Origin: a virus
Length of the DNA stretch: 49,744 nt
IMG/VR virus record: IMGVR_UViG_3300047325_000097
Span: 1-49,744 of that record
Reading direction: 5' to 3' (one strand)
In this document: one piece after another, positions 1 through 49,744 of the stretch
Numbering within the stretch: the first letter of the stretch is position 1
How the letters are laid out: each line of letters starts with the position of its first letter
Translations under genes and position numbers: made by a program
Notes under the pieces: generated by a model
What the model was told of the DNA's origin: nothing
What the model saw: only the letters and a program-made list of their open reading frames with translations
Database searches by the model: none

Positions 1-767
1 TTTCTAAGTTCTTTTGCTTTATTTTTACTACCATGTTGTTTTCTTGGTAACAAATTCAATAGTTCTTTTGTTTTAGTTTCAAATATTTTATCACTGGTAA
101 CAAATGATTTATTTCGTCCAATATCAATACCAATTTCTTTTGTATTTTCATTTATAGCTGGTATTTTCTCAAAAAACAAAATAATTTCTTTGTTTTGGCA
201 TAATTTAATTGCATTTGTTTTTAGTTCATAACTCCTATCAAATAAATTTTGCATATGTTTGGTTAATTTAATTGGTAGGTATGTTTTTTCTTGACCTGGG
301 ATTGTTATTTTAATCCAATATTCAAATGAGTTATTTCCTTTTTCAATTGACACAAATCGACTATCTAAATTCAAGTTTCCATTCCATTCAACCTTTAAGG
401 TTTTATTATTGAATTTATTAAGTAGTTCTTCTTGGTATTTTTGTAAATTACCAGTTGTTTTTAATTTATTTCGTATTGATCTTGCATTTGCGCTTGCTTC
501 TTTAGCAAGCAGTTGACTGATTCTTGCGCCAAATGGTAGTGTATCTGTAATTATTTTTGGTAATAGAGCTGGTATTTTGTCATGATAAAGCAGTTCATTA
601 ATCAAATCAGACATTATTTGATTTGTAGTAATATTTAATAGTTTGAATGCATTAGATATTTTTGATTTATTTGCATATTTCAATCTTAGCTTACTACTTC
701 GGATCATGTTGTAATCCGCAAGTAGTAAGCCAAGCAGTTTTATATGTGATTGAATTTCTCTTAGCAT
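1..767 (-). CDS. tnpB: TnpB-family RuvC-like nuclease (IS607/IS605 OrfB), C-terminus beyond window
   Basis: The minus-strand frame is open from ATG at 767 to the window edge, giving the first 255 residues of a longer protein. Around residues 211-222 it has the RuvC-I motif EIGIDIGRNKSF, with the first catalytic Asp near 215. Just before it lies the usual TnpB beta-rich stretch (LPIKLTKHMQNLF, EIILFFEK). TnpB proteins are RNA-guided DNA nucleases of IS200/IS605 and IS607 elements; the later RuvC-II/III and zinc-ribbon parts would lie off the left edge, so activity cannot be judged. The start is uncertain: 767 is the longest ATG, but Met21 (ATG at 707) overlaps the end of the tnpA remnant in the way tnpA-tnpB pairs usually do. 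Confidence 0.8.
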   Translation of the reverse strand, partial: MLREIQSHIKLLGLLLADYNMIRSSKLRLKYANKSKISNAFKLLNITTNQIMSDLINELLYHDKIPALLPKIITDTLPFGARISQLLAKEASANARSIRNKLKTTGNLQKYQEELLNKFNNKTLKVEWNGNLNLDSRFVSIEKGNNSFEYWIKITIPGQEKTYLPIKLTKHMQNLFDRSYELKTNAIKLCQNKEIILFFEKIPAINENTKEIGIDIGRNKSFVTSDKIFETKTKELLNLLPRKQHGSKNKAKELR

Positions 768-783
768 ATTCACTTAGTTTCAT
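694..783 (-). pseudogene. tnpA: Remnant of IS607 serine recombinase tnpA (N-terminal helix-turn-helix only)
   Basis: A 29-codon frame starts at ATG 783 and reads MKLSEYAKRNSITYKTAW for 18 residues, which resembles the MerR-like DNA-binding N-terminus of IS607-family TnpA. It then runs into unrelated sequence and stops at 694-696. The whole serine-recombinase catalytic domain (about 180 residues) is missing. It lies directly upstream of, and overlaps, the tnpB frame, as in IS607. Inference: an internal deletion joined the start of tnpA to tnpB, so the element cannot transpose by itself. The family call rests on recall of the IS607 N-terminal pattern. Confidence 0.6.
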
Positions 784-788
784 ATTGT

Positions 789-796
789 TATTTATG
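789..796 (-). promoter_or_regulatory. Late-promoter-like CATAAATA before the tnpA remnant/tnpB
   Basis: The minus strand reads CATAAATA, a match to the NATAAATA late promoter of T4-like phages. It ends 5 nt before ATG 783 of the tnpA remnant, so a transcript starting at the usual distance would be leaderless for that frame and would also serve tnpB. Confidence 0.4.
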
Positions 797-825
797 CCAA
801 AAACAATACTTAGCTATATTTAACT

Positions 826-1041
826 ATGATTTTAATGATTAAATATCATACAAAGAAATCTATTATAGAATCTTCATCAAATCTGACTCCTGTAGAATTA
901 GCTAATTTAATGGAGTCGATTACTAACACTTTGAATAAGCAATATAAGAAGATAAACAAAGCTAATAACAAACCTATGTCAAAAAAACTTATGGATGATT
1001 TTATGTTCGATCTTTGTATCTATCATTCATTGGTTTCCTAA
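826..1041 (+). CDS. Small conserved hypothetical, paralogue of the protein at 35805-36101
   Basis: 71 residues, possibly starting at Met4 (ATG 835). No function is recognised. The C-terminal half aligns by eye with the protein at 35805: both have a helix LxxxxxTxxxxYKKI, then KxLMDDFxxDLCIxH and two to four more residues. The present copy lacks the first 45 or so residues of the longer one. There is no Shine-Dalgarno; TATATT lies at 815-820, 5 nt before the ATG. It diverges from the tnpB element and converges on the exonuclease gene. Confidence 0.55.
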   Translation: MILMIKYHTKKSIIESSSNLTPVELANLMESITNTLNKQYKKINKANNKPMSKKLMDDFMFDLCIYHSLVS

Positions 1042-1047
1042 AACATA

Positions 1048-1728
1048 TCAGTTATCATTCTTCATCTTATAATATAATTCTACTCTGCTTAACCATTTGT
1101 CTGACCATTCTTCAAAATTTTCTCTAGTAATATCAAACTGTTGATATTCATGATCCCTGGTACACATCATGACTACACCGCGTCGAATATCAGTGTTATG
1201 AATTACGTTGTGTGCCATTATATATGCACATAATTGCATCCGGTAACTATCTACCCACTCGCTTTTCTTTTTGCGATTACTTTGCTTAAAATCTATTATT
1301 GCTGGTTCGCCATCATATAAACCAATCAAATCAGTTGTACCAGAATATAACCCAGGATAATATAAGCTTTGTTCTATTGCCCAAACCTCACTTACTTTTG
1401 ATAATCCGTTTTTAATAATTTGGTCTGCCATTTTGTTGGCAATGATATGAACAAAATTGTTACCTGGTTGACGTTGCTCTCCTTTAACAAATCTTTCTAA
1501 ATTTGCATGTAAGGCTGTACCAACAGCCGCAGCATCTTTTGTTACTTGGGTTGCTTTTGCTTCTCCTAATCTGGCCTTCCATGCAATTAAATGATCTTTA
1601 TTGCCAGTTGCGTCTAAAATTGTTGTGACCGAAATTAATTTCTCTCCATTTACAGTGTAATATCTTTTACCATCAATTGTTTCTCTTGAATACGATTCGT
1701 ACGGAAATTTATTTTTTATTATTTGCAT
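1048..1728 (-). CDS. PD-(D/E)XK (RecB-like) exonuclease
   Basis: About 226 residues from ATG 1728, chosen over the upstream ATG at 1782 because TTAGAGGG lies 6 nt before it as a Shine-Dalgarno. Family features: AVGTALHANLE (the GTxxH motif of Cas4/RecB-like nucleases), then GTTDLIGLYDGEPAIIDFKQS, where the Asp of GTTD and the DFK triad form the PD-(D/E)XK metal site, and a later helix with YRMQLCAYIMA (QxxxY motif). Such stand-alone exonucleases act on double-stranded DNA ends in phage recombination or host DNA breakdown. It follows the LRR-like/virion operon in the same direction with a gap of about 100 bp. Confidence 0.8.
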   Translation of the reverse strand: MQIIKNKFPYESYSRETIDGKRYYTVNGEKLISVTTILDATGNKDHLIAWKARLGEAKATQVTKDAAAVGTALHANLERFVKGEQRQPGNNFVHIIANKMADQIIKNGLSKVSEVWAIEQSLYYPGLYSGTTDLIGLYDGEPAIIDFKQSNRKKKSEWVDSYRMQLCAYIMAHNVIHNTDIRRGVVMMCTRDHEYQQFDITRENFEEWSDKWLSRVELYYKMKNDN

Positions 1729-1828
1729 ATAGCCCTCTAATTTTATTAAGTGATAATCCGTTTTCTTCAGAAGCTTCTGCAAACGACGAATAATCTATAG
1801 ACTGCAAGTGGTTCACTCATTACTAATA

Positions 1829-2314
1829 TTATGCAATTAATTTTTGCATTCTTCTATATTCTATGTCTTTTAGATCTTGTACATTACCTGATTGTATAAA
1901 GTTGCAGTACAATAGAAAATTTGGTTGTGGTGGTAAAACAATATTTTTAATGATACATTTTCCATCATTTAATACGCCAAAGTAATCTCCCGGATTGACT
2001 TCTAGCATCGTAGCGCCAACTCTTGCCCACATAGGCTCGGTTATCGATAACTGATATATGTTACATGCTTCAAATTCAACGGTAAGATTAATTGGATGCT
2101 TTTCAATCATCTTGTCTGCAATTTGCTGATGAACTGTTGCTTTATCAATACCAAAATCTTTAATAAGTAAAAGTCCTCTGATGATATCAGATTTCTCAGG
2201 AAGATTTTTAATTTCTTCGACAGTGAGATATGGAATTTTTGCAACAAGTTCTTTGATACGTGGCTTTTTACTTGCTAGAAGTAATTGATCTGGGCCATAC
2301 ATACTTCTTACCAT
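1829..2314 (-). CDS. Hypothetical protein, last gene of the LRR-like operon
   Basis: 161 residues, no family recognised. It looks like a soluble mixed alpha/beta protein with no signal peptide or membrane segment. The start MVRSMYG overlaps the stop of the upstream LRR-like gene: the upstream TGG-TAA is read as ATGGTAA, so translation is probably coupled. The later part (MWARVGATMLEVNPGDYFGV, then CIIKNIVLPPQPNFLLYCN) suggests a small beta-barrel, which is only an impression. Confidence 0.6.
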   Translation of the reverse strand: MVRSMYGPDQLLLASKKPRIKELVAKIPYLTVEEIKNLPEKSDIIRGLLLIKDFGIDKATVHQQIADKMIEKHPINLTVEFEACNIYQLSITEPMWARVGATMLEVNPGDYFGVLNDGKCIIKNIVLPPQPNFLLYCNFIQSGNVQDLKDIEYRRMQKLIA

Positions 2315-2877
2315 CCTGCATTGCCTACAAAACCGTTATCTATTAATTCTTTTTGACATTTTAATATAGCTTTCTTAATATTTGTTCTACCTTCGTAGTT
2401 GTTTATTAGGTAATAGTTTACAAAGATATTGTTTATTTTGGGATTTGGTGCGTTAAAAAAATATGCATTTTTTGTTACCAGCGGTAATAAATGCAAAGTA
2501 GGTGAATAATCAAGACTTAATTTTTCTATAGTTTTAGGTATATCTTTAAGAGTTGTAAATTTATTTCCAGCCAGATATAACATATCTGTTATATTGATCG
2601 GACATCCAATTAAATTTGTTAATAAATTATTAACATATGATGCTGCGCCACCAACTGTATGTGGACTTCCCACCATTGATGTTAGCTGTAAATCTTCTAA
2701 TAAAAAACTTCCTTGTACAACGCCAAATTGAAATGGAATTTTATATCTATGATATACTGGTAATTTTTTATGGTTTCGAAGATCAACATCTCCTGTTATA
2801 TTAACGATATCAGATACAATTTCTATTTTACTTCTTGTTATTGGAAACACTCTCATAACTTGTTCAGCTGTTACCAT
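2308..2877 (-). CDS. LRR-like repeat protein with (G)NAGW tail, divergent member
   Basis: 189 residues. It has the family plan seen six times in this window: an N-terminal domain ending IPFQFGVVQGSFLLED, a few degenerate repeats (LTSMVGSPHTVGGAASY, LTNLIGCP, FTTLKDIPKTI), a capping segment (LHLLPLV) and the tail KKAILKCQKELIDNGFVGNAGW. The repeats are fewer and poorer than in the copy at 20025. ATG 2877 overlaps the upstream member's stop as ATGGTAA. Role unknown; repeat solenoids of this sort usually bind other proteins or glycans. Confidence 0.7.
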   Translation of the reverse strand: MVTAEQVMRVFPITRSKIEIVSDIVNITGDVDLRNHKKLPVYHRYKIPFQFGVVQGSFLLEDLQLTSMVGSPHTVGGAASYVNNLLTNLIGCPINITDMLYLAGNKFTTLKDIPKTIEKLSLDYSPTLHLLPLVTKNAYFFNAPNPKINNIFVNYYLINNYEGRTNIKKAILKCQKELIDNGFVGNAGW

Positions 2878-3632
2878 GATGCATTTCCCACATACCCAGC
2901 ATCAATTAATGCTTTTTGACAATCTAGTATTGCTTTCTTAAATGGCAGTTGACCTTGATACTTAGTTATGATTGTTTGAATATCTTTTCGATTAATTGCA
3001 ATTTTGGATTCCAATGGAACAAGACGTAGCAATCCTAATCTAGAATTCCAGCTTAATTTTATTTCGTTTATATTTTTGGTCAAACCTTCTAGCGTTTCAA
3101 GTTTATTATTATTCACAGCCAAATATGTAAATTTGACGTCAGGTAGACCTATAAGATTTTTTAACTTGTTATTAGTAACAGAAAAATATCCAGAGACAAT
3201 AGGTGCACCTTCGAGACTAGTTATTTGATTATTTTCTGCAAAGAGGCTTCCTACTTTTCTAGGACCGCCGTCAAAACTACTTATATTGGTACGAGAACAA
3301 ATATAGTCGTCTGCTGTTGCTGGACCGCCAATTAAATTATTTGTTAATCTATTCTGACCACACTCAAATGATCCCATAACTTTATTTGGGCAACCAACTA
3401 ACGTCGTTAGTTCACCATTGGTACAGTTAAAATTTCCAGCAACTATATCAAATTTAACAGGCAACTCTCCCGGCGTTATCTTAAAAGGTCCAAACCCCCC
3501 AGTAGTCTTGATTAATGTAACTTTACTTTGTTTTCCGTAAATACTTGCCTTGCCATTTGATATATCAAGTGAGTAACGTTCGCAATAAAAATATTCTTTT
3601 AGTAGTTTACGAATTTCGTCTTCAGACTGCAT
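2871..3632 (-). CDS. LRR-like repeat protein with GNASW tail
   Basis: 253 residues from ATG 3632, preferred to the ATG at 3650 because it overlaps the stop of the 814-residue gene as TAATG. N-terminal domain (LLKEYFYCERYSLDI, then ELPVKFDIVAGNFNC) is followed by about seven repeats of roughly 20 residues with the form LxxLxGxPxxVxGxFxCxxN (LTTLVGCPNKVMGSFECGQN, ISSFDGGPRKVGSLFAENN, ITSLEGAPIVSGYFSVTNN). A cap (GLLRLVPLE) and the tail KKAILDCQKALIDAGYVGNASW close it. It lies between a large repeat virion protein and another LRR-like gene, so a tail or baseplate role is possible. Confidence 0.75.
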   Translation of the reverse strand: MQSEDEIRKLLKEYFYCERYSLDISNGKASIYGKQSKVTLIKTTGGFGPFKITPGELPVKFDIVAGNFNCTNGELTTLVGCPNKVMGSFECGQNRLTNNLIGGPATADDYICSRTNISSFDGGPRKVGSLFAENNQITSLEGAPIVSGYFSVTNNKLKNLIGLPDVKFTYLAVNNNKLETLEGLTKNINEIKLSWNSRLGLLRLVPLESKIAINRKDIQTIITKYQGQLPFKKAILDCQKALIDAGYVGNASW

Positions 3633-6076
3633 TACCACTTTACAACCCACTGAAATGTATTTTCTGTGATTGGGTTGGTTTGCTGATTTATCGTATAACC
3701 TAAGTTTGTAAAATACGAAATTATCGTAGAAATTTGATCAGCATAAGGGCGTGCTAAATCTGGATTACTAGGTGTTAAATTTTTCCAAACTGCCCAATAG
3801 TCTCTACTTGCATTATATTGCTGTAGAGCAAATGTACCAGATCCTGCGCCAATGTTTGCAACACCTGTTGCTTGTATACCAAATGAAACAGATGGAGAAC
3901 TAATTACAACATTTGGCACACTTTCATAATCATCGCCAGGATTATTAATTACTAAACTGTTGATTGCATATCCAATTTGGGAACTAAATGTTGCATCATT
4001 TTGTTGGCCGGCAGATGCTGTTATAGTTGGCGGACTATTATAATAATACCCACCTGATAAAATATCAACCCTTGCAATACCTGTTGCTGTTAACGGAGCA
4101 ATAGCAGTTGCAGATCCGCTAATAGTAACATTAGGTGCAGCCGTAAAATCAGAACCACCGCTTAGTAATGTAATACCAGCTAATGTTGTAGGAGTTAGTA
4201 AACTTGTTGCAGTTGCACCAACTCCGTCGCCACTTACATGAACATTAGGTGTTGTAACATATGTATTGCCGCCATTGTTTGTTATTGTATATCCGATAAC
4301 GCTACCATTTGACACAATTGCATTCGCAGTTGCAACCCCGTCAATTACAACCGTTGCATATGTGTAACCACTACCAACATTACCTACATTTATATTGCCT
4401 AAACTTGTCGGCGTTAAATTAGCAACTGCAATAGCACCTGAACCAGCAGTGATATAAACAGAAGGAATAGAATTAAATGCTATGCCGGCCGATTGAACAA
4501 TTACATTTGTTACGGTACCGTTAATAACCGGGGCGATAGCAGTTGCGCCGTAACCAGTCCCACTTATTAAGACGGTTGGCGATGTGACGTAATTATTGCC
4601 ACCACTTGCTAAGGTTATGCTTGATAAACCAAAGCTAAGATTAAATGTTGCACCGGTTCCGGTGCCATTATTAACTAAATTTGTTAAAGCTGGTAATGCA
4701 CTATAACTTCCGCCATTTGTTAATGTATATGTAACAATTTGTCCGGTACTTGTTGTACTAAGAACTGAAATTGTTGCGCTACTTGTTCCGGCGCCACCTG
4801 ATATCTGTAATAAATCACCTGGTTGGTATCCGCTACCTGTATTCCATAATGATGCAGTTATGCATTGCATATAAACAGCTGATATTGTTGCACCAGAACC
4901 TTGTGCTGAAATTGTTACATTTGGTACGCTGGTATATGTATCACTGTTGCTGGTAATCATAACATTGAACACAGATGTCGGAGTTAATACTGCCGCTGCA
5001 TTTAAAGAATTACCGCTAGTGATTGTTATTTCAGGATTGGTTGTATAACCTTGTCCAGCATTTATCATTTGAATTGCAGAAACTGCTCCGGCATTTAATA
5101 ATGCAATTGCACTTGCACCGGTCCCATTGCCACCTGATATAATAATTGATGGTGCAGCAAGATACCCAAATCCTCCATTGGAAATTGTTATGGACCCGAT
5201 TCCCATATTAAGGTTCAATGTACAACCATTACCTCCGCTCGGTGTTGCAACTGTTGTAACTGAGTTTAAATTAGGTAGTATGCCATAACTTCCGCTATTG
5301 CTAACAGCTATTGCTAATACGGCACCCAAACCGTCGGTGTTTGTTACTACCACAGTGGCGGAAGTACCTGAACCTCCCTGTACAGTTAAGATGTCGCCTA
5401 CTCTATAATTAGTGCCAGCATAACTAATTGTTGCTGCTACCACGGTAAATGTAACACTTTCCGTAGCAGCATTGCTGCCTTGAGGTGTTGCAGTTAAAGT
5501 AGGAACATTTGTATATGATCCCGGATTAATGGGTGTAATAGATACCACATCGCCATAACTTGCTAATGTAGCAGAGGCTGATGCAGAAATATTTGCATTG
5601 CCGCCAACAATAGATACATTAGGTGAAGTTAGATACCCTGATCCAGAATTTGTCAATGATAATGTGTTAACGCCGCTCGTAAATTGAATTGCAATTGGTA
5701 TGCCAGCTCTTGCATTTATAAAACTATTAGCTAATTTAATTGTATTTGGATCTATATAAATTACGTAATAAAACGTGTTAATTGCTAAGGGAGCAGGTAA
5801 AACACCACTGCTATATACCGTAACTATTGCACCAGTTGATAAACCATGATTGGGTATTAATAGATTGTTATTAATAACGTCTATACTCCACAACTCATTT
5901 GTAACAACGACACTATTTGTCATTGGTGTGTTATTGTTAATTGTCACATTATAAAAACCATTGCTACTTGCTATAAGAATTTGATGTTCAATAGAACGTG
6001 CTTCTTGATGTAGAATTGTTTCTCTTATTGGGTTATATCTTGCTTGTGTTGCGGTTGGAAAAACGCTACTTGCCAT
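3632..6076 (-). CDS. Large beta-repeat virion protein (tail fibre or baseplate component)
   Basis: 814 residues. The N-terminus (to about residue 60) precedes a small beta domain around 60-150 with IPNHGLSTGAIVTVYSSG and FYYVIYIDPNTIKLANS, a module common in phage tail proteins. Residues about 150-750 consist of many Gly/Ser/Thr-rich beta repeats of the form ITxxxxGxxYTxxPxVxIxGGxGxGAxAxAxL (GGFGYLAAPSIIISGGNGTG, AGQGYTTNPEITITSGN, GGNNYVTSPTVLISGTG). A non-repeated C-terminal domain has SRDYWAVWKNL and ends QWVVKW. ATG overlaps the upstream stop (TAATG at 6076), and the gene's own stop overlaps the next start. Assignment as a virion protein is inferred from the repeats. Confidence 0.75.
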   Translation of the reverse strand: MASSVFPTATQARYNPIRETILHQEARSIEHQILIASSNGFYNVTINNNTPMTNSVVVTNELWSIDVINNNLLIPNHGLSTGAIVTVYSSGVLPAPLAINTFYYVIYIDPNTIKLANSFINARAGIPIAIQFTSGVNTLSLTNSGSGYLTSPNVSIVGGNANISASASATLASYGDVVSITPINPGSYTNVPTLTATPQGSNAATESVTFTVVAATISYAGTNYRVGDILTVQGGSGTSATVVVTNTDGLGAVLAIAVSNSGSYGILPNLNSVTTVATPSGGNGCTLNLNMGIGSITISNGGFGYLAAPSIIISGGNGTGASAIALLNAGAVSAIQMINAGQGYTTNPEITITSGNSLNAAAVLTPTSVFNVMITSNSDTYTSVPNVTISAQGSGATISAVYMQCITASLWNTGSGYQPGDLLQISGGAGTSSATISVLSTTSTGQIVTYTLTNGGSYSALPALTNLVNNGTGTGATFNLSFGLSSITLASGGNNYVTSPTVLISGTGYGATAIAPVINGTVTNVIVQSAGIAFNSIPSVYITAGSGAIAVANLTPTSLGNINVGNVGSGYTYATVVIDGVATANAIVSNGSVIGYTITNNGGNTYVTTPNVHVSGDGVGATATSLLTPTTLAGITLLSGGSDFTAAPNVTISGSATAIAPLTATGIARVDILSGGYYYNSPPTITASAGQQNDATFSSQIGYAINSLVINNPGDDYESVPNVVISSPSVSFGIQATGVANIGAGSGTFALQQYNASRDYWAVWKNLTPSNPDLARPYADQISTIISYFTNLGYTINQQTNPITENTFQWVVKW

Positions 6077-6429
6077 TACTTGTCCTTAGATGCGAGTTGG
6101 CGATTAGCCATTTTTGAAACTTGTTCTCTATGTTTTTCTTTTTCTGTGGGCTTTTCATAGTTTTCGGTGTCATCATCATTTTCATCTTCTTTATCAAGAT
6201 AAACAACACCATTATCTATCCGACCAATAATACTTTGATAAGCAGGATTTTCTAAAGTTTTAATAATCCAATCTTTATCTACTGTTGAACCAGCTGAGGT
6301 CAGACCTTGAAGTAAACTATCAACCGAAACCGATTTAATATCTTTACTTACATATAACATTATGCGATCCAGGAGATCATTTTCATCTTCTCCCAGATCC
6401 ATTGATTCAGTTAGTTGATGTAAACGCAC
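6076..6429 (-). CDS. Small acidic protein with LTE leader, possible head-associated protein
   Basis: 117 residues, no family recognised. It starts MRLHQLTES, with an LTE site at 6-8 like the (L/I)xE cleavage site of the T4 prohead protease. A compact helical domain follows to about residue 80 (LLDRIMLYVSKDIKSVSVDSL, DKDWIIKTLENPAYQSIIGRI), then an acidic run EDENDDDTE and a basic tail ending ASKDK. It is coupled to the 814-residue gene through TAATG. The domain could be a small winged-helix-like fold. Confidence 0.6.
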   Translation of the reverse strand: MRLHQLTESMDLGEDENDLLDRIMLYVSKDIKSVSVDSLLQGLTSAGSTVDKDWIIKTLENPAYQSIIGRIDNGVVYLDKEDENDDDTENYEKPTEKEKHREQVSKMANRQLASKDK

Positions 6430-6484
6430 TTATTTGTCCTTATACCAACCTTAAACAATCTTATGCTTTGAAAGTTTTTTAATT

Positions 6485-8443
6485 TCATATTTCAACAATC
6501 TTTGTTAATTGAGCAATTCTTTTATCCCAATGATTTGGATTAATCAACTTGCATTCGTTAAGAGAATCTTTGTTTAATTGTAACCAATAGTTACGAGTTG
6601 ATTCACTTTCAAAAAACTTGGTTTGTTGTTGACCTTGATTATCTGACCAAACAGCGCCATAAGGAGTTGTATTTTGAATATGCTGCATTTGCGTAATAGT
6701 TGTCTTTGCCTCGTCTTGCGCGCGAAGTTCAGTAATTGCTTGCTTAATTAAACAAGCAATTGCACCTTGTAAACGTGCAACAAGTAGATCAACTTGATTG
6801 ATTTCTTGAACAACAATTTCGCCTTCAATACCATAACCAACTCCTAACGGATCAGTTATCATATTCTCATGAAGTTGTCTTTTATGAATACGCTTCAATT
6901 TATTTAAGTTTTCTACCAACTTGGCTCTTGTTGCTAATGCAGTTTCAAGAACAGCCGCATGTTTTTCAATACCTTCTTTTTGTTGATCATGGATCTTCCA
7001 CATTGTTGCATACGCACGACCGGTATCATCACTATATTGTTTTAGCAATTTCTTTTTAAGAGATGCAGGGAAACCCGGGGGAGTTGATTCGTTGATTTTC
7101 TTACTGGTTTTAATCCCAATTTTTGATTTTTCTTCTAAAGATTTAACTTTACCTGTGCCATGACATGTTTTGCATTTCTTGTCAGATTTCTTATTGGCAC
7201 ACGCATTGCATACGATCATATCCTCTTTTACCGATTCGTCAAATTTATTAAATCTAAGTTTTTCAATTTGAGTTTCAATTTTTGCAATTGCCTTCTTATA
7301 GCCAGCTGGCTTATCTTTCTCAAGTTCTTTAATCTTGACATTTAATAAAGCAATTTCGGCTTTTTGACTATTAGCTTTCTTTGCTTCTGCAAGACTGTTT
7401 CTTCTGTTTTCGAAACTTTCTTTCTTTGCACGACCCGTTGGATCATCACTTGGACCGGCAGATGCTTGTTGGCTATTAAAACCATCATCTTCTGGTGCCA
7501 TATTATCACCCTGGGACTGATCTTGTCCTTGTGCCATTTGATCATTTGGATCCGCGGCTGGAGGTGCTGCAGGACCAGGAGTGTCTAAAGGCGGTGTGCT
7601 TGCAAGATCACTTGCCGGTGCAGGAACACCGCCAGTACGTAATGAAGCTACTGCTGAATCAACAGTTGTTTTTGTTTGCTCTGCTGATTGTAAGAATGCT
7701 TCTAGTGCAGGTTTTACGGTGTCTTTAAAACCTTGTGCAGCTTCTTGACTAAATTGGTCACTCATTGTATCAACAAGACTCATTAAATCTTCTACTGATA
7801 TTTTTGCAATTTTTTCAGCAATATCTTGAATTCTCGAACTTACATCTTTTGCAGCAAGAATAGTTTCTGCTTGATCAAGCTCTTGATCTTCCATAACTAC
7901 TTTACGTAGTTTGATACGTGCATTTGCTGCTTCCATGGTCTTTGTTACTTTACTCTTTGTATTCATTTTATTATTTCCTCTACTTTCAGAGAAAGTATCT
8001 TTTGCGTGGGTTTCAAATGCTTTATATTCCATAAAGTGTTTAGCACTACTAATTAGCTCAGATGCTTTTGTTAATTTTAAAAACATCCAGCTATCTAATT
8101 TAATGCCCGGCTTTACGATTTTAAATAAAGCAGTGCTGCACTCGATAATTTTCATTAAATTTTCTTTTACATCAGTCTTCTTATCTGATACAGGTGCTGC
8201 CTTACCTTCATTTTCAAAATCTAAATGAGAATGAACTTTAGCTAAGAACGTTGCTGCTGTTTCAATCTTATCAACAATTGTTTTGTCTAAAGTTACATCA
8301 GGTCTTAGTTCTTTTACCATAATCATCGCATAACGTGTATTGCGATAAAGTTCACTATGTACCATTGCGATCTGATGATTATCAGTGTCAGACAACATAA
8401 ATTCGTTTATTTGTTTTTTAACCATTGTTGTTTGAACTCCCAT
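6485..8443 (-). CDS. Large modular phage protein, internal head protein candidate with zinc motif
   Basis: 652 residues; no enzyme fold recognised. ATG 8425 (MVKKQINEF) is an alternative start that overlaps the upstream stop as ATGGTTAA. Parts in order: helical 1-250; a Pro/Gln/Asp-rich linker about 265-340; a Lys-rich coiled coil about 345-400; a DnaJ-like zinc motif CNACANKKSDKKCKTCHGTG about 410-430; the motif PPGFPASLKKKLLKQYSDDT followed by AYATMWK at 455-485, which I recall in many T4-like phage proteins; and a helical C-terminus. Several (L/I)xE sites occur (INE at 11-13 among them). It may be a scaffold-core or injected internal protein; this is inference. Confidence 0.6.
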   Translation of the reverse strand: MGVQTTMVKKQINEFMLSDTDNHQIAMVHSELYRNTRYAMIMVKELRPDVTLDKTIVDKIETAATFLAKVHSHLDFENEGKAAPVSDKKTDVKENLMKIIECSTALFKIVKPGIKLDSWMFLKLTKASELISSAKHFMEYKAFETHAKDTFSESRGNNKMNTKSKVTKTMEAANARIKLRKVVMEDQELDQAETILAAKDVSSRIQDIAEKIAKISVEDLMSLVDTMSDQFSQEAAQGFKDTVKPALEAFLQSAEQTKTTVDSAVASLRTGGVPAPASDLASTPPLDTPGPAAPPAADPNDQMAQGQDQSQGDNMAPEDDGFNSQQASAGPSDDPTGRAKKESFENRRNSLAEAKKANSQKAEIALLNVKIKELEKDKPAGYKKAIAKIETQIEKLRFNKFDESVKEDMIVCNACANKKSDKKCKTCHGTGKVKSLEEKSKIGIKTSKKINESTPPGFPASLKKKLLKQYSDDTGRAYATMWKIHDQQKEGIEKHAAVLETALATRAKLVENLNKLKRIHKRQLHENMITDPLGVGYGIEGEIVVQEINQVDLLVARLQGAIACLIKQAITELRAQDEAKTTITQMQHIQNTTPYGAVWSDNQGQQQTKFFESESTRNYWLQLNKDSLNECKLINPNHWDKRIAQLTKIVEI

Positions 8444-9308
8444 TTACTGTCCATCCCTGGCTCTGCATTCCAGCTAATTGAGCGGCAGGTATTGTTTTTG
8501 TTGCTCCGGCTTTTGAAATTGATAACATACCGTTTGGTACAGGTGCCGTATTGTTTGGACCGGTCTGTGTTGTTGGTTTTGCAGTTTGACCACTTGTACC
8601 AGGCGCATTAGTACTGGGCGGCGGGTTTGGTTGAGTTGCTGCACCGGGTGATTGTGATGGATTTGAACCTATATTTGGTACCATATCTTCTGCAACGGCC
8701 ATGATTTTCTTACCAACTCTCTTTTGAAATAGTTTGATAACTTTCTTTTCAAGATCAGTTAAACTATTTGGACCAAAATCAGTTCCGATGTTTGTAAGCT
8801 TATGACCTACTTTGCTAATCATATTTAACTTAGATAATTCTTGGTCATCCTTACGATCTGGTCTTGCATGTTCACTATAATCAATCATTGAATGACCGAT
8901 CTTTTGCAATTTTTGTGCAACCGGATGTAATGATTCTTTTGCTTCTGTTAGTTGTTTAGCTCTTTTATTGATCATTGAAATAAATGCTTCATCGATCCTA
9001 TCATCATTAAATTGATAGCTTTCTTTAATCTTTTTCTTCGCTCTTTTTGGAGCAATTTCAATTAAATACCTAACTGCTTCGATAATAAGCATATTACGAG
9101 TGTATTTAGGGTCTTGCATCCAACTATTAAAACCGCTCTCTGCAATAATTTTAGAATTTAATTTATTGCAAGTTTCTTTGATTTTTTCTAATTGAGATAA
9201 ATCTTTTGATGTTAGGTATGATTCTGACAAGCCATACACATGCTTAAGAGTATGGACTAATTGATTGAATCTGTGTTGACCTGTTGACTTAACGTCATCA
9301 ATAAGCAT
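8418..9308 (-). CDS. Helical phage protein with Pro/Thr-rich C-terminal linker
   Basis: 296 residues, unknown function. Residues 1-210 are helical and basic; residues 215-260 are a Pro/Thr/Asn-rich low-complexity linker (NPSQSPGAATQPNPPPSTN); a short C-terminal segment contains SKAGATKTIPAAQLAGMQSQ. At about 103-125 the segment DDRIDEAFISMINKRAKQL matches DEIDEAFIQMVNNKVKHL of the protein at 27898, so the two share a module. Its stop overlaps the start of the 652-residue gene. A GATAAATA motif lies 27 nt upstream of the start. Confidence 0.6.
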   Translation of the reverse strand: MLIDDVKSTGQHRFNQLVHTLKHVYGLSESYLTSKDLSQLEKIKETCNKLNSKIIAESGFNSWMQDPKYTRNMLIIEAVRYLIEIAPKRAKKKIKESYQFNDDRIDEAFISMINKRAKQLTEAKESLHPVAQKLQKIGHSMIDYSEHARPDRKDDQELSKLNMISKVGHKLTNIGTDFGPNSLTDLEKKVIKLFQKRVGKKIMAVAEDMVPNIGSNPSQSPGAATQPNPPPSTNAPGTSGQTAKPTTQTGPNNTAPVPNGMLSISKAGATKTIPAAQLAGMQSQGWTVNGSSNNNG

Positions 9309-9335
9309 TAGATATTCCTTAGAATTGTTCCTAAG

Positions 9336-9343
9336 TATTTATC
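9336..9343 (-). promoter_or_regulatory. Late-promoter-like GATAAATA
   Basis: The minus strand reads GATAAATA followed by CTTAGGAAC, 27 nt before ATG 9308 of the 296-residue protein. The position suits transcription of the block 9308 down to at least 3632, in which genes are closely packed. Confidence 0.55.
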
Positions 9344-9370
9344 CATCAATGCATTGAATTATATTTTTTG

Positions 9371-10036
9371 CTAGAGTGCAACTTTAGATTTGATATCTTT
9401 CTTAGCAATTAAACATTGACGTAAGCTAGCTTGAAATCTTGATTCAAATATATCCGTCTTATTACTGTTCTTACGCTTGCATTCTAAAAATTTAATTTTA
9501 TACATACGCGCATCCATATAATGAGATGTATATCTATTATCAGCTTCGAACAATTCCCTAACCTTGATATCATTAACATATTTGCCACTATTTAGAAGAT
9601 TTACAACACCCAAAGCAGTTTCGTATAAAGAAACATCGTCTGCTATAATTGTCCCAATTCCGCTATGATAAATTGAATAAAATTGCTTTCCTGCTACTCT
9701 TGCAGGGTCTTCATTTATCTGTATTTGATATGCACCGACTTTAACTCCGGTACTATTTCTTGATGTAGATATTGCTGCTTTTGCTGCTGGAGATGTTACA
9801 CTTTCATTAATCATATCATGTGCAACTTCACCGGTGATAGAATTTAACTTATTAAGAACATTTGCCATCGCATCAATATCGCGACGAGTAGGAACACCCG
9901 GACCAGCAAGTTCTATTTCTGGAATAGATTGCCCATTTGAATTTTGCTTATATGAGCTTATCGGCGGCGGTGTTTTGCCTTCCATAATAGCTTTAAGTCT
10001 TGCCATTTGTTCGCGTTCTGCATCAGATACTGCCAT
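9371..10036 (-). CDS. Conserved T4-like phage hypothetical protein
   Basis: 221 residues. The segment PTRRDIDAMANVLNKLNSIT followed by HDMINES is one I recall in many T4-like phage proteins of unknown role. After it comes a small beta domain (GVKVGAYQIQI, GKQFYSIYHSGIGTIIADDV, ETALGVVNLLNSG) and a basic helical C-terminus (DARMYKIKFLECKRKNS). IME at 17-19 could be a prohead-protease site. ATG overlaps the upstream stop as TAATG. It ends just upstream of the GATAAATA promoter at 9336. Confidence 0.6.
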   Translation of the reverse strand: MAVSDAEREQMARLKAIMEGKTPPPISSYKQNSNGQSIPEIELAGPGVPTRRDIDAMANVLNKLNSITGEVAHDMINESVTSPAAKAAISTSRNSTGVKVGAYQIQINEDPARVAGKQFYSIYHSGIGTIIADDVSLYETALGVVNLLNSGKYVNDIKVRELFEADNRYTSHYMDARMYKIKFLECKRKNSNKTDIFESRFQASLRQCLIAKKDIKSKVAL

Positions 10037-10269
10037 TAGAAATAACCTCCAAAATCTTCTAACCCGTCATATGTAAAACAAATATTACCTTCATACATAG
10101 ATCTTACCAAAATGCCTCTATGTACCATACGTCTGGCAACTTCTTGTTCTCTTTCATCGAGTTGATGTTTAAAAATATGTGTAACAGCACCTTTTACTTT
10201 TTCAAGTAAAACGAGCTCCTCATTAGTTATACCAATTTGAAGGTTGCCTGCAATTTCTATGAATTTCAT
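10036..10269 (-). CDS. Small hypothetical protein
   Basis: 77 residues, unknown function. It looks like one small alpha/beta winged-helix-sized domain (ITNEELVLLEKVKGAVTHIF, EVARRMVHRGILVR, NICFTYDGLEDFG). Both ends overlap neighbours by TAATG, so it is made together with the genes at 10269 and 9371. Confidence 0.6.
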   Translation of the reverse strand: MKFIEIAGNLQIGITNEELVLLEKVKGAVTHIFKHQLDEREQEVARRMVHRGILVRSMYEGNICFTYDGLEDFGGYF

Positions 10270-10802
10270 TAATCACCACATTCTTCACATTGTGCAGTTA
10301 TATGACAACCGTCAGGTACATCCCCCATCATTCCGCAGTACGCGCCGCAATTGTCGCATTTTAATTCTTTATACTTAACTTCTTTTTGTGGCTCATCATT
10401 GTTTTCATCTTCGACCAAACCGGGTTTTAATATGCTAGGGCCGCTTTCTAATCCAGCTAATTGCATTAAACGATTGATAGGATTTAATCCTGTCATTCCC
10501 CCTAATACACCTTCATCTAGCTTTGCTAATTTGCTGCGATGAATCATCTTAAGATTGCCTTCGACAATTACACCGCTTGTATCATTTGGACCATTTGCTA
10601 CTTGTACAATTACCTCTTTGCCTTGATAAAGTACAGCTTCATTTTTTTCAAATACAGGCAGCTTTACGATTTCTTTTGCATTAATCAGATCTGCATGACT
10701 TAATTGATGTTTAGCTCTGCGGCTCCAACGATCATTATGACTATTCCATTCGCCTACAGTTTCATCTAAACCAAGTTCAGTATTAATCTTCTTTACTCTC
10801 AT
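10269..10802 (-). CDS. Phage protein with C-terminal zinc ribbon
   Basis: 177 residues from ATG 10802, chosen because GAGGAG stands 6 nt before it. The middle part has a KOW/SH3-like beta segment (EAVLYQGKEVIVQVANGP, GVIVEGNLKMIHRSKLAKL). The C-terminus has CDNCGAYCG and CEECGD, together a four-cysteine zinc ribbon. Function unknown. The N-terminus MRVKKINTELGLDE carries an LDE site. It overlaps the upstream small gene by 20 nt and the downstream gene by TAATG. Confidence 0.65.
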   Translation of the reverse strand: MRVKKINTELGLDETVGEWNSHNDRWSRRAKHQLSHADLINAKEIVKLPVFEKNEAVLYQGKEVIVQVANGPNDTSGVIVEGNLKMIHRSKLAKLDEGVLGGMTGLNPINRLMQLAGLESGPSILKPGLVEDENNDEPQKEVKYKELKCDNCGAYCGMMGDVPDGCHITAQCEECGD

Positions 10803-10989
10803 CACTCGCTCCTCTGTCTTTACTTATAGGAAATAATGGCTTGTTTTTAATAGTAGAATCTTCGTCTGGATGCCGTGTATATTTTACAGGTCTGGTCACC
10901 TTCTTAAGTTTTCCATCTTTTCTTACAAAAATTGTCTTTACATGTTCAACACTGTTGAATACATTATTGAATAAATGGTCAAGCTGCAT
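10783..10989 (-). CDS. Small basic hypothetical protein
   Basis: 68 residues from ATG 10989 (MQLDHLF), chosen because AAGGA is 8 nt upstream; the longer frame to 11019 would run into the GATAAATA motif. Lys/Arg-rich in the centre (RKDGKLKKVTRPVKYTRHP). No family recognised. Confidence 0.55.
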   Translation of the reverse strand: MQLDHLFNNVFNSVEHVKTIFVRKDGKLKKVTRPVKYTRHPDEDSTIKNKPLFPISKDRGASDESKED

Positions 10990-11009
10990 TTGATAAATCC
11001 TTATTTCAA

Positions 11010-11017
11010 TATTTATC
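11010..11017 (-). promoter_or_regulatory. Late-promoter-like GATAAATA
   Basis: Minus-strand GATAAATATTG, 20 nt before ATG 10989, between that start and the end of the GNASW tail fragment. A Shine-Dalgarno AAGGA follows at a normal distance. Confidence 0.55.
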
Positions 11018-11019
11018 AA

Positions 11020-11166
11020 TTACCACGATGCATTGCCAACAAAACTTGCGTCAATCAGTTCTTTTTGGCATAGAATTATGTTTTTCTTTTTATCATTGGA
11101 TTTGTTATGGTATTTTTCAAATATTCTGATGAATTCTTTATTCAACAAATATTCCTTATGTGACAT
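11020..11166 (-). CDS. Tail-only copy of the GNASW (LRR-like) family
   Basis: A 48-residue frame that starts on the TAATG overlap with the preceding LRR-like gene and contains only the last part of the family: a helix (EFIRIFEKYHNKS), KKNIILCQKELIDASFVGNASW, stop. It lacks the N-terminal domain and all repeats. The tail is intact, with the same residues and stop context as in full-length members, which is unexpected if it is simply decaying. It may be a remnant of recombination between paralogues, or a functional small tail peptide. Confidence 0.6.
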   Translation of the reverse strand: MSHKEYLLNKEFIRIFEKYHNKSNDKKKNIILCQKELIDASFVGNASW

Positions 11167-11978
11167 TACCATGATGCATTGCCTACATAATCATTATCTA
11201 TTAAATCTTTTTGAAATGCTAATGTAGCTGCTTTTTTATTTTTTGAATTGGTATATTTGTTGATGATTTTTGTTACAGGCATTACATTAGAAAAATGTTC
11301 AATATCGACATGACAGCTTTGAAGTACTAACCGTAGTATAGGTAAATTATTTGATATTGATAATATCAACAAATTTGACGGTTTAGGTAAATGTTCAAGA
11401 GAGGTAAGGTAATGGTTCTTACATTCAAATTCTTCGGTTATATCCGGAGCACCTAATAACGATGTAAGAGGATTGTTCGAACATGCATATTTTTCCGTAG
11501 CTATTTTTGGTCCGTGTTCTAATGTCAACAAAGAATTGTTTGAACAAATAAAAAATTCTAATTTAGACGGAGCACCTAATAAAGATGTTAGTTCATTTGA
11601 TGAACAATTAAATGATGCCTTTACATGTTGCGGCGCTCCAACTAGGTTTTTAAGTTTATTATGAATACACGCAAACGAGTTTCCGCAAAAGGATGGAGCG
11701 CCTTTCAAAGTTTTTAGATTATTATAAGAACAATTAAAACTTACTGCTACATAATCCGGTGATCCATCTAATGTGGTAATACCAGAATGTTCTGTAAAGA
11801 AACTTCCATCAGTTTTACCAAATTTAAATGGCAATCTTTTGTTACCAAGTTTAAAAGATACAGATCTACCACCACTTAAATTGATAATACCGTTTTCATC
11901 ATGTATTTTAATATCGTTTTTTTCTTCAACAAATGAAGGTTTAAAATATTGCCAAAATTTTTGTTCTAAATCATTCAT
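11166..11978 (-). CDS. LRR-like repeat protein with GNASW tail
   Basis: 270 residues. N-terminal domain (DLEQKFWQYFKPSFVEEKND, then LPFKFGKTDGSFFTE), about seven repeats (ITTLDGSPDYVAVSFNCSYN, LKTLKGAPSFCGNSFACIHN, LKNLVGAPQHVKASFNCSSN, LTSLLGAPSKLEFFICSNN), a Leu-rich cap (PILRLVLQS) and the tail AATLAFQKDLIDNDYVGNASW. There is no clear Shine-Dalgarno; GGTAAATAATTC directly precedes ATG, close to the context of the gene at 37567. The tail-only copy is coupled downstream. Confidence 0.75.
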   Translation of the reverse strand: MNDLEQKFWQYFKPSFVEEKNDIKIHDENGIINLSGGRSVSFKLGNKRLPFKFGKTDGSFFTEHSGITTLDGSPDYVAVSFNCSYNNLKTLKGAPSFCGNSFACIHNKLKNLVGAPQHVKASFNCSSNELTSLLGAPSKLEFFICSNNSLLTLEHGPKIATEKYACSNNPLTSLLGAPDITEEFECKNHYLTSLEHLPKPSNLLILSISNNLPILRLVLQSCHVDIEHFSNVMPVTKIINKYTNSKNKKAATLAFQKDLIDNDYVGNASW

Positions 11979-12006
11979 GAATTATTTACCGTTATTTAAG
12001 CAAGAT

Positions 12007-12030
12007 AAAAGGCGCATCGCTGCGCCTTTT
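12007..12030 (-). terminator. Rho-independent terminator after the 244-residue structural gene
   Basis: Perfect 10-bp inverted repeat AAAAGGCGCA / TGCGCCTTTT with a 4-nt loop, 25 nt after the stop at 12055. It is symmetric and could work in both directions. It separates the isolated structural gene from the LRR-like gene. Confidence 0.8.
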
Positions 12031-12054
12031 AAATTTAGTTAGTTTTGTAACTAC

Positions 12055-12789
12055 TTACTTGTAGTAAGGAGGAACAACTTTAACAAGTGCTAATGTGTTG
12101 TAGTTGGTCGGTGAGGTTGAATCAAAAGTTGTTACAAATTGATTTGCACCATATACTACTGAACCAGATGTGGTTGTTACTGGTGTAGCAGTTGTACCTG
12201 CTAGTACTTGTGCAGATACAGTGTCATAAGCAACTACGCCTTGTAGACCGTTTAGGCCTAGCAATTGATAACCATTAGCATTACTGTCAACAGTTACGGT
12301 GTCAACATTCCAAAGACCAGTTTTTTCTGAAATCAATTGAACAAAGTTAACTTGCGATGCAAGTGTTTGAGCTGAACCAAAGTGTGTTGTTACAGCACTG
12401 ATGTTGCTGAATGAACCGTAGAATACATCGGTAACTGCGGTTGTGGTAGCAGCATTGCCTGCACCAACAGTAATATTAGCAACAGTTACAGCAACTGGTG
12501 TTGCACGTAGTTCAAAAGTCTTAACTAATTGATTAAGATTTGTTTGCTTGTAGAAAGCATCAAGATATGTATTTTCTGATGAATACACTTGTGTTACGCC
12601 GTTGCCGTCGATAACAGAAACATTGCTCCATACACCAGTTGAAGCTAGTGTTTGGTAACCAGGTAGATCTTGTACTGGTGTTGAAACGTTTGTTTGTGCA
12701 ACTGGGACGATGGTTGCGATTGTGAAAAAGTCCATTTGGCCGGTAAGGAAATCACCTTGCTTGCCTACGCTATTAACTCTATCTGTCAT
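12055..12789 (-). CDS. Probable abundant virion structural protein
   Basis: 244 residues, beta-rich and poor in charged residues, with long Ala/Thr/Val/Asn stretches (VAVTVANITVGAGNAATTTA, ATPVTTTSGSVVYGANQF). It starts MTDRVNSVGKQGDFLTGQMDFF and ends VKVVPPYYK. It is a single-gene unit: CATAAATA promoter motif 39 nt upstream, a clear AGGAG Shine-Dalgarno 7 nt before ATG and a strong terminator, an arrangement typical of highly made virion proteins such as decoration, tube or fibre proteins. No specific T4 counterpart recognised. Confidence 0.65.
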   Translation of the reverse strand: MTDRVNSVGKQGDFLTGQMDFFTIATIVPVAQTNVSTPVQDLPGYQTLASTGVWSNVSVIDGNGVTQVYSSENTYLDAFYKQTNLNQLVKTFELRATPVAVTVANITVGAGNAATTTAVTDVFYGSFSNISAVTTHFGSAQTLASQVNFVQLISEKTGLWNVDTVTVDSNANGYQLLGLNGLQGVVAYDTVSAQVLAGTTATPVTTTSGSVVYGANQFVTTFDSTSPTNYNTLALVKVVPPYYK

Positions 12790-12828
12790 TTTTTAAACTC
12801 CTAAATGCAAAATGTTTGTTTGCGTACT

Positions 12829-12836
12829 TATTTATG
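12829..12836 (-). promoter_or_regulatory. Late-promoter-like CATAAATA before the structural gene
   Basis: Minus-strand CATAAATAAG, 39 nt upstream of ATG 12789, followed by AGGAG just before the start. Together with the terminator at 12007 it defines a monocistronic unit. Confidence 0.6.
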
Positions 12837-12879
12837 TCAAACTTCTATTATTGAGTAAAAAGACTTCAATATCTCGGTG

Positions 12880-13308
12880 TCATTTCTTCTTTTTCTTTTT
12901 CTTAGGTTTTGAGTCATCAATCCATCCAAAAAGATTTGGCGTGCGACTTATAGTTCCCATGCCGCCACCTGGTACACTAGCAATAGATCCAGCACTTGTA
13001 CCACCAGAACTTCCAGATTCATCTATTTTTCTTAATTTACGCGCAGTATCTGGATAATATTTTTTTAAAGCATTATAATGTGTCATCGCTACTTCTCTAG
13101 CAGCATCTTTAATTTTTTGATCGGTTTTTGGATGATTCATTATAGCTTTGTGGTGTTTATACGACAACTCGTGATGAATTTCACTGTTAATTGCATCATT
13201 TCTATCATCTGATATACCAAGTGCCTTAGCATATTTATCATTAAATTTTTCTAATTTGCTGGCTAAGAAATTATCTATTTTGCCTTCATTTAAATCGCTA
13301 ATTTTCAT
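12880..13308 (-). CDS. Small virion/internal protein candidate with LNE leader and poly-Lys tail
   Basis: 142 residues, unknown function. It starts MKISDLNEGK (LNE at 6-8, a possible prohead-protease site). A helical domain with several His (SEIHHELSYKHHKAIMNHP) fills residues 10-95; a Gly/Ser linker follows (ESGSSGGTSAGS) and the protein ends with seven lysines. The stop region overlaps the upstream gene by 4 nt (ATGA type). A basic tail would suit DNA binding in the head; this is inference. Confidence 0.6.
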   Translation of the reverse strand: MKISDLNEGKIDNFLASKLEKFNDKYAKALGISDDRNDAINSEIHHELSYKHHKAIMNHPKTDQKIKDAAREVAMTHYNALKKYYPDTARKLRKIDESGSSGGTSAGSIASVPGGGMGTISRTPNLFGWIDDSKPKKKKKKK

Positions 13309-14066
13309 TTTGTTTTTCCTTTATGGGGAGAAAGTAGCGAGCCAACCGCATATCCTGCGCTAGCACTTAATATTAATTTTTGTAGGAAAGATAACCCTGC
13401 TTTAGGAACCATAACTTCATCTTTAGAGTCGCAGTTTTTTCCTGTCTCAGGATCACAAACTCCTTTAATTTCATAATGGTTGGCTACACTTAATTGACTT
13501 AGTGGTGCTAAAATATCACCGGCTTTTGCTCTTGCTCGCAATGCTTGTAATAAACGTGTTACAGCAAGTCTTTTAGCAGATTCGGTTATTAATGTACCCG
13601 ACCATTCTACTGATATTCTTCTGATACTTTTATAATTTCCGTTGATAATATGTAATTGTTTTTCTAGTTGAAATAATAATTGACGTTGAGCTTGATCATC
13701 ATATTTTTTACGATTGATGTTAGCCAGGAATCTTTTCATAGTTAAACTATGCCAATCCATATCATACCACAATACTTCCGATGCATCTGGCTTAGAAAGA
13801 GTTTTTAATTTATCTGAGTTAGAAAAAATATTAAGCATTTGATATAAATCAGTATTAGCTACATCATTATGTGAGAAATCACCGTGAATACCTGTGCGTG
13901 TTGCATATTTTATAGCAAACGTATTTGTACTAAATTCCTGTCTGAGAATATGCAAAGTAACACAATATAGAAATGTTAAATCAGCTAAATCGCGTAACGT
14001 AAATATGTTAAGCTTTTTTGCTCTAAACAATGTATTCTCATCAAGTTGTTTGATGAGATCATACAT
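13305..14066 (-). CDS. Conserved phage hypothetical, probable virion-associated
   Basis: About 253 residues from ATG 14066 (MYDLIKQLDEN); a GTG at 14078 is the longer choice. Helical throughout, rich in Leu and Arg (FTLRDLADLTFLYCVTLHIL, LTMKRFLANINRK). Near the C-terminus is GVCDPETGKNCDSKDEVMVP, then a Gly/Ala/Leu segment (LILSASAGYAVGSLLSP) that could be a short membrane or glycine-zipper stretch. An LDE site lies at residues 8-10. Its position among the LTE/LLE-leader proteins suggests a head protein. Confidence 0.55.
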   Translation of the reverse strand: MYDLIKQLDENTLFRAKKLNIFTLRDLADLTFLYCVTLHILRQEFSTNTFAIKYATRTGIHGDFSHNDVANTDLYQMLNIFSNSDKLKTLSKPDASEVLWYDMDWHSLTMKRFLANINRKKYDDQAQRQLLFQLEKQLHIINGNYKSIRRISVEWSGTLITESAKRLAVTRLLQALRARAKAGDILAPLSQLSVANHYEIKGVCDPETGKNCDSKDEVMVPKAGLSFLQKLILSASAGYAVGSLLSPHKGKTK

Positions 14067-14067
14067 T

Positions 14068-14784
14068 TTATTGAGCACCGCCTACTGGTGTACCAACTAT
14101 ATTTGCCAATTGAACTGCAAGTGCTTTTTGATCATTTGGGGATAGTTTTTGTATTACTTGTAAGACTTGCTGCTTGTTAAGGGGTGCAAGTCCCGCAGCT
14201 TTTTGTTGTGGCTCTGATTGTTGCTGTTGTGGTGCCGATTGATTCTGTTGTGGTGCCGATTGATTCTGTTGTGGCTCTGATTGTTTCTGTTGTTGAGTAT
14301 TTCTCAGACCAGGGGCTCTGCTACCAAAATCACTTATGCCACCCTCATGACCAATTTCTTTACGAGTATTAATAACAACTTGTAAAAAGATTTTTGCTAC
14401 TTTTTGTGGATCTCTAATTCTAATAGTATTAATATCTACATTTGGATTAGCATTTGTTTGATTTGTAAAAGGTGCTAACGCCTTCTGAACTACGTTGTCA
14501 GGAAAACCTCTGCTTGAGAAGAACTTCTTAATATCACCGATTGTTCCGTCATTTTCTTTAGCATGAATAGAACCCAGATATTGCTTCCACTCAGAATATT
14601 CTTCGTTAGCAATTTTACCTGTATCAACTCGAGCATTTCTGCCGCCATCTAATACATTAGCTTTTGTCATAAGTTGCTGCCAAAAGCTAACCGGCTTTGC
14701 TTCCGCAATTACTTTTGGTTCTAAAACTGTGTTTGACTCTGTAAGTAGTTTCATATACTTACGCATGTTATCTGCATCGCTCAT
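14068..14784 (-). CDS. Protein with MRKYMKLLTE leader and Gln/Ser/Pro repeats
   Basis: 238 residues. The leader MSDADNMRKYMKLLTESN is related to the MSxEHMRKIITLLE leaders at 27312, 27898 and 29540. A middle domain has NVLDGGRNARVDTGKIANEEY and GTIGDIKKFFSSRGFPDNVV. Residues 170-195 are tandem Q-N-Q-S-A-P-Q type repeats. A final helical part has NKQQVLQVIQKLSPNDQ. Function unknown; the leader suggests head targeting. Confidence 0.6.
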   Translation of the reverse strand: MSDADNMRKYMKLLTESNTVLEPKVIAEAKPVSFWQQLMTKANVLDGGRNARVDTGKIANEEYSEWKQYLGSIHAKENDGTIGDIKKFFSSRGFPDNVVQKALAPFTNQTNANPNVDINTIRIRDPQKVAKIFLQVVINTRKEIGHEGGISDFGSRAPGLRNTQQQKQSEPQQNQSAPQQNQSAPQQQQSEPQQKAAGLAPLNKQQVLQVIQKLSPNDQKALAVQLANIVGTPVGGAQ

Positions 14785-14837
14785 TTTGCTCTTCCTAGTT
14801 GGTTAATGTAGTAAACCTTGGTAATGTTGTACAGAAT

Positions 14838-15089
14838 TCATTTATTAGAACTCTTTAATTCTTTTATTTTTCTGGTGAATTTATTTTGGTCTTCTGTCAT
14901 CATACTACGATATAGACGCTTTACTAAATCATCAGCATCTTCTTTCGAATAGCTTTCTCTAATCAATGCAGCTAGGTTAATTGCACTTGTTATTATATGC
15001 GTTGCGCGACTCTCAATTATAGAGTGCTTGCTTTTCGCAGGTACAAATAGATCTAACTCTTCGATAATATTTTTAACTTTGGTGACCAC
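14838..15089 (-). CDS. Small hypothetical protein, GTG start
   Basis: 83 residues beginning at GTG 15089 with AGGA 9 nt before it and a perfect TATAAATA 27 nt upstream. Helical, unknown family (IIEELDLFVPAKSKHSIIES, LAALIRESYSKEDADDLVKR). An IEE site lies at 9-11. Confidence 0.6.
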   Translation of the reverse strand: MVTKVKNIIEELDLFVPAKSKHSIIESRATHIITSAINLAALIRESYSKEDADDLVKRLYRSMMTEDQNKFTRKIKELKSSNK

Positions 15090-15116
15090 GATATAAATTC
15101 CTATGTAGGCTAGCTT

Positions 15117-15124
15117 TATTTATA
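15117..15124 (-). promoter_or_regulatory. T4-type late promoter TATAAATA
   Basis: Exact TATAAATA on the minus strand, 27 nt before GTG 15089. It would drive the minus-strand block from 15089 toward 12880. Confidence 0.65.
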
Positions 15125-15144
15125 CTTGAAAAGGTAAATACCTG

Positions 15145-15522
15145 ATGAAGATTAATGAACTGACTGCAACCCCTATGAATTTGAAACCAATGAGTCCAAC
15201 AGACAATGTTGATAAATCACAATTGGGAACGTATGCAGATATTACAAAAGTAGACGGTAATATAGCTGGTATAAATGGGCCGTTAAACATTAATAGTTTA
15301 GCAGCATCTCTTGGTATTAAAAATGTAAGTGCATTTTCCCAAGCAATAGGTAGACTTAAGAATCCACCGCCGGGAGCAAATATAACTAAAATATTAACAA
15401 TGCCTCAAATGGCTGAATTGGCTACAGCGTTTTATCTGCTGTTAACTGATGATACAGGAAAAAAGGCCAAAGTTTTAAATCAGATAAGACAAATTACAAC
15501 AGGAGAGACAAATGCGAAATAA
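15145..15522 (+). CDS. Small phage protein, paralogue of the next gene
   Basis: 125 residues, start MKINELTATP. The C-terminal 75 residues (GPLNINSLAASLGIKNVSAF, TMPQMAELATAFYLLLTDD, KVLNQIRQI) match the C-terminal domain of the gene at 15512 (DVKSLASDLGLKNPKLF, LRELAVAFNALCAAD, KVLNKLRKI). Function unknown. It diverges from the minus-strand operon and overlaps the following gene by 11 nt. Confidence 0.65.
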   Translation: MKINELTATPMNLKPMSPTDNVDKSQLGTYADITKVDGNIAGINGPLNINSLAASLGIKNVSAFSQAIGRLKNPPPGANITKILTMPQMAELATAFYLLLTDDTGKKAKVLNQIRQITTGETNAK

Positions 15523-16072
15523 ACCAACATTTATTGCAGAAGATTTTAGATCAATATTAGATAGACTTGCTTTATTGGAAGCCAACGAAGAAAATGTCAA
15601 TCCTGATTCAAGACCTGGCAAAAATAATAATGATAGCGGAGTACAACCTTCAGATTTGTTAGACAAATCCGATAGTACTCAAGATGATACAGATGATGCT
15701 CAAGATGATACAAATGCAAATAGTAATGAGGATCCAGATATTGCGCCGGATGACGAAGAAACACCGGATGAACCAGAAGAATCACCAGCAGCTGATGGAT
15801 CTCCGGATGAAGAAGTTGATAGTCTTATGACTAAACCAAGAAATCCAAATGAAATTGTCGGAACGATAGATGTTAAAAGTCTTGCATCTGATTTAGGTTT
15901 AAAAAATCCAAAATTATTTAATGCAGCATTCAATAGTTTACGTGCTGGCCATTTACCTAATAGCGTATTTCAGCTAAGAGAACTTGCGGTGGCATTTAAT
16001 GCATTATGTGCAGCGGATGCCGAAACTACTACAAAAGTTCTAAATAAATTAAGAAAGATACACAGAGCTTAA
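15512..16072 (+). CDS. Phage protein with FIAE leader, acidic linker and duplicated domain
   Basis: 186 residues, ATG preceded by AGGAGA. The N-terminus MRNKPTFIAEDF recalls the T4 internal-protein leader (MKTYQEFIAEA), with an IAE site at 8-10. Residues 30-110 are a long Asp/Glu/Pro linker; residues 112-186 are the domain shared with the preceding gene. A head-targeted internal protein is possible. Confidence 0.65.
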   Translation: MRNKPTFIAEDFRSILDRLALLEANEENVNPDSRPGKNNNDSGVQPSDLLDKSDSTQDDTDDAQDDTNANSNEDPDIAPDDEETPDEPEESPAADGSPDEEVDSLMTKPRNPNEIVGTIDVKSLASDLGLKNPKLFNAAFNSLRAGHLPNSVFQLRELAVAFNALCAADAETTTKVLNKLRKIHRA

Positions 16073-16086
16073 TTCTTACACATGTC

Positions 16087-16119
16087 AAAATATCCCATTT
16101 TGGAAAAATGGGATATTTT
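16087..16119 (+). terminator. Bidirectional terminator between convergent genes
   Basis: Perfect 15-bp stem AAAATATCCCATTTT / AAAATGGGATATTTT with a 3-nt loop, between the end of the plus-strand pair (16072) and the end of the minus-strand helicase gene (16179). The A/T ends of the stem provide a U run in both directions. Confidence 0.8.
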
Positions 16120-16178
16120 ATAACAGATCTGGAACCTACGGCCTAGAATGACGACGGCACTATTTTATATAAAAACCT

Positions 16179-18014
16179 TTAGCGATTTATCAATGATTTC
16201 AAACTACTAAGATCACGTATTCCGGTACTAGGCGTTACTGTAGCTGCAACTGGTTTTGCTGTAGTTTCTTTAGCAGAAGAGTTTTTACGTCTTATACTAT
16301 CAAACACATTTTCTGCTGTATTTGGCAACATTGCTTCTCCGTTATCATCCAGATCAAACATTCTCAATGTACTACCGTCAAATCCTAAACTAATCTTGCT
16401 ACCAACACCACTACTACTACGAGTTTTTAAGAATTGAAACTGGTACTCGCCGCGTTCTTTCATTGCAGTACTTGCAAAGATACTAATAACGTTATCAGCA
16501 GTTTGTATTTTACTAATGCCGCCTGCAATCATACTATGATCATGTTCTTGTTCATTTACGGCTGAATTATGTGTTAATATTCCATTTGCATAAAACAATC
16601 TGTTACCAGTAACATTGATATCAATTGTATTCTGTTTACCCATATATTTAATTTCTACAATTTCATCATCTATCTCAAAAACATTAGACATTTCTCTATT
16701 ACAAAAAAGATCCAGAGGGAGTTTTCCCAAATTTATAGAACGCAGGCTATCACCAATTTTAAGTCCGGTATTAATAGTTTTTAGTCCTTCTTTTGTAGGA
16801 AACATATGATTTGCAGAACATATAATTTCTTTTCCAGATTTAGTTTTAATTTTGTACGAATTTTGCATTGTTATAGGCAATACTTCTTCTACCATAACCG
16901 GTCCTTCATTTGAAGAAATAAAATCACCTGTCTTAACATAACGTATTTCTTTTTCTACTCCATTGATCGCTATTTTAGTATCAAGAGAAAGGCATCTATT
17001 GAGCTGAGAGGCGGTAACGCACACCAAGTTACGTTCTACAGCAAGTCCTCTTAACTCTTCTGTTACAAACTTGCCAGTAATAAACAGATCACTTGTATCA
17101 ATTCGTTTATTATTTGGAAAAATAAGATCTAAATAGTCAACTACTAATACGTCAGGTCTATTCCCTGTTTCGATTTCATAATTTTTAAGATATACTTTAA
17201 GGTCATTACATCTACTGCCTTGAGGCATTTGCTTAATATGCAAATTACCACTCTTATAGCCAATTTGTTTAATCTTGATTTCAACTTCGTCTAACTTACG
17301 GAAAATATCAGTGGTTGCAATGCTACTCAACATACTATCTATTCTCATAGCAGTAAGTTCTTCACTTAACTCAAGTGTTAAGTAAACAACATTTAAACCT
17401 TGTTGAATCAGGTTTGCACTAATATTTTGTAGAACAAGACTTTTGCCTGCACCGGATGCACCGCAAAAGATGGATATCTCACCTCTATTCAAACCACCGT
17501 AAAGCTTTGCATCTAGTGCTTTCCAACCAGAACTTATTTGTCCGTTTCTTGTTTTTATTTTTTCCAATCTTGACCTCGGGTCAGCAAAGTAGTTTGTACC
17601 TAAATCACTTTGCAGTGATATAAGTATTGCTTCTTTTACTCGTTTTTCAACCTCCCCATAGTTACCTTTATCAATTAATTCTACCGCACTTAAAACAGCA
17701 TCAGCTAAAGCTCTATTCTTACAAAACTCTTCTATTTCGTCTAAAAAGCTGTCAACATGTTGAATTGTTATATTTTCAATTAAATTAAATTCGATACCAG
17801 ATTCTGCATTTATCTGTTCAACTTTTGGTAGAACTCTATATTCATCGGCATATTTTAATAAAAATCTTACTGCGGGCCTAAACTTGTTAACAAAATATTT
17901 GTCACTTAATATATTCTGACAACGAGAAAATACGTCTTCACTACTTAATAATATGTCAATTAGTAATTTTTGTTTTGCTTCATTATAATCTTTGCTTTCA
18001 AATTCTTTAGCCAT
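16179..18014 (-). CDS. 41: DnaB-family replicative helicase (T4 gp41 type) with mini-intein
   Basis: 611 residues, 468 after intein removal, the usual size of gp41. It unwinds the fork 5'-3' as a hexamer and works with the primase encoded just upstream. Walker A GASGAGKS lies at about 185-192; Walker B is PDVLVVDYLDLIFP at 288-301; the motif TASQLNR (334-340) is followed by an intein (341-483), after which SAVNEQEHDHS continues the helicase. C-extein residues FQFLKTRSSSGVGSK correspond to the DnaB arginine-finger region. AAGGA precedes ATG 18014, 2 nt after the primase stop, so the two are cotranscribed. Confidence 0.92.
   Translation of the reverse strand: MAKEFESKDYNEAKQKLLIDILLSSEDVFSRCQNILSDKYFVNKFRPAVRFLLKYADEYRVLPKVEQINAESGIEFNLIENITIQHVDSFLDEIEEFCKNRALADAVLSAVELIDKGNYGEVEKRVKEAILISLQSDLGTNYFADPRSRLEKIKTRNGQISSGWKALDAKLYGGLNRGEISIFCGASGAGKSLVLQNISANLIQQGLNVVYLTLELSEELTAMRIDSMLSSIATTDIFRKLDEVEIKIKQIGYKSGNLHIKQMPQGSRCNDLKVYLKNYEIETGNRPDVLVVDYLDLIFPNNKRIDTSDLFITGKFVTEELRGLAVERNLVCVTASQLNRCLSLDTKIAINGVEKEIRYVKTGDFISSNEGPVMVEEVLPITMQNSYKIKTKSGKEIICSANHMFPTKEGLKTINTGLKIGDSLRSINLGKLPLDLFCNREMSNVFEIDDEIVEIKYMGKQNTIDINVTGNRLFYANGILTHNSAVNEQEHDHSMIAGGISKIQTADNVISIFASTAMKERGEYQFQFLKTRSSSGVGSKISLGFDGSTLRMFDLDDNGEAMLPNTAENVFDSIRRKNSSAKETTAKPVAATVTPSTGIRDLSSLKSLINR
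16566..16994 (-). other. Mini-intein in the gp41 helicase
   Basis: 143 in-frame residues. They start with Cys in CLSLDTK (block A) and have block B with GKEIICSANHMF, block F QNTIDINVTGNRLFYANG and end ILTHN, followed by Ser as +1 nucleophile. All residues needed for splicing (Cys1, block B His, final His-Asn, Ser+1) are visible. There is no endonuclease domain between blocks B and F. It interrupts the conserved QLNR-SA motif at the ATPase site, a known type of intein site in DnaB proteins. Confidence 0.9.
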
Positions 18015-18016
18015 TC

Positions 18017-19051
18017 TTATTCCTTAAACATTTTTCTTTTGATATTAATTTTTAATGAATTCGTTGTTTTTGATTCTATTATACTTTTCAAAGTATATAG
18101 TCTGCCATACCTAGAAGTCGCTTTTGCACAGTCTTTAATGCCGTCTTCCCACTCAGGAAAACTAACTGACCAATTTTGTGTCAATGCCGTATCTATTAAA
18201 TCTTGATTTTTTAATTCTCTGTCTGGTACTACTATTATTTCTTTACCAGAACTATTCAGCCAGGCTACTTGTTTAGTTGTAACAGTGCTTCCTAATGCCC
18301 CAACACCATCTACTGCAATTGCGTCTAATGGACCTTCGACCAGTATTACATATTTTCTATCATATCGTGATGTTATTTGATCAGAATTGAACAAATAATT
18401 CTCTGGTATAGAACTATTGTAATATCGTGTAATTCCTGGAGGTGTTGCACCTGCATATCTGGCAGTCCATCCTACTATCTTATTATGATGTAAAAATGGT
18501 ATGATAAATCTCTTATTCATTGCATATTTTGTTTTTTCATTTGGAGTCCAATAATAATCCCAATTATTAGCAACTACTGATCCGCGACTATTTAGATAAT
18601 CTATTACTGATAAGAAATTTGTATCTTCTATCTCGCCTATTAGATTTTCTATGCGGGTTGCACCTAAAGGTAATTCTACCTCAGGAAACTCATTGGTAAA
18701 AAGTAGATCGCTGAAAGTAATTTCGCCTTCTACGCCATCTACTTTATCTTGTAATAGGTTTAACTTAATTGCTTGTATTTTGCTTTGATCGATACCAAAC
18801 CAGTGCATCAAGTCTTCAAATTTTTTAGTTAAACCTGTACCTGGTTTATATAAAACTTTGAATCCACAATTATAGCAATTATAAACTATTGAACCATCTG
18901 GACTGAATAGTAAATTGCCTCTAGAACGAGTATCTTTGTTATGTCCTCTATGGTGACAGCAAGGTGCATCAAATATTAACCAGTTACGAGGAGATTTTCT
19001 TCTTTTTATTGGTAGGTGTTCTCCTACCATATTGTGTATTAACGAGTTCAT
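18017..19051 (-). CDS. 61: DNA primase (T4 gp61 type)
   Basis: 344 residues. N-terminal zinc-binding motif: CCHH at 31-34 and CYNCGF at 59-64. The middle TOPRIM part has VILVEGPLDAIAVDG (Glu of the metal site) and the later EIIVVPDRE with the Asp. Synthesises RNA primers for lagging-strand replication together with gp41. It is upstream of the helicase gene with 2 nt between them. Length matches T4 gp61. Confidence 0.9.
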   Translation of the reverse strand: MNSLIHNMVGEHLPIKRRKSPRNWLIFDAPCCHHRGHNKDTRSRGNLLFSPDGSIVYNCYNCGFKVLYKPGTGLTKKFEDLMHWFGIDQSKIQAIKLNLLQDKVDGVEGEITFSDLLFTNEFPEVELPLGATRIENLIGEIEDTNFLSVIDYLNSRGSVVANNWDYYWTPNEKTKYAMNKRFIIPFLHHNKIVGWTARYAGATPPGITRYYNSSIPENYLFNSDQITSRYDRKYVILVEGPLDAIAVDGVGALGSTVTTKQVAWLNSSGKEIIVVPDRELKNQDLIDTALTQNWSVSFPEWEDGIKDCAKATSRYGRLYTLKSIIESKTTNSLKINIKRKMFKE

Positions 19052-19114
19052 TAATCATAGTGTAATTGATTGGTATAGCTAAAATATATTTAAAAGTGCA
19101 TTGCCTGCAAACTA

Positions 19115-20017
19115 TCAATTCTTATACAATATTTTTTTGAATTTACCAATGTTCACAGGATCTTCTTGATATTGAAATCTAACCCAATAATAATTACCAA
19201 AGAAAGTAAATTGTCTAATTCTTTCATCTGGCGTAAAATCCCACCAGTCATTGCCAGTTGCTCCTATTGGCACATTAAACCAATCGCTCGGTTGCGGCGC
19301 TTCGTTTGTTAAGCTAGCTTGTATCCAAAATTTACCTGTAAAATTATGAGTATATACCGCAATAGTGTGTGTTCCATTTGCACGTTGTGACTGAGAATCA
19401 CCTTCTAATGAACCGGTTGTCCATATTATACCATAATCTCCGATCGGTGTCGGAGTAAAATGTCCCGCACAGTGCGATCTATCTCTACGTAATTGTTGTT
19501 CGGTAACAATGTCGTTTATTTCATCGACATTAATATCATTTGCTATTAGTTCTAATGCAGGTTGCAAACTCCGTTGCATACCTTCATATAAGGTAAATTG
19601 TCCAACCGCCGACTTGTTTATATCGGTATAAAAATATGTTTGATTGCCTTGGCCATCGATGCATTGAATACTATATTGATAGCCGCCGGTGTTCCACATT
19701 TCAATATCTTCCGGTTCTAATATTAATCTTGCTTTACCCAATTGTTCATCTACAATAATAACATCTTTTGTCAAAATTATTTCTTGTGTGCCGTAATTTG
19801 CTTCATCAACTGTCTGTATAATAGCAGAGATTTGATAATCAACTAGGTTGATTGGTTTGCGATCCATGTTTCTAATCACAAAATCTATTGTGTTTGTTAC
19901 ACCTTTGTAAACTTTTATGTCATATTGAATCATTGGGTAATTAATATTCGGAGAATTGGTATCCGCCTTAACAAGTTGAATGTATTCCTTAAATTGATAT
20001 AGAAAAACAGTTGCCAT
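19115..20017 (-). CDS. Virion structural protein with BppU-like N-terminal domain
   Basis: 300 residues. Residues about 30-145 resemble the Ig-like N-terminal domain of baseplate upper proteins (YKGVTNTIDFVIRNMDRKPI, LVDYQISAIIQ, KARLILEPEDIEMW, GGYQYSIQCIDGQGNQTYFY). Residues 185-300 are a beta sandwich with repeated aromatic residues (GKFWIQASL, WFNVPIG, WVRFQYQ). A baseplate or fibre-attachment protein is inferred. The gene lies just downstream of two LRR-like genes with an 8-nt gap. Confidence 0.6.
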   Translation of the reverse strand: MATVFLYQFKEYIQLVKADTNSPNINYPMIQYDIKVYKGVTNTIDFVIRNMDRKPINLVDYQISAIIQTVDEANYGTQEIILTKDVIIVDEQLGKARLILEPEDIEMWNTGGYQYSIQCIDGQGNQTYFYTDINKSAVGQFTLYEGMQRSLQPALELIANDINVDEINDIVTEQQLRRDRSHCAGHFTPTPIGDYGIIWTTGSLEGDSQSQRANGTHTIAVYTHNFTGKFWIQASLTNEAPQPSDWFNVPIGATGNDWWDFTPDERIRQFTFFGNYYWVRFQYQEDPVNIGKFKKILYKN

Positions 20018-20024
20018 CTGATAT

Positions 20025-20663
20025 TTACCACGATGCGTTACCTATAAAACCGTTATCTATTAGTTCTTTCTGACATAATAAAATGGCTTCTTTTAATGGC
20101 TTATGATTGCAATATTTGTTTATGATCTCATTTATTTGATCATTGTATGTTTCTATTCTTTTGTATCTCACCAATTGGAGTAATGGTAGATTTTTTATCC
20201 AAGTAAGATAAAAATCACCACCAACTTCATTTGGACTCCCAACTAAAGAAGTGAGTTGATTATCACGACAATAAAAACCACCACCAACTGATTTTGGAGA
20301 CCCTTCTAAAGAAGTGAGTTGATTATTATAACAATCAAAATAACCACTAAGTGTTTGCGGAGCTCCTTTTAAAGAAGTAAGTTTATTACTAGAACAATAA
20401 AAATTACCACCAACCGATTTTGGGGCGCCTTTTAAAGAGGTGAGTTTATTATTAGAACAAGAAAAAGTACCACTAACTGTTTGAGGAGCTCCTTCCAAAG
20501 AAGTGAGTTTATTATCATAACAATTAAACTTACCACCAACATGACCGAATTGAACTGGTAGTTTTTTAACTTTCTTGATTAATAAAACATTAGAATCAGT
20601 ATTAATCAATCCATCTTTGATTGTATAATTACCTATTTCAAAATATTCTTTTATTTTTACCAT
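20025..20663 (-). CDS. LRR-like repeat protein with GNASW tail, most regular member
   Basis: 212 residues from ATG 20663, which overlaps the upstream stop as ATGGTAA; the longer frame from 20747 only reads into the neighbour. N-terminal domain KIKEYFEIGNYTIKDGLI and LPVQFGHVGGKFNCYDN, then five nearly perfect 20-residue repeats (LTSLEGAPQTVSGTFSCSNN, LTSLKGAPKSVGGNFYCSSN, LTSLKGAPQTLSGYFDCYNN, LTSLEGSPKSVGGGFYCRDN, LTSLVGSPNEVGGDFYLTW), cap NLPLLQLVRY and tail KEAILLCQKELIDNGFIGNASW. The low divergence of the repeats suggests recent repeat expansion. Confidence 0.8.
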   Translation of the reverse strand: MVKIKEYFEIGNYTIKDGLINTDSNVLLIKKVKKLPVQFGHVGGKFNCYDNKLTSLEGAPQTVSGTFSCSNNKLTSLKGAPKSVGGNFYCSSNKLTSLKGAPQTLSGYFDCYNNQLTSLEGSPKSVGGGFYCRDNQLTSLVGSPNEVGGDFYLTWIKNLPLLQLVRYKRIETYNDQINEIINKYCNHKPLKEAILLCQKELIDNGFIGNASW

Positions 20664-21532
20664 GAGGCATTGCCTACAAAACCTGCATCTATTAACATTT
20701 TCTGACATGTTAACACAGCTTGTTTGAATGGTTTGATTAATTGGCAATCTTTTATAATTTTTTCAACTGTTCTGTTATCTATTATAAACTTAGGTAGGCG
20801 TAATAAAGGTAACACATGTAAATTTTTTTGATATTTAACTATAATAGTCCCATAATGAAATTCTTTAGGAAAATTAAGTGATATAAGATATCTATCGTTG
20901 CTGGTGATATCAAAAATATTGGTAACTTCGATAGGTGCACCTTCTATACTTGTAAGAGGATTATAATTTGCTATATAGTCCATTACTTTGGAAGGGCCAC
21001 CTATAAAATTTTCTAATCTATTGTCAGATACATTAAATCTATTAAATATTTTGTCTTGAACTCCTTCGAGACTTGTTATGTTACATCTCGTGCAAATAAA
21101 ACTGTCTGAAACTGTTGGAGCATTTTTTAAATTTGTTAATCCGGCATCGTGGCAATATAAAGTGCCAACTTTATCTGGGCCATTTTCAAAATTTGTAATG
21201 CTGGTTTTTGAACAATCATAAACTCCGGTGACTATTTTTGGTCCGCCAGCCAAAGTTTTAATTTTACCATTTCCATTACAATAAAAATTGCCGTTTACTT
21301 CAGCTGGGCATCCGTCTAACGAGGATATATCGGATTCTGATATATTAAAACTTCCTACACAACTTAAAAAACGAACTGGTAATTTGCTAAAATATGGAGA
21401 ATCACGTTTAATATGCAATCCACCCTTAGTAATTTCAACAGACCCAGATCTTCTTATAATATAGTCGCCTATATTAAAATGACTTTTTATAATATTCTCA
21501 ATTTGTTTAATTTGTTTTTTATTGGCGGTCAT
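20657..21532 (-). CDS. LRR-like repeat protein with GNASW tail
   Basis: 291 residues, the longest member. N-terminal domain IENIIKSHFNIGDYIIRRSG then KLPVRFLSCVGSFNIS; about eight irregular repeats (ISSLDGCPAEVNGNFYCNGN, ITNFENGPDKVGTLYCHD, LTNLKNAPTVSDSFICTRCN, LENFIGGPSKVMDYIANYN, LTSIEGAPIEVTNIFDITSN); cap LHVLPLLRLP; tail KQAVLTCQKMLIDAGFVGNASW. No Shine-Dalgarno is visible; ACTAAATATAGC directly precedes ATG. Confidence 0.75.
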   Translation of the reverse strand: MTANKKQIKQIENIIKSHFNIGDYIIRRSGSVEITKGGLHIKRDSPYFSKLPVRFLSCVGSFNISESDISSLDGCPAEVNGNFYCNGNGKIKTLAGGPKIVTGVYDCSKTSITNFENGPDKVGTLYCHDAGLTNLKNAPTVSDSFICTRCNITSLEGVQDKIFNRFNVSDNRLENFIGGPSKVMDYIANYNPLTSIEGAPIEVTNIFDITSNDRYLISLNFPKEFHYGTIIVKYQKNLHVLPLLRLPKFIIDNRTVEKIIKDCQLIKPFKQAVLTCQKMLIDAGFVGNASW

Positions 21533-21551
21533 GCTATATTTAGTTCGCGCC

Positions 21552-21583
21552 GCAAGCCCGCTAGAGCTTGTTCAGCGGCTTGC
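21552..21583. repeat. GC-rich hairpin in a divergent intergenic region
   Basis: GCAAGCCCGCT pairs with AGCGGCTTGC (one bulge) across an 11-nt loop, in otherwise AT-rich sequence between the divergent starts at 21532 and 21639. It could be a bidirectional regulatory or mRNA 5' structure. Confidence 0.5.
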
Positions 21584-21624
21584 TCAGCGGTAGTTCACTT
21601 TACGTTGCCTGGTCAAAAATCTGG

Positions 21625-21632
21625 TATAAATA
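21625..21632 (+). promoter_or_regulatory. TATAAATA immediately before the 124-residue gene
   Basis: Exact T4 late consensus TATAAATA, but only 6 nt before ATG 21639. A transcript from it would begin at or beside the ATG. Confidence 0.5.
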
Positions 21633-21638
21633 GGTTTA

Positions 21639-22013
21639 ATGGCAAAAACCAACAGTGTATTACAAGAACGTTTTCCGTTTCTTACAGTTATATCTTATTT
21701 GAATCAAGAGTATTTGGGTATCATCCAGCATGCCGATTCATCCTTCGTGAGTATGTATGTGATAGACAATACATTCACAGATCAAATGAAAAAAGACTTT
21801 TTAGAATGTGGGGAAGAATATTGGTGGGGGTCAAATAGACAAATACCAATAAATTTATTTTTGAAAGATAGATTTGCACAATTCAAAGCAAATCTTAAAA
21901 CTTTCTCACGAAAAGAAACAACTATTATTCAAGGTCCAAGTGTTAATATGCGGGACCTTGTAAGTAAGAGAATTAAAAGACGAACAATTATATTAGTTCG
22001 TCCTATGAGCTAG
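21639..22013 (+). CDS. Conserved T4-like phage hypothetical protein
   Basis: 124 residues. I recall the pattern of the family from other T4-like phages: ERFPFLTVISYLNQEYLGII, SSFVSMYVID, EEYWWGSNRQIPINLFLKDR, KTFSRKETTIIQGPSVNMRD and the basic end KRIKRRTIILVRP. No enzymatic residues recognised and function unknown. It is a lone plus-strand gene between two minus-strand blocks. Confidence 0.7.
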   Translation: MAKTNSVLQERFPFLTVISYLNQEYLGIIQHADSSFVSMYVIDNTFTDQMKKDFLECGEEYWWGSNRQIPINLFLKDRFAQFKANLKTFSRKETTIIQGPSVNMRDLVSKRIKRRTIILVRPMS

Positions 22014-22040
22014 TAAAAGTTTTCAATAATTAGATAATAT

Positions 22041-22262
22041 TTATTTAGATGCTATCCAGACGATAAATCCAAATACAGCTAAAATTGTAATCACTTTTAC
22101 CGGTATAATCCAACAAACCAAAAATATAATCCAGACTGGAGCAAGAAAAAACATCAGTAACATGATATAGCCTTCTGACTCATCTTTATTATTTTCTTTC
22201 TTAACAGTAGCAATGAACAATATACCTGTTATTGCCAATAATAAAATAAAGATTGTCATCAT
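22041..22262 (-). CDS. Small membrane protein
   Basis: 73 residues with two or three hydrophobic segments: ILLLAITGILFIATV at 5-19, IMLLMFFLAPVWIIFLVCWI at 33-52 and VITILAVFGFIVWIAS at 56-72. A charged loop KKENNKDESEG lies between the first two. Its ATG overlaps the upstream stop (ATGA). An inner-membrane location is likely; function unknown. Confidence 0.6.
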   Translation of the reverse strand: MMTIFILLLAITGILFIATVKKENNKDESEGYIMLLMFFLAPVWIIFLVCWIIPVKVITILAVFGFIVWIASK

Positions 22263-22603
22263 GTATCGTTTAGCTTTCTTTCTAGATCTATAAGAGCTTG
22301 TTTAGCAGTCTCCCATTTAGTTTGAGCGTATTTTACCAAATTGTAATAAGCATCGGCTTGATTTTTATTCTCACTTTCTTCAAATTTCCCAAATTGCTTA
22401 ACCAAATCCTCCAGTGCTAATCTAACTTGTTGTAGGTGGGGTATAGCACATATAAGCTTTGCGTTTTCTAATGCATCATGATTACCATCCAGAACATGAC
22501 AAATAGCATCTTCATAATGAATATCTGTTTCGACTGGTCCTACAGTAATAATACGTTCATCTTCGTCTAACTTACCATAAAACCATTCTTTTATATGTTC
22601 CAT
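22259..22603 (-). CDS. Hypothetical helical protein
   Basis: 114 residues, acidic and helical (LQQVRLALEDLVKQFGKFEE, YYNLVKYAQTKWETAKQALI, coiled-coil-like in the second half). No family recognised. Coupled to the small membrane protein downstream. Confidence 0.55.
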   Translation of the reverse strand: MEHIKEWFYGKLDEDERIITVGPVETDIHYEDAICHVLDGNHDALENAKLICAIPHLQQVRLALEDLVKQFGKFEESENKNQADAYYNLVKYAQTKWETAKQALIDLERKLNDT

Positions 22604-22618
22604 TATCCGCGCGCCAAT

Positions 22619-23086
22619 TTAATCACCGAGAGTATCTACTTCAACATCAATTGTTACTCTGCCATCATCATGTACAGTAACTTTTGATTCTTTAACTTTT
22701 TCTGCTGATTCAATCTCTTCAGCTTCGAGCTGATCGCTCCATTTTTGCCAATTTTCAAGATTACGCAATGCAAAGAATTGTGCATCATATGGATCAGCAA
22801 TTCGAACATACCCTGTATGCCTATCCTCTTTTGAATCATGGGTAAATTGAATATTGTAATCATCTACCTGATTAAGGTGTGATAATGCAGTCGATACATT
22901 TTTTAAATCTGCATTTGGATATCTAAAGAGATAACCGTTCTCCAACTTTTTGTTGTTTTTTGCTATTGGGTCAAATGGTAGATTCTCTGCAAGTGTCCAG
23001 GATTTAGACTTACTTTTATTCGTTAACTTTACAGTTGTACCAAAAATATTAGTTTCAGACTTCAAGTTTAATTTTTGTACGGTCAT
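22619..23086 (-). CDS. Hypothetical protein
   Basis: 155 residues; GGAGA precedes ATG. The first half is mixed beta (LNLKSETNIFGTTVKLTNKS, GYLFRYPNADLKNVSTALSH); the second half is acidic (EAEEIESAEKVKESKVTVHD) and ends GRVTIDVEVDTLGD. No family recognised. Confidence 0.55.
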   Translation of the reverse strand: MTVQKLNLKSETNIFGTTVKLTNKSKSKSWTLAENLPFDPIAKNNKKLENGYLFRYPNADLKNVSTALSHLNQVDDYNIQFTHDSKEDRHTGYVRIADPYDAQFFALRNLENWQKWSDQLEAEEIESAEKVKESKVTVHDDGRVTIDVEVDTLGD

Positions 23087-23142
23087 GTATATTCTCCTAC
23101 TTAAAAGTATAAGTCAATTATTGAATTTTCCAACCTGATAAG

Positions 23143-23736
23143 TCACAGTTGTTGACCATCTTGTTGGTTTATTAAATTCATGTGTACAATAAGAAGATGC
23201 GCGTATGCGATCGCATGTGCCTTAGAAAATGCGTAGTTTTTTGAGTTTAGATCTTTCAGCCATACTGTTTTTGAAATTTCATCCCAAGTTTTATTGATTA
23301 ACTCTTTTTTGCCGGGCCTGATTATCGCCAAAAACATTGCCATTCTATCAATCGAATCTAATGGTTCTGGCATTTTACAAAGAATATCATAATGATTACC
23401 AATATGAATTAATTTTGAAAAATATTCTTTATTGTATAATTTTTTCCAATCAGGAGGTGTAGTCATAAGCTTAATTAAATGGTCTTCATCCCTTACATCT
23501 TTATACACATTTACATTAAGTAGATCGATTTTATAAAATCTTGCCTCTTTTGCATCTTGATAATCTATACTACACGCACCAGTTACCGGGTCAATTGGTA
23601 CTTGGTGAAAATACACACCTGTGTTGTGTTTTTTAATTTCATTTTTAGTAATAATACTTGATGCAGTGTGCTTTAAACCAATTAATGCTCGATCCCTATC
23701 TGAGAGGTCAATATCAACATCTCCTCTATTAAACAT
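23143..23736 (-). CDS. DnaE-related short protein (polymerase III alpha fragment conserved in phages)
   Basis: 197 residues. The start NRGDVDIDLSDRD resembles the PDxDxDF catalytic segment of bacterial DNA polymerase III alpha, and the end YAFSKAHAIAYAHLLIVHMN resembles the fingers motif FNKSHAxAYA. About 300 residues that separate these motifs in DnaE are replaced by a shorter segment (HNTGVYFHQVPIDPVTGACS, EEEARFYKIDLL-like, LINKTWDEISKTVWLKD). I recall similar short proteins in other T4-like phages. It is too short for a polymerase; a nucleotide- or DNA-binding role is possible. The gene overlaps the upstream one by 8 nt. Confidence 0.6.
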   Translation of the reverse strand: MFNRGDVDIDLSDRDRALIGLKHTASSIITKNEIKKHNTGVYFHQVPIDPVTGACSIDYQDAKEARFYKIDLLNVNVYKDVRDEDHLIKLMTTPPDWKKLYNKEYFSKLIHIGNHYDILCKMPEPLDSIDRMAMFLAIIRPGKKELINKTWDEISKTVWLKDLNSKNYAFSKAHAIAYAHLLIVHMNLINQQDGQQL

Positions 23737-23992
23737 TTACCGTTAACCTTAATTGAATTTCATCCATATCTAATTTCTCAAGGATATAATCACCATGCAG
23801 TGAATACAAATTATAAATTGTGACATATTCACGTCGTGGTAAATTTTCATATTCGTATATATGATAAAAGATATTATCCGGAAGTATCTCAGTAATTTTG
23901 CAATGTAACCATGTCGGTTCTAAATAATTTGGATCTCTTATTCTAAATAGATCGCCTACTTTCCATCCAGCTATCAAATGCGTTAATGCCAT
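23729..23992 (-). CDS. Small hypothetical protein
   Basis: 87 residues, probably one small beta-barrel (WKVGDLFRIRDPNYLEPTWL, HCKITEILPDNIFYHIYEYE). Unknown function. It overlaps the DnaE-like gene by 8 nt, so the two are probably coupled. Confidence 0.55.
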   Translation of the reverse strand: MALTHLIAGWKVGDLFRIRDPNYLEPTWLHCKITEILPDNIFYHIYEYENLPRREYVTIYNLYSLHGDYILEKLDMDEIQLRLTVNV

Positions 23993-24009
23993 AATAATCT
24001 AGAACTTCT

Positions 24010-24444
24010 TCAGTATTGACTATCACTTAAATTTACTTTGTTAGCTAATTGTCTACGAAGTTCTGTAATTTCTCGAACATGCTTATCACCCAAACTTCTT
24101 ACATTTCTTAACGTATTTGTGAGATCATTTAAACGTTTTGTTTGCATATTGATAAGATTTTGTAATTGTAATACAAATGCTGGATCAACAATTTGGATTG
24201 CGACACCATTGATCACAACGTCGGTAAACATTCCTTTTTTATTTAACCGAGGAATTGGATCATATTCTTTTACTGTTTTTGGTGGCGCCGGTCTGTTATT
24301 TGAATACATATTCTCTTCGTCGGATTCAACGTTATTAATTATTTCTTCAGATCCATACTGTTCATTAAGAACTTCACGCCGAGATTCTAATATTACTTTA
24401 ACTCTATTTGGATCAACTCTTCTTCTTGGATTTAATGTTCCCAT
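24010..24444 (-). CDS. Hypothetical protein with C-terminal coiled coil
   Basis: 144 residues from ATG 24444 (MGTLNPRRRVDP), chosen because AGGAG lies 6 nt upstream and the longer frame only reads into the neighbour. A disordered N-terminus is followed by a small conserved-looking part (MFTDVVINGVAIQIVDPAFV) and a predicted coiled coil (LQNLINMQTKRLNDLTNTLR, HVREITELRRQL). Function unknown. Confidence 0.6.
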   Translation of the reverse strand: MGTLNPRRRVDPNRVKVILESRREVLNEQYGSEEIINNVESDEENMYSNNRPAPPKTVKEYDPIPRLNKKGMFTDVVINGVAIQIVDPAFVLQLQNLINMQTKRLNDLTNTLRNVRSLGDKHVREITELRRQLANKVNLSDSQY

Positions 24445-24445
24445 T

Positions 24446-25126
24446 TTACACTCCTGCTGCCTGCAATGTTTGTTTGATAAATTTAACACCTTCAGGATTC
24501 TTATTAAATTTAATTCGCCAACTAGCATTTGGCGCCCACTTAGTTATCATACCAATTTGTTCAGGACTGCATCGTTCTAAAAAATCATTGGCACTGTTTA
24601 CATTATACAAAACCCAAGGAGATATTCTACCAGATTTCATCCATTGCATTGCTAAATTTGGATTTATTTTTCTAAAGAAATCATTCCAGGATTCGCCTGT
24701 TTGCATACTCCATTGTTGCATTAAGAGTATCATTCTTTCTAATGCATCCTCAGGTGCTTCAGTCTTTGTATAATCTCGAACATATTGCTCATATACGGTA
24801 TCATTACACCAAGAGTCTAGTGGTATATTTCCTTTTATTACATAATCAATAAATCTTTGCGGATTAATCACATTACAATCAATAATGTGTTTTCCAAATT
24901 TAACAAAACCTGAATAAAATGAACTATTTAAAAAATCCATAAAAGAACGTTTTGCTTTTGCACCCTTTTGATTGGTGCTAAGTTCATAAAATCTATTCCA
25001 GGCCAGAAATGCTATTCTGATTTCCGGATCATCCCTTCTATACCATCTACGTTTTTTTTCACACGAATGATTGATTAAGTTTTTTTCATTATGAAATGAT
25101 CTACTGCAAAATTCACACTGATTCAT
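24446..25126 (-). CDS. Zinc-finger phage protein of unknown function
   Basis: 226 residues. The N-terminal C2HC-type zinc finger has CEFCSRSFHNEKNLINHSC at 4-22, then EKKRRW. The rest is helical (YRRDDPEIRIAFLAWNRFYE, FMDFLNSSFYSGFVKFGKHI, MILLMQQWSMQTGESWNDFF, MKSGRISPWVLYN). I recall this protein as conserved in T4-like phages without a proven role. It lies upstream of the coiled-coil gene and overlaps the possible clamp-loader gene by 14 nt. Confidence 0.65.
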   Translation of the reverse strand: MNQCEFCSRSFHNEKNLINHSCEKKRRWYRRDDPEIRIAFLAWNRFYELSTNQKGAKAKRSFMDFLNSSFYSGFVKFGKHIIDCNVINPQRFIDYVIKGNIPLDSWCNDTVYEQYVRDYTKTEAPEDALERMILLMQQWSMQTGESWNDFFRKINPNLAMQWMKSGRISPWVLYNVNSANDFLERCSPEQIGMITKWAPNASWRIKFNKNPEGVKFIKQTLQAAGV

Positions 25127-25619
25127 TCTTTAAATATTTCTTAAATTCATCATTTAATGTTTTAACTCTACTATCACTTATACCAGAATCTAATAATAAC
25201 TGTTTAAACGACTGACTGTCAAATTGACTTTTCAAAATAGACAATTCGTCCTTATTCATTTCTGGATGTAGTTCAAGTAAAAAATTATCAATCTCTTCAA
25301 ATGAAGATTTACTACCTTTTTTTGGAATCCAGGGTCTGTATTGTTTTCTTTTTCCAGTACCAGTTAAACATAACAATAGGTGTTGTAAATCCGGAAACTT
25401 AGATAAGGACCAAAAATTTATATTAACCAATTCATTTACCGCTATTACTGCATATTCCTTTTGAGAGCTTTGGTCTGATAAACTACTCATAAATCTCATC
25501 AAAACAATCGGAGCATATAGCTTTTTATCTTCATCTGATAATGAATTATAGTAATTTCTATCGCCTATATCCAATGCATTGAAGGTTGCAGCTAAATCTA
25601 ATTTCTTCTTTTCTATCAT
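25113..25619 (-). CDS. Possible clamp-loader small subunit (gp62-like)
   Basis: 168 residues, helical. The spacing of an N-terminal helix pair, a VNELVNxxFWxLSKFPDLQHLL-type helix, then TGTGKRKQYRPWIPKKGS resembles T4 gp62, where a helical Pro/Phe/Met segment precedes PRGKRYGKW. Identity is low and judged by eye only. gp62 loads the sliding clamp with gp44; gp44 and gp45 are not in this window, so context is weak support. Confidence 0.4.
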   Translation of the reverse strand: MIEKKKLDLAATFNALDIGDRNYYNSLSDEDKKLYAPIVLMRFMSSLSDQSSQKEYAVIAVNELVNINFWSLSKFPDLQHLLLCLTGTGKRKQYRPWIPKKGSKSSFEEIDNFLLELHPEMNKDELSILKSQFDSQSFKQLLLDSGISDSRVKTLNDEFKKYLKNESV

Positions 25620-25626
25620 ATTGTGA

Positions 25627-26210
25627 TTATACTTTCTGCTTTATGTATTTTCTACATATGCCAGGAGGTTCAGATATATCAAATATATAATTTTTGAATC
25701 TAATTTTTTGTTTTATTTTAATAACTGCGTGATTGTCGGTTCCAAATTTGTCGTTTAGTTCCTTTAGCGACAAGGTTGAATGATATATTTCGATAACTTG
25801 TTCTTTTGTAAGTGGTTGTCGTTGAGTTTTCACTGGAATAACTGAGCCATGTTTCTTTCTGACATATCGAACGGTATTATCCACTATTCCGTATTTTTTG
25901 GCTAACTCCGCAACCGACCTGGTTGATTCACAGATATCCTTTATTATTTGAGGTGATAATTCGCCTGACCAATATACTCCCGCTGGACCCAAATCATTTG
26001 TAATATTTTTGTGTGTTCTTCTTTGTTTTATATTGACTATCATTGAATTTTTAACACCAAACAATTTTGCTAAATCTGATATATAACCTTCTGACAAATA
26101 CATATTAACGATCACCGATTTTAACAATTTAGGTTTTATTTTGTTTTTAACTTCGTCATTTAGTCCCGGACCTTCTTTTATAAATTGTGTTATATCCTTA
26201 TAATATTTTC
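25627..26210 (-). CDS. C-terminal part of a split homing endonuclease (HTH/NUMOD repeats)
   Basis: This frame is open from the slippery site at 26211 and continues the GIY-YIG protein in the -1 frame; its first ATG is at 26127. Three repeats of about 45-50 residues each carry an HTH-like helix pair ending in a basic I-K-Q-R segment: AKLFGVKNSMIVNIKQRRTH, AKKYGIVDNTVRYVRKKHG and NDKFGTDNHAVIKIKQKIRF. They match the C-terminal repeat of the upstream frame (KEKYDIGNDTIYGIKK). Such modules give DNA specificity to homing endonucleases. Alone it would be a DNA-binding protein without nuclease. Confidence 0.7.
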
Positions 26211-26702
26211 CTTTTTTATACCATAAATTGTATCATTTCCTATATCATATTTCTCTTTCAATTTTGCCGATGATAATGTAGAATGATACACTTCAATAAC
26301 TTGTTTCTCGGTTAACTTAGACGAACTATTTTTAACGCCTCTATTTGCCTCTCTGAGTTTTCGATAAGTTTCTTCTGTAAAAAATCGGCTGGTATCTCCA
26401 CCTATTTGACCAAATGTTAAATTTGTTAAAATGCCACCGTCTATCCGTCGACCATATTTCCTAATTTCAAATTCTTCTAAATCAAACGCCTCCTGTTCAC
26501 CCAGGTTTGACTGTAATATAGTAACTATTGGTTCATAGTTGTCTTTTCTAATTTCGATAATTTGATAAGATTTATCAGGATTTGATTTACAGAACGTTTC
26601 AGTGAGATGAGACCAAGCTCGGTTATCTTTCCCTTTACCAACATAAAAAGGTAAATTTGTTCTAGGATCTATCAGATGATAGACATAATAATGATTTGAC
26701 AT
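26190..26702 (-). CDS. GIY-YIG homing endonuclease, N-terminal part
   Basis: 170 residues. The nuclease domain begins YYVYHLIDPRTNLPFYVGKG (a GIY-YIG variant, YVYH-FYVG), then DNRAWSHL with the catalytic Arg and EAFDLEEFEIRKYG with the catalytic Glu helix. A linker FFTEETYRKLREANRGVKNS (NUMOD3-like) and one HTH repeat (KLTEKQVIEVYHSTLSSAKL) follow. The frame then stops 7 codons after an A AAA AAG heptamer, while the -1 frame continues with three more repeats. Mobile, free-standing homing genes like this are common in T4-like phages. Confidence 0.8.
   Translation of the reverse strand: MSNHYYVYHLIDPRTNLPFYVGKGKDNRAWSHLTETFCKSNPDKSYQIIEIRKDNYEPIVTILQSNLGEQEAFDLEEFEIRKYGRRIDGGILTNLTFGQIGGDTSRFFTEETYRKLREANRGVKNSSSKLTEKQVIEVYHSTLSSAKLKEKYDIGNDTIYGIKKENIIRI
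26211..26217 (-). promoter_or_regulatory. A AAA AAG slippery heptamer joining the two endonuclease frames
   Basis: On the minus strand the codons ATA AAA AAG contain A_AAA_AAG in the correct phase, the same heptamer as E. coli dnaX. A -1 shift gives IKK followed by GKYYKDIT and then the C-terminal frame. No strong internal Shine-Dalgarno is visible upstream, and no obvious downstream hairpin, so a simple indel in the A6 run remains possible. Confidence 0.5.
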
Positions 26703-26773
26703 GCTGTAATTTCCTCAATTATAGAACGTTTGGGATTTCCAGATCCGCGAACCGCCAATTTATTATAATAAAC

Positions 26774-26781
26774 GATAAATA
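26774..26781 (+). promoter_or_regulatory. Late-promoter-like GATAAATA
   Basis: GATAAATACATT, 26 nt before ATG 26808 and followed by an AAGGAG Shine-Dalgarno. Confidence 0.6.
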
Positions 26782-26807
26782 CATTTAACAATAAAATCTT
26801 TAAGGAG

Positions 26808-27198
26808 ATGTGCCATCGGAAGACCTATTAAAAAAGTATTCATCGGGAATACCAGTTCATCTGGACAAGCTTTAGCCTGCTCAGTTTGGTTGCCATTCGA
26901 CACACAAGTAAGAACTGATGGATATTTTATTAAACAAACAGCAAATAGCATCTATCAAGCAATGTCAGTAACTAATCCAGCCGGAGTTGCACCTGGGTTG
27001 GTTACATTAGTGAATGGTCCCTTAACTCAAGCAGGTCAAGCCAATGTTACAGTACAGGGTTACAATAGTTCAACTGTTGAATATGCTCAAGTTATTTTTA
27101 ACCATACGGTTACTACTTTCTTAGGTAATAATTATACTTGGTATCCGACCGGTACTACATTAACTACACCTGGTAGTGCAGTTATACAAACCCTTTAA
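26808..27198 (+). CDS. Small phage structural-type protein with frameshift at its start
   Basis: AAGGAG and ATG at 26808 are well placed, but the ATG frame stops after 8 codons. The +1 frame reads through AIGRPIKKVFIGNTSSSGQA, RTDGYFIKQTANSIYQAMSV and ends GSAVIQTL at 27198. One extra T (26811) directly after ATG explains the mismatch; without it the protein would start M-A-I-G-R-P. No in-frame ATG, GTG or TTG occurs before the conserved-looking GRPIKKVF. Small beta-rich protein, probably virion-related given the promoter and terminator around it. Confidence 0.6.
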
Positions 27199-27235
27199 GT
27201 TCAGCATGTAACTCCCCTTTTACAATGCAGACTCA

Positions 27236-27269
27236 AAAAACCTCTTTGATTTAAATCAAAGAGGTTTTT
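27236..27269 (+). terminator. Rho-independent terminator
   Basis: A perfect palindrome, with stem CCTCTTTGAT / ATCAAAGAGG and a TTAA loop followed by TTTTTCTTTTT, 38 nt after the stop at 27198. Confidence 0.85.
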
Positions 27270-27277
27270 CTTTTTGG

Positions 27278-27285
27278 CATAAATA
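27278..27285 (+). promoter_or_regulatory. Late-promoter-like CATAAATA
   Basis: CATAAATATAATT directly after the terminator, 26 nt before ATG 27312, with AGGAG before the start. Confidence 0.6.
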
Positions 27286-27311
27286 TAATTTAGCAATCTT
27301 TAGGAGATGAC

Positions 27312-27887
27312 ATGAGTACCGAACATATGAGAAAACTGATTACTTTATTAGAAGGTAATGTACACGGAGCACCGGCTCATTTATTTGAATCAGATGAAAT
27401 TGATGCCGAATTCATCAATCATGTTAACAGTCATCCTGCTATTAAATCAGCTTCTGTAATTGATGAATCAGATGAAATTGATGCCGAATTCATCAATCAT
27501 GTTAACAGTCATCCTGCTGTTGGTGGAAAAGTATTAGATGAAGATGATGGCGATTCTAAATATTATCCAAGTAACATTGATCTTAGTCGTCGTAGCAGCA
27601 ATGATCATTTCAAAAAAGCAGCCTTTAACCATTTTCCAGCAGCAAATCATACTGTAGTTCCCGGAAGTGGTTCACCGACACTTGACCAAAATGGAAGACC
27701 TAGTATAACACCTAGCCATTATGAAAATGATAGTAACTCGGGCATTCAAATACACCCTCATTATGATAATCACAGACACTCTGTATCAGTTCATGGTATG
27801 CATGTTGGATCACATGATAATTTTGATGATGCAGTAAATGCATCAAATCACTTAGCTGCACATGTTCGCAGCAAACCAAGAGTTTAA
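27312..27887 (+). CDS. Head-protein candidate with MRKLITLLE leader and internal duplication
   Basis: 191 residues with AGGAG before ATG. The leader MSTEHMRKLITLLEGN is nearly identical to those at 27898 and 29540. Residues 26-43 and 52-69 are an exact protein repeat (ESDEIDAEFINHVNSHPA) encoded by a 54-nt direct repeat. The C-terminal part is His/Asn-rich (NHFPAANHTVVPGSGSPTLD, IHPHYDNHRHSVSVHGMH), with conserved-looking beta strands. Function unknown. Confidence 0.65.
   Translation: MSTEHMRKLITLLEGNVHGAPAHLFESDEIDAEFINHVNSHPAIKSASVIDESDEIDAEFINHVNSHPAVGGKVLDEDDGDSKYYPSNIDLSRRSSNDHFKKAAFNHFPAANHTVVPGSGSPTLDQNGRPSITPSHYENDSNSGIQIHPHYDNHRHSVSVHGMHVGSHDNFDDAVNASNHLAAHVRSKPRV
27387..27518 (+). 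repeat. 54-nt direct repeat inside the coding region
   Basis: Two identical 54-nt copies at 27387-27440 and 27465-27518 (period 78 nt) keep the reading frame and encode the repeated SDEIDAEFINHV segment. Perfect identity suggests a recent duplication. Confidence 0.9.
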
Positions 27888-27897
27888 GGAAATAATT

Positions 27898-28221
27898 ATG
27901 TCAACAGAAGATATTAGAAAAATTATTAATTTAATGGAAAGCGTTTCAACAAAACAATTGGTTGAATCAGATGAAATTGACGAAGCATTTATTCAAATGG
28001 TTAACAATAAGGTTAAACATTTGCTTGAATCTGCATACGAAGCTGCACCAAAACTAACTAAAGATTCTCCACCCGAAGCAAAGTTTCATCGTGGTATGAG
28101 AGAATGGCATAAGACAAAAGCGTCTGAAGCCAGAGCAAACGGTGATAAGAAGTTAGCTCAAATGCACAAAGATATGGTTCAACATCATCACGATGTTTAT
28201 AGAAAGGCTAACGAAGCTTAA
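27898..28221 (+). CDS. Head-protein candidate with MRKIINLME-type leader
   Basis: 107 residues from ATG 27898 (MSTEDIRKIINLMESV), chosen because AAGGA stands 7 nt before it. After the leader comes VESDEIDEAFIQMVNNKVKH, a module shared with 27312 and with the 296-residue protein at 8418. The remaining helical part is basic (FHRGMREWHKTKASEARANG). Several (L/I)xE-like sites follow one another. Function unknown. Confidence 0.65.
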   Translation: MSTEDIRKIINLMESVSTKQLVESDEIDEAFIQMVNNKVKHLLESAYEAAPKLTKDSPPEAKFHRGMREWHKTKASEARANGDKKLAQMHKDMVQHHHDVYRKANEA

Positions 28222-28232
28222 TTAGCTTCGTT
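28210..28232. terminator. Hairpin containing both stop codons of convergent genes
   Basis: AACGAAGCT / AGCTTCGTT with a 5-nt loop. The stops of the plus gene (28221) and the minus gene (28218) both lie in it. A short T run occurs on the plus side, so a weak bidirectional terminator is plausible. Confidence 0.5.
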
Positions 28233-28406
28233 ATTCTTTAATGCTTTAATAGCCGATCTGTAATAGGATCGGCTATTAACATGATTATTTGAATTTTCTT
28301 CTTTATATGCAAGAGATCCGCGTGCTAATTGCTCTAGTCTACGCAAACGAAGCATTTCTGCACGTTCTGGGGTGTTACGTTGTGGTTTGTGAACTAGATT
28401 TGTCAT
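28218..28406 (-). CDS. Small basic hypothetical protein
   Basis: 62 residues with AAGGA before ATG. Arg/Asn-rich, helical (NTPERAEMLRLRRLEQLARG, SYYRSAIKALKNNEAN). Function unknown. A perfect 13-bp inverted repeat lies in its 3' part. CTAAAATACTTAGG upstream resembles the promoter context at 9336. Confidence 0.55.
   Translation of the reverse strand: MTNLVHKPQRNTPERAEMLRLRRLEQLARGSLAYKEENSNNHVNSRSYYRSAIKALKNNEAN
28246..28279. repeat. 13-bp perfect inverted repeat within a coding region
   Basis: TTAATAGCCGATC / GATCGGCTATTAA with an 8-nt loop, inside the last third of the small gene at 28218-28406 and 25 nt beyond the stop of the converging plus-strand gene. It could stop or stabilise the plus-strand transcript. 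Confidence 0.6.
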
Positions 28407-28436
28407 TTTACTATTCCTTCTTTACACCTAAGTATT

Positions 28437-28937
28437 TTAGAATAATTTACGAATGTCAATTTGTTCCGGAAGTTTATTTGTATCTTTTACAAAGAATGAA
28501 CAAAGAGGTGCATGGCCGCCGCTTAACGGCACCGATAAAAGGTTTCCGTTCTTTAATTTAGGAAAATACCATTTAACATCTGGCCAAATATTTACAATTT
28601 CTAATTTTAAGAAACTTGGCATATAGCCTGATATTGGATTGAATGTATATACGTCAAAGTCTTTATCATTCAAATAAATCAATGGCATAACTTCTAAATC
28701 ACCAGAGTTAACATCGCCTATTATAACACTCCAATCAAGTGGCATCTGTAGGCTATAATTTCCTATGCGTAGATCAACACACGGACTATTAAAACTTTCT
28801 AAGAACACAAGTGGTAGAAAAAAATAATCAACATTGTTTTGATCACTATAATCTAGAACACAATATCGTATGTCATCTACAGCATCTGGTATTTGATTTA
28901 AATCGTAGCTTATGTTATTTTCTGTAAGTATCTTCAT
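28437..28937 (-). CDS. Conserved T4-like phage hypothetical protein
   Basis: 166 residues. I recall the family from other T4-like genomes: YCVLDYSDQNNVDYFFLPLV, FLESFNSPCVDLRIGNYSLQ, PLDWSVIIGDVNSGDLEVMP, FDVYTFNPISGYMPSFL and the end LCSFFVKDTNKLPEQIDIRK. It looks like a compact beta-rich domain; function unknown. The start MKILTEN has an LTE site. Confidence 0.65.
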   Translation of the reverse strand: MKILTENNISYDLNQIPDAVDDIRYCVLDYSDQNNVDYFFLPLVFLESFNSPCVDLRIGNYSLQMPLDWSVIIGDVNSGDLEVMPLIYLNDKDFDVYTFNPISGYMPSFLKLEIVNIWPDVKWYFPKLKNGNLLSVPLSGGHAPLCSFFVKDTNKLPEQIDIRKLF

Positions 28938-28994
28938 TATGAATAATACTTATCAAGTATTTCATGTGGTTACTAAAAATAGTTTTGGTTTTGT

Positions 28995-29504
28995 TCACTT
29001 ACTGTTAGTTTTGATGGAAATATACATTCTACCATCTGAGTAAATTCTATTTGCTACTTCTACTGATTCATCAATTGGTTTGAAATAAGGATACTTTATC
29101 GAAATAAATTGCCTCGCTTCCAGCCATGATCTAAATGAAGATACAACTTCTCTTGATCTTAAATTCAAATCAAAACTTAATACAACATCAAACTTATAGA
29201 TCTTAGGAGTTGTTGGTTTTGAAGGTGGTGTATATTGCGAGGCCGGCGGAGTATAATGTAATGGTTGTCTGACTATTGTGTTCTCTTTGGCTTTTCTAAT
29301 AGAATCATACGCTGCATTAATTAACCCAACATCAACCGACTTATTATGATTATCTGGATTGTCAGGATGATACATCTTCATCATATTCTTCCATTGCATT
29401 TTTAAATCATCAGCGGATATTGATGAAAGACTTTCTCTTGAAAGTTGGAAGATACTCAATGCTCGATCAATAGGCATTTCTACTGCTTCAAATAACATAC
29501 GCAT
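28995..29504 (-). CDS. J-domain (DnaJ-like) protein
   Basis: 169 residues. Residues 12-70 form a J domain: DRALSIFQLSRESLSSISAD, LKMQWKNMMKMYHPDNPDNH with the HPD motif that stimulates Hsp70 ATPase, and VGLINAAYDSIRKA. A Pro/Thr linker (YTPPASQYTPPSKPTTP) leads to a C-terminal beta domain (KFDVVLSFDLNLRSREVVSS). It would recruit the host DnaK chaperone. It starts MRMLFEAVEM, with an LFE site. CTAAATAACTTC precedes ATG without a Shine-Dalgarno. Confidence 0.8.
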   Translation of the reverse strand: MRMLFEAVEMPIDRALSIFQLSRESLSSISADDLKMQWKNMMKMYHPDNPDNHNKSVDVGLINAAYDSIRKAKENTIVRQPLHYTPPASQYTPPSKPTTPKIYKFDVVLSFDLNLRSREVVSSFRSWLEARQFISIKYPYFKPIDESVEVANRIYSDGRMYISIKTNSK

Positions 29505-29527
29505 GAAGTTATTTAGTGAGCATATTT

Positions 29528-29535
29528 GATAAATA
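29528..29535 (+). promoter_or_regulatory. GATAAATA immediately before the 80-residue gene
   Basis: GATAAATA followed by TTTA and ATG at 29540; no Shine-Dalgarno. It is one of the leaderless-type contexts. Confidence 0.5.
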
Positions 29536-29539
29536 TTTA

Positions 29540-29782
29540 ATGAGTTCAGAACATATGCGAAAAATTATTACTCTTTTAGAACAAGCTAACAAGTCAATTG
29601 AATGTAAGTTCACAAACGAACTTGGTAACGAAATTGAAATATCAATAGAAGAGACAACTGAAGATGGTCAGCCAAGAGTTAAAATTACTCTTAGCGGACC
29701 AAAATCAGTTAGCGAAAACATCATCACAGTGCTAGAAGCAACGAAGATGTACTCTGCTCTCAAACAATATCTTAATAAATAA
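29540..29782 (+). CDS. Small protein with MRKIITLLE leader
   Basis: 80 residues from ATG 29540, preferred over an in-frame GTG at 29516 because the leader MSSEHMRKIITLLEQAN then matches the genes at 27312 and 27898. The body is a small alpha/beta domain (CKFTNELGNEIEISIEETTE, RVKITLSGPKSVSENIITVL). It overlaps the end of the uvsW gene by 11 nt. Head targeting is inferred from the leader. Confidence 0.65.
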   Translation: MSSEHMRKIITLLEQANKSIECKFTNELGNEIEISIEETTEDGQPRVKITLSGPKSVSENIITVLEATKMYSALKQYLNK

Positions 29783-31229
29783 CTTTCTCTATTTTGAACG
29801 GATATTTTGCCTTCTTATAAAAGTCTTTGCGCTTTAGCATGTGACGTTTACTGAATTTGCACACACTTGAAATATCTGATATACGAACATGGTCCTTATC
29901 ATCAGCCTTACGCAATCCTCTACCAATGCTCTGAATAACACGAGTGAACGACTTGCCTGCTTCTAGCAATACTAGATTGAAAATACGATTAATACTAATA
30001 CCTGTTGACAAACACCCATATGTTGCAATAAGAACTCGATTTTCTTCTATGTTGATTTCTTTATAATGCTCTCTACGCTTATCTGCTTTCATGCTGCCAC
30101 TTACAAAGATACTACCCGGTATCAGAGCTTCTAATGCTTGCCCAGTTGGTATTCTATCAACAAGAATAACGGTATTACCTGTTTTAGAAATATCATTTAT
30201 TTTAGATACCAACCAATTTAATCGCTTTTCATCAGTTACTAAGAATTTAAGTTCTGCTTGGTAATTTCCGTGCTTCTCTACTTCTTGTGTTTGGTAAATT
30301 GTTATATCGCAATTTGCAATATGTCCGGCTTCTTGAAGTTCTCGTGCAGTTAACACACCAATAACAGGCCCAATTGCGCTGATCAAACTATATTGCTTAT
30401 ATTCTTCCTCCGGTAATGTTCCGGTTAATCCCCACCTAATAGGAATGTTTGCAAATGTAGTTGTAAGAAGAGTATGGACAACGTTAGCATCCTTCACCTG
30501 ATGGCATTCATCTGTCATAACACAAACCAAACCATCGAGGAATATATCTAATTGATCGTCATCTAAATGGTCTTTATTCTTCTTATCCAGGATACTTAAA
30601 CTCTGCCAGGTGCAAATAGTATGTGTTCTATCATACTCTTTACGATTTCCATACAACACACCTACATCTAATCCAAGATTTCGATAATCTTCTTCAGTTT
30701 GTTGAACTAAATTAACATTAGGAACAATTACAATTGATCTACCGTACTTCTCAGCCTTCATACTTAATACAGCCGAAACAATGGTCTTTCCGCCAGCAGT
30801 TGGTGCAATACTAAGACCTTGTAAATTATTTAAACAATCGTTAATTAAACTAACTTGATAGTCACGAAGTTTGATTGGTTGACCTTCAGCTCTATGTCCT
30901 TCAGGCCACGTTAGGTGAGATAGATATTCTTCATCAACTGCATCAAAATTAAAATCACGCGGTGTCCTAAGATCTTCAATTTCTATTTGATATCCGTGTG
31001 ATTGAACAACAGGCAGCAATTTATCAAGTATGTTTAGATACGATCTCCCACCAATTGTACAAAAGCTTCTGGTACCGTCCCACCTCCCAAGTTTGAAGCT
31101 AGGGCTGTATCTGGCCTCAGGTATAAAAAACTTAACAGCGTTACTACAAGATTTTCTTGCACCCAAATCCAATCCTTGGAGTTTTATGTTGCATTCGTCC
31201 TCTATTATTATTGTGCAAATGTCTGACAT
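29772..31229 (-). CDS. uvsW: UvsW DNA/RNA helicase
   Basis: 485 residues, close to T4 UvsW. An N-terminal domain (RYSPSFKLGRWDGTRSF) is followed by the SF2 motifs: Q-like RDYQ, I PTAGGKT (about 143-149), Ia IVIVPNVNLVQQ, II DECHQ, III GLTGT, IV VILVDR, V ATYGCLSTGISI and VI QSIGRGLRK. UvsW branch-migrates recombination intermediates, unwinds R-loops and helps the switch to recombination-dependent replication. It is followed upstream by uvsY and uvsX in one minus-strand cluster. Confidence 0.93.
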   Translation of the reverse strand: MSDICTIIIEDECNIKLQGLDLGARKSCSNAVKFFIPEARYSPSFKLGRWDGTRSFCTIGGRSYLNILDKLLPVVQSHGYQIEIEDLRTPRDFNFDAVDEEYLSHLTWPEGHRAEGQPIKLRDYQVSLINDCLNNLQGLSIAPTAGGKTIVSAVLSMKAEKYGRSIVIVPNVNLVQQTEEDYRNLGLDVGVLYGNRKEYDRTHTICTWQSLSILDKKNKDHLDDDQLDIFLDGLVCVMTDECHQVKDANVVHTLLTTTFANIPIRWGLTGTLPEEEYKQYSLISAIGPVIGVLTARELQEAGHIANCDITIYQTQEVEKHGNYQAELKFLVTDEKRLNWLVSKINDISKTGNTVILVDRIPTGQALEALIPGSIFVSGSMKADKRREHYKEINIEENRVLIATYGCLSTGISINRIFNLVLLEAGKSFTRVIQSIGRGLRKADDKDHVRISDISSVCKFSKRHMLKRKDFYKKAKYPFKIEKVIY

Positions 31230-31250
31230 TATTTCTTCTTTTTATTTAAA

Positions 31251-31715
31251 TTACTTTTTTGTTTCCATCTGAATATCTTCGAGTCCTGCACATCTAAGCC
31301 GAACGATGTGACCCAACATATAAGACTTGTTATCCAGACCTTTGATTACAGCCAAGTATCGATTTCGTATTAACGCAACTTCATTTATCATAACTTGCAT
31401 ATCAACAATATCTTGGACACCGTCGATGTATTTTTCTATTGCTCTATCCGCTAAGTCTCGATTGTAATGTTCGGTAAATTTTTTATACTCGCCACTTCGC
31501 AATCTATCGTATTGAATGTTTAGATATTTTAGTATGGCTTCGATTTCTTGAAGTTGGTCAAACCTATAACTCATCACGCCACCAAGTTCTTGTGCGTTTT
31601 TCTCTAAATTACCGGCAATTTTTGTTTCTGCACTTGCTGCTACCAGTTCATTGGAATAAAAATCTAATGCTGCTGGTAGTTCAGACAAGTCTTTTACTAC
31701 TTTCTTATACCACAT
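31251..31715 (-). CDS. uvsY: UvsY-like recombination mediator
   Basis: 154 residues, helical. I recall the pattern from T4-like UvsY entries: ILKYLNIQYDRLRSGEYKKF, HYNRDLADRAIEKYIDGVQD and VALIRNRYLAVIKGLDNKSY, ending LGHIVRLRCAGLEDI. UvsY loads UvsX on gp32-coated single-stranded DNA. The position between uvsW and uvsX supports the call. Confidence 0.75.
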   Translation of the reverse strand: MWYKKVVKDLSELPAALDFYSNELVAASAETKIAGNLEKNAQELGGVMSYRFDQLQEIEAILKYLNIQYDRLRSGEYKKFTEHYNRDLADRAIEKYIDGVQDIVDMQVMINEVALIRNRYLAVIKGLDNKSYMLGHIVRLRCAGLEDIQMETKK

Positions 31716-31726
31716 TGTATGTGAAC

Positions 31727-31960
31727 TTAATAATCGTCTTCTTCCTCTTCAGGTTCTTCATCGTCTTCAGTTAATAATGCAATTGCTTTATCAATATGAC
31801 GATCTTCACCAATGATCTCATTGAAGAAAGCTTTATCAACATCTGCATCAATAAAAAGAGCAACAATAGTTTCTGCTACGTCATCTTTCTTATTATTTGG
31901 TATAAAGTCTTCAACTGCTCTCCAAATATCTAACAGAAGAGTGCTATCTGTATCAATCAT
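31727..31960 (-). CDS. Small acidic protein cotranscribed with uvsX
   Basis: 77 residues ending in an acidic tail (EDDEEPEEEEDDY). The helical body (TLLLDIWRAVEDFIPNNKKD, HIDKAIALLTED) resembles a small conserved gene next to uvsX in other T4-like phages. Function unknown. ATG is 2 nt after the uvsX stop. Confidence 0.6.
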   Translation of the reverse strand: MIDTDSTLLLDIWRAVEDFIPNNKKDDVAETIVALFIDADVDKAFFNEIIGEDRHIDKAIALLTEDDEEPEEEEDDY

Positions 31961-31961
31961 A

Positions 31962-33446
31962 TTATTCCTCGTCTAAATCTGCACCAATTACAGTCGGTGT
32001 CTTAAGTTTTTCTTTTGCTGAAAACTCATTCATAACTAAATCGAAGATACCATCTTCGTTACGATTCCATTCCTTACGAAAATACTTATGTTCTTTGCCA
32101 GCTAAGTCAGTATAAACATAACGATTTCCATCCTTAGTAATCAATTTTTTTGATTCAAGCATGTCAAACATTCCTGAATACGGATTCATTCCCGTGGAGA
32201 ATGGTATTTGAATTTGTATGTCTTCAAATGGTTTACTGTATCTTGTCTTAGTTATCTTGCATCCTGCTCGAATACCTAATACTTCAGATGTTTTATTACC
32301 GTCTTCATCTTCCTTGAGTTTCAGTTTCTTCATTGCAACAACAATACTCGCTGCATACACCGCACCGGCACCACCACTAGAAATTTGATCAGGATTATAC
32401 GGATCCATTGATGCATAACTATGATTGGTGCATACCATACCTACATTGTAGTTACCAAACATATTCACACAATTTCTGACCAATGCAGTTAATGCCTTTG
32501 GTTTTCTGCCTAAATCTCCCTTAAGATCACCTGCATCAAATTGATTTACATCAGTAGGAGTTAATAACATTCCAAGACTGTCAATAATGAAGAGAACTTT
32601 AGGTCTTTCACCTTCAGGTAATGATTTGTAATCATTCATAAATGTGCTAATTGTTTTAGCTACGTCGTCGATCATACTCATGCTTAGTTTCAGCATTTTG
32701 CCTTCCGAGGTATCTACACCTAATGCCTGTAACCAAGACTCATCGAGTGCATTTTCCGTGTCTATGATAACCGGATAGATTCCGGCTAACTGACAATTTC
32801 TTACTATATTGCCAGAACAAATATAACTTTTGCCACTATTGTGACTAGAAAATCTATCTCCCCAATATCTATGATTGGAATGATCAACGGTAAAATCATA
32901 ACAATATTCTGGTGTTATTTCGGTAACAAGTGTAACTTCGTCATTAATTGACTTTTCAGTTAGTAAACTATCACCAACAACTATTTGTCCGGCTGGTATC
33001 CATTGATCTTGATTTTGTAATAAATGATTTGTTGCACACCTAGTTGACAAACCTGATGCGGTTGATATCTCTACCATCGGCAAAACACCTTTATTAAACC
33101 AATGTGTTATTTTTTGAAATCCGTCAGGTGTATCAATTTCTATATCAAATTGATTCGAATCCCAAAGACTCTTTAATTCTTTTACGGTAACCTCTTTAAT
33201 TTCCATTAATTCTTTATTTTTGATACAAATTCTTACTTTAGCAGACTCGGGCAAACATCCCGATTCCCCAAAAAACATAGATACTTTACCTAGCGGAATA
33301 CCTTTTTTAAAATCTCCACTAATTAAGTAGTTCAATGTATAGTTTCCTGTAGAAACCCAATCAGTAGGATCATTGAATCCGACCGTTAATCCCTCAATAC
33401 TTTTTGTTAAACTTTTTCTAAATTTACTTAAATCTATCGGCCTCAT
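31962..33446 (-). CDS. uvsX: UvsX RecA-like recombinase with mini-intein in the Walker A loop
   Basis: 494 residues, 354 after intein removal, near T4 UvsX. Strand-exchange ATPase. The Walker A motif GESGSGKS is split by the intein after GESG (residue 63). Downstream: PVIIDTENALDESWL, VLFIIDSLGML (Walker B), NVGMVCTNHSYASM and ISSGGAGAVYAAS (loop 2-like region). C-terminal acidic end IGADLDEE. Without splicing the ATPase site cannot form. It lies between gene 32 and uvsY. Confidence 0.93.
   Translation of the reverse strand: MRPIDLSKFRKSLTKSIEGLTVGFNDPTDWVSTGNYTLNYLISGDFKKGIPLGKVSMFFGESGCLPESAKVRICIKNKELMEIKEVTVKELKSLWDSNQFDIEIDTPDGFQKITHWFNKGVLPMVEISTASGLSTRCATNHLLQNQDQWIPAGQIVVGDSLLTEKSINDEVTLVTEITPEYCYDFTVDHSNHRYWGDRFSSHNSGKSYICSGNIVRNCQLAGIYPVIIDTENALDESWLQALGVDTSEGKMLKLSMSMIDDVAKTISTFMNDYKSLPEGERPKVLFIIDSLGMLLTPTDVNQFDAGDLKGDLGRKPKALTALVRNCVNMFGNYNVGMVCTNHSYASMDPYNPDQISSGGAGAVYAASIVVAMKKLKLKEDEDGNKTSEVLGIRAGCKITKTRYSKPFEDIQIQIPFSTGMNPYSGMFDMLESKKLITKDGNRYVYTDLAGKEHKYFRKEWNRNEDGIFDLVMNEFSAKEKLKTPTVIGADLDEE
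32838..33257 (-). other. Mini-intein in UvsX
   Basis: 140 in-frame residues. Block A CLPESAKVRI starts with Cys; block B is GLSTRCATNHLLQ with the His; block F/G has EYCYDFTVDHSNHRYWGD and ends FSSHN, followed by Ser+1 of SGKS. No homing endonuclease domain is present. All expected splice-junction residues are visible. It sits exactly in the P-loop. Confidence 0.92.
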
Positions 33447-33508
33447 GCTGATTCCTTTATTATTTTTATTATCGATTCGATCATTGCAGTTTTTTCCACA
33501 AAAATGCG

Positions 33509-33539
33509 ACCGACCTTTGCTATTTCTAACAAGGTCGGT
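33509..33539 (-). terminator. Terminator after gene 32
   Basis: ACCGACCTT / AAGGTCGGT stem with a 13-nt loop, 16 nt after the gene 32 stop; CATTTTTG follows on the minus strand. It separates gene 32 from uvsX. Confidence 0.65.
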
Positions 33540-33554
33540 AGCTTTAAGCGTTAA

Positions 33555-34571
33555 TTACTTTGATTGACGAGCGCGAATCGCCGCAATTATCTCTTCGGGA
33601 GTTTGGCCTTTTGGCTTGTCACCTACTGCCGGAACAACAGTTTCTACAGATGTAAAAGCTTTTGCTCTTTCAAGAATAGATGATACACCTGCAGAAGGTG
33701 CTACTGGTGCTGCGACAGTATCTTCGTCAGCAGTCTTTACATTATCATAATTCTTCAAACCAGCCGGCTTATAGTATTGAGCAAAGCGTTCTGGATCATA
33801 CGGATCACCATCAACACTAGCAGCAAACATTTCCATAATAATTTCAAGTTGCTTCTGATCTGGCTTCTTAGGTAAAAAGTCGTTAAGTTTAAATAAACCA
33901 AACTTGTCAATTGCAGACATTTCGTCTTGATTGAGTGGACGACTTGTCATACCGCTTACTGCACTCTTCAACCATGAACTTGTATCATAATCTGCATACT
34001 TGCCCTTTGTAGTCTTACGAATATAAAAATCATAACCATTTTGATAATCAGTCGGGCTAAATGCTAGATCCGGGTCCATTAGAATTGCTTTGATCTTATC
34101 AAACACACTTGGGTTGATAATAAATCTACGAATTGGGTTCTCAGGTGTTGTATCTTCCGGGTTAGGATTTGATGGAACAAATCCTTGTAGAATATAACTC
34201 TTCTTGCGCCAGTACTTGCGTGCAAGATCTTCAAGTTGCTTATCCTTCCACCAAGGACGAATCTCAGCTGATATCGGACAAGAATTAGGTGTCCACATAT
34301 CCATGCACGGAACCTTAACTTCTACTTGTCGATTATCTACTTGACCTTTAATACCGTTAAATGGGAGTTTAATAACTAGATTCTCTTCCCAGAAGAAATC
34401 ATTTTTTTCGTTACCATCTGGAAGGAATCTTGCTGTTGCAGTAGTGCCATCTGGGTTGTTCCAAAAAGGATAAACTGCGTTGTCGCTTATAAAGGTGTTC
34501 TTACCTCTATTATCTTTGCGCTCTTGTTGTTCTCTTAGTTTTGCTTGAATTTCTTTTAAATTTAATGCCAT
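33555..34571 (-). CDS. 32: Single-stranded DNA binding protein gp32
   Basis: 338 residues. The basic N-terminal cooperativity segment LKEIQAKLREQQERKDN precedes the OB-fold core (NAVYPFWNNPDGTTATARFL, ENLVIKLPFNGIKG, VPCMDMWTPNSC for the zinc site, ARKYWRKKSYILQGFV, NPIRRFIINPSVFDKI, GYDFYIRKTTKGKYADYDTS). The C-terminal part is a flexible segment with Pro/Ala/Val, less acidic than in T4. It coats single-stranded DNA and recruits replication and recombination proteins. A GATAAATA motif lies about 65 nt upstream, and it is followed by its own terminator. Confidence 0.9.
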   Translation of the reverse strand: MALNLKEIQAKLREQQERKDNRGKNTFISDNAVYPFWNNPDGTTATARFLPDGNEKNDFFWEENLVIKLPFNGIKGQVDNRQVEVKVPCMDMWTPNSCPISAEIRPWWKDKQLEDLARKYWRKKSYILQGFVPSNPNPEDTTPENPIRRFIINPSVFDKIKAILMDPDLAFSPTDYQNGYDFYIRKTTKGKYADYDTSSWLKSAVSGMTSRPLNQDEMSAIDKFGLFKLNDFLPKKPDQKQLEIIMEMFAASVDGDPYDPERFAQYYKPAGLKNYDNVKTADEDTVAAPVAPSAGVSSILERAKAFTSVETVVPAVGDKPKGQTPEEIIAAIRARQSK

Positions 34572-34635
34572 TATATTTTTCCTATATATTTTTATGATAG
34601 CTCATATACTTCACGTATCTTTTTGCTAACGTTCT

Positions 34636-34643
34636 TATTTATC
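34636..34643 (-). promoter_or_regulatory. GATAAATA upstream of gene 32
   Basis: Minus-strand GATAAATAAG, 64 nt before ATG 34571, leaving room for a leader of the kind through which T4 gp32 represses its own translation. Confidence 0.45.
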
Positions 34644-34739
34644 TATGTTGTTGGATATAGGCGGCATTATTCAATATTATTTTTTAAATATTTTGATTTC
34701 TATGTGATGGTAAATATTGTATACCTAATTTAGGAACAG

Positions 34740-35075
34740 ATGATGCTAGCATATTTCAAAACAATAGGCTTACAATTTGATGAGTTGCTATGTGCAATTC
34801 TGTTCGGTGTTATGAACACTACAATATCAATGCATGTTGCGCTGGAAATGCAAGCCGGAAAGAAGTGGGCTTGTTTGTTTTGTGATTTGTTATCTTTGCT
34901 AGTACAGCGTAATCATTGTCAGGATCAATTGGATAATGTACCTATGTCGACAGGTAATTATATACGAGCATTTATCGCATTGTTGGTGCTTGCTGTAATT
35001 ATATTAGTGCCAATTATTAATGTAGGTTCTATTATGGTTACGTTTATTTGGAATGAACTTGCCAAAATTATGTAG
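34740..35075 (+). CDS. Small membrane-associated hypothetical protein
   Basis: 111 residues; AGGA lies before ATG ATG. Hydrophobic C-terminal segment at about 86-105 (FIALLVLAVIILVPIINVGS), probably one transmembrane helix; several Cys in the middle (CLFCDLLSLL, NHCQDQLD). Function unknown. Plus-strand, divergent from gene 32. Confidence 0.5.
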   Translation: MMLAYFKTIGLQFDELLCAILFGVMNTTISMHVALEMQAGKKWACLFCDLLSLLVQRNHCQDQLDNVPMSTGNYIRAFIALLVLAVIILVPIINVGSIMVTFIWNELAKIM

Positions 35076-35094
35076 CGCATTACCGCTGAGCGGG

Positions 35095-35208
35095 CTACGC
35101 CATAAAGATTAAAAATAGAATCAGCAACCATACTCCAGATCGTACCGGAGTACGTAACTCACCTGAAAAGTACAATGCAAGAAAAATAATTGCCAGAAAA
35201 TATAACAT
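35095..35208 (-). CDS. Possible 37-residue membrane peptide
   Basis: ATG 35208 to TAG 35095. Two hydrophobic segments, MLYFLAIIFLALYFSG and VWLLILFLIFMA, flank a short basic loop (ELRTPVRS). Typical of tiny phage membrane proteins. The Shine-Dalgarno is weak (GAG), so it is only a candidate. Nothing else is seen in 35076-35346 except the promoter below. Confidence 0.35.
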   Translation of the reverse strand: MLYFLAIIFLALYFSGELRTPVRSGVWLLILFLIFMA

Positions 35209-35279
35209 GCTCGTATTATGTTGAATTTACATAATTAATGTCAATTCATTGAAAATTGTTAATTTTTGTAATATTTTGG

Positions 35280-35307
35280 TTGACATAACATCGTTCGATG
35301 CTATTAT
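35280..35307 (+). promoter_or_regulatory. Host-type sigma-70 promoter
   Basis: TTGACA at 35280-35285 and TATTAT at 35302-35307 with a 16-nt spacer, 39 nt before ATG 35347. A perfect -35 and good -10 suggest an early promoter for the small plus-strand genes 35347-36101. Confidence 0.65.
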
Positions 35308-35346
35308 TCAGTTGTAATTCAAGCAAAACTAAATTAAGGATGCATA

Positions 35347-35520
35347 ATGACTTATAAAGTACATGTTGCAATGAATCCAGAAAATATCTCCAATTGGCAC
35401 GTTTTGGATAACTTTTTGGATGAATCTCTGGCTGAACGCGCTGCCCGTGCTTTTGTTGATGCAAACCCGGGCGCGGACTTTGTTATTGAGCCCGAAGATA
35501 GGGACGAAATAAGGATTTAA
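35347..35520 (+). CDS. Small hypothetical protein under an early-type promoter
   Basis: 57 residues with AAGGA 7 nt before ATG. It reads MTYKVHVAMNPENISNWHVL, then a helix LAERAARAFVDANPG and an acidic end (EPEDRDEIRI). Likely a small alpha/beta protein; early expression and small size suit a host-takeover role, but function is unknown. GC content is locally higher than around it. Confidence 0.6.
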   Translation: MTYKVHVAMNPENISNWHVLDNFLDESLAERAARAFVDANPGADFVIEPEDRDEIRI

Positions 35521-35583
35521 CCCTGCTTTGGAAAGATATGGCTGTTGAGATCATCCATAATCAGCAAATTTGTACGGATTCTA

Positions 35584-35793
35584 ATGCACAAAATCTCGGA
35601 TAAAACTCACGAAATAAAATACACAATACACAAAGTAGCTAGTAGTTATCTTACACATTCTCATGTTATAATCAAGGAGACGAACAAATCTTTATGTGGT
35701 AAAGATGCTACAAGGTGGAATAAAGCGGACTGGACAACTACACGAGAGGTTAAGTGCTTGCGTTGCAAACGTGTAATGGGCGAAGCAATTTAA
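35584..35793 (+). CDS. Small Cys-containing hypothetical protein
   Basis: 69 residues from ATG 35584; a TTG at 35545 is the longer alternative. It contains LCGKDATRW and VKCLRCKRVMGEA; C plus CxxC suggests a small zinc-binding knuckle. A 21-codon frame at 35537-35602 overlaps it and is probably not a gene. Second in the early-type cluster. Confidence 0.5.
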   Translation: MHKISDKTHEIKYTIHKVASSYLTHSHVIIKETNKSLCGKDATRWNKADWTTTREVKCLRCKRVMGEAI

Positions 35794-35804
35794 TAGGTAT
35801 AAAA

Positions 35805-36101
35805 ATGCCACTTACAGAATCGGATCTGCCAACTGAAATTGCCAAAGTATTAAAAAACGGAGTTGAGCTTAAATGGCAAGAACTTACGGTTATTATTAGC
35901 TCCGCCCTTTTTAAAGACACGTGCGAAATCATTGCTACAAAAAAAGCAATGATGTATGAAGCAGATATATTTGAGTTTGCTGAAACTTTGAGAAAAACCG
36001 TTACTGAAAACTATAAAAAGATCGAGTCCGGTAAGTTTAAACAATCATTGATGGACGATTTTGTATTAGATCTATGTATCTTACATGTCCTGGCTAATTA
36101 A
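35805..36101 (+). CDS. Small conserved hypothetical, longer paralogue of 826-1041
   Basis: 98 residues from ATG 35805 (MPLTESDLPTE) with TAGG before it. Two helical parts; the second (IFEFAETLRKTVTENYKKIE, SLMDDFVLDLCILHVLAN) is shared with the protein at 826. Function unknown; probably early. Confidence 0.6.
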   Translation: MPLTESDLPTEIAKVLKNGVELKWQELTVIISSALFKDTCEIIATKKAMMYEADIFEFAETLRKTVTENYKKIESGKFKQSLMDDFVLDLCILHVLAN

Positions 36102-36106
36102 ACCGT

Positions 36107-36589
36107 TCATAGGTGATAAACGGCTTGTACTATCAATGGTTCTCTTGCGTAAGCTTCGGCTTCCCATGGTAATTCTTTATATTTCTTGTTCTTTAACATT
36201 GATCCGGAATTAAATTCTGTTGTACCATTGCTATCCTTCCAATAAAAAATAGAAGTACGTTTATTAATTGCTTTAGCTTGTAGTATGCCATTATTAAATT
36301 GTTCAGCATGAACCATTTCGTGACATATTGTACTTAATATCGATCTTACATGATGTCTTCTTGGATCAATTTCAATTGTATTATTATCAAAATCAAATTG
36401 CCCATCAGCATGTTCTCTGCCTAATTTCTTAAATAAAATTTTAGTTGATTGATTATTCATAAACAATCTTATGTCATTTACACCAGATATAATTCTTTCT
36501 ATATGAAGGCTATTTGCTAATTTACTTTTTGAATCAATTAGTAATTTATTTTCTGCAAATATATTTGGTCCAATAGATTTAATCCGCAA
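36107..36589 (-). CDS. HExxH zinc metallopeptidase-like protein
   Basis: 160 residues, apparently starting at TTG 36589. The metal site ICHEMVHAEQF (HExxH, about 89-93) is followed about 45 residues later by LPWEAEAYARE, which supplies a likely third ligand Glu, as in small SprT/WLM-like or gluzincin-type phage peptidases. Upstream DGQFDFDNNTIEIDPRRHH fits the preceding beta strands. It is 20 nt downstream of the RimK-like ligase gene, so the two are probably cotranscribed. Substrate unknown. Confidence 0.7.
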   Translation of the reverse strand: MRIKSIGPNIFAENKLLIDSKSKLANSLHIERIISGVNDIRLFMNNQSTKILFKKLGREHADGQFDFDNNTIEIDPRRHHVRSILSTICHEMVHAEQFNNGILQAKAINKRTSIFYWKDSNGTTEFNSGSMLKNKKYKELPWEAEAYAREPLIVQAVYHL

Positions 36590-36609
36590 TTTCTAATACT
36601 CAATTATTT

Positions 36610-37509
36610 TTATTTTCTTTGAGTATTAATTCTGCTCAAACAATAATCAATAATTTCTTTGGCTACGTTAATACCAGTTGCTTGTTCAAAACCAAAAAAT
36701 CCGGGGGCAGAATTTGCCTCACAAATTTTGAATCCGTTTTTATCAAAAAGTAAATCGATACCTGCAATTTCTAACCCAAGTGTAGAAGCTGCTTGTAATG
36801 CGATAGATTCTATTTCGGTGGTTAGGTTAAATGGTAGAGCCTCACCACCTCTGGAAATATTAGCTTTAAATCCGCCATCGTTATTTTTTCGAAGCATGGC
36901 TCCTAAGCATCTATCACCTATTACAATTATTCTAAGGTCTTGCCCTGCTTTATGGTCAACATATTCCTGAATTAATAAATGCGACTCACTATTCAAACTA
37001 TGTACTAACTCCATTAAATCTTTAAAAGACTGCGGATCTTGGCTAAGGTGAACTCCTAACCCATATGAACCAGAAAGTACTTTAATTACACATGGAAATT
37101 TTATCTGTTGTGCTACCAATTCTACATTAACCGGATGTTTTACCAGCATTGTTTTTGGAATCGGCAAACCAATTTGGTGAAGCACCTGGTGAGTATGAAG
37201 TTTATCTTTTACAATATCTATGCTTGTGCTGTTATTGATAGTCATTACACCACAACGTTCTAATTGACGTAAAATCGCTAAAGAAAAATAGCCTGTTCCA
37301 CTACCTGTTCTAGTAACAACTACATCGGGTAATGACGTTTTGGATCCATTAAATCTAATACTATTTCTGTCTTCTTTATTTACAATGACATCGATATTAT
37401 CTGTAATTGCTACATCAGCATTAACACCAATGGTTTTGCATTCGTGTAACAGTCGCTGGGTTTCCCAGTCGGTCTTTGCATTTTTCCGAGTGATCCAAAG
37501 TTTTGTCAT
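36610..37509 (-). CDS. rimK: RimK-like ATP-grasp ligase
   Basis: 299 residues, the length of E. coli RimK. ATP-grasp features: DIVKDKLHTHQVLHQIGLPI, FPCVIKVLSGSYGLGVHLSQ, LLIQEYVDHKAGQDLRIIVI, KANISRGGEALPF, IAGIDLLFDKNGFKICEANS and PGFFGFEQATGINV. RimK adds glutamates to the C-terminus of ribosomal protein S6; other members make peptide-like bonds on small molecules. The target here may be a ribosomal, virion or small-molecule substrate. Confidence 0.85.
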   Translation of the reverse strand: MTKLWITRKNAKTDWETQRLLHECKTIGVNADVAITDNIDVIVNKEDRNSIRFNGSKTSLPDVVVTRTGSGTGYFSLAILRQLERCGVMTINNSTSIDIVKDKLHTHQVLHQIGLPIPKTMLVKHPVNVELVAQQIKFPCVIKVLSGSYGLGVHLSQDPQSFKDLMELVHSLNSESHLLIQEYVDHKAGQDLRIIVIGDRCLGAMLRKNNDGGFKANISRGGEALPFNLTTEIESIALQAASTLGLEIAGIDLLFDKNGFKICEANSAPGFFGFEQATGINVAKEIIDYCLSRINTQRK

Positions 37510-37537
37510 GATTAGTTCCGTGCCGTATGTGGCCCAA

Positions 37538-37545
37538 TATTTATC
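37538..37545 (-). promoter_or_regulatory. GATAAATA before the RimK-like gene
   Basis: Minus-strand GATAAATATTG, 28 nt before ATG 37509; one of a back-to-back pair with the plus-strand motif at 37555. Confidence 0.6.
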
Positions 37546-37554
37546 TTAGCAATG

Positions 37555-37562
37555 GATAAATA
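37555..37562 (+). promoter_or_regulatory. GATAAATA immediately before the nucleotidyltransferase gene
   Basis: GATAAATA followed by ATTC and ATG 37567; no Shine-Dalgarno. The back-to-back partner at 37538 has a normal leader, so the two arms differ. Confidence 0.5.
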
Positions 37563-37566
37563 ATTC

Positions 37567-38310
37567 ATGGTACAGAACTCAAAATTGAAAATAAATTTTA
37601 AAGATTTTAGCAAAGTTTTTAGTCCGGCTGTCACCGAAGTTATCGAAGCAACCAGAAAATACGGGTTTGAGATACGAGTTGTTGGCGGCGCCGTTCGTGA
37701 TTTTGTGATAGGAAATCCACCAAGAGATATTGATTTTGCTACCACTGCCGAACCAGCTGAATTAATTTATATCTATAATAAATCCGGTATTACGTTTGAT
37801 GCCGGCGGCATTATACACGGAACCGTTAAAGCTAAAATAAATGGCGAAACAATTGACGTAACTAGTTTGAACTATAGAATAACATCAGCAAATAATACTA
37901 TATCTATCAGCCATACTATTGACTGGGATCAAGATGCTAAGAATAGAGATTTAACTATTAACAGTTTAAGTTTAGATCTAGATGGCAACATTTATGATTA
38001 TCTTGGCGGAGTAAAAGATATTAAGAATCAACTTATTAAGTTTTGTCCAAACCCCCAAGAAAAAATTGAGCATGATCCAAACATGATTATGCGTTGGTTC
38101 AAAGCATTAGGATTCTTTCCTAATCCAATTTGGTTAAGAAAAGATTGGGATGTTATAAAAGAAAATATTCATCTATTAGATGAAATTGCTGATGACGATC
38201 GTACTAAATTGGGATTAGCTAGTATAATGACACATAGAAATAGTCAAAAGATTTTGAAGATTATGTGTGCAATGGGTGCCAACAAGTATTTAAATTTGGA
38301 TTGCGAATGA
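37567..38310 (+). CDS. CCA-adding enzyme / poly(A) polymerase-type nucleotidyltransferase, short
   Basis: 247 residues. Class II nucleotidyltransferase head: IRVVGGAVRDFVIGNPPRDI with DIDFATTAEP (GG and DxD motifs, about 38-62), GTVKAKINGETIDVTSL (third Asp), then DWDQDAKNRDLTINSLSLDL and YDYLGGVKDIKNQLIKF. A short neck follows (MIMRWFKALGFFPNP). Bacterial CCA enzymes are 370-450 residues, so body and tail are missing. It could add CCA to tRNA 3' ends or A tails to RNA. The next gene overlaps as ATGA. Confidence 0.85.
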   Translation: MVQNSKLKINFKDFSKVFSPAVTEVIEATRKYGFEIRVVGGAVRDFVIGNPPRDIDFATTAEPAELIYIYNKSGITFDAGGIIHGTVKAKINGETIDVTSLNYRITSANNTISISHTIDWDQDAKNRDLTINSLSLDLDGNIYDYLGGVKDIKNQLIKFCPNPQEKIEHDPNMIMRWFKALGFFPNPIWLRKDWDVIKENIHLLDEIADDDRTKLGLASIMTHRNSQKILKIMCAMGANKYLNLDCE

Positions 38311-39005
38311 AAGATGAAATTGGTATGAATCTTCCGGAAGTCAGAAAAATTTTACACAACTATTTTGAGATTACATCAGGCAGAACAACATTAACTAATA
38401 ATTTTGTAAATGTTATTTGTTCAGATTCTAACCACTCTGCCAAAATAAGACTTGGTGTAAAAATATCAGAAATTCCATTAAAATTTGGTGTGGTTGATGG
38501 TGATTTTTTATGTTATGATAAGGCATTAACTTCGTTAAAAAATTCACCAAGAATAGTTAATGGACAATTTAATTGCTCAAAAAATCCTGCATTGACAAAC
38601 TTTGATGGTGCACCTGATTCGGTTACATATTTCTTCTGTCAGACTTCTGGAATAACCTCATTGGCAGGTTCGCCTAAAATAGGCATAAGATTTGATGTTT
38701 CGGACAACAAATATTTATATAATGGTGCACCGGACCATTATGACGATTTTTTTTGTTCAAGTCCGTACCTTACGTCATTAGAAGGATTACCACAAAACGT
38801 AAAAAATATTAGGTTAAGATATACCAGAAAATTACCAATGCTGCGTCTTATAATGTCAAAAGCAAAAATAACTTATATTATGGATGATAGATTTGCTACA
38901 AGGATAATCAACAAATATAGAGAAGGTCCCCACACCAAATCAGCAATACTTGCATGTCAAAAAGAATTAATTGACAATGATTTAATACAAAACGCAGGTT
39001 GGTAA
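38307..39005 (+). CDS. LRR-like repeat protein with QNAGW tail (plus-strand member)
   Basis: 232 residues from ATG 38307, overlapping the upstream stop as ATGA. Same plan: LPEVRKILHNYFEITSGRTT and IPLKFGVVDGDFLCYD, about five repeats (LTSLKNSPRIVNGQFNCSKN, LTNFDGAPDSVTYFFCQTSG, ITSLAGSPKIGIRFDVSDN, LTSLEGLPQNVKNIRLRYT), cap LPMLRLIMS and tail KSAILACQKELIDNDLIQNAGW. It is the only family member here on the plus strand and next to the glycan island. Confidence 0.75.
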   Translation: MKDEIGMNLPEVRKILHNYFEITSGRTTLTNNFVNVICSDSNHSAKIRLGVKISEIPLKFGVVDGDFLCYDKALTSLKNSPRIVNGQFNCSKNPALTNFDGAPDSVTYFFCQTSGITSLAGSPKIGIRFDVSDNKYLYNGAPDHYDDFFCSSPYLTSLEGLPQNVKNIRLRYTRKLPMLRLIMSKAKITYIMDDRFATRIINKYREGPHTKSAILACQKELIDNDLIQNAGW

Positions 39006-39030
39006 TATAGATATTTAAAAATATAGCTCA

Positions 39031-39036
39031 TATACT
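39031..39036 (+). promoter_or_regulatory. -10-like TATACT six nt before ATG
   Basis: TATACT followed by ATATAC and ATG 39043; no Shine-Dalgarno. Leaderless-type context. Confidence 0.35.
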
Positions 39037-39042
39037 ATATAC

Positions 39043-39897
39043 ATGAAAGATTTAATAATTGGTTGCTCTGATAGATATAACTGGAACAAAATAAAATATT
39101 GGGTTAACAGCGTAGATAAATCCGGCTTTACCGGTGACAAATTAATTATATTTGGAAATGTGGATAAAAATACTATCCAAGAATGTGTAAATCGAGGATG
39201 GATAGTAAGCTTTATCGGCACACCGGATAATTCCGGTAATTATGTATATCAAAATCGCATGTCTATTGCGGTTGACAGATTTTTAGCAATATGGCAGGTA
39301 TTACATCAAATTGGTAACAATTATGAATATGTAATTCATACTGATGTAAAAGATGTAGTTTTTCAATTAAATCCGAGTGTTGGGATACGCGGGTTACTTG
39401 GCGGCAACAAAAAGTTTTTGGTTAGCTCTGAAAGCTTGAAATATTGTGATGAGCCATGGGGTCAACAAAATATGATAGACACTTTTGGTCAAGGCTATTA
39501 TTCCATTCACAAAGATGACGAAATTTTTAACATGGGTGTAACAGCTGGTACGTCAAAAATTATGATGGATATGGCAAAAACGGTGTTTCAGTTAAGTATG
39601 TCACGTTCTATACCTAATGCTGATCAAGCCTGCTTAAATTTCTTATTACAAACGGAAGCTTGGGCAAATATTACAAAATTTGTAAGAAGCGAAGACGGGT
39701 TTGCTGCTCAAACAGGTACGACTATGGACGAATCAAAAATTGCTAATTTTGCTCCAAAACTATTAGAACCTGCACCCATATGGGATGGGTCTGTTGTACG
39801 AACCAGTACCGGTATGACTCACTATATATTACATCAATATGATCGTGTGAAGTCAATAAGAGACGCTATCTATCAGAAGTATGATGATACTGTTTAA
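39043..39897 (+). CDS. Glycosyltransferase-like protein (GT-A type)
   Basis: 284 residues. The start KDLIIGCSDRYNWNKIKYWV and LIIFGNVDKNTIQECVNRGW look like a Rossmann-type sugar-nucleotide domain. YVIHTDVKDVVFQLNP gives a DxxD/DxD-like metal site at about 102-106, FLVSSESLKYCDEPWG and FNMGVTAGTSKIMMDM follow the pattern of GT-A enzymes that display fixed-position acceptors. Family not certain. First gene of the plus-strand sugar island. Confidence 0.65.
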   Translation: MKDLIIGCSDRYNWNKIKYWVNSVDKSGFTGDKLIIFGNVDKNTIQECVNRGWIVSFIGTPDNSGNYVYQNRMSIAVDRFLAIWQVLHQIGNNYEYVIHTDVKDVVFQLNPSVGIRGLLGGNKKFLVSSESLKYCDEPWGQQNMIDTFGQGYYSIHKDDEIFNMGVTAGTSKIMMDMAKTVFQLSMSRSIPNADQACLNFLLQTEAWANITKFVRSEDGFAAQTGTTMDESKIANFAPKLLEPAPIWDGSVVRTSTGMTHYILHQYDRVKSIRDAIYQKYDDTV

Positions 39898-39933
39898 TTA
39901 AAATTCAAGATGCGATCTATTATGGAAATATAA

Positions 39934-40911
39934 ATGCAAATTACAATAGAGCAACTTCATCAAAACGTTAATAATTATCTAGCACAAATGCACCCGGTAC
40001 CCAATTACACAATAGGGAGAAGTATTGTTACTTCTTGCTATGATAAAGAGTTCCCAAGTGCTTGGGTATTATTAAATGAATTAAAACGATTAGATGTTAC
40101 ACTTCCGATTGAAGTGTTCTATAGAGATGACGAATTATCATCAAAACAAATTGATTTACTATCTTCTATTTCAAATAATGTTAAGGTAAAAAAAATCAAA
40201 AATGTAGTTAAAAACTTAGTTGATAGATATGGTCATACCCAAGGTTGGGGAACTAAAGTGTATGCTATTTTAGAAAGTGAATATACAGAAAATTTATGGC
40301 TAGATTGCGACAACAATCCGATTGTTAACCCAGAATTTTTGTTTAATGATCACGAATATGTACAAAAAGGATCATTGTTCTGGCGTGATATGTACAGTGT
40401 AGATAGTGCAGCACAATACGCCCCAAGTAGCATTATGTGGTCAGTGTTTAATGTGCCGTGGTCAGATGCCGAGCCGTTTGAATCTGGACAATTTTTAATT
40501 AATAAAAACAAATGTTGGAGACAATTGGATTTAGTTAAATGGTATGCTGATAACCCAGAAATTTATTATGTCTATAGTGGTGATAAAGAGACATGGAGAT
40601 TTGCATTTCAGCATTTACATTTTAGAAATGGTGGGCAGTTTCCACAAATAAATTATCATTCAAATAATAATGCTTACTGCCCTTACGGCATAATGCCTTA
40701 TGGACCAAATTCTCGAGGAAAAACAAATATTTATGGAAAGTGGTTGGGCGGAAGTTGTATGTGTCAGAGGGATAGAGAAGGTCATGAAATCTTCAATCAT
40801 AGAAATATTAACAAATTTAAATTGTTAGATAATGTTTTTAATAATGATATTCAAAATGAACAATACTATCACGACCACATAAAAGTTCTTCAAGAAATTT
40901 TGAAACAATAG
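39934..40911 (+). CDS. Glycosyltransferase (mannosyltransferase-like, GT71/GT8-type)
   Basis: 325 residues. RSIVTSCYDKEFPSAWVLLN and LPIEVFYRDDELSSKQIDLL form the nucleotide-sugar domain; GWGTKVYAILESEYTENLWL followed by DCDNNPIVNPEFLF holds the DxD metal motif, like alpha-mannosyltransferase MNN1-type proteins. FWRDMYSVDSAAQYAPSS and ESGQFLINKNKCWRQLDLV continue this pattern. C-terminal helix KLLDNVFNNDIQNEQYYHDH; the following spacer carries a degraded copy of this end. Confidence 0.7.
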   Translation: MQITIEQLHQNVNNYLAQMHPVPNYTIGRSIVTSCYDKEFPSAWVLLNELKRLDVTLPIEVFYRDDELSSKQIDLLSSISNNVKVKKIKNVVKNLVDRYGHTQGWGTKVYAILESEYTENLWLDCDNNPIVNPEFLFNDHEYVQKGSLFWRDMYSVDSAAQYAPSSIMWSVFNVPWSDAEPFESGQFLINKNKCWRQLDLVKWYADNPEIYYVYSGDKETWRFAFQHLHFRNGGQFPQINYHSNNNAYCPYGIMPYGPNSRGKTNIYGKWLGGSCMCQRDREGHEIFNHRNINKFKLLDNVFNNDIQNEQYYHDHIKVLQEILKQ

Positions 40912-41054
40912 ATTCCAAATTTATAAATTCTGTATTAGAGATCACGGATTTCTTACGCGACTCATTAAATGGGAACGTTTTTAATAATGACATTTTGAAT
41001 GAATCATGCTATCATGAACATATTAAATTGTTGAAAGGACTATTAAATGCCTAA
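40911..41054 (+). pseudogene. Degraded tandem copy of the preceding glycosyltransferase C-terminus
   Basis: Starting at the stop of the glycosyltransferase, a different frame is open for 47 codons without a start and reads GNVFNNDILNESCYHEHIKL near its end. This matches DNVFNNDIQNEQYYHDHIKV in the preceding protein. It ends in the start of the sirtuin gene. Most likely what is left of a tandem duplicate after deletion. Confidence 0.65.
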
Positions 41055-41754
41055 TATTGTCATTCTTACAGGGGCTGGATGCAGTGTCGAATCAGGCATA
41101 ACTACGTTCAGAGACTCAAACGGACTCTGGGAAAATCATCGAATAGAAGATGTTGCGTCTCCTGCTGGATTTAGAAAGAATCCGAATCTTGTTCATAAAT
41201 TCTATAATGCGCGGCGCGCCCAACTTCAGACCGTTGAGCCAAATGCTGCACATTACGCATTAGCTAAATTAGAACAAGAGTGGGAAGGTAACGGATCATT
41301 TCTTTTAATTTCTCAAAATGTTGATAATTTACATGAGCGAGCAGGCAGTGTAAAACTAATCCACATGCACGGCGAACTTACTAAAATTCGATGCACAGAC
41401 TGCGGAAAAGATGAACGATGTGTCGTAGATGTAACAGATCAGTTTATATGTACATCATGTAGTAAAATCGGTACTATGCGTCCAGATATTGTATGGTTTG
41501 GAGAAGTACCTTTTGGATTACGCACAATCTCTGATTATTTAATGACTGCTGATATCTTTGTTTCAATCGGAACATCAGGTGTTGTAGCACCTGCATCACT
41601 GTTTGTTGAGCAAGTTTTACAAAATGGAAGAGGTTGCAGAACAATCGAAATTAATCCAAATCCTACCATTGAAGGTTATTTTGGTCGAGTAATAGCTGAA
41701 CCAGCAACTGTCGGTGTGCCTAAATTGGTTGAAGATTTGATAGAAGAATACTAA
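41047..41754 (+). CDS. cobB: Sirtuin (Sir2/CobB family), class III type
   Basis: 235 residues, full length for CobB. Rossmann start IVILTGAGCSVESGITTFRD (GAGxSxxSGIxxFR), QNVDNLHERAG (NAD pocket), HMHGEL (catalytic His), zinc site CTDCGKDERC / CTSC, RPDIVWFGE and SIGTSG. KFYNARR carries the Tyr and Arg spaced YxxR that in class III sirtuins bind succinyl- or malonyl-lysine. It would remove acyl groups using NAD, or use NAD in another reaction. AAAGGA precedes ATG. Confidence 0.9.
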   Translation: MPNIVILTGAGCSVESGITTFRDSNGLWENHRIEDVASPAGFRKNPNLVHKFYNARRAQLQTVEPNAAHYALAKLEQEWEGNGSFLLISQNVDNLHERAGSVKLIHMHGELTKIRCTDCGKDERCVVDVTDQFICTSCSKIGTMRPDIVWFGEVPFGLRTISDYLMTADIFVSIGTSGVVAPASLFVEQVLQNGRGCRTIEINPNPTIEGYFGRVIAEPATVGVPKLVEDLIEEY

Positions 41755-41873
41755 TGGACGAAAAAAAAGATTGGACGAAATATTTGATGGAAAACGAAGC
41801 TTGGTTATTAACAGAGGAATCAATAAAAGACGAAGATTGGGTACATTGGGGATTAAATGATACCGATGGCTAA
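41754..41873 (+). CDS. Tiny acidic, Trp-rich protein coupled to the sirtuin
   Basis: 39 residues starting on the TAATG overlap with the sirtuin stop: MDEKKDWTKYLMENEAWLL, then EESIKDEDWVHWGLNDTDG. Four Trp and many Asp/Glu. It overlaps the next gene's start. Function unknown; translational coupling on both sides argues that it is real. Confidence 0.5.
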   Translation: MDEKKDWTKYLMENEAWLLTEESIKDEDWVHWGLNDTDG

Positions 41874-42525
41874 ATTTGCATATGCAACAATACATGATCA
41901 TAACTATAAAGCCTTAAGTGACATTACTTGGGAACAGAATAGAAAATTGTATTGCGAACGATGGGGTTATACCCCGTTTGTTAAGACTGACAATTTTAAT
42001 CCTGACATCAAAATAGGTTTTGAACGTTGCTTCTTAATCAAGGAGATCATGGATAAGAACGAACACGATTTTATATTTTGGTCAGGTACTGATACTGCAA
42101 TCACTAATTTTACAATACCGTTAGATCAACACATATATAATGGGTATTCGATTACCGTTGCACCTGATTTTAACGGAATTAACAACGATTCGATGCTAAT
42201 TCGAAACGATAAAAACGGTAAAGATTTTATCGATTTGATGATTCAGCTGATGCCAGAATATATGGATCATCCTTTCTGCGAACAAGGAATTCTTATGGAA
42301 AAATACCAAGAATATCAGCATGTTATTAAGTTAGTTCCACAAAAATTTATGAATTCGTATCACATGCCTTTATACTGTCCTCATAAGGGTGCAAAGGATT
42401 TTAACGATGCATTTGGATTCAACGGCAATTGGACACCGGGTGATTTTCTTTTACATTGTCCTGATCAAACAATGGATGTAAGAATATCGTTATTCAATCA
42501 AGTATTATCATTGGTAATCAAATAA
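41857..42525 (+). CDS. Glycosyltransferase, GT34-like (GMA12/MNN10 type)
   Basis: 222 residues; Met4 (ATG 41866) is an alternative start. FAYATIHDHNYKALSDITWE, RKLYCERWGYTPFVKT and FERCFLIKEIMDKNEHDFIF lead to WSGTDTAITNFTIPL, where DTA/TNF corresponds to the DxD region of GT34-type galactosyl/xylosyl transferases. GYSITVAPDFNGINNDSMLI, PFCEQGILMEKYQ and FLLHCPDQ resemble later GT34 motifs. It adds a hexose or pentose to an unknown acceptor. Confidence 0.75.
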   Translation: MIPMAKFAYATIHDHNYKALSDITWEQNRKLYCERWGYTPFVKTDNFNPDIKIGFERCFLIKEIMDKNEHDFIFWSGTDTAITNFTIPLDQHIYNGYSITVAPDFNGINNDSMLIRNDKNGKDFIDLMIQLMPEYMDHPFCEQGILMEKYQEYQHVIKLVPQKFMNSYHMPLYCPHKGAKDFNDAFGFNGNWTPGDFLLHCPDQTMDVRISLFNQVLSLVIK

Positions 42526-42579
42526 ACTACTTCGGTCCGCGAACTGCACTTTTAAATTTATCTATCTGAATTTCGTCGT

Positions 42580-42585
42580 TATAAT
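42580..42585 (+). promoter_or_regulatory. TATAAT six nt before ATG 42592
   Basis: Consensus -10 TATAAT, then AAATTT and ATG; no Shine-Dalgarno. A leaderless-type start for the epimerase operon. Confidence 0.45.
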
Positions 42586-42591
42586 AAATTT

Positions 42592-43413
42592 ATGAAAATG
42601 TTTATAACTGGTTCGTACGGATTTATTGGACAAAATTTATATGAAAAATACAAAAATAATTTTGATATTTTTAGGTATGAAAAACATTCAAATATAGATG
42701 ATGACTTAAATATTTTTCATCCTAATATCATTATTAACGCTGCGGCTGAAATATATAATCCCGAATTAATGTATGAATCTAATGTTGTTTTGTTACAAAA
42801 ACAACTTAGGTGGGCAAGTGAACATAAAATAGAACGGATGATTTGTGTTGGATCAAGCTCAGAATACGGCATTCGGTCAACGCCGCATAAAGAAACCGAT
42901 TGCCCTATGCCAGTTGATATGTATTCGGCTACAAAAGCTGCCGGAACAATGTTATGTCTTGGTTACGCTAAGACGTATAAATTACCTGTTTGTGTTGCAA
43001 GACCATATAGTGTTTACGGCAAGTACGAAAAACAACACAGGTTGTTTCCTCGTTTAATAAATGCCTTTAAAAATAATGATCCAATGACATTGTATGATGG
43101 TAATCACGATTTTATATATATTGATGATTTTATTAAAGGTATTGATATTCTATTGAATGCCGATCAAGATAAAATTATAGGCGATATAGTAAATTTTGGT
43201 AGTGGTATTCAAACATCTAACAATGAAGTTTTGGATATATTCAAAAAAATTACTGGTAATCAAAATCCGCCTATTTCATTGGTTAAAAAAATGCGTAAGG
43301 CATTTGAGTCTGATTTATGGGTATGCGATACCACATACGCAAAAGAAAAATATAATTTTGAAACTACTATAGATTTAAATAGCGGAATATCATTTCTAAT
43401 AAGGAACGAATAA
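42592..43413 (+). CDS. NAD-dependent sugar epimerase/dehydratase
   Basis: 273 residues, extended SDR family. KMFITGSYGFIGQNL (GxxGxxG at the N-terminus), INAAAEIYNP, ICVGSSSEYG (active-site Ser/Thr) and MYSATKAAG (YxxxK catalytic pair at about 128-132), ARPYSVYGKYEKQHRLF. Converts a nucleotide sugar for the glycosyltransferases. Slightly short C-terminus. The methyltransferase start overlaps its stop as TAATG. Confidence 0.85.
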   Translation: MKMFITGSYGFIGQNLYEKYKNNFDIFRYEKHSNIDDDLNIFHPNIIINAAAEIYNPELMYESNVVLLQKQLRWASEHKIERMICVGSSSEYGIRSTPHKETDCPMPVDMYSATKAAGTMLCLGYAKTYKLPVCVARPYSVYGKYEKQHRLFPRLINAFKNNDPMTLYDGNHDFIYIDDFIKGIDILLNADQDKIIGDIVNFGSGIQTSNNEVLDIFKKITGNQNPPISLVKKMRKAFESDLWVCDTTYAKEKYNFETTIDLNSGISFLIRNE

Positions 43414-43958
43414 TGGATATTTTTGGAAAAAACGATCACGTTAAAATAGACCAAGCTCATGCAGAACTTTTAAAAGGTTTAGTCGTAGCAAATAAACCAA
43501 AAAGCATTTTAGAATTGGGCATAGGTGGCGGGGCTTCTGCTGATGCAATTTTAGAAGGTTTGGCGTTTAATCAACAACAATATGATTATACATTAGTTGA
43601 TAATTGGATGGACTTTGGATATAAAGCGCCAGATATAGTTGTAGAAAAATATAGTAATAAAATAAATCTAATTACATCAAACGAAAAAGATTTTGTATTC
43701 TCTTGTAGGTCCTCATATGATTTTATTATGAGCGATGCTGATCACGAGTCAACTGATCAATGGTTTGAATATGTTTATGAAAATATTTTAAACGATAGTG
43801 GAATCTTATGCTATCACGATATAAGCGTATTTTATCCAAACTTATTAACAATATACAATAAATGCAAAGAAAGAAAATTATCACATAAATTATTTAACCG
43901 TAATAGTTTATCGACTGAAAAATGCGAAAGAGGTTTATTGGTAATTTTTAAAAATTAA
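43413..43958 (+). CDS. SAM-dependent methyltransferase-like protein
   Basis: 181 residues. Class I fold: SILELGIGGGASADAILEGL (SAM motif I), YDYTLVDNWMDFG (acidic ribose-binding residue), YDFIMSDADHESTDQWFEYV and DSGILCYHDISVFYPN. The D-H pattern resembles the Methyltransf_24/CmcI type that often modifies sugars. Coupled to the epimerase (TAATG, with AAGGA before). Confidence 0.75.
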   Translation: MDIFGKNDHVKIDQAHAELLKGLVVANKPKSILELGIGGGASADAILEGLAFNQQQYDYTLVDNWMDFGYKAPDIVVEKYSNKINLITSNEKDFVFSCRSSYDFIMSDADHESTDQWFEYVYENILNDSGILCYHDISVFYPNLLTIYNKCKERKLSHKLFNRNSLSTEKCERGLLVIFKN

Positions 43959-43960
43959 AT

Positions 43961-43966
43961 TATAAT
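43961..43966 (+). promoter_or_regulatory. TATAAT six nt before ATG 43973
   Basis: TATAAT, GGTAAA, ATG; no Shine-Dalgarno. The same geometry as at 42580. Confidence 0.45.
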
Positions 43967-43972
43967 GGTAAA

Positions 43973-44605
43973 ATGAAATCAAAAGAAAAACTTATATCTA
44001 GAATCTACGAAATCACATATAAACATAAACTATCTCATCTTAGTTCGTGTTTAAGCGCATTACCAATTTTGATGGAAATATATCAAGATCGTAAAGACGA
44101 CGAAGTGTTTATATTGTCAAATGGCCACGCCGGTTTAGCATTATATGTATTACTAGAAGATTTATACGGAGTTGATGCAGAAGAACTTTTAGAGAAGCAT
44201 GGTATACACCCAAGTAAAGATTTAGCCAATCATTTATATTGTAGCACCGGAAGCCTAGGGTCAGGATTACCAATTGCAGTAGGACATGCATTAGCTAATA
44301 GGAACAAAGATGTGTTTTGTATGATAAGTGATGGTGAATGCGGAGAAGGATCCATCTGGGAAGCCGTGCGCTTTGCATATGAACAAAATCTTACTAATTT
44401 GCACATATATGTCAATATAAATGGAATGAGTGCAACTGATTTTATTAATGTAGAATATCTAAAAAACAGACTACTTGTTTTTAATCCAAATATTAATATC
44501 AGACTTAGTTCTCCTACTGAATTTGATTTTGCAAAAGGGCTTGTCACCCATTATCATGTATTAAATGAAGATCAGTATAATCAATTAAAGGTAGAGGTTG
44601 GTTAA
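43973..44605 (+). CDS. Transketolase, N-terminal (pyrophosphate) subunit, short
   Basis: 210 residues. HLSSCLSALPILMEIYQ, FILSNGHAGLALYVLLEDLY and STGSLGSGLPIAVGHALANR follow the transketolase N domain. The thiamine-diphosphate motif is MISDGECGEGSIWEAVRFAY with the Asn about 28 residues later in VNINGMSAT. Free N subunits are usually about 270 residues, so this is a minimal one. Pairs with the next gene. It probably makes or breaks a sugar C-C bond for an unusual sugar rather than serving the pentose pathway. Confidence 0.85.
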   Translation: MKSKEKLISRIYEITYKHKLSHLSSCLSALPILMEIYQDRKDDEVFILSNGHAGLALYVLLEDLYGVDAEELLEKHGIHPSKDLANHLYCSTGSLGSGLPIAVGHALANRNKDVFCMISDGECGEGSIWEAVRFAYEQNLTNLHIYVNINGMSATDFINVEYLKNRLLVFNPNINIRLSSPTEFDFAKGLVTHYHVLNEDQYNQLKVEVG

Positions 44606-45076
44606 ATGAGGAAAGAATTTGCAGTTGAACTAGAAAAATATATGAAGAATGATAGCAATATAATTCTTCTTACTGCCGATCTCGGTTTTGGTATACTTGA
44701 CAGCATTAAAGAAAACTTACCAAATCAATTTTATAATCTCGGTGCATCTGAACAATTAATGATAGGTGTTGCAATTGGTTTAGCAGAAAGTGGAAAAATT
44801 CCGGTTTGTTATTCAATAAGTCCTTTTTTAATTTTACGTCCATTTGAACTACTTCGAACCTATGTAAATTACGAATCAATACCAATTAAATTGGTTGGTA
44901 GTGGTAGAGATAAAGATTATATACATGATGGTATCAGTCACTGGGCTGATGATTTGCATCAATATCTATCTCCTTTAGAAAATATCAAATGCCATTATCC
45001 GACTGATATAAATGATATTGATATGAAAGATTTTATATACAATAAAAAACCATATTATATGAATTTAGCCAGATGA
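44606..45076 (+). CDS. Transketolase, C-terminal (pyrimidine) subunit, truncated
   Basis: 156 residues, starting directly after the N-subunit stop. LTADLGFGILDSIKENLPNQ, FYNLGASEQLMIGVAIGLAE (the Glu that activates thiamine) and VCYSISPFLILRPFELLRTY, KLVGSGRDKDYIHDGISHWA match the pyrimidine-binding domain. The third, C-terminal transketolase domain is absent; it is not needed for catalysis in principle. Overlaps the dehydratase gene by 4 nt. Confidence 0.82.
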   Translation: MRKEFAVELEKYMKNDSNIILLTADLGFGILDSIKENLPNQFYNLGASEQLMIGVAIGLAESGKIPVCYSISPFLILRPFELLRTYVNYESIPIKLVGSGRDKDYIHDGISHWADDLHQYLSPLENIKCHYPTDINDIDMKDFIYNKKPYYMNLAR

Positions 45077-46017
45077 ATAAAGTATTATTGATTACCGGAT
45101 GTCTTGGTTTTATAGGGCAATACGTAACGAAGGCATGTTTAGACCAAGGTTGGTATGTAACCGGAATTGATTCTGAAACCTATGCTGCTGATACAACTGC
45201 ATTAATAGGTTTATCAAAGTATAATAATTTCAGATATATGAATCTAGACATAAATGATTTAACAAGATTGTATGATGCTGATTATGTAATAAATTTAGCA
45301 GCAGAATCGGATGTCGATTCATCCATAATAAACAGTGCTAAATTTTTACATAGTAATATTAACGGTGTGCATAATATTCTACGTCTTATACAATCAAGAC
45401 CCGATAATGCAAGACCAACCTTACTACAGTTTTCTACTGACGAAGTATATGGTGATATTATACACGGCGCACATTTTGAAACCGATCAATTGAACCCTAG
45501 TAATCCATACGCAGCAACAAAAGCAAGTGCAGATTTGCTTATAAAATCATATCATAGAACTTATGATATACCTTATCTAATTGTTCGGCCTACAAATAAT
45601 TACGGCATTGGGCAAAACACAGAGAAATTTTTACCAAAAACTTTAAAACATTTAAATCTTGGAAGAAAAGTGCCATTACATGAACAAGGGACTCCGGTGA
45701 GGACCTGGCTTCATGTAGAAGATACTGCAAATGCAATTCTTACCATTATTAGATCTAATGTTATAAATGAAACTTATAACATAAGTGGTAATTACGAATG
45801 TTCTAATTTACATGTTCTTAAACAAATTCTTAAATTAACCCATAATGTAACAGATTATCTACCTTTTGTGGACTTTAGTGTTAATCGTCCTGGACAAGAC
45901 GTCAGATATTCAATTAACGATGATAAAATACATCAGCTCGGATGGACTAATATAAAAGACTTTACAACTGAATTACCTTCTATTGTACATTTTTATACAA
46001 GTAATTTTTTATGGTAA
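45073..46017 (+). CDS. dTDP-glucose 4,6-dehydratase-like (RfbB family) protein
   Basis: 314 residues. LLITGCLGFIGQYVTKACLD (NAD motif), NLAAESDVDSSI (AAESHVD motif), LLQFSTDEVYGDI (STDEVYG, catalytic Thr-Asp-Glu), PYAATKASADLL (YxxxK), RPTNNYGIGQNTEKFLPKTL and VRTWLHVEDTANAI. These are the signature motifs of RfbB, which makes 4-keto-6-deoxy sugars. ATG overlaps the transketolase stop (ATGA). Confidence 0.88.
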   Translation: MNKVLLITGCLGFIGQYVTKACLDQGWYVTGIDSETYAADTTALIGLSKYNNFRYMNLDINDLTRLYDADYVINLAAESDVDSSIINSAKFLHSNINGVHNILRLIQSRPDNARPTLLQFSTDEVYGDIIHGAHFETDQLNPSNPYAATKASADLLIKSYHRTYDIPYLIVRPTNNYGIGQNTEKFLPKTLKHLNLGRKVPLHEQGTPVRTWLHVEDTANAILTIIRSNVINETYNISGNYECSNLHVLKQILKLTHNVTDYLPFVDFSVNRPGQDVRYSINDDKIHQLGWTNIKDFTTELPSIVHFYTSNFLW

Positions 46018-46154
46018 TGATAGCCAAATTTACGTTAATGCAATTTAATGGCACATTAACTGAATGTATCATAATTTGATTGACAAACTCCAAAATACTG
46101 TTAAAACGTCGTAATGTACGATCAATGGTGACCGTACAACCGGAAGGAATTTTT

Positions 46155-46925
46155 ATGCGTATCAAGAATCTTTTACTTACATCAGCGTTTGCATTTGTAT
46201 CTTTCACAAGCATCGCTCTTGCCCAACAAGCTCCGCAAGCAAGTCTCAACCTTGACAATAGTGGTTCTATCAGCAACGTGCTTTCGACTCAAGCTGTTAG
46301 TTTGGGCACCGGTAGCTCCTATAGCGTTGCAAACGGTTCGGCTGCTGCTGCTTCCGCAGGTACTGCTGTTACTGCACCGTATGGTAACGGTTACACTGGT
46401 AATTCTTCGGCTATTTCTGGAACGACTTCAACGTCCAACCAGGGGCAAGCTTATAACTACTCAACTGGTACTGCTGGCGGTAATGCAACGTCCGATGGCG
46501 ATGCTACCGCAGCATATACAGGCAGTGCTGATTACAATGTCAATGCTGCACCGCTTGGTAATTCGGGTTATCAGACCTCACAGACATTGTCATTGAACGG
46601 TGGGATTAGTAGCAGCGATGCTATTGGCATTAACAATGTTGGCACCAATGGCGGCGGTGCTGCCGCTTCTTCTACAAACAGCGACTTTAACGAATCCGGT
46701 TATGTGGCTTCTAACGGCTCCCCCACCAACGGCGGTGTTAGCGTTAATGTAATTGGCGGCGTTGCTGATAATAAGGCAACTGATTCACAGTCTTCTACCT
46801 CGAACACCATTACGCTTACCAACGCCTCGGCTCCAAACGTTGTACTTACAGATAACAGCACTCCGGTTGCAGTTGCCAATACCACGGTAACAGTTACCGG
46901 TTCGTTTGACGATCCAGCAAAGTAA
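46155..46925 (+). CDS. Exported Ala/Ser/Thr/Gly-rich protein
   Basis: 256 residues from ATG 46155 (AAGGA 5 nt before). Signal peptide MRIKNLLLTSAFAFVSFTSI with probable cleavage after ALA-QQ. The mature protein is low-complexity and rich in Asn, Gly, Ser, Thr and Ala (SLNLDNSGSISNVLSTQAVS, GNGYTGNSSAISGTTSTSNQ), suggesting a beta-solenoid or amyloid-like fold; no Cys. Its base and codon use is visibly more GC-rich than the neighbours, so it may be acquired. Possibly a secreted surface or adhesive protein. Confidence 0.65.
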   Translation: MRIKNLLLTSAFAFVSFTSIALAQQAPQASLNLDNSGSISNVLSTQAVSLGTGSSYSVANGSAAAASAGTAVTAPYGNGYTGNSSAISGTTSTSNQGQAYNYSTGTAGGNATSDGDATAAYTGSADYNVNAAPLGNSGYQTSQTLSLNGGISSSDAIGINNVGTNGGGAAASSTNSDFNESGYVASNGSPTNGGVSVNVIGGVADNKATDSQSSTSNTITLTNASAPNVVLTDNSTPVAVANTTVTVTGSFDDPAK

Positions 46926-46935
46926 ACTATGGTCT

Positions 46936-46965
46936 AAAGTTAGGGTAAGAAATTACCCTAACTTT
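46936..46965 (+). terminator. Hairpin terminator after the exported protein gene
   Basis: AAAGTTAGGGTAA / TTACCCTAACTTT, a perfect 13-bp stem with a GAAA loop, 10 nt after the stop at 46925; a weak CTTTCTTTC tract follows. Confidence 0.75.
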
Positions 46966-46999
46966 CTTTCTTCAACCCAGTATACAAAGAGAAAAAATT

Positions 47000-47647
47000 A
47001 TGTTTCGTAAATTTATTCCCGTTATGGCTTTGGGAATGGTGTTGAGTGCCTCGGGTATTTCCCATGCTCAGACTAGTACCCAGAATACGTCTAATTCTAC
47101 AACAAATACCGGTGCGACTGCTTATGCAATCGACGGCGGCAACGGTTATAAGAATTCAAGCGTTGATACGGTTCCCGCAGTTGGTACGATAATTACGTCA
47201 CCTACGGCGTCTTGTCAGCAATCCGGCGGCGCGGCCGCTTCTTTCTTGGGCGGCGGCTTTTCGATCTTAGGCGATCATACCGATAAAGACTGTCAAATTG
47301 AAGAGCAGGCGCGAACATTGTGGAATTTTCAACAGCAAGGTACAGCCATCATGATGATGTGTACTTTTGCTCAAGTCCGTTTTACTCGGGCCGTAGAAAA
47401 CGAGCCATGCCCGGCAGCGTTTGATCAGCCAAGTGACCCAAAAATTGTAACGCAGGCAGCGGCCCAACCTGTTGCAATGGCTTCTCAGCCTAAAGTTGCT
47501 GAAAATGATTTGCAATCATCATCTGCCTCACCAACTACTCCGATTCCTGCTCCAACTAATGCGTTTCCCCCATATTGCAATGCACCGGACAATTCTAAAG
47601 ACCCTGCTGAGCAAGCACAATATAACTATGATTGTACCGTTCACTAA
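47000..47647 (+). CDS. Second exported protein, Cys-containing
   Basis: 215 residues. Signal peptide MFRKFIPVMALGMVLSASGI with cleavage after SHA-QT. A Thr/Asn/Ser-rich stretch follows, then ASCQQSGGAAASFLGGGFSI and DKDCQIEEQARTLWNFQQQG with IMMMC, a pattern I recall in exported phage proteins of other groups (C, Gly-rich segment, DC, helix, C). The C-terminus is Pro/Ala/Gln-rich and ends NYDCTVH. GC content is higher than in surrounding genes. Probably periplasmic or released at lysis, working with the preceding gene. Confidence 0.65.
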   Translation: MFRKFIPVMALGMVLSASGISHAQTSTQNTSNSTTNTGATAYAIDGGNGYKNSSVDTVPAVGTIITSPTASCQQSGGAAASFLGGGFSILGDHTDKDCQIEEQARTLWNFQQQGTAIMMMCTFAQVRFTRAVENEPCPAAFDQPSDPKIVTQAAAQPVAMASQPKVAENDLQSSSASPTTPIPAPTNAFPPYCNAPDNSKDPAEQAQYNYDCTVH

Positions 47648-47670
47648 ATCCTCAAAGATTTTAGAAAATA

Positions 47671-47695
47671 GGAGGGAGAAATCCCTCCTTTTTTT
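47671..47695 (+). terminator. Strong rho-independent terminator
   Basis: GGAGGGA / TCCCTCC stem with a GAAA tetraloop followed by seven T, 23 nt after the stop at 47647. Confidence 0.92.
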
Positions 47696-47721
47696 ATATA
47701 TACATTATCAAATTGATAGAA

Positions 47722-47727
47722 TATAAT
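47722..47727 (+). promoter_or_regulatory. TATAAT six nt before ATG 47734
   Basis: TATAAT, AGATGT, ATG; no Shine-Dalgarno. Fourth example of the exact 6-nt geometry in the sugar island. Confidence 0.45.
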
Positions 47728-47733
47728 AGATGT

Positions 47734-48468
47734 ATGAAGGTTGCGGTAGTGCTCACTGGTCATTTCAGATGCATGGGCCAAGTATGGCCAAATTTTAAAC
47801 TACGCATTGTAGACGTTTATAATCCGGACATTTTTATACATAGCTGGACCGACGAAGCATGGCACGGCCCCGGTAAAAATAGACTTGGTTTCATTGCAAA
47901 TACTCCGTTAATTGATCAAACTCTTGTAAAATCAACATACAACCCAACTTTGGCTGTATTTGACAATTATTATGATGGTTTTGATAAAAAATTTGAAGAA
48001 CTAGGTAAAGCCTATACAAATTTTAATCATATACCAAAAAATACCATATCTATGTTTTATAAAACAGCTAAAGGTATTCAGTTGTTGGAAGAACATATGA
48101 TGAATACAAATACACAGTATGACTTAGTTATACGGATGAGACCTGACTTAATTTTTCATGATGCGCTGCCAGCTTGGGATGCAAACAAATTCTATACCAT
48201 TGCAATGCGCAATAATTTGGGTAGAGGCACAGGTGCAGATATGCAAATTGGAAATACACATATGATGATGAATTTCAGCAAATTAAGTTGCAATTTACCA
48301 TTGATATATAATCACACTAAATTATTATGTGCTCATATGTTAACCGAAGCATGGATTCAAATGTTAAATTTGCCTTGGTATGAATTTTATGTTCCGAAAA
48401 CTCTGCAACATACGCCTTTGGGCGAATATCAAGATGTAAGACATTTAGCAGGTAGCCAAGACGTTTGA
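47734..48468 (+). CDS. Glycosyltransferase-like protein
   Basis: 244 residues from ATG 47734 (MKVAVVLTGHFR); a TTG at 47713 is the longer option. VAVVLTGHFRCMGQVWPNFK, PDIFIHSWTDEAWHG, and YDLVIRMRPDLIFHDAL with an R-P-D-L motif resemble a group of phage and bacterial surface-glycan transferases; AMRNNLGRGTGADMQIGNTH follows. The family is not certain, but the RxRPD motif and island context support sugar transfer. Confidence 0.6.
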   Translation: MKVAVVLTGHFRCMGQVWPNFKLRIVDVYNPDIFIHSWTDEAWHGPGKNRLGFIANTPLIDQTLVKSTYNPTLAVFDNYYDGFDKKFEELGKAYTNFNHIPKNTISMFYKTAKGIQLLEEHMMNTNTQYDLVIRMRPDLIFHDALPAWDANKFYTIAMRNNLGRGTGADMQIGNTHMMMNFSKLSCNLPLIYNHTKLLCAHMLTEAWIQMLNLPWYEFYVPKTLQHTPLGEYQDVRHLAGSQDV

Positions 48469-48507
48469 TAATATGGCATCAAAATATAATTACAAAAAGG
48501 AATTTAG

Positions 48508-49452
48508 ATGAAATTGTTGTTTTGTGTTCATAGATATTTCCCCTACCCAGGCGGCTCAGAATATTATGTCCAAGCAATGGCCGAAGAAGCCTTATTACGA
48601 GGACACCAAGTAGCAGTTTTTGCTGGTGAACATCAGGGTAATCAAAACGGTATAAGAGTTAGCTCAGATGCCAACATTTTATTAGAAAAATGGGATCTAA
48701 TTTTAGTACATGGCGGAGACGTCGGGTTACAAAATTATGTTTTAAGCAACGCCAATCATATTCAATCAAAAATAGTTTACATGATTGTTAAGCCTAGTTA
48801 TAGTGCAATATGTTTACAAGCAATAAAAGATTGTGACTACGTCAGCTATTCTACTTTAGAAGACATTGAATACTTGAAAAATTTAAATGCTTTCCATAAA
48901 GGTGTACAAATTAGGCATGGTATTAAACATTTAGATAGTTTAGGAACATCCAACTTTAAAACAAAATATAACATACATGGACCTATGTTTCTTAGTTGCG
49001 GTGGATATTGGCCTAACAAAGCATTACCGGAATTAGCAGCTATTTTTGAAGAATACGGTCCAAAAAATTCAACATTGGTTCTTACAGGTTACGATAATAG
49101 ATATGGGCTAATGCCAAATCAAACCAGTCGTGTTAAGCCATTGATGATAAACGATAAAAAAGATGTAATGAGTGCTATTTCTGAAGCCGAGGCTCTTATA
49201 ATGCATAGCACCGCAGAAGGATTCGGACTTGTATTATTAGAAGCAATGATTAATAAAACTCCTTGGATTGCAAGAGAAATTGCCGGTGCAAAGCTTCTTA
49301 AAAATTATGGTGATACTTATACAACCGACCATGAACTCATAAATATTTTTACTAATTGGTGCAGATCTACTAAGGTAGATTTAGCATATGACTATGTAAT
49401 GAATAATCATTTAATTTCAAATACAGTAAGTGATATCGAAGCAATAGTATAA
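48508..49452 (+). CDS. GT4-family glycosyltransferase
   Basis: 314 residues, GT-B fold. N-terminal KLLFCVHRYFPYPGGSEYYV and ALLRGHQVAVFAGEHQ; C-terminal MFLSCGGYWPNKALPELAAI, STLVLTGYDNRYG and IMHSTAEGFGLVLLEAMINK (the E-G-F-G-L-V-x-L-E motif that binds the nucleotide sugar), WIAREIAGAK. AAGGA precedes ATG. Retaining transferases of this type build polysaccharide chains. Confidence 0.85.
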   Translation: MKLLFCVHRYFPYPGGSEYYVQAMAEEALLRGHQVAVFAGEHQGNQNGIRVSSDANILLEKWDLILVHGGDVGLQNYVLSNANHIQSKIVYMIVKPSYSAICLQAIKDCDYVSYSTLEDIEYLKNLNAFHKGVQIRHGIKHLDSLGTSNFKTKYNIHGPMFLSCGGYWPNKALPELAAIFEEYGPKNSTLVLTGYDNRYGLMPNQTSRVKPLMINDKKDVMSAISEAEALIMHSTAEGFGLVLLEAMINKTPWIAREIAGAKLLKNYGDTYTTDHELINIFTNWCRSTKVDLAYDYVMNNHLISNTVSDIEAIV

Positions 49453-49744
49453 TGTCCGAAGTACTCGAAGTAACAATGCTCCTTTTCAAAAGATACCTAA
49501 AAATATTAGAAGATATTGATATTCAAGAAGGATGCGAAACAAGCAAAGATCATTTAGAATGGATGTGTAGAACCGCTTTACAACATCAAGATTACCCAAT
49601 TGATAAATTATCCAGATGGCTTGGTTTTGTACAAGGAGTATTAACTGCCAGAGGGAAATTATCAGTAGATGATGAACGGGACTATAGTAAACCGTTATTT
49701 CATAATGCATACGAAATGGATGGACATCAAATACCACCAACAAT
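49452..49744 (+). CDS. Conserved T4-like phage hypothetical, C-terminus beyond window
   Basis: Open from ATG 49452, on the TAATG overlap with the glycosyltransferase stop, to the window end (97 codons). KRYLKILEDIDIQEGCETSK, DHLEWMCRTALQHQ, PIDKLSRWLGFVQGVLTARG and DDERDYSKPLFHNAYEMDG form a pattern I recall in many T4-like phages. Function unknown; it marks a return to core phage genes. Confidence 0.7.
   Translation, partial: MSEVLEVTMLLFKRYLKILEDIDIQEGCETSKDHLEWMCRTALQHQDYPIDKLSRWLGFVQGVLTARGKLSVDDERDYSKPLFHNAYEMDGHQIPPT

Follow-up and report, generated by a model that had tools for sequence, protein, structure and literature searches.

Bacterial LRR proteins of the IpaH/SspH and internalin type are built of 20-22-residue repeats with an LxxL..FxCxxN pattern, which fold into a solenoid with a concave binding face. 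The T-even internal proteins form a diverse, defence-blocking set with only a capsid targeting sequence in common (PMC3012670), and poxvirus ankyrin/F-box proteins combine variable N-terminal repeats with a short C-terminal docking domain for SCF ligases (PMC9414399). In lamprey variable lymphocyte receptors (VLRs) variable concave strands are joined to a constant C-terminal part, and cassettes are replaced by a process resembling gene conversion. LRR genes are also found in phages, among them the 735-kb LR756501, Vibrio phage SRILMA and the Lak phages. A literature search found no paper on arrays of phage LRR genes with a common tail such as those described here. They were detected in a viral DNA of 49,744 nucleotides (IMG/VR record IMGVR_UViG_3300047325_000097), the whole of which is referred to below as the window.

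The phage proteins share the repeat pattern, the solenoid fold and the concave face with IpaH/SspH and the internalins, but have an N-cap and a tail of their own, no surface-anchor domain and 25 or more copies in one phage. Pfam detected no NEL E3 ligase domain, the C-terminal tail of the phage proteins being only about 55 aa long. Like the T4 internal proteins, they are diverse phage proteins with one short constant segment; however, the T4 signal is N-terminal and cleaved, whereas here the constant part is C-terminal, has a cap fold and follows LRR solenoid heads. The six N-termini in the window (MVTAEQ, MQSEDE, MNDLEQ, MVKIKE, MTANKK and MKDEIG) contain no T4-type capsid targeting sequence. 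With the poxvirus ankyrin/PRANC proteins they have in common the organization of a multi-copy viral family with variable N-terminal repeats and a short constant C-terminal module. The repeats and hosts are different, no sequence relation was found, and Pfam matched neither ankyrin repeats nor an F-box-like PRANC domain in the window proteins. Diversity of the concave face combined with a constant C-terminal part and cassette replacement is found in both the phage family and VLRs. The latter, however, are secreted, somatically assembled and provided with a Cys-rich stalk, while the phage genes change over phage generations only, and direct reading of the window termini revealed neither a VLR-type signal peptide nor such a stalk. 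The other phages listed above have the same type of repeat without the tail; the 735-kb phage also has the same style of N-cap and a tandem LRR array, but its constant module is N-terminal (a PSGE..-type domain). The T4 internal proteins, the poxvirus proteins and VLRs are precedents, none of them homologous by the tests run here.

An LRR gene family with a common tail

A six-frame scan of the window located seven tails, six at the ends of the genes listed in Table 1 and one at 11023-11070. Their profile E-values range from 1e-13 to 1e-28, and chance can therefore be dismissed as the origin of the family. All six full genes encode an N-cap followed by LRR repeats and end in a conserved tail, and the motif P..F....G.F is invariant in the N-terminal part of the proteins (6/6). 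These data confirm the claim of an earlier note, made from the sequence, that the window contains an LRR-like family of six full genes and one fragment with a common tail. Some of its details need to be corrected. The repeat was described as 20 residues long; the LTSL units of the gene at 20025 are found at 20484, 20421, 20358, 20295 and 20232, giving a period of 63 nt, or 21 residues. The start at 38307 was placed correctly, but overlaps with upstream stop codons indicate that two other genes are likely to occupy 20025-20663 and 2871-3632. The seventh copy does possess the tail; rather than a mere fragment it is an uninterrupted ORF of 50 codons, the chance expectation for 48 open codons alone being about 4.5%.

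Table 1. Positions of the LRR-tail genes and associated features in the window
Feature	Position	Strand	Description
LRR-tail gene A	2308..2877	(-)	189 aa, MVTAEQ..NAGW; start codon within the gene B stop, 7-nt overlap
LRR-tail gene B	2871..3632	(-)	253 aa, MQSEDE..NASW
814-aa repeat protein gene	3632..6076	(-)	similar to virion structural / baseplate wedge PHROGs
Tail-only ORF	11020..11172	(-)	50 aa, MVMSHKEYLL..CQKELIDASFVGNASW; ATG within the gene C Trp-stop codons
LRR-tail gene C	11166..11978	(-)	270 aa; N-terminus MNDLEQ
LRR-tail gene D	20025..20663	(-)	212 aa, MVKIKEYF..; regular 21-residue repeats
LRR-tail gene E	20657..21532	(-)	291 aa; N-terminus MTANKK; 7-nt overlap with gene D
LRR-tail gene F	38307..39005	(+)	232 aa; N-terminus MKDEIG, end NDLIQNAGW
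Conserved tail core, gene D	20028..20102	(-)	last 25 codons, KPLKEAILLCQKELIDNGFIGNASW
Equivalent tail cores	2311-2385, 2874-2948, 11023-11097, 11169-11243, 20660-20734	(-)	
Equivalent tail core	38928-39002	(+)	
ATGGTAA junction E/D	20657..20663	(-)	gene E Trp-stop = gene D Met-Val start
ATGGTAA junctions of the same type	2871-2877 (B/A), 11166-11172 (C/tail-only ORF)	(-)	

Upstream of genes B and A lies their partner, the 814-aa gene, whose stop codon overlaps the ATG of gene B (TAATG). Gene F is a solitary copy, which adjoins glycosyltransferase genes and overlaps the end of a PolyA_pol-head gene.

Related genomes

Contigs of the window lineage recovered by the family search came from one IMG/VR sample and have no orthologues in common with the window or with each other, LRR paralogues and minor weak matches being excluded from this comparison. 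They share near-identical repeats with the window, and their ends often lie within LRR genes. So far, 25 tail ORFs have been found on six mutually non-orthologous contigs (~251 kb). Judging from the sequences, the window probably represents part of a jumbo myovirus, and the six contigs are probably pieces of one genome. On the basis of its gp6 gene the phage lies close to jumbo myoviruses, for example Atu_ph07, 121Q, Munch and PA5oct. Contig G001, from another sample, carries a gp6-like gene (79% identical) with members of the family on both flanks.

A second lineage has 27 tail genes in about 381 kb, many of them in tandem arrays. Its 310-kb contig G011 contains ten consecutive LRR-tail genes (32317-38221) headed by a tail-only ORF, and one more LRR-tail gene at 43-687; the tails read CQKELEDAGFExNARW and are designated here as LED-type. 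Contig G048 has overlaps of 100% identity with G011 and with the 71-kb contig G051, and the latter two therefore belong to one genome of about 381 kb. Contigs of the G051 type, equal in length, were present in four samples. LRR-tail arrays are points at which the assembly of such phages breaks, so copy numbers are under-counted.

Conservation and distribution of the tail

The tail had been described as invariant or near-constant; it is strongly conserved instead, the last 25 residues of the window proteins having a mean identity of 63% (48-76%) as against 35% for the rest. The corresponding values in G011 are 86% for the tail and 38% for the body. Among the residues that do not vary in the six full window copies are Q, K, L, I, D, N, A and W; in the QKxL...NA pattern, Q, K, L, N and A are constant between lineages. 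Third-base identity of the window tails is 0.46 at 4-fold and 0.67 at 2-fold sites, compared with 0.37 and 0.65 expected from codon usage. This near-saturation of synonymous sites shows that the amino acids of the tail are kept by protein-level selection, and it rules out recent duplication as the only explanation for the window tails. For LED-type tails synonymous-site identity exceeds the expectation (0.50/0.78 vs 0.29/0.54), indicating that some gene conversion also keeps these tails alike.

A profile search of phage genomes, proposed earlier as a check, found the tail in related contigs, on a few non-LRR heads and alone. Heads without recognisable LRRs precede it at G004 7789-8286, G003 1453-1935 and G005 30293-30709, and it stands by itself in the window ORF at 11020-11172 and at the head of the G011 array. 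A tblastn search of 50,697 annotated phages produced nothing or only chance matches to intein-gyrase sequences, and no relatives were found in GTDB genomes. The examined LRR proteins of Vibrio phages (including SRILMA) and of the 735-kb phage share the repeats and lack the tail; plasmid, cellular and other-phage LRR matches likewise align to the repeats and not to the tail. Matches to a degenerate tail pattern in L067 and L069 are due to chance and lie in an unrelated gene. The family was found in 0 of 80 related gp6 neighbourhoods and in 0 of 28 further related contigs, which rules it out as a fixed part of the gp6 neighbourhood in this phage group.

The earlier note had suggested that the repeats vary while the tail is kept, and this is upheld by the identity values, by the separability of the module and by protein-level selection on it. 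The possibility that the tail is merely the cap common to all LRR solenoids, cellular ones included, is contradicted by the lack of matches in cellular genomes and by the tail-less LRR proteins of the other phages examined. As for the tail being a docking or packaging signal, it does behave as a separable, selected module, but a role in packaging is not supported, no T4-type N-terminal targeting sequence being present.

Variation of the repeats and exchange of LRR bodies

In 60 repeat units (26 + 34) both entropy and pN peak at positions 14, 16, 18 and 19, where entropy is 2.1-2.7 bits and pN is about equal to or above pS. Positions L1, L4, P8, F15, C17 and N20 show little or no variation. Assigned by the LRR consensus and not from coordinates, the four variable positions would form the exposed concave strand face. 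This distribution of variation supports the view of the repeats as a changeable surface.

Comparison of the closely related strains G050 and G051 revealed one unrelated LRR body as the exception in otherwise matching sequence, its flanks having an identity of 97.7% over 601 bp on one side and of 98.95% over 10.5 kb on the other. Identity falls about 9 nt past the start codon and returns about 95 nt before the stop codon. Where the 10.5-kb block ends on its other side, identity is lost 75 nt into the tail of the following LRR gene, so that recombination breakpoints fall in tail DNA. In G050 and G055 matching bodies are found elsewhere with slightly different tails; the flanks of the compared insertion site are absent from G055. 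These two comparisons demonstrate that tail-proximal recombination changes the head while the locus and the tail stay, with the G050/G051 pair as the one full body swap at base level and a second tail-anchored breakpoint beside it. Homology between tails may guide the swap. Replacement of bodies with retention of the tail suggests that the family may be a kit of interchangeable recognition proteins.

Predicted fold

AlphaFold2 modelling of gene D with 27 sequences yielded an LRR solenoid (pLDDT 97.5, pTM 0.91). The tail, viewed earlier as a signal, is predicted to form a short helix, a strand and two helices which end the solenoid; since the model folds it as the helical end, the tail would be a cap as well as a module. 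Its conservation and separability, taken together with this fold, indicate that it is probably both the cap and a docking surface. PDB neighbours of the gene D product are LRR domains, the best being that of IpaH3, a protein-binding effector (E 6e-3, query TM 0.46). Neighbours in BFVD include three similar unnamed proteins, A0A8D4GM21, A0A8D4GLZ7 and A0A8D4GM51, and the best query TM there is 0.74. No Pfam family exceeded its cut-off in the window proteins: gene D matched LRR_4 with 25 bits (cut-off 27), the other five genes gave no LRR match, and PHROG matches were weak and to repeat families of unknown function. Assignment to the LRR superfamily is based on the tandem 21-residue units, the predicted solenoid and the LRR neighbours in PDB and BFVD. 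A protein with a non-LRR head, modelled without an alignment, gave an unusable result (pLDDT 46).

Possible functions of the LRR-tail proteins

We propose, with a probability of about 0.5, that these genes are a cassette family of soluble LRR binders with one shared docking cap, in which the bodies are swapped. Each gene would encode a soluble LRR solenoid (no export signal was seen by eye), and the concave face of each copy would bind a different protein target. The C-terminal module, with its two helices and GFxxNAxW, would close the solenoid and also serve as a common handle through which every copy contacts one putative partner in the infected cell or the nascent virion. The phage would hold 25 or more copies, partly as translationally coupled tandem arrays, and would change specificity when an LRR body is replaced by recombination between the start junction and a point within the tail. 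The proteins may act inside the cell against host or rival proteins, and the core Cys fixed in each repeat would fit a reducing cytosol. Against this reading, the cap role in the model could explain part of the tail conservation, gene conversion contributes to the likeness of LED-type tails, and the baseplate and fibre-gene neighbours of most window-lineage copies would fit a virion part.

The last point leads to the suggestion that the products are virion adhesins, late structural proteins with the tail docked to the baseplate or fibres and the LRR face directed at host surface receptors. Members of the family flank the gp6-like baseplate wedge gene in two phages, G004 and G001; elsewhere they neighbour genes for a 4,440-aa collagen-like fibre (G002) and a 3,840-aa virion protein (G005), while the window copies flank those for the 814-aa and a 300-aa virion protein. 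The position of the window-lineage copies, beside baseplate or virion genes or near a fibre gene, would on this view be comparable to that of T-even gp38. The LED copies are placed otherwise: their ten-gene array adjoins a predicted SleB-like cell-wall hydrolase gene, and other copies lie near ClpP/ClpX genes. No adhesin family was among the Pfam or PHROG matches to indicate similarity to gp38. None of the 80 related gp6 neighbourhoods contains the family, and surface adhesins do not usually come in 25 or more copies or with a core Cys in every repeat. We consider this explanation unlikely. The same grade is given to the idea that the tail is simply a C-cap belonging to this LRR clade and maintained by folding needs and gene conversion, the proteins acting independently and serving no common partner. 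The confident packing of the tail as a helical end by AlphaFold2 and the excess synonymous identity of LED-type tails agree with it; the tail-less LRR proteins examined in other phages and matched in plasmids and cells, the occurrence of the tail alone or without recognisable LRRs, the polar Q, K and N among its most constant residues across lineages and the near-saturated synonymous sites in the window do not.

Alternatively, the tail could be a capsid or virion targeting signal of effectors injected with the DNA against host defences, for which the T-even internal proteins are a model (PMC3012670). The absence of a T4-type signal from the window N-termini and the C-terminal location of the tail make this rather improbable. 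One relative with an N-terminal extension (L012 1693-2796) begins with MVKANEFLNEA, which we take to resemble the T4 capsid targeting sequence; to our knowledge, no processing site has been described for LRR-tail proteins. It is also quite improbable that the genes are selfish cassettes, spread mainly because tails and junctions recombine well, with arrays as by-products. Start/stop overlaps permitting insertion in register, breakpoints in tails and the patchy distribution would be expected of such elements, but the amino acids of the tail are constrained while synonymous sites drift, and the concave positions vary beyond the framework, which argues for a selected function. Least probable, in our estimate, are adaptors for degradation, where the LRR part would bind a host protein and the tail would recruit a protease or similar machine. 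Their layout would be that of the poxvirus ankyrin/F-box proteins (PMC9414399), and ClpP-like and ClpX-like genes are located near LRR arrays in G051; however, no F-box/PRANC match was obtained with Pfam. A ClpXP adaptor in particular was rejected, since the incomplete contigs of the window lineage have no ClpP, and relatives that lack LRR-tail genes do have it.

If the family consists of soluble binders with a shared docking cap, a bacterial virus would possess a large, recombinationally renewed recognition repertoire, similar in fold and principle to lamprey antigen receptors. It is a tentative suggestion that the phage maintains a germline repertoire of at least 25 LRR proteins plugging into a single machine, a VLR-like kit against host defences or rival phages which is renewed by swaps between sites of tail homology. 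The constant tail offers a direct handle on the putative common partner, and through it the role of dozens of jumbo-phage repeat proteins would become testable.

Junctions of the tandem arrays

At all three window junctions ATGGTAA provides the Trp-stop of one gene and, in a different frame, the Met-Val of the next. Tandem arrays of the relatives are joined in the same way by ATGGTAR (or GTGGTAR), and start codons of the second lineage lie inside the Trp-stop codons of the upstream tail (ATGGTAR). This double reading ties the terminal Trp-stop in part to the MV start. A putative late-promoter motif, NATAAATA, is over-represented in intergenic DNA, but was not found directly ahead of the LRR genes checked. 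The terminal Trp is retained without an overlapping partner in window gene F and in the last gene of the G002 array, the latter being followed by an inverted repeat and a T-run resembling a terminator.

Shared motif and neighbourhood of the LRR-tail genes

The sequence TAAATAATTCATG is common to three sites, two in the window and one in contig G002, and lies directly at the start codon in each of them (see Table). A late promoter with a leaderless start is a possible explanation of this position.

Positions of the motif and of genes discussed in the text
Feature	Location	Strand	Remark
TAAATAATTCATG	window ~11985		start codon of gene C operon
TAAATAATTCATG	window ~37555		start codon of PolyA_pol-LRR pair
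TAAATAATTCATG	G002 ~86890		start codon of G002 fusion gene
Sir2-family gene	window 41047-41754	+	
Sir2-family gene	G011 40194-41072 (L203)		
Sugar cluster	window 39043-49742	+	glycosyltransferases, epimerases, methyltransferase-like gene, transketolase-like pair
Split transketolase-like pair	window 43973-45076		within sugar cluster
ClpP- and ClpX-like genes	G051 64517-65083 and 18378-19628		near LRR arrays
Collagen-like fibre, 4,440 aa	L084 525-13844		laminin-G-like domains; LRR-tail genes near
Virion structural protein, 3,840 aa	L083 733-12252		LRR-tail genes on both sides
DnaB-like helicase	window 16179-18014	-	Pfam match to intein splicing within gene
UvsX/RecA-like recombinase	window 31962-33446	-	split by intein-like insert
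Truncated ORF	window 3-851	-	TnpB-like GIDIGRNKS motif

The two giant virion genes were assigned to the same phage. Each of the two phage lineages carries a Sir2-family gene at a distance of 2-3 kb from LRR-tail genes. ClpP is also present in relatives lacking the LRR-tail family.

Two LRR-tail proteins (locus L012, 1693-2796, and L046, G002 86895-87980) have related N-terminal extensions; the former begins with MVKANEFLNEA, which we take to resemble the T4 capsid targeting sequence. Four near-tandem LRR genes of a 735-kb phage (LR756501.1 234146-237772, L247) have no such tail and share a constant N-terminal module (..PSGE..), whereas in the window family it is the C-terminal tail that is constant, and the architecture is thus mirrored.

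Probable genome linkage

Pfam gave no match for the truncated ORF at the window edge. Its start region (603-851) is repeated in contigs G002 and G004 with 97-99% identity, and is matched by the end of contig G003. This recurrence is consistent with one common genome.

Follow-up and report, generated by a model that had tools for sequence, protein, structure and literature searches.

A GIY-YIG homing endonuclease gene with a tail of HTH modules is probably broken by a recent one-base lesion at an A run

A minus-strand gene in the window (the whole stretch of 49,744 bases of an IMG/VR virus record that was analysed, 34% GC) appears to encode a free-standing GIY-YIG homing endonuclease whose DNA-binding tail consists of four HTH modules strung like beads, and it is split between two reading frames (ORF1 and ORF2, Table 1). 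The reading we favour, with a probability of roughly 0.6, is that this gene carries a recent and real one-base lesion. A net loss of one base at or just after an A run, probably by natural mutation, would have cut modules 2-4 off from the nuclease and HTH module 1. The main product would now be a truncated nuclease of 170 aa with poor target specificity, full-length protein would arise solely from a low rate of leaky -1 slippage on the A run, and the homing function would be decaying.

The gene order in the window (UvsX, UvsY, UvsW helicase, phrog_11279, "MGRP", phrog_11758, phrog_11058, a DnaE-like polymerase piece, primase and DnaB) agrees with that of Sinorhizobium phage Phosso, a 469-kb jumbo phage, and homologues of the flanking genes are also present in PA5oct-, GAP32- and RaK2-type jumbo phages. 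The split gene lies in the gap that separates the divergent MGRP and phrog_11758 genes, both core genes of a jumbo phage. In Phosso the syntenic position, with the MGRP gene on one side and the phrog_11758 gene region on the other, holds an HTH array without a nuclease, and in three other genomes (L003, L004 and L005) the site between the same two genes is empty; an empty or nuclease-less site is consistent with turnover there. Rfam and tRNA scans gave no match. Both flanking genes have peculiarities of their own. The conserved start position of the MGRP homologue (26815-26817) reads ATC, where relatives have ATG, with a well-spaced AAGGAG upstream, so that a start-codon loss beside the homing gene is possible from the sequence. 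The phrog_11758 homologue is shorter in its middle than the GAP32-type proteins by about 90 amino acids, a shortening shared with L003, L005 and Phosso. That this downstream gene lacks an SD was considered as proof of translational coupling to ORF2 and dropped, since many genes in the window have none.

Table 1. Features of the split endonuclease gene and its neighbours (positions in the window)
Feature	Position	Strand	Description	Basis or remark
ORF1	26190..26702	-	GIY-YIG nuclease domain, linker and most of HTH module 1; 170 aa	ATG start, upstream GAGGA as SD
HTH module 1	26188..26318	-	Spans the frame break; 44 residues if read with one -1 step	Switch-point scoring
A_AAA_AAG heptamer	26211..26217	-	In ORF1 phase; putative frame-break point, or break within ~4 codons after	Sequence, switch-point scoring
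ORF2	25627..26229	-	-1 frame; end of HTH 1 and HTH modules 2-4	No well-placed start codon with SD
HTH module 2	25999..26130	-		Homology, switch-point scoring, fold model
HTH module 3 (approximate)	25837..25962	-		Homology, fold model
HTH module 4 (approximate)	25684..25815	-		BLAST-similar to module 1; fold model
phrog_11758 gene	25113..25619	-	Conserved downstream phage gene; one flank of the homing-gene site	ATG 7 nt past ORF2 stop
"MGRP" protein homologue	26815..27198	+	Divergent neighbour; other flank of the homing-gene site	

The ORF1 protein matches Pfam LEM-3_GIY-YIG (PF22945) with an E value of 2.6e-9, a match that passes the curated cut-off, and phmmer matches its GIY-YIG domain to the solved GIY-YIG chains 9u75/9u7u. 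It keeps Y6, Y8, Y20, G22, G24, R28, H32, E76 and N94, the invariant GIY-YIG residues among eight aligned phage relatives. Pfam reports no NUMOD3 in the ORF1 linker, though the linker is visually similar to one. A domain with the conserved motifs, in an intergenic insertion whose site is empty in relatives, is what is expected of a free-standing GIY-YIG homing endonuclease. The other expected part, a C-terminal modular DNA-binding domain, is present by homology and fold model and is in frame only after a -1 step.

That part is carried by the -1 frame, which is open for about 201 codons, from about 26229-26232 to its stop at 25627; an open run of about 200 codons at 34% GC is much longer than chance would give in a non-coding frame. 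The three further HTH repeats that the earlier note had seen in this frame are borne out by homology and by an AlphaFold2 model of ORF2 with one relative, which contains three tri-helical units (mean pLDDT 54.5, helices about 60-80). Foldseek gave only non-significant matches for ORF2, the best being the tandem HTH of Tc3 transposase (E 0.11).

In the zero frame of ORF1 the junction reads GGT ATA AAA AAG GAA AAT ATT ATA AGG ATA TAA, and the stop comes seven codons after A_AAA_AAG, which is in the X_XXY_YYZ phase of a -1 slippery site; the earlier note was thus right that the nuclease with its one HTH ends soon after this heptamer. When every position was scored as a switch point against the HTH repeats of L002 (IMGVR_UViG_3300031669_000002), Phosso, Staphylococcus phage SEP1 and modules 2 and 4 of the window, the score was 60-62 for a -1 switch within codons 34-39 of module 1, 37 for the unshifted reading and 45 for the best other shift (+1). 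Because the -1 switches outscore both, one -1 break in the register, at the A run or just past it, is well supported, and with it the claim that the repeat register is kept across the junction; the scoring fits any point between the A run and a site about four codons beyond it equally well and does not fix the exact nucleotide.

Such a junction could be a programmed one, at which -1 frameshifting on A_AAA_AAG yields a short one-HTH and a long four-HTH nuclease. The heptamer is of the dnaX type and in phase, the HTH register is kept after the -1 step, the zero-frame stop follows seven codons on and the -1 frame is fully open. However, the phase, which the earlier note took to fit programming, says little, since an in-frame A run that loses one base can itself end up as an in-phase A_AAA_AAG; the phase would favour programming about threefold at most. 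The intact neighbour gene at 25113-25619 itself carries an in-phase A7-G run, so a run that one lost base would turn into the same heptamer is compatible with a functional gene in this phage. The heptamer is also tolerated in frame in three other genes, at chance frequency (3 observed against 3.2 expected after synonymous shuffling, in 48 other ORFs of the window with 12,428 codons); it is neither enriched nor avoided in the window's genes, in a count too small to reveal moderate avoidance.

The stimulators that accompany dnaX-type sites were not found either, neither a 3' stem-loop nor a well-spaced 5' SD-like element. No RNA structure is predicted 3' of the heptamer by folding without pseudoknots, and the downstream folds are less structured than shuffled sequence (z +0.64 for 63 nt and +1.53 for 103 nt). 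The closest SD-like element, AGGAA, is some 19-20 nt 5' of the heptamer, outside the spacing known for dnaX-type stimulation. Our literature search, which was open-access and not exhaustive, brought up no homing endonuclease with a programmed frameshift. Transcriptional slippage seems unlikely, the run being only 6 long.

Five relatives of the array are known from the searches. L002 has an HNH nuclease with three modules (290 aa, 34% identity to the array), Staphylococcus phage SEP1 (phrog_59) has an HNH nuclease with the array (351 aa, 31% identity), and the other three are arrays without a nuclease: Phosso gene 430 (158 aa), Staphylococcus CF5_0050 (169 aa) and a protein of Staphylococcus phage PT94 (166 aa). 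All five are distant (23-34% identity), and all five run through the homologous junction in a single open frame with no heptamer there, so that conservation of the site and of both frames, a mark of programmed frameshifting, is seen in 0 of 5. We consider programming a rather improbable account of this gene, and the more specific proposal that a programmed -1 shift sets how much promiscuous short nuclease is made relative to the site-specific four-HTH form slightly more doubtful still. Of the two readings that the earlier note offered, the A-run indel that breaks the gene thus gains, whereas the programmed frameshift that it preferred loses, with no stimulator and no relative carrying the heptamer. 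As a refutation, the earlier note had named reads or relatives with A5 or A7 runs that give a single open frame; one of these two lengths would not do so.

Wider searches added little. No DNA-level similarity to the gene was found in the phage collection. In IMG/VR, ORF1 has no close protein relative and ORF2 has one, the L002 HNH fusion; profile scans with array alignments returned the same locus, a bacterial genome scan found none, and a pattern scan of viral contigs that allowed any base count at the junction gave nothing. A GIY profile search gave 80 loci. The HTH array is absent from the inspected GIY-profile nucleases that match beyond the catalytic domain, and other tails are found on the aligned phage GIY-domain proteins and the inspected IMG/VR nucleases; because none carries this HTH array, these nucleases do not bear on the junction.

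Several other genes of the window have features worth recording. The UvsX gene (31962-33446, minus strand) has an in-frame insert of about 139 amino acids (32837-33255) in its P-loop (GESG / SGKS) that begins with Cys, ends with HN before a Ser and is not found in relatives; it is by these residues a predicted mini-intein without an endonuclease. The DnaB-like helicase gene (16179-18014, minus strand) has an in-frame insert of about 140 amino acids (16571-16992) after ASQLNR, with Cys first and THN-Ser last and a match to Pfam Intein_splicing (E 1.7e-5) that is below the curated cut-off, and this is a putative second mini-intein. One 1239-aa ORF of L112 (G002) is matched in the window by two overlapping minus-strand ORFs, 8418-9308 and 6485-8443, and the second of them has a strong SD of its own. 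Three small plus-strand genes (27312-27887, 27862-28221 and 29516-29782) have a similar N-terminus, MST/S-E-x-M/I-R-K-I/L-I-T/N-L-L/M-E, which is perhaps a shared leader or propeptide, and gene 27312-27887 repeats the segment DEIDAEFINHVNSHPA.

The break falls at a homopolymer in a metagenomic contig and ORF2 is otherwise undecayed, as would be expected if the missing base were an assembly error and the real gene were intact. The rest of the window argues against this. Protein alignments to relatives span 18,954 bp, and none of the 32 A/T runs of at least 6 that lie well inside this relative-aligned coding sequence coincides with a frame break, which puts the run-length error at about 9% per run at most (95%). 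Both predicted mini-inteins read in a single frame, and so, with one exception, do the conserved proteins that were aligned. These counts argue against pervasive indel error and are compatible with a single error here; on balance we regard an assembly error as unlikely.

It is also conceivable that each ORF is a gene in its own right, ORF1 for a short nuclease and ORF2 for a three-HTH DNA-binding protein, such as a repressor, that is translated independently. Stand-alone three-HTH proteins of 158-169 aa do exist, one of them at the syntenic site, and ORF2 read from TTG 26127 would have 166 aa and three modules. But the candidate starts (TTG 26127, GTG 26115 and ATG 26103) are all weak and without an SD, and a start at the sole early ATG would cut into helix 1 of module 2; moreover, ORF2 begins with the tail of module 1, so that HTH 1 is divided between the frames. 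Two genes therefore seem highly improbable. As an observation apart, the stand-alone proteins (L025 2162-2638, which is Phosso gene 430, L119 1492-2001 and L120 1294-1794) are kin of homing-endonuclease tails and may possibly be repressors or remnants of homing endonuclease genes.

A real, recent lesion thus remains our preferred reading. The anatomy of the gene, its register across the junction, the synteny of its site and the uninterrupted frames of the array relatives were observed and speak for it, as does the lack of initiation signals on ORF2. Against it, about 200 codons of ORF2 have as yet acquired no stop, which means that the break is very recent or that the frame is still used; A_AAA_AAG sits exactly where a shift restores the frame; and the searches found no close homologue, broken or unbroken. 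In E. coli this is the most shift-prone heptamer, and a single Lys tRNA reads both of its codons (PMC5009743); by analogy, leaky -1 rescue at the heptamer in the phage's host is possible.

The free-standing GIY-YIG endonucleases of T4-like phages (Seg; I-TevI type modularity, PMC2988022) likewise have an N-terminal GIY-YIG domain, a linker and HTH-type beads, and like this gene they lie in intergenic positions beside core genes. Here, in contrast, the GIY domain is of the LEM-3-like Pfam group, the tail has four HTH modules and the frame is broken in HTH 1. The HNH endonucleases of L002 and SEP1 have homologous HTH modules that are ordered and spaced alike, with HNH in place of GIY-YIG, three modules and no interruption, whereas the homologous arrays of Phosso, CF5 and PT94 have no nuclease and form a single intact ORF. 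The heptamer is in the same phase as at dnaX-type -1 sites, but no stimulators were found and the site is not conserved. Among the T5orf172/CapR modular homing endonucleases and repressors (PMC10448857), phage proteins with and without a nuclease are known to share shuffled DNA-binding beads in a comparable way, with Zn-finger modules there and HTH modules here.

Were the frameshift programmed, a homing endonuclease would have a notable translational switch of dose or specificity; read as gene decay, the case is routine. The nuclease-less mini-inteins predicted in UvsX and DnaB, together with the nuclease-less array of Phosso, would fit a turnover of homing elements in this phage group. The more lasting result is that one HTH-array module occurs alone or fused to HNH or GIY-YIG nucleases, and that one site in related jumbo phages is empty, holds the array alone or holds a nuclease fusion, which fits modular exchange and decay of homing genes.
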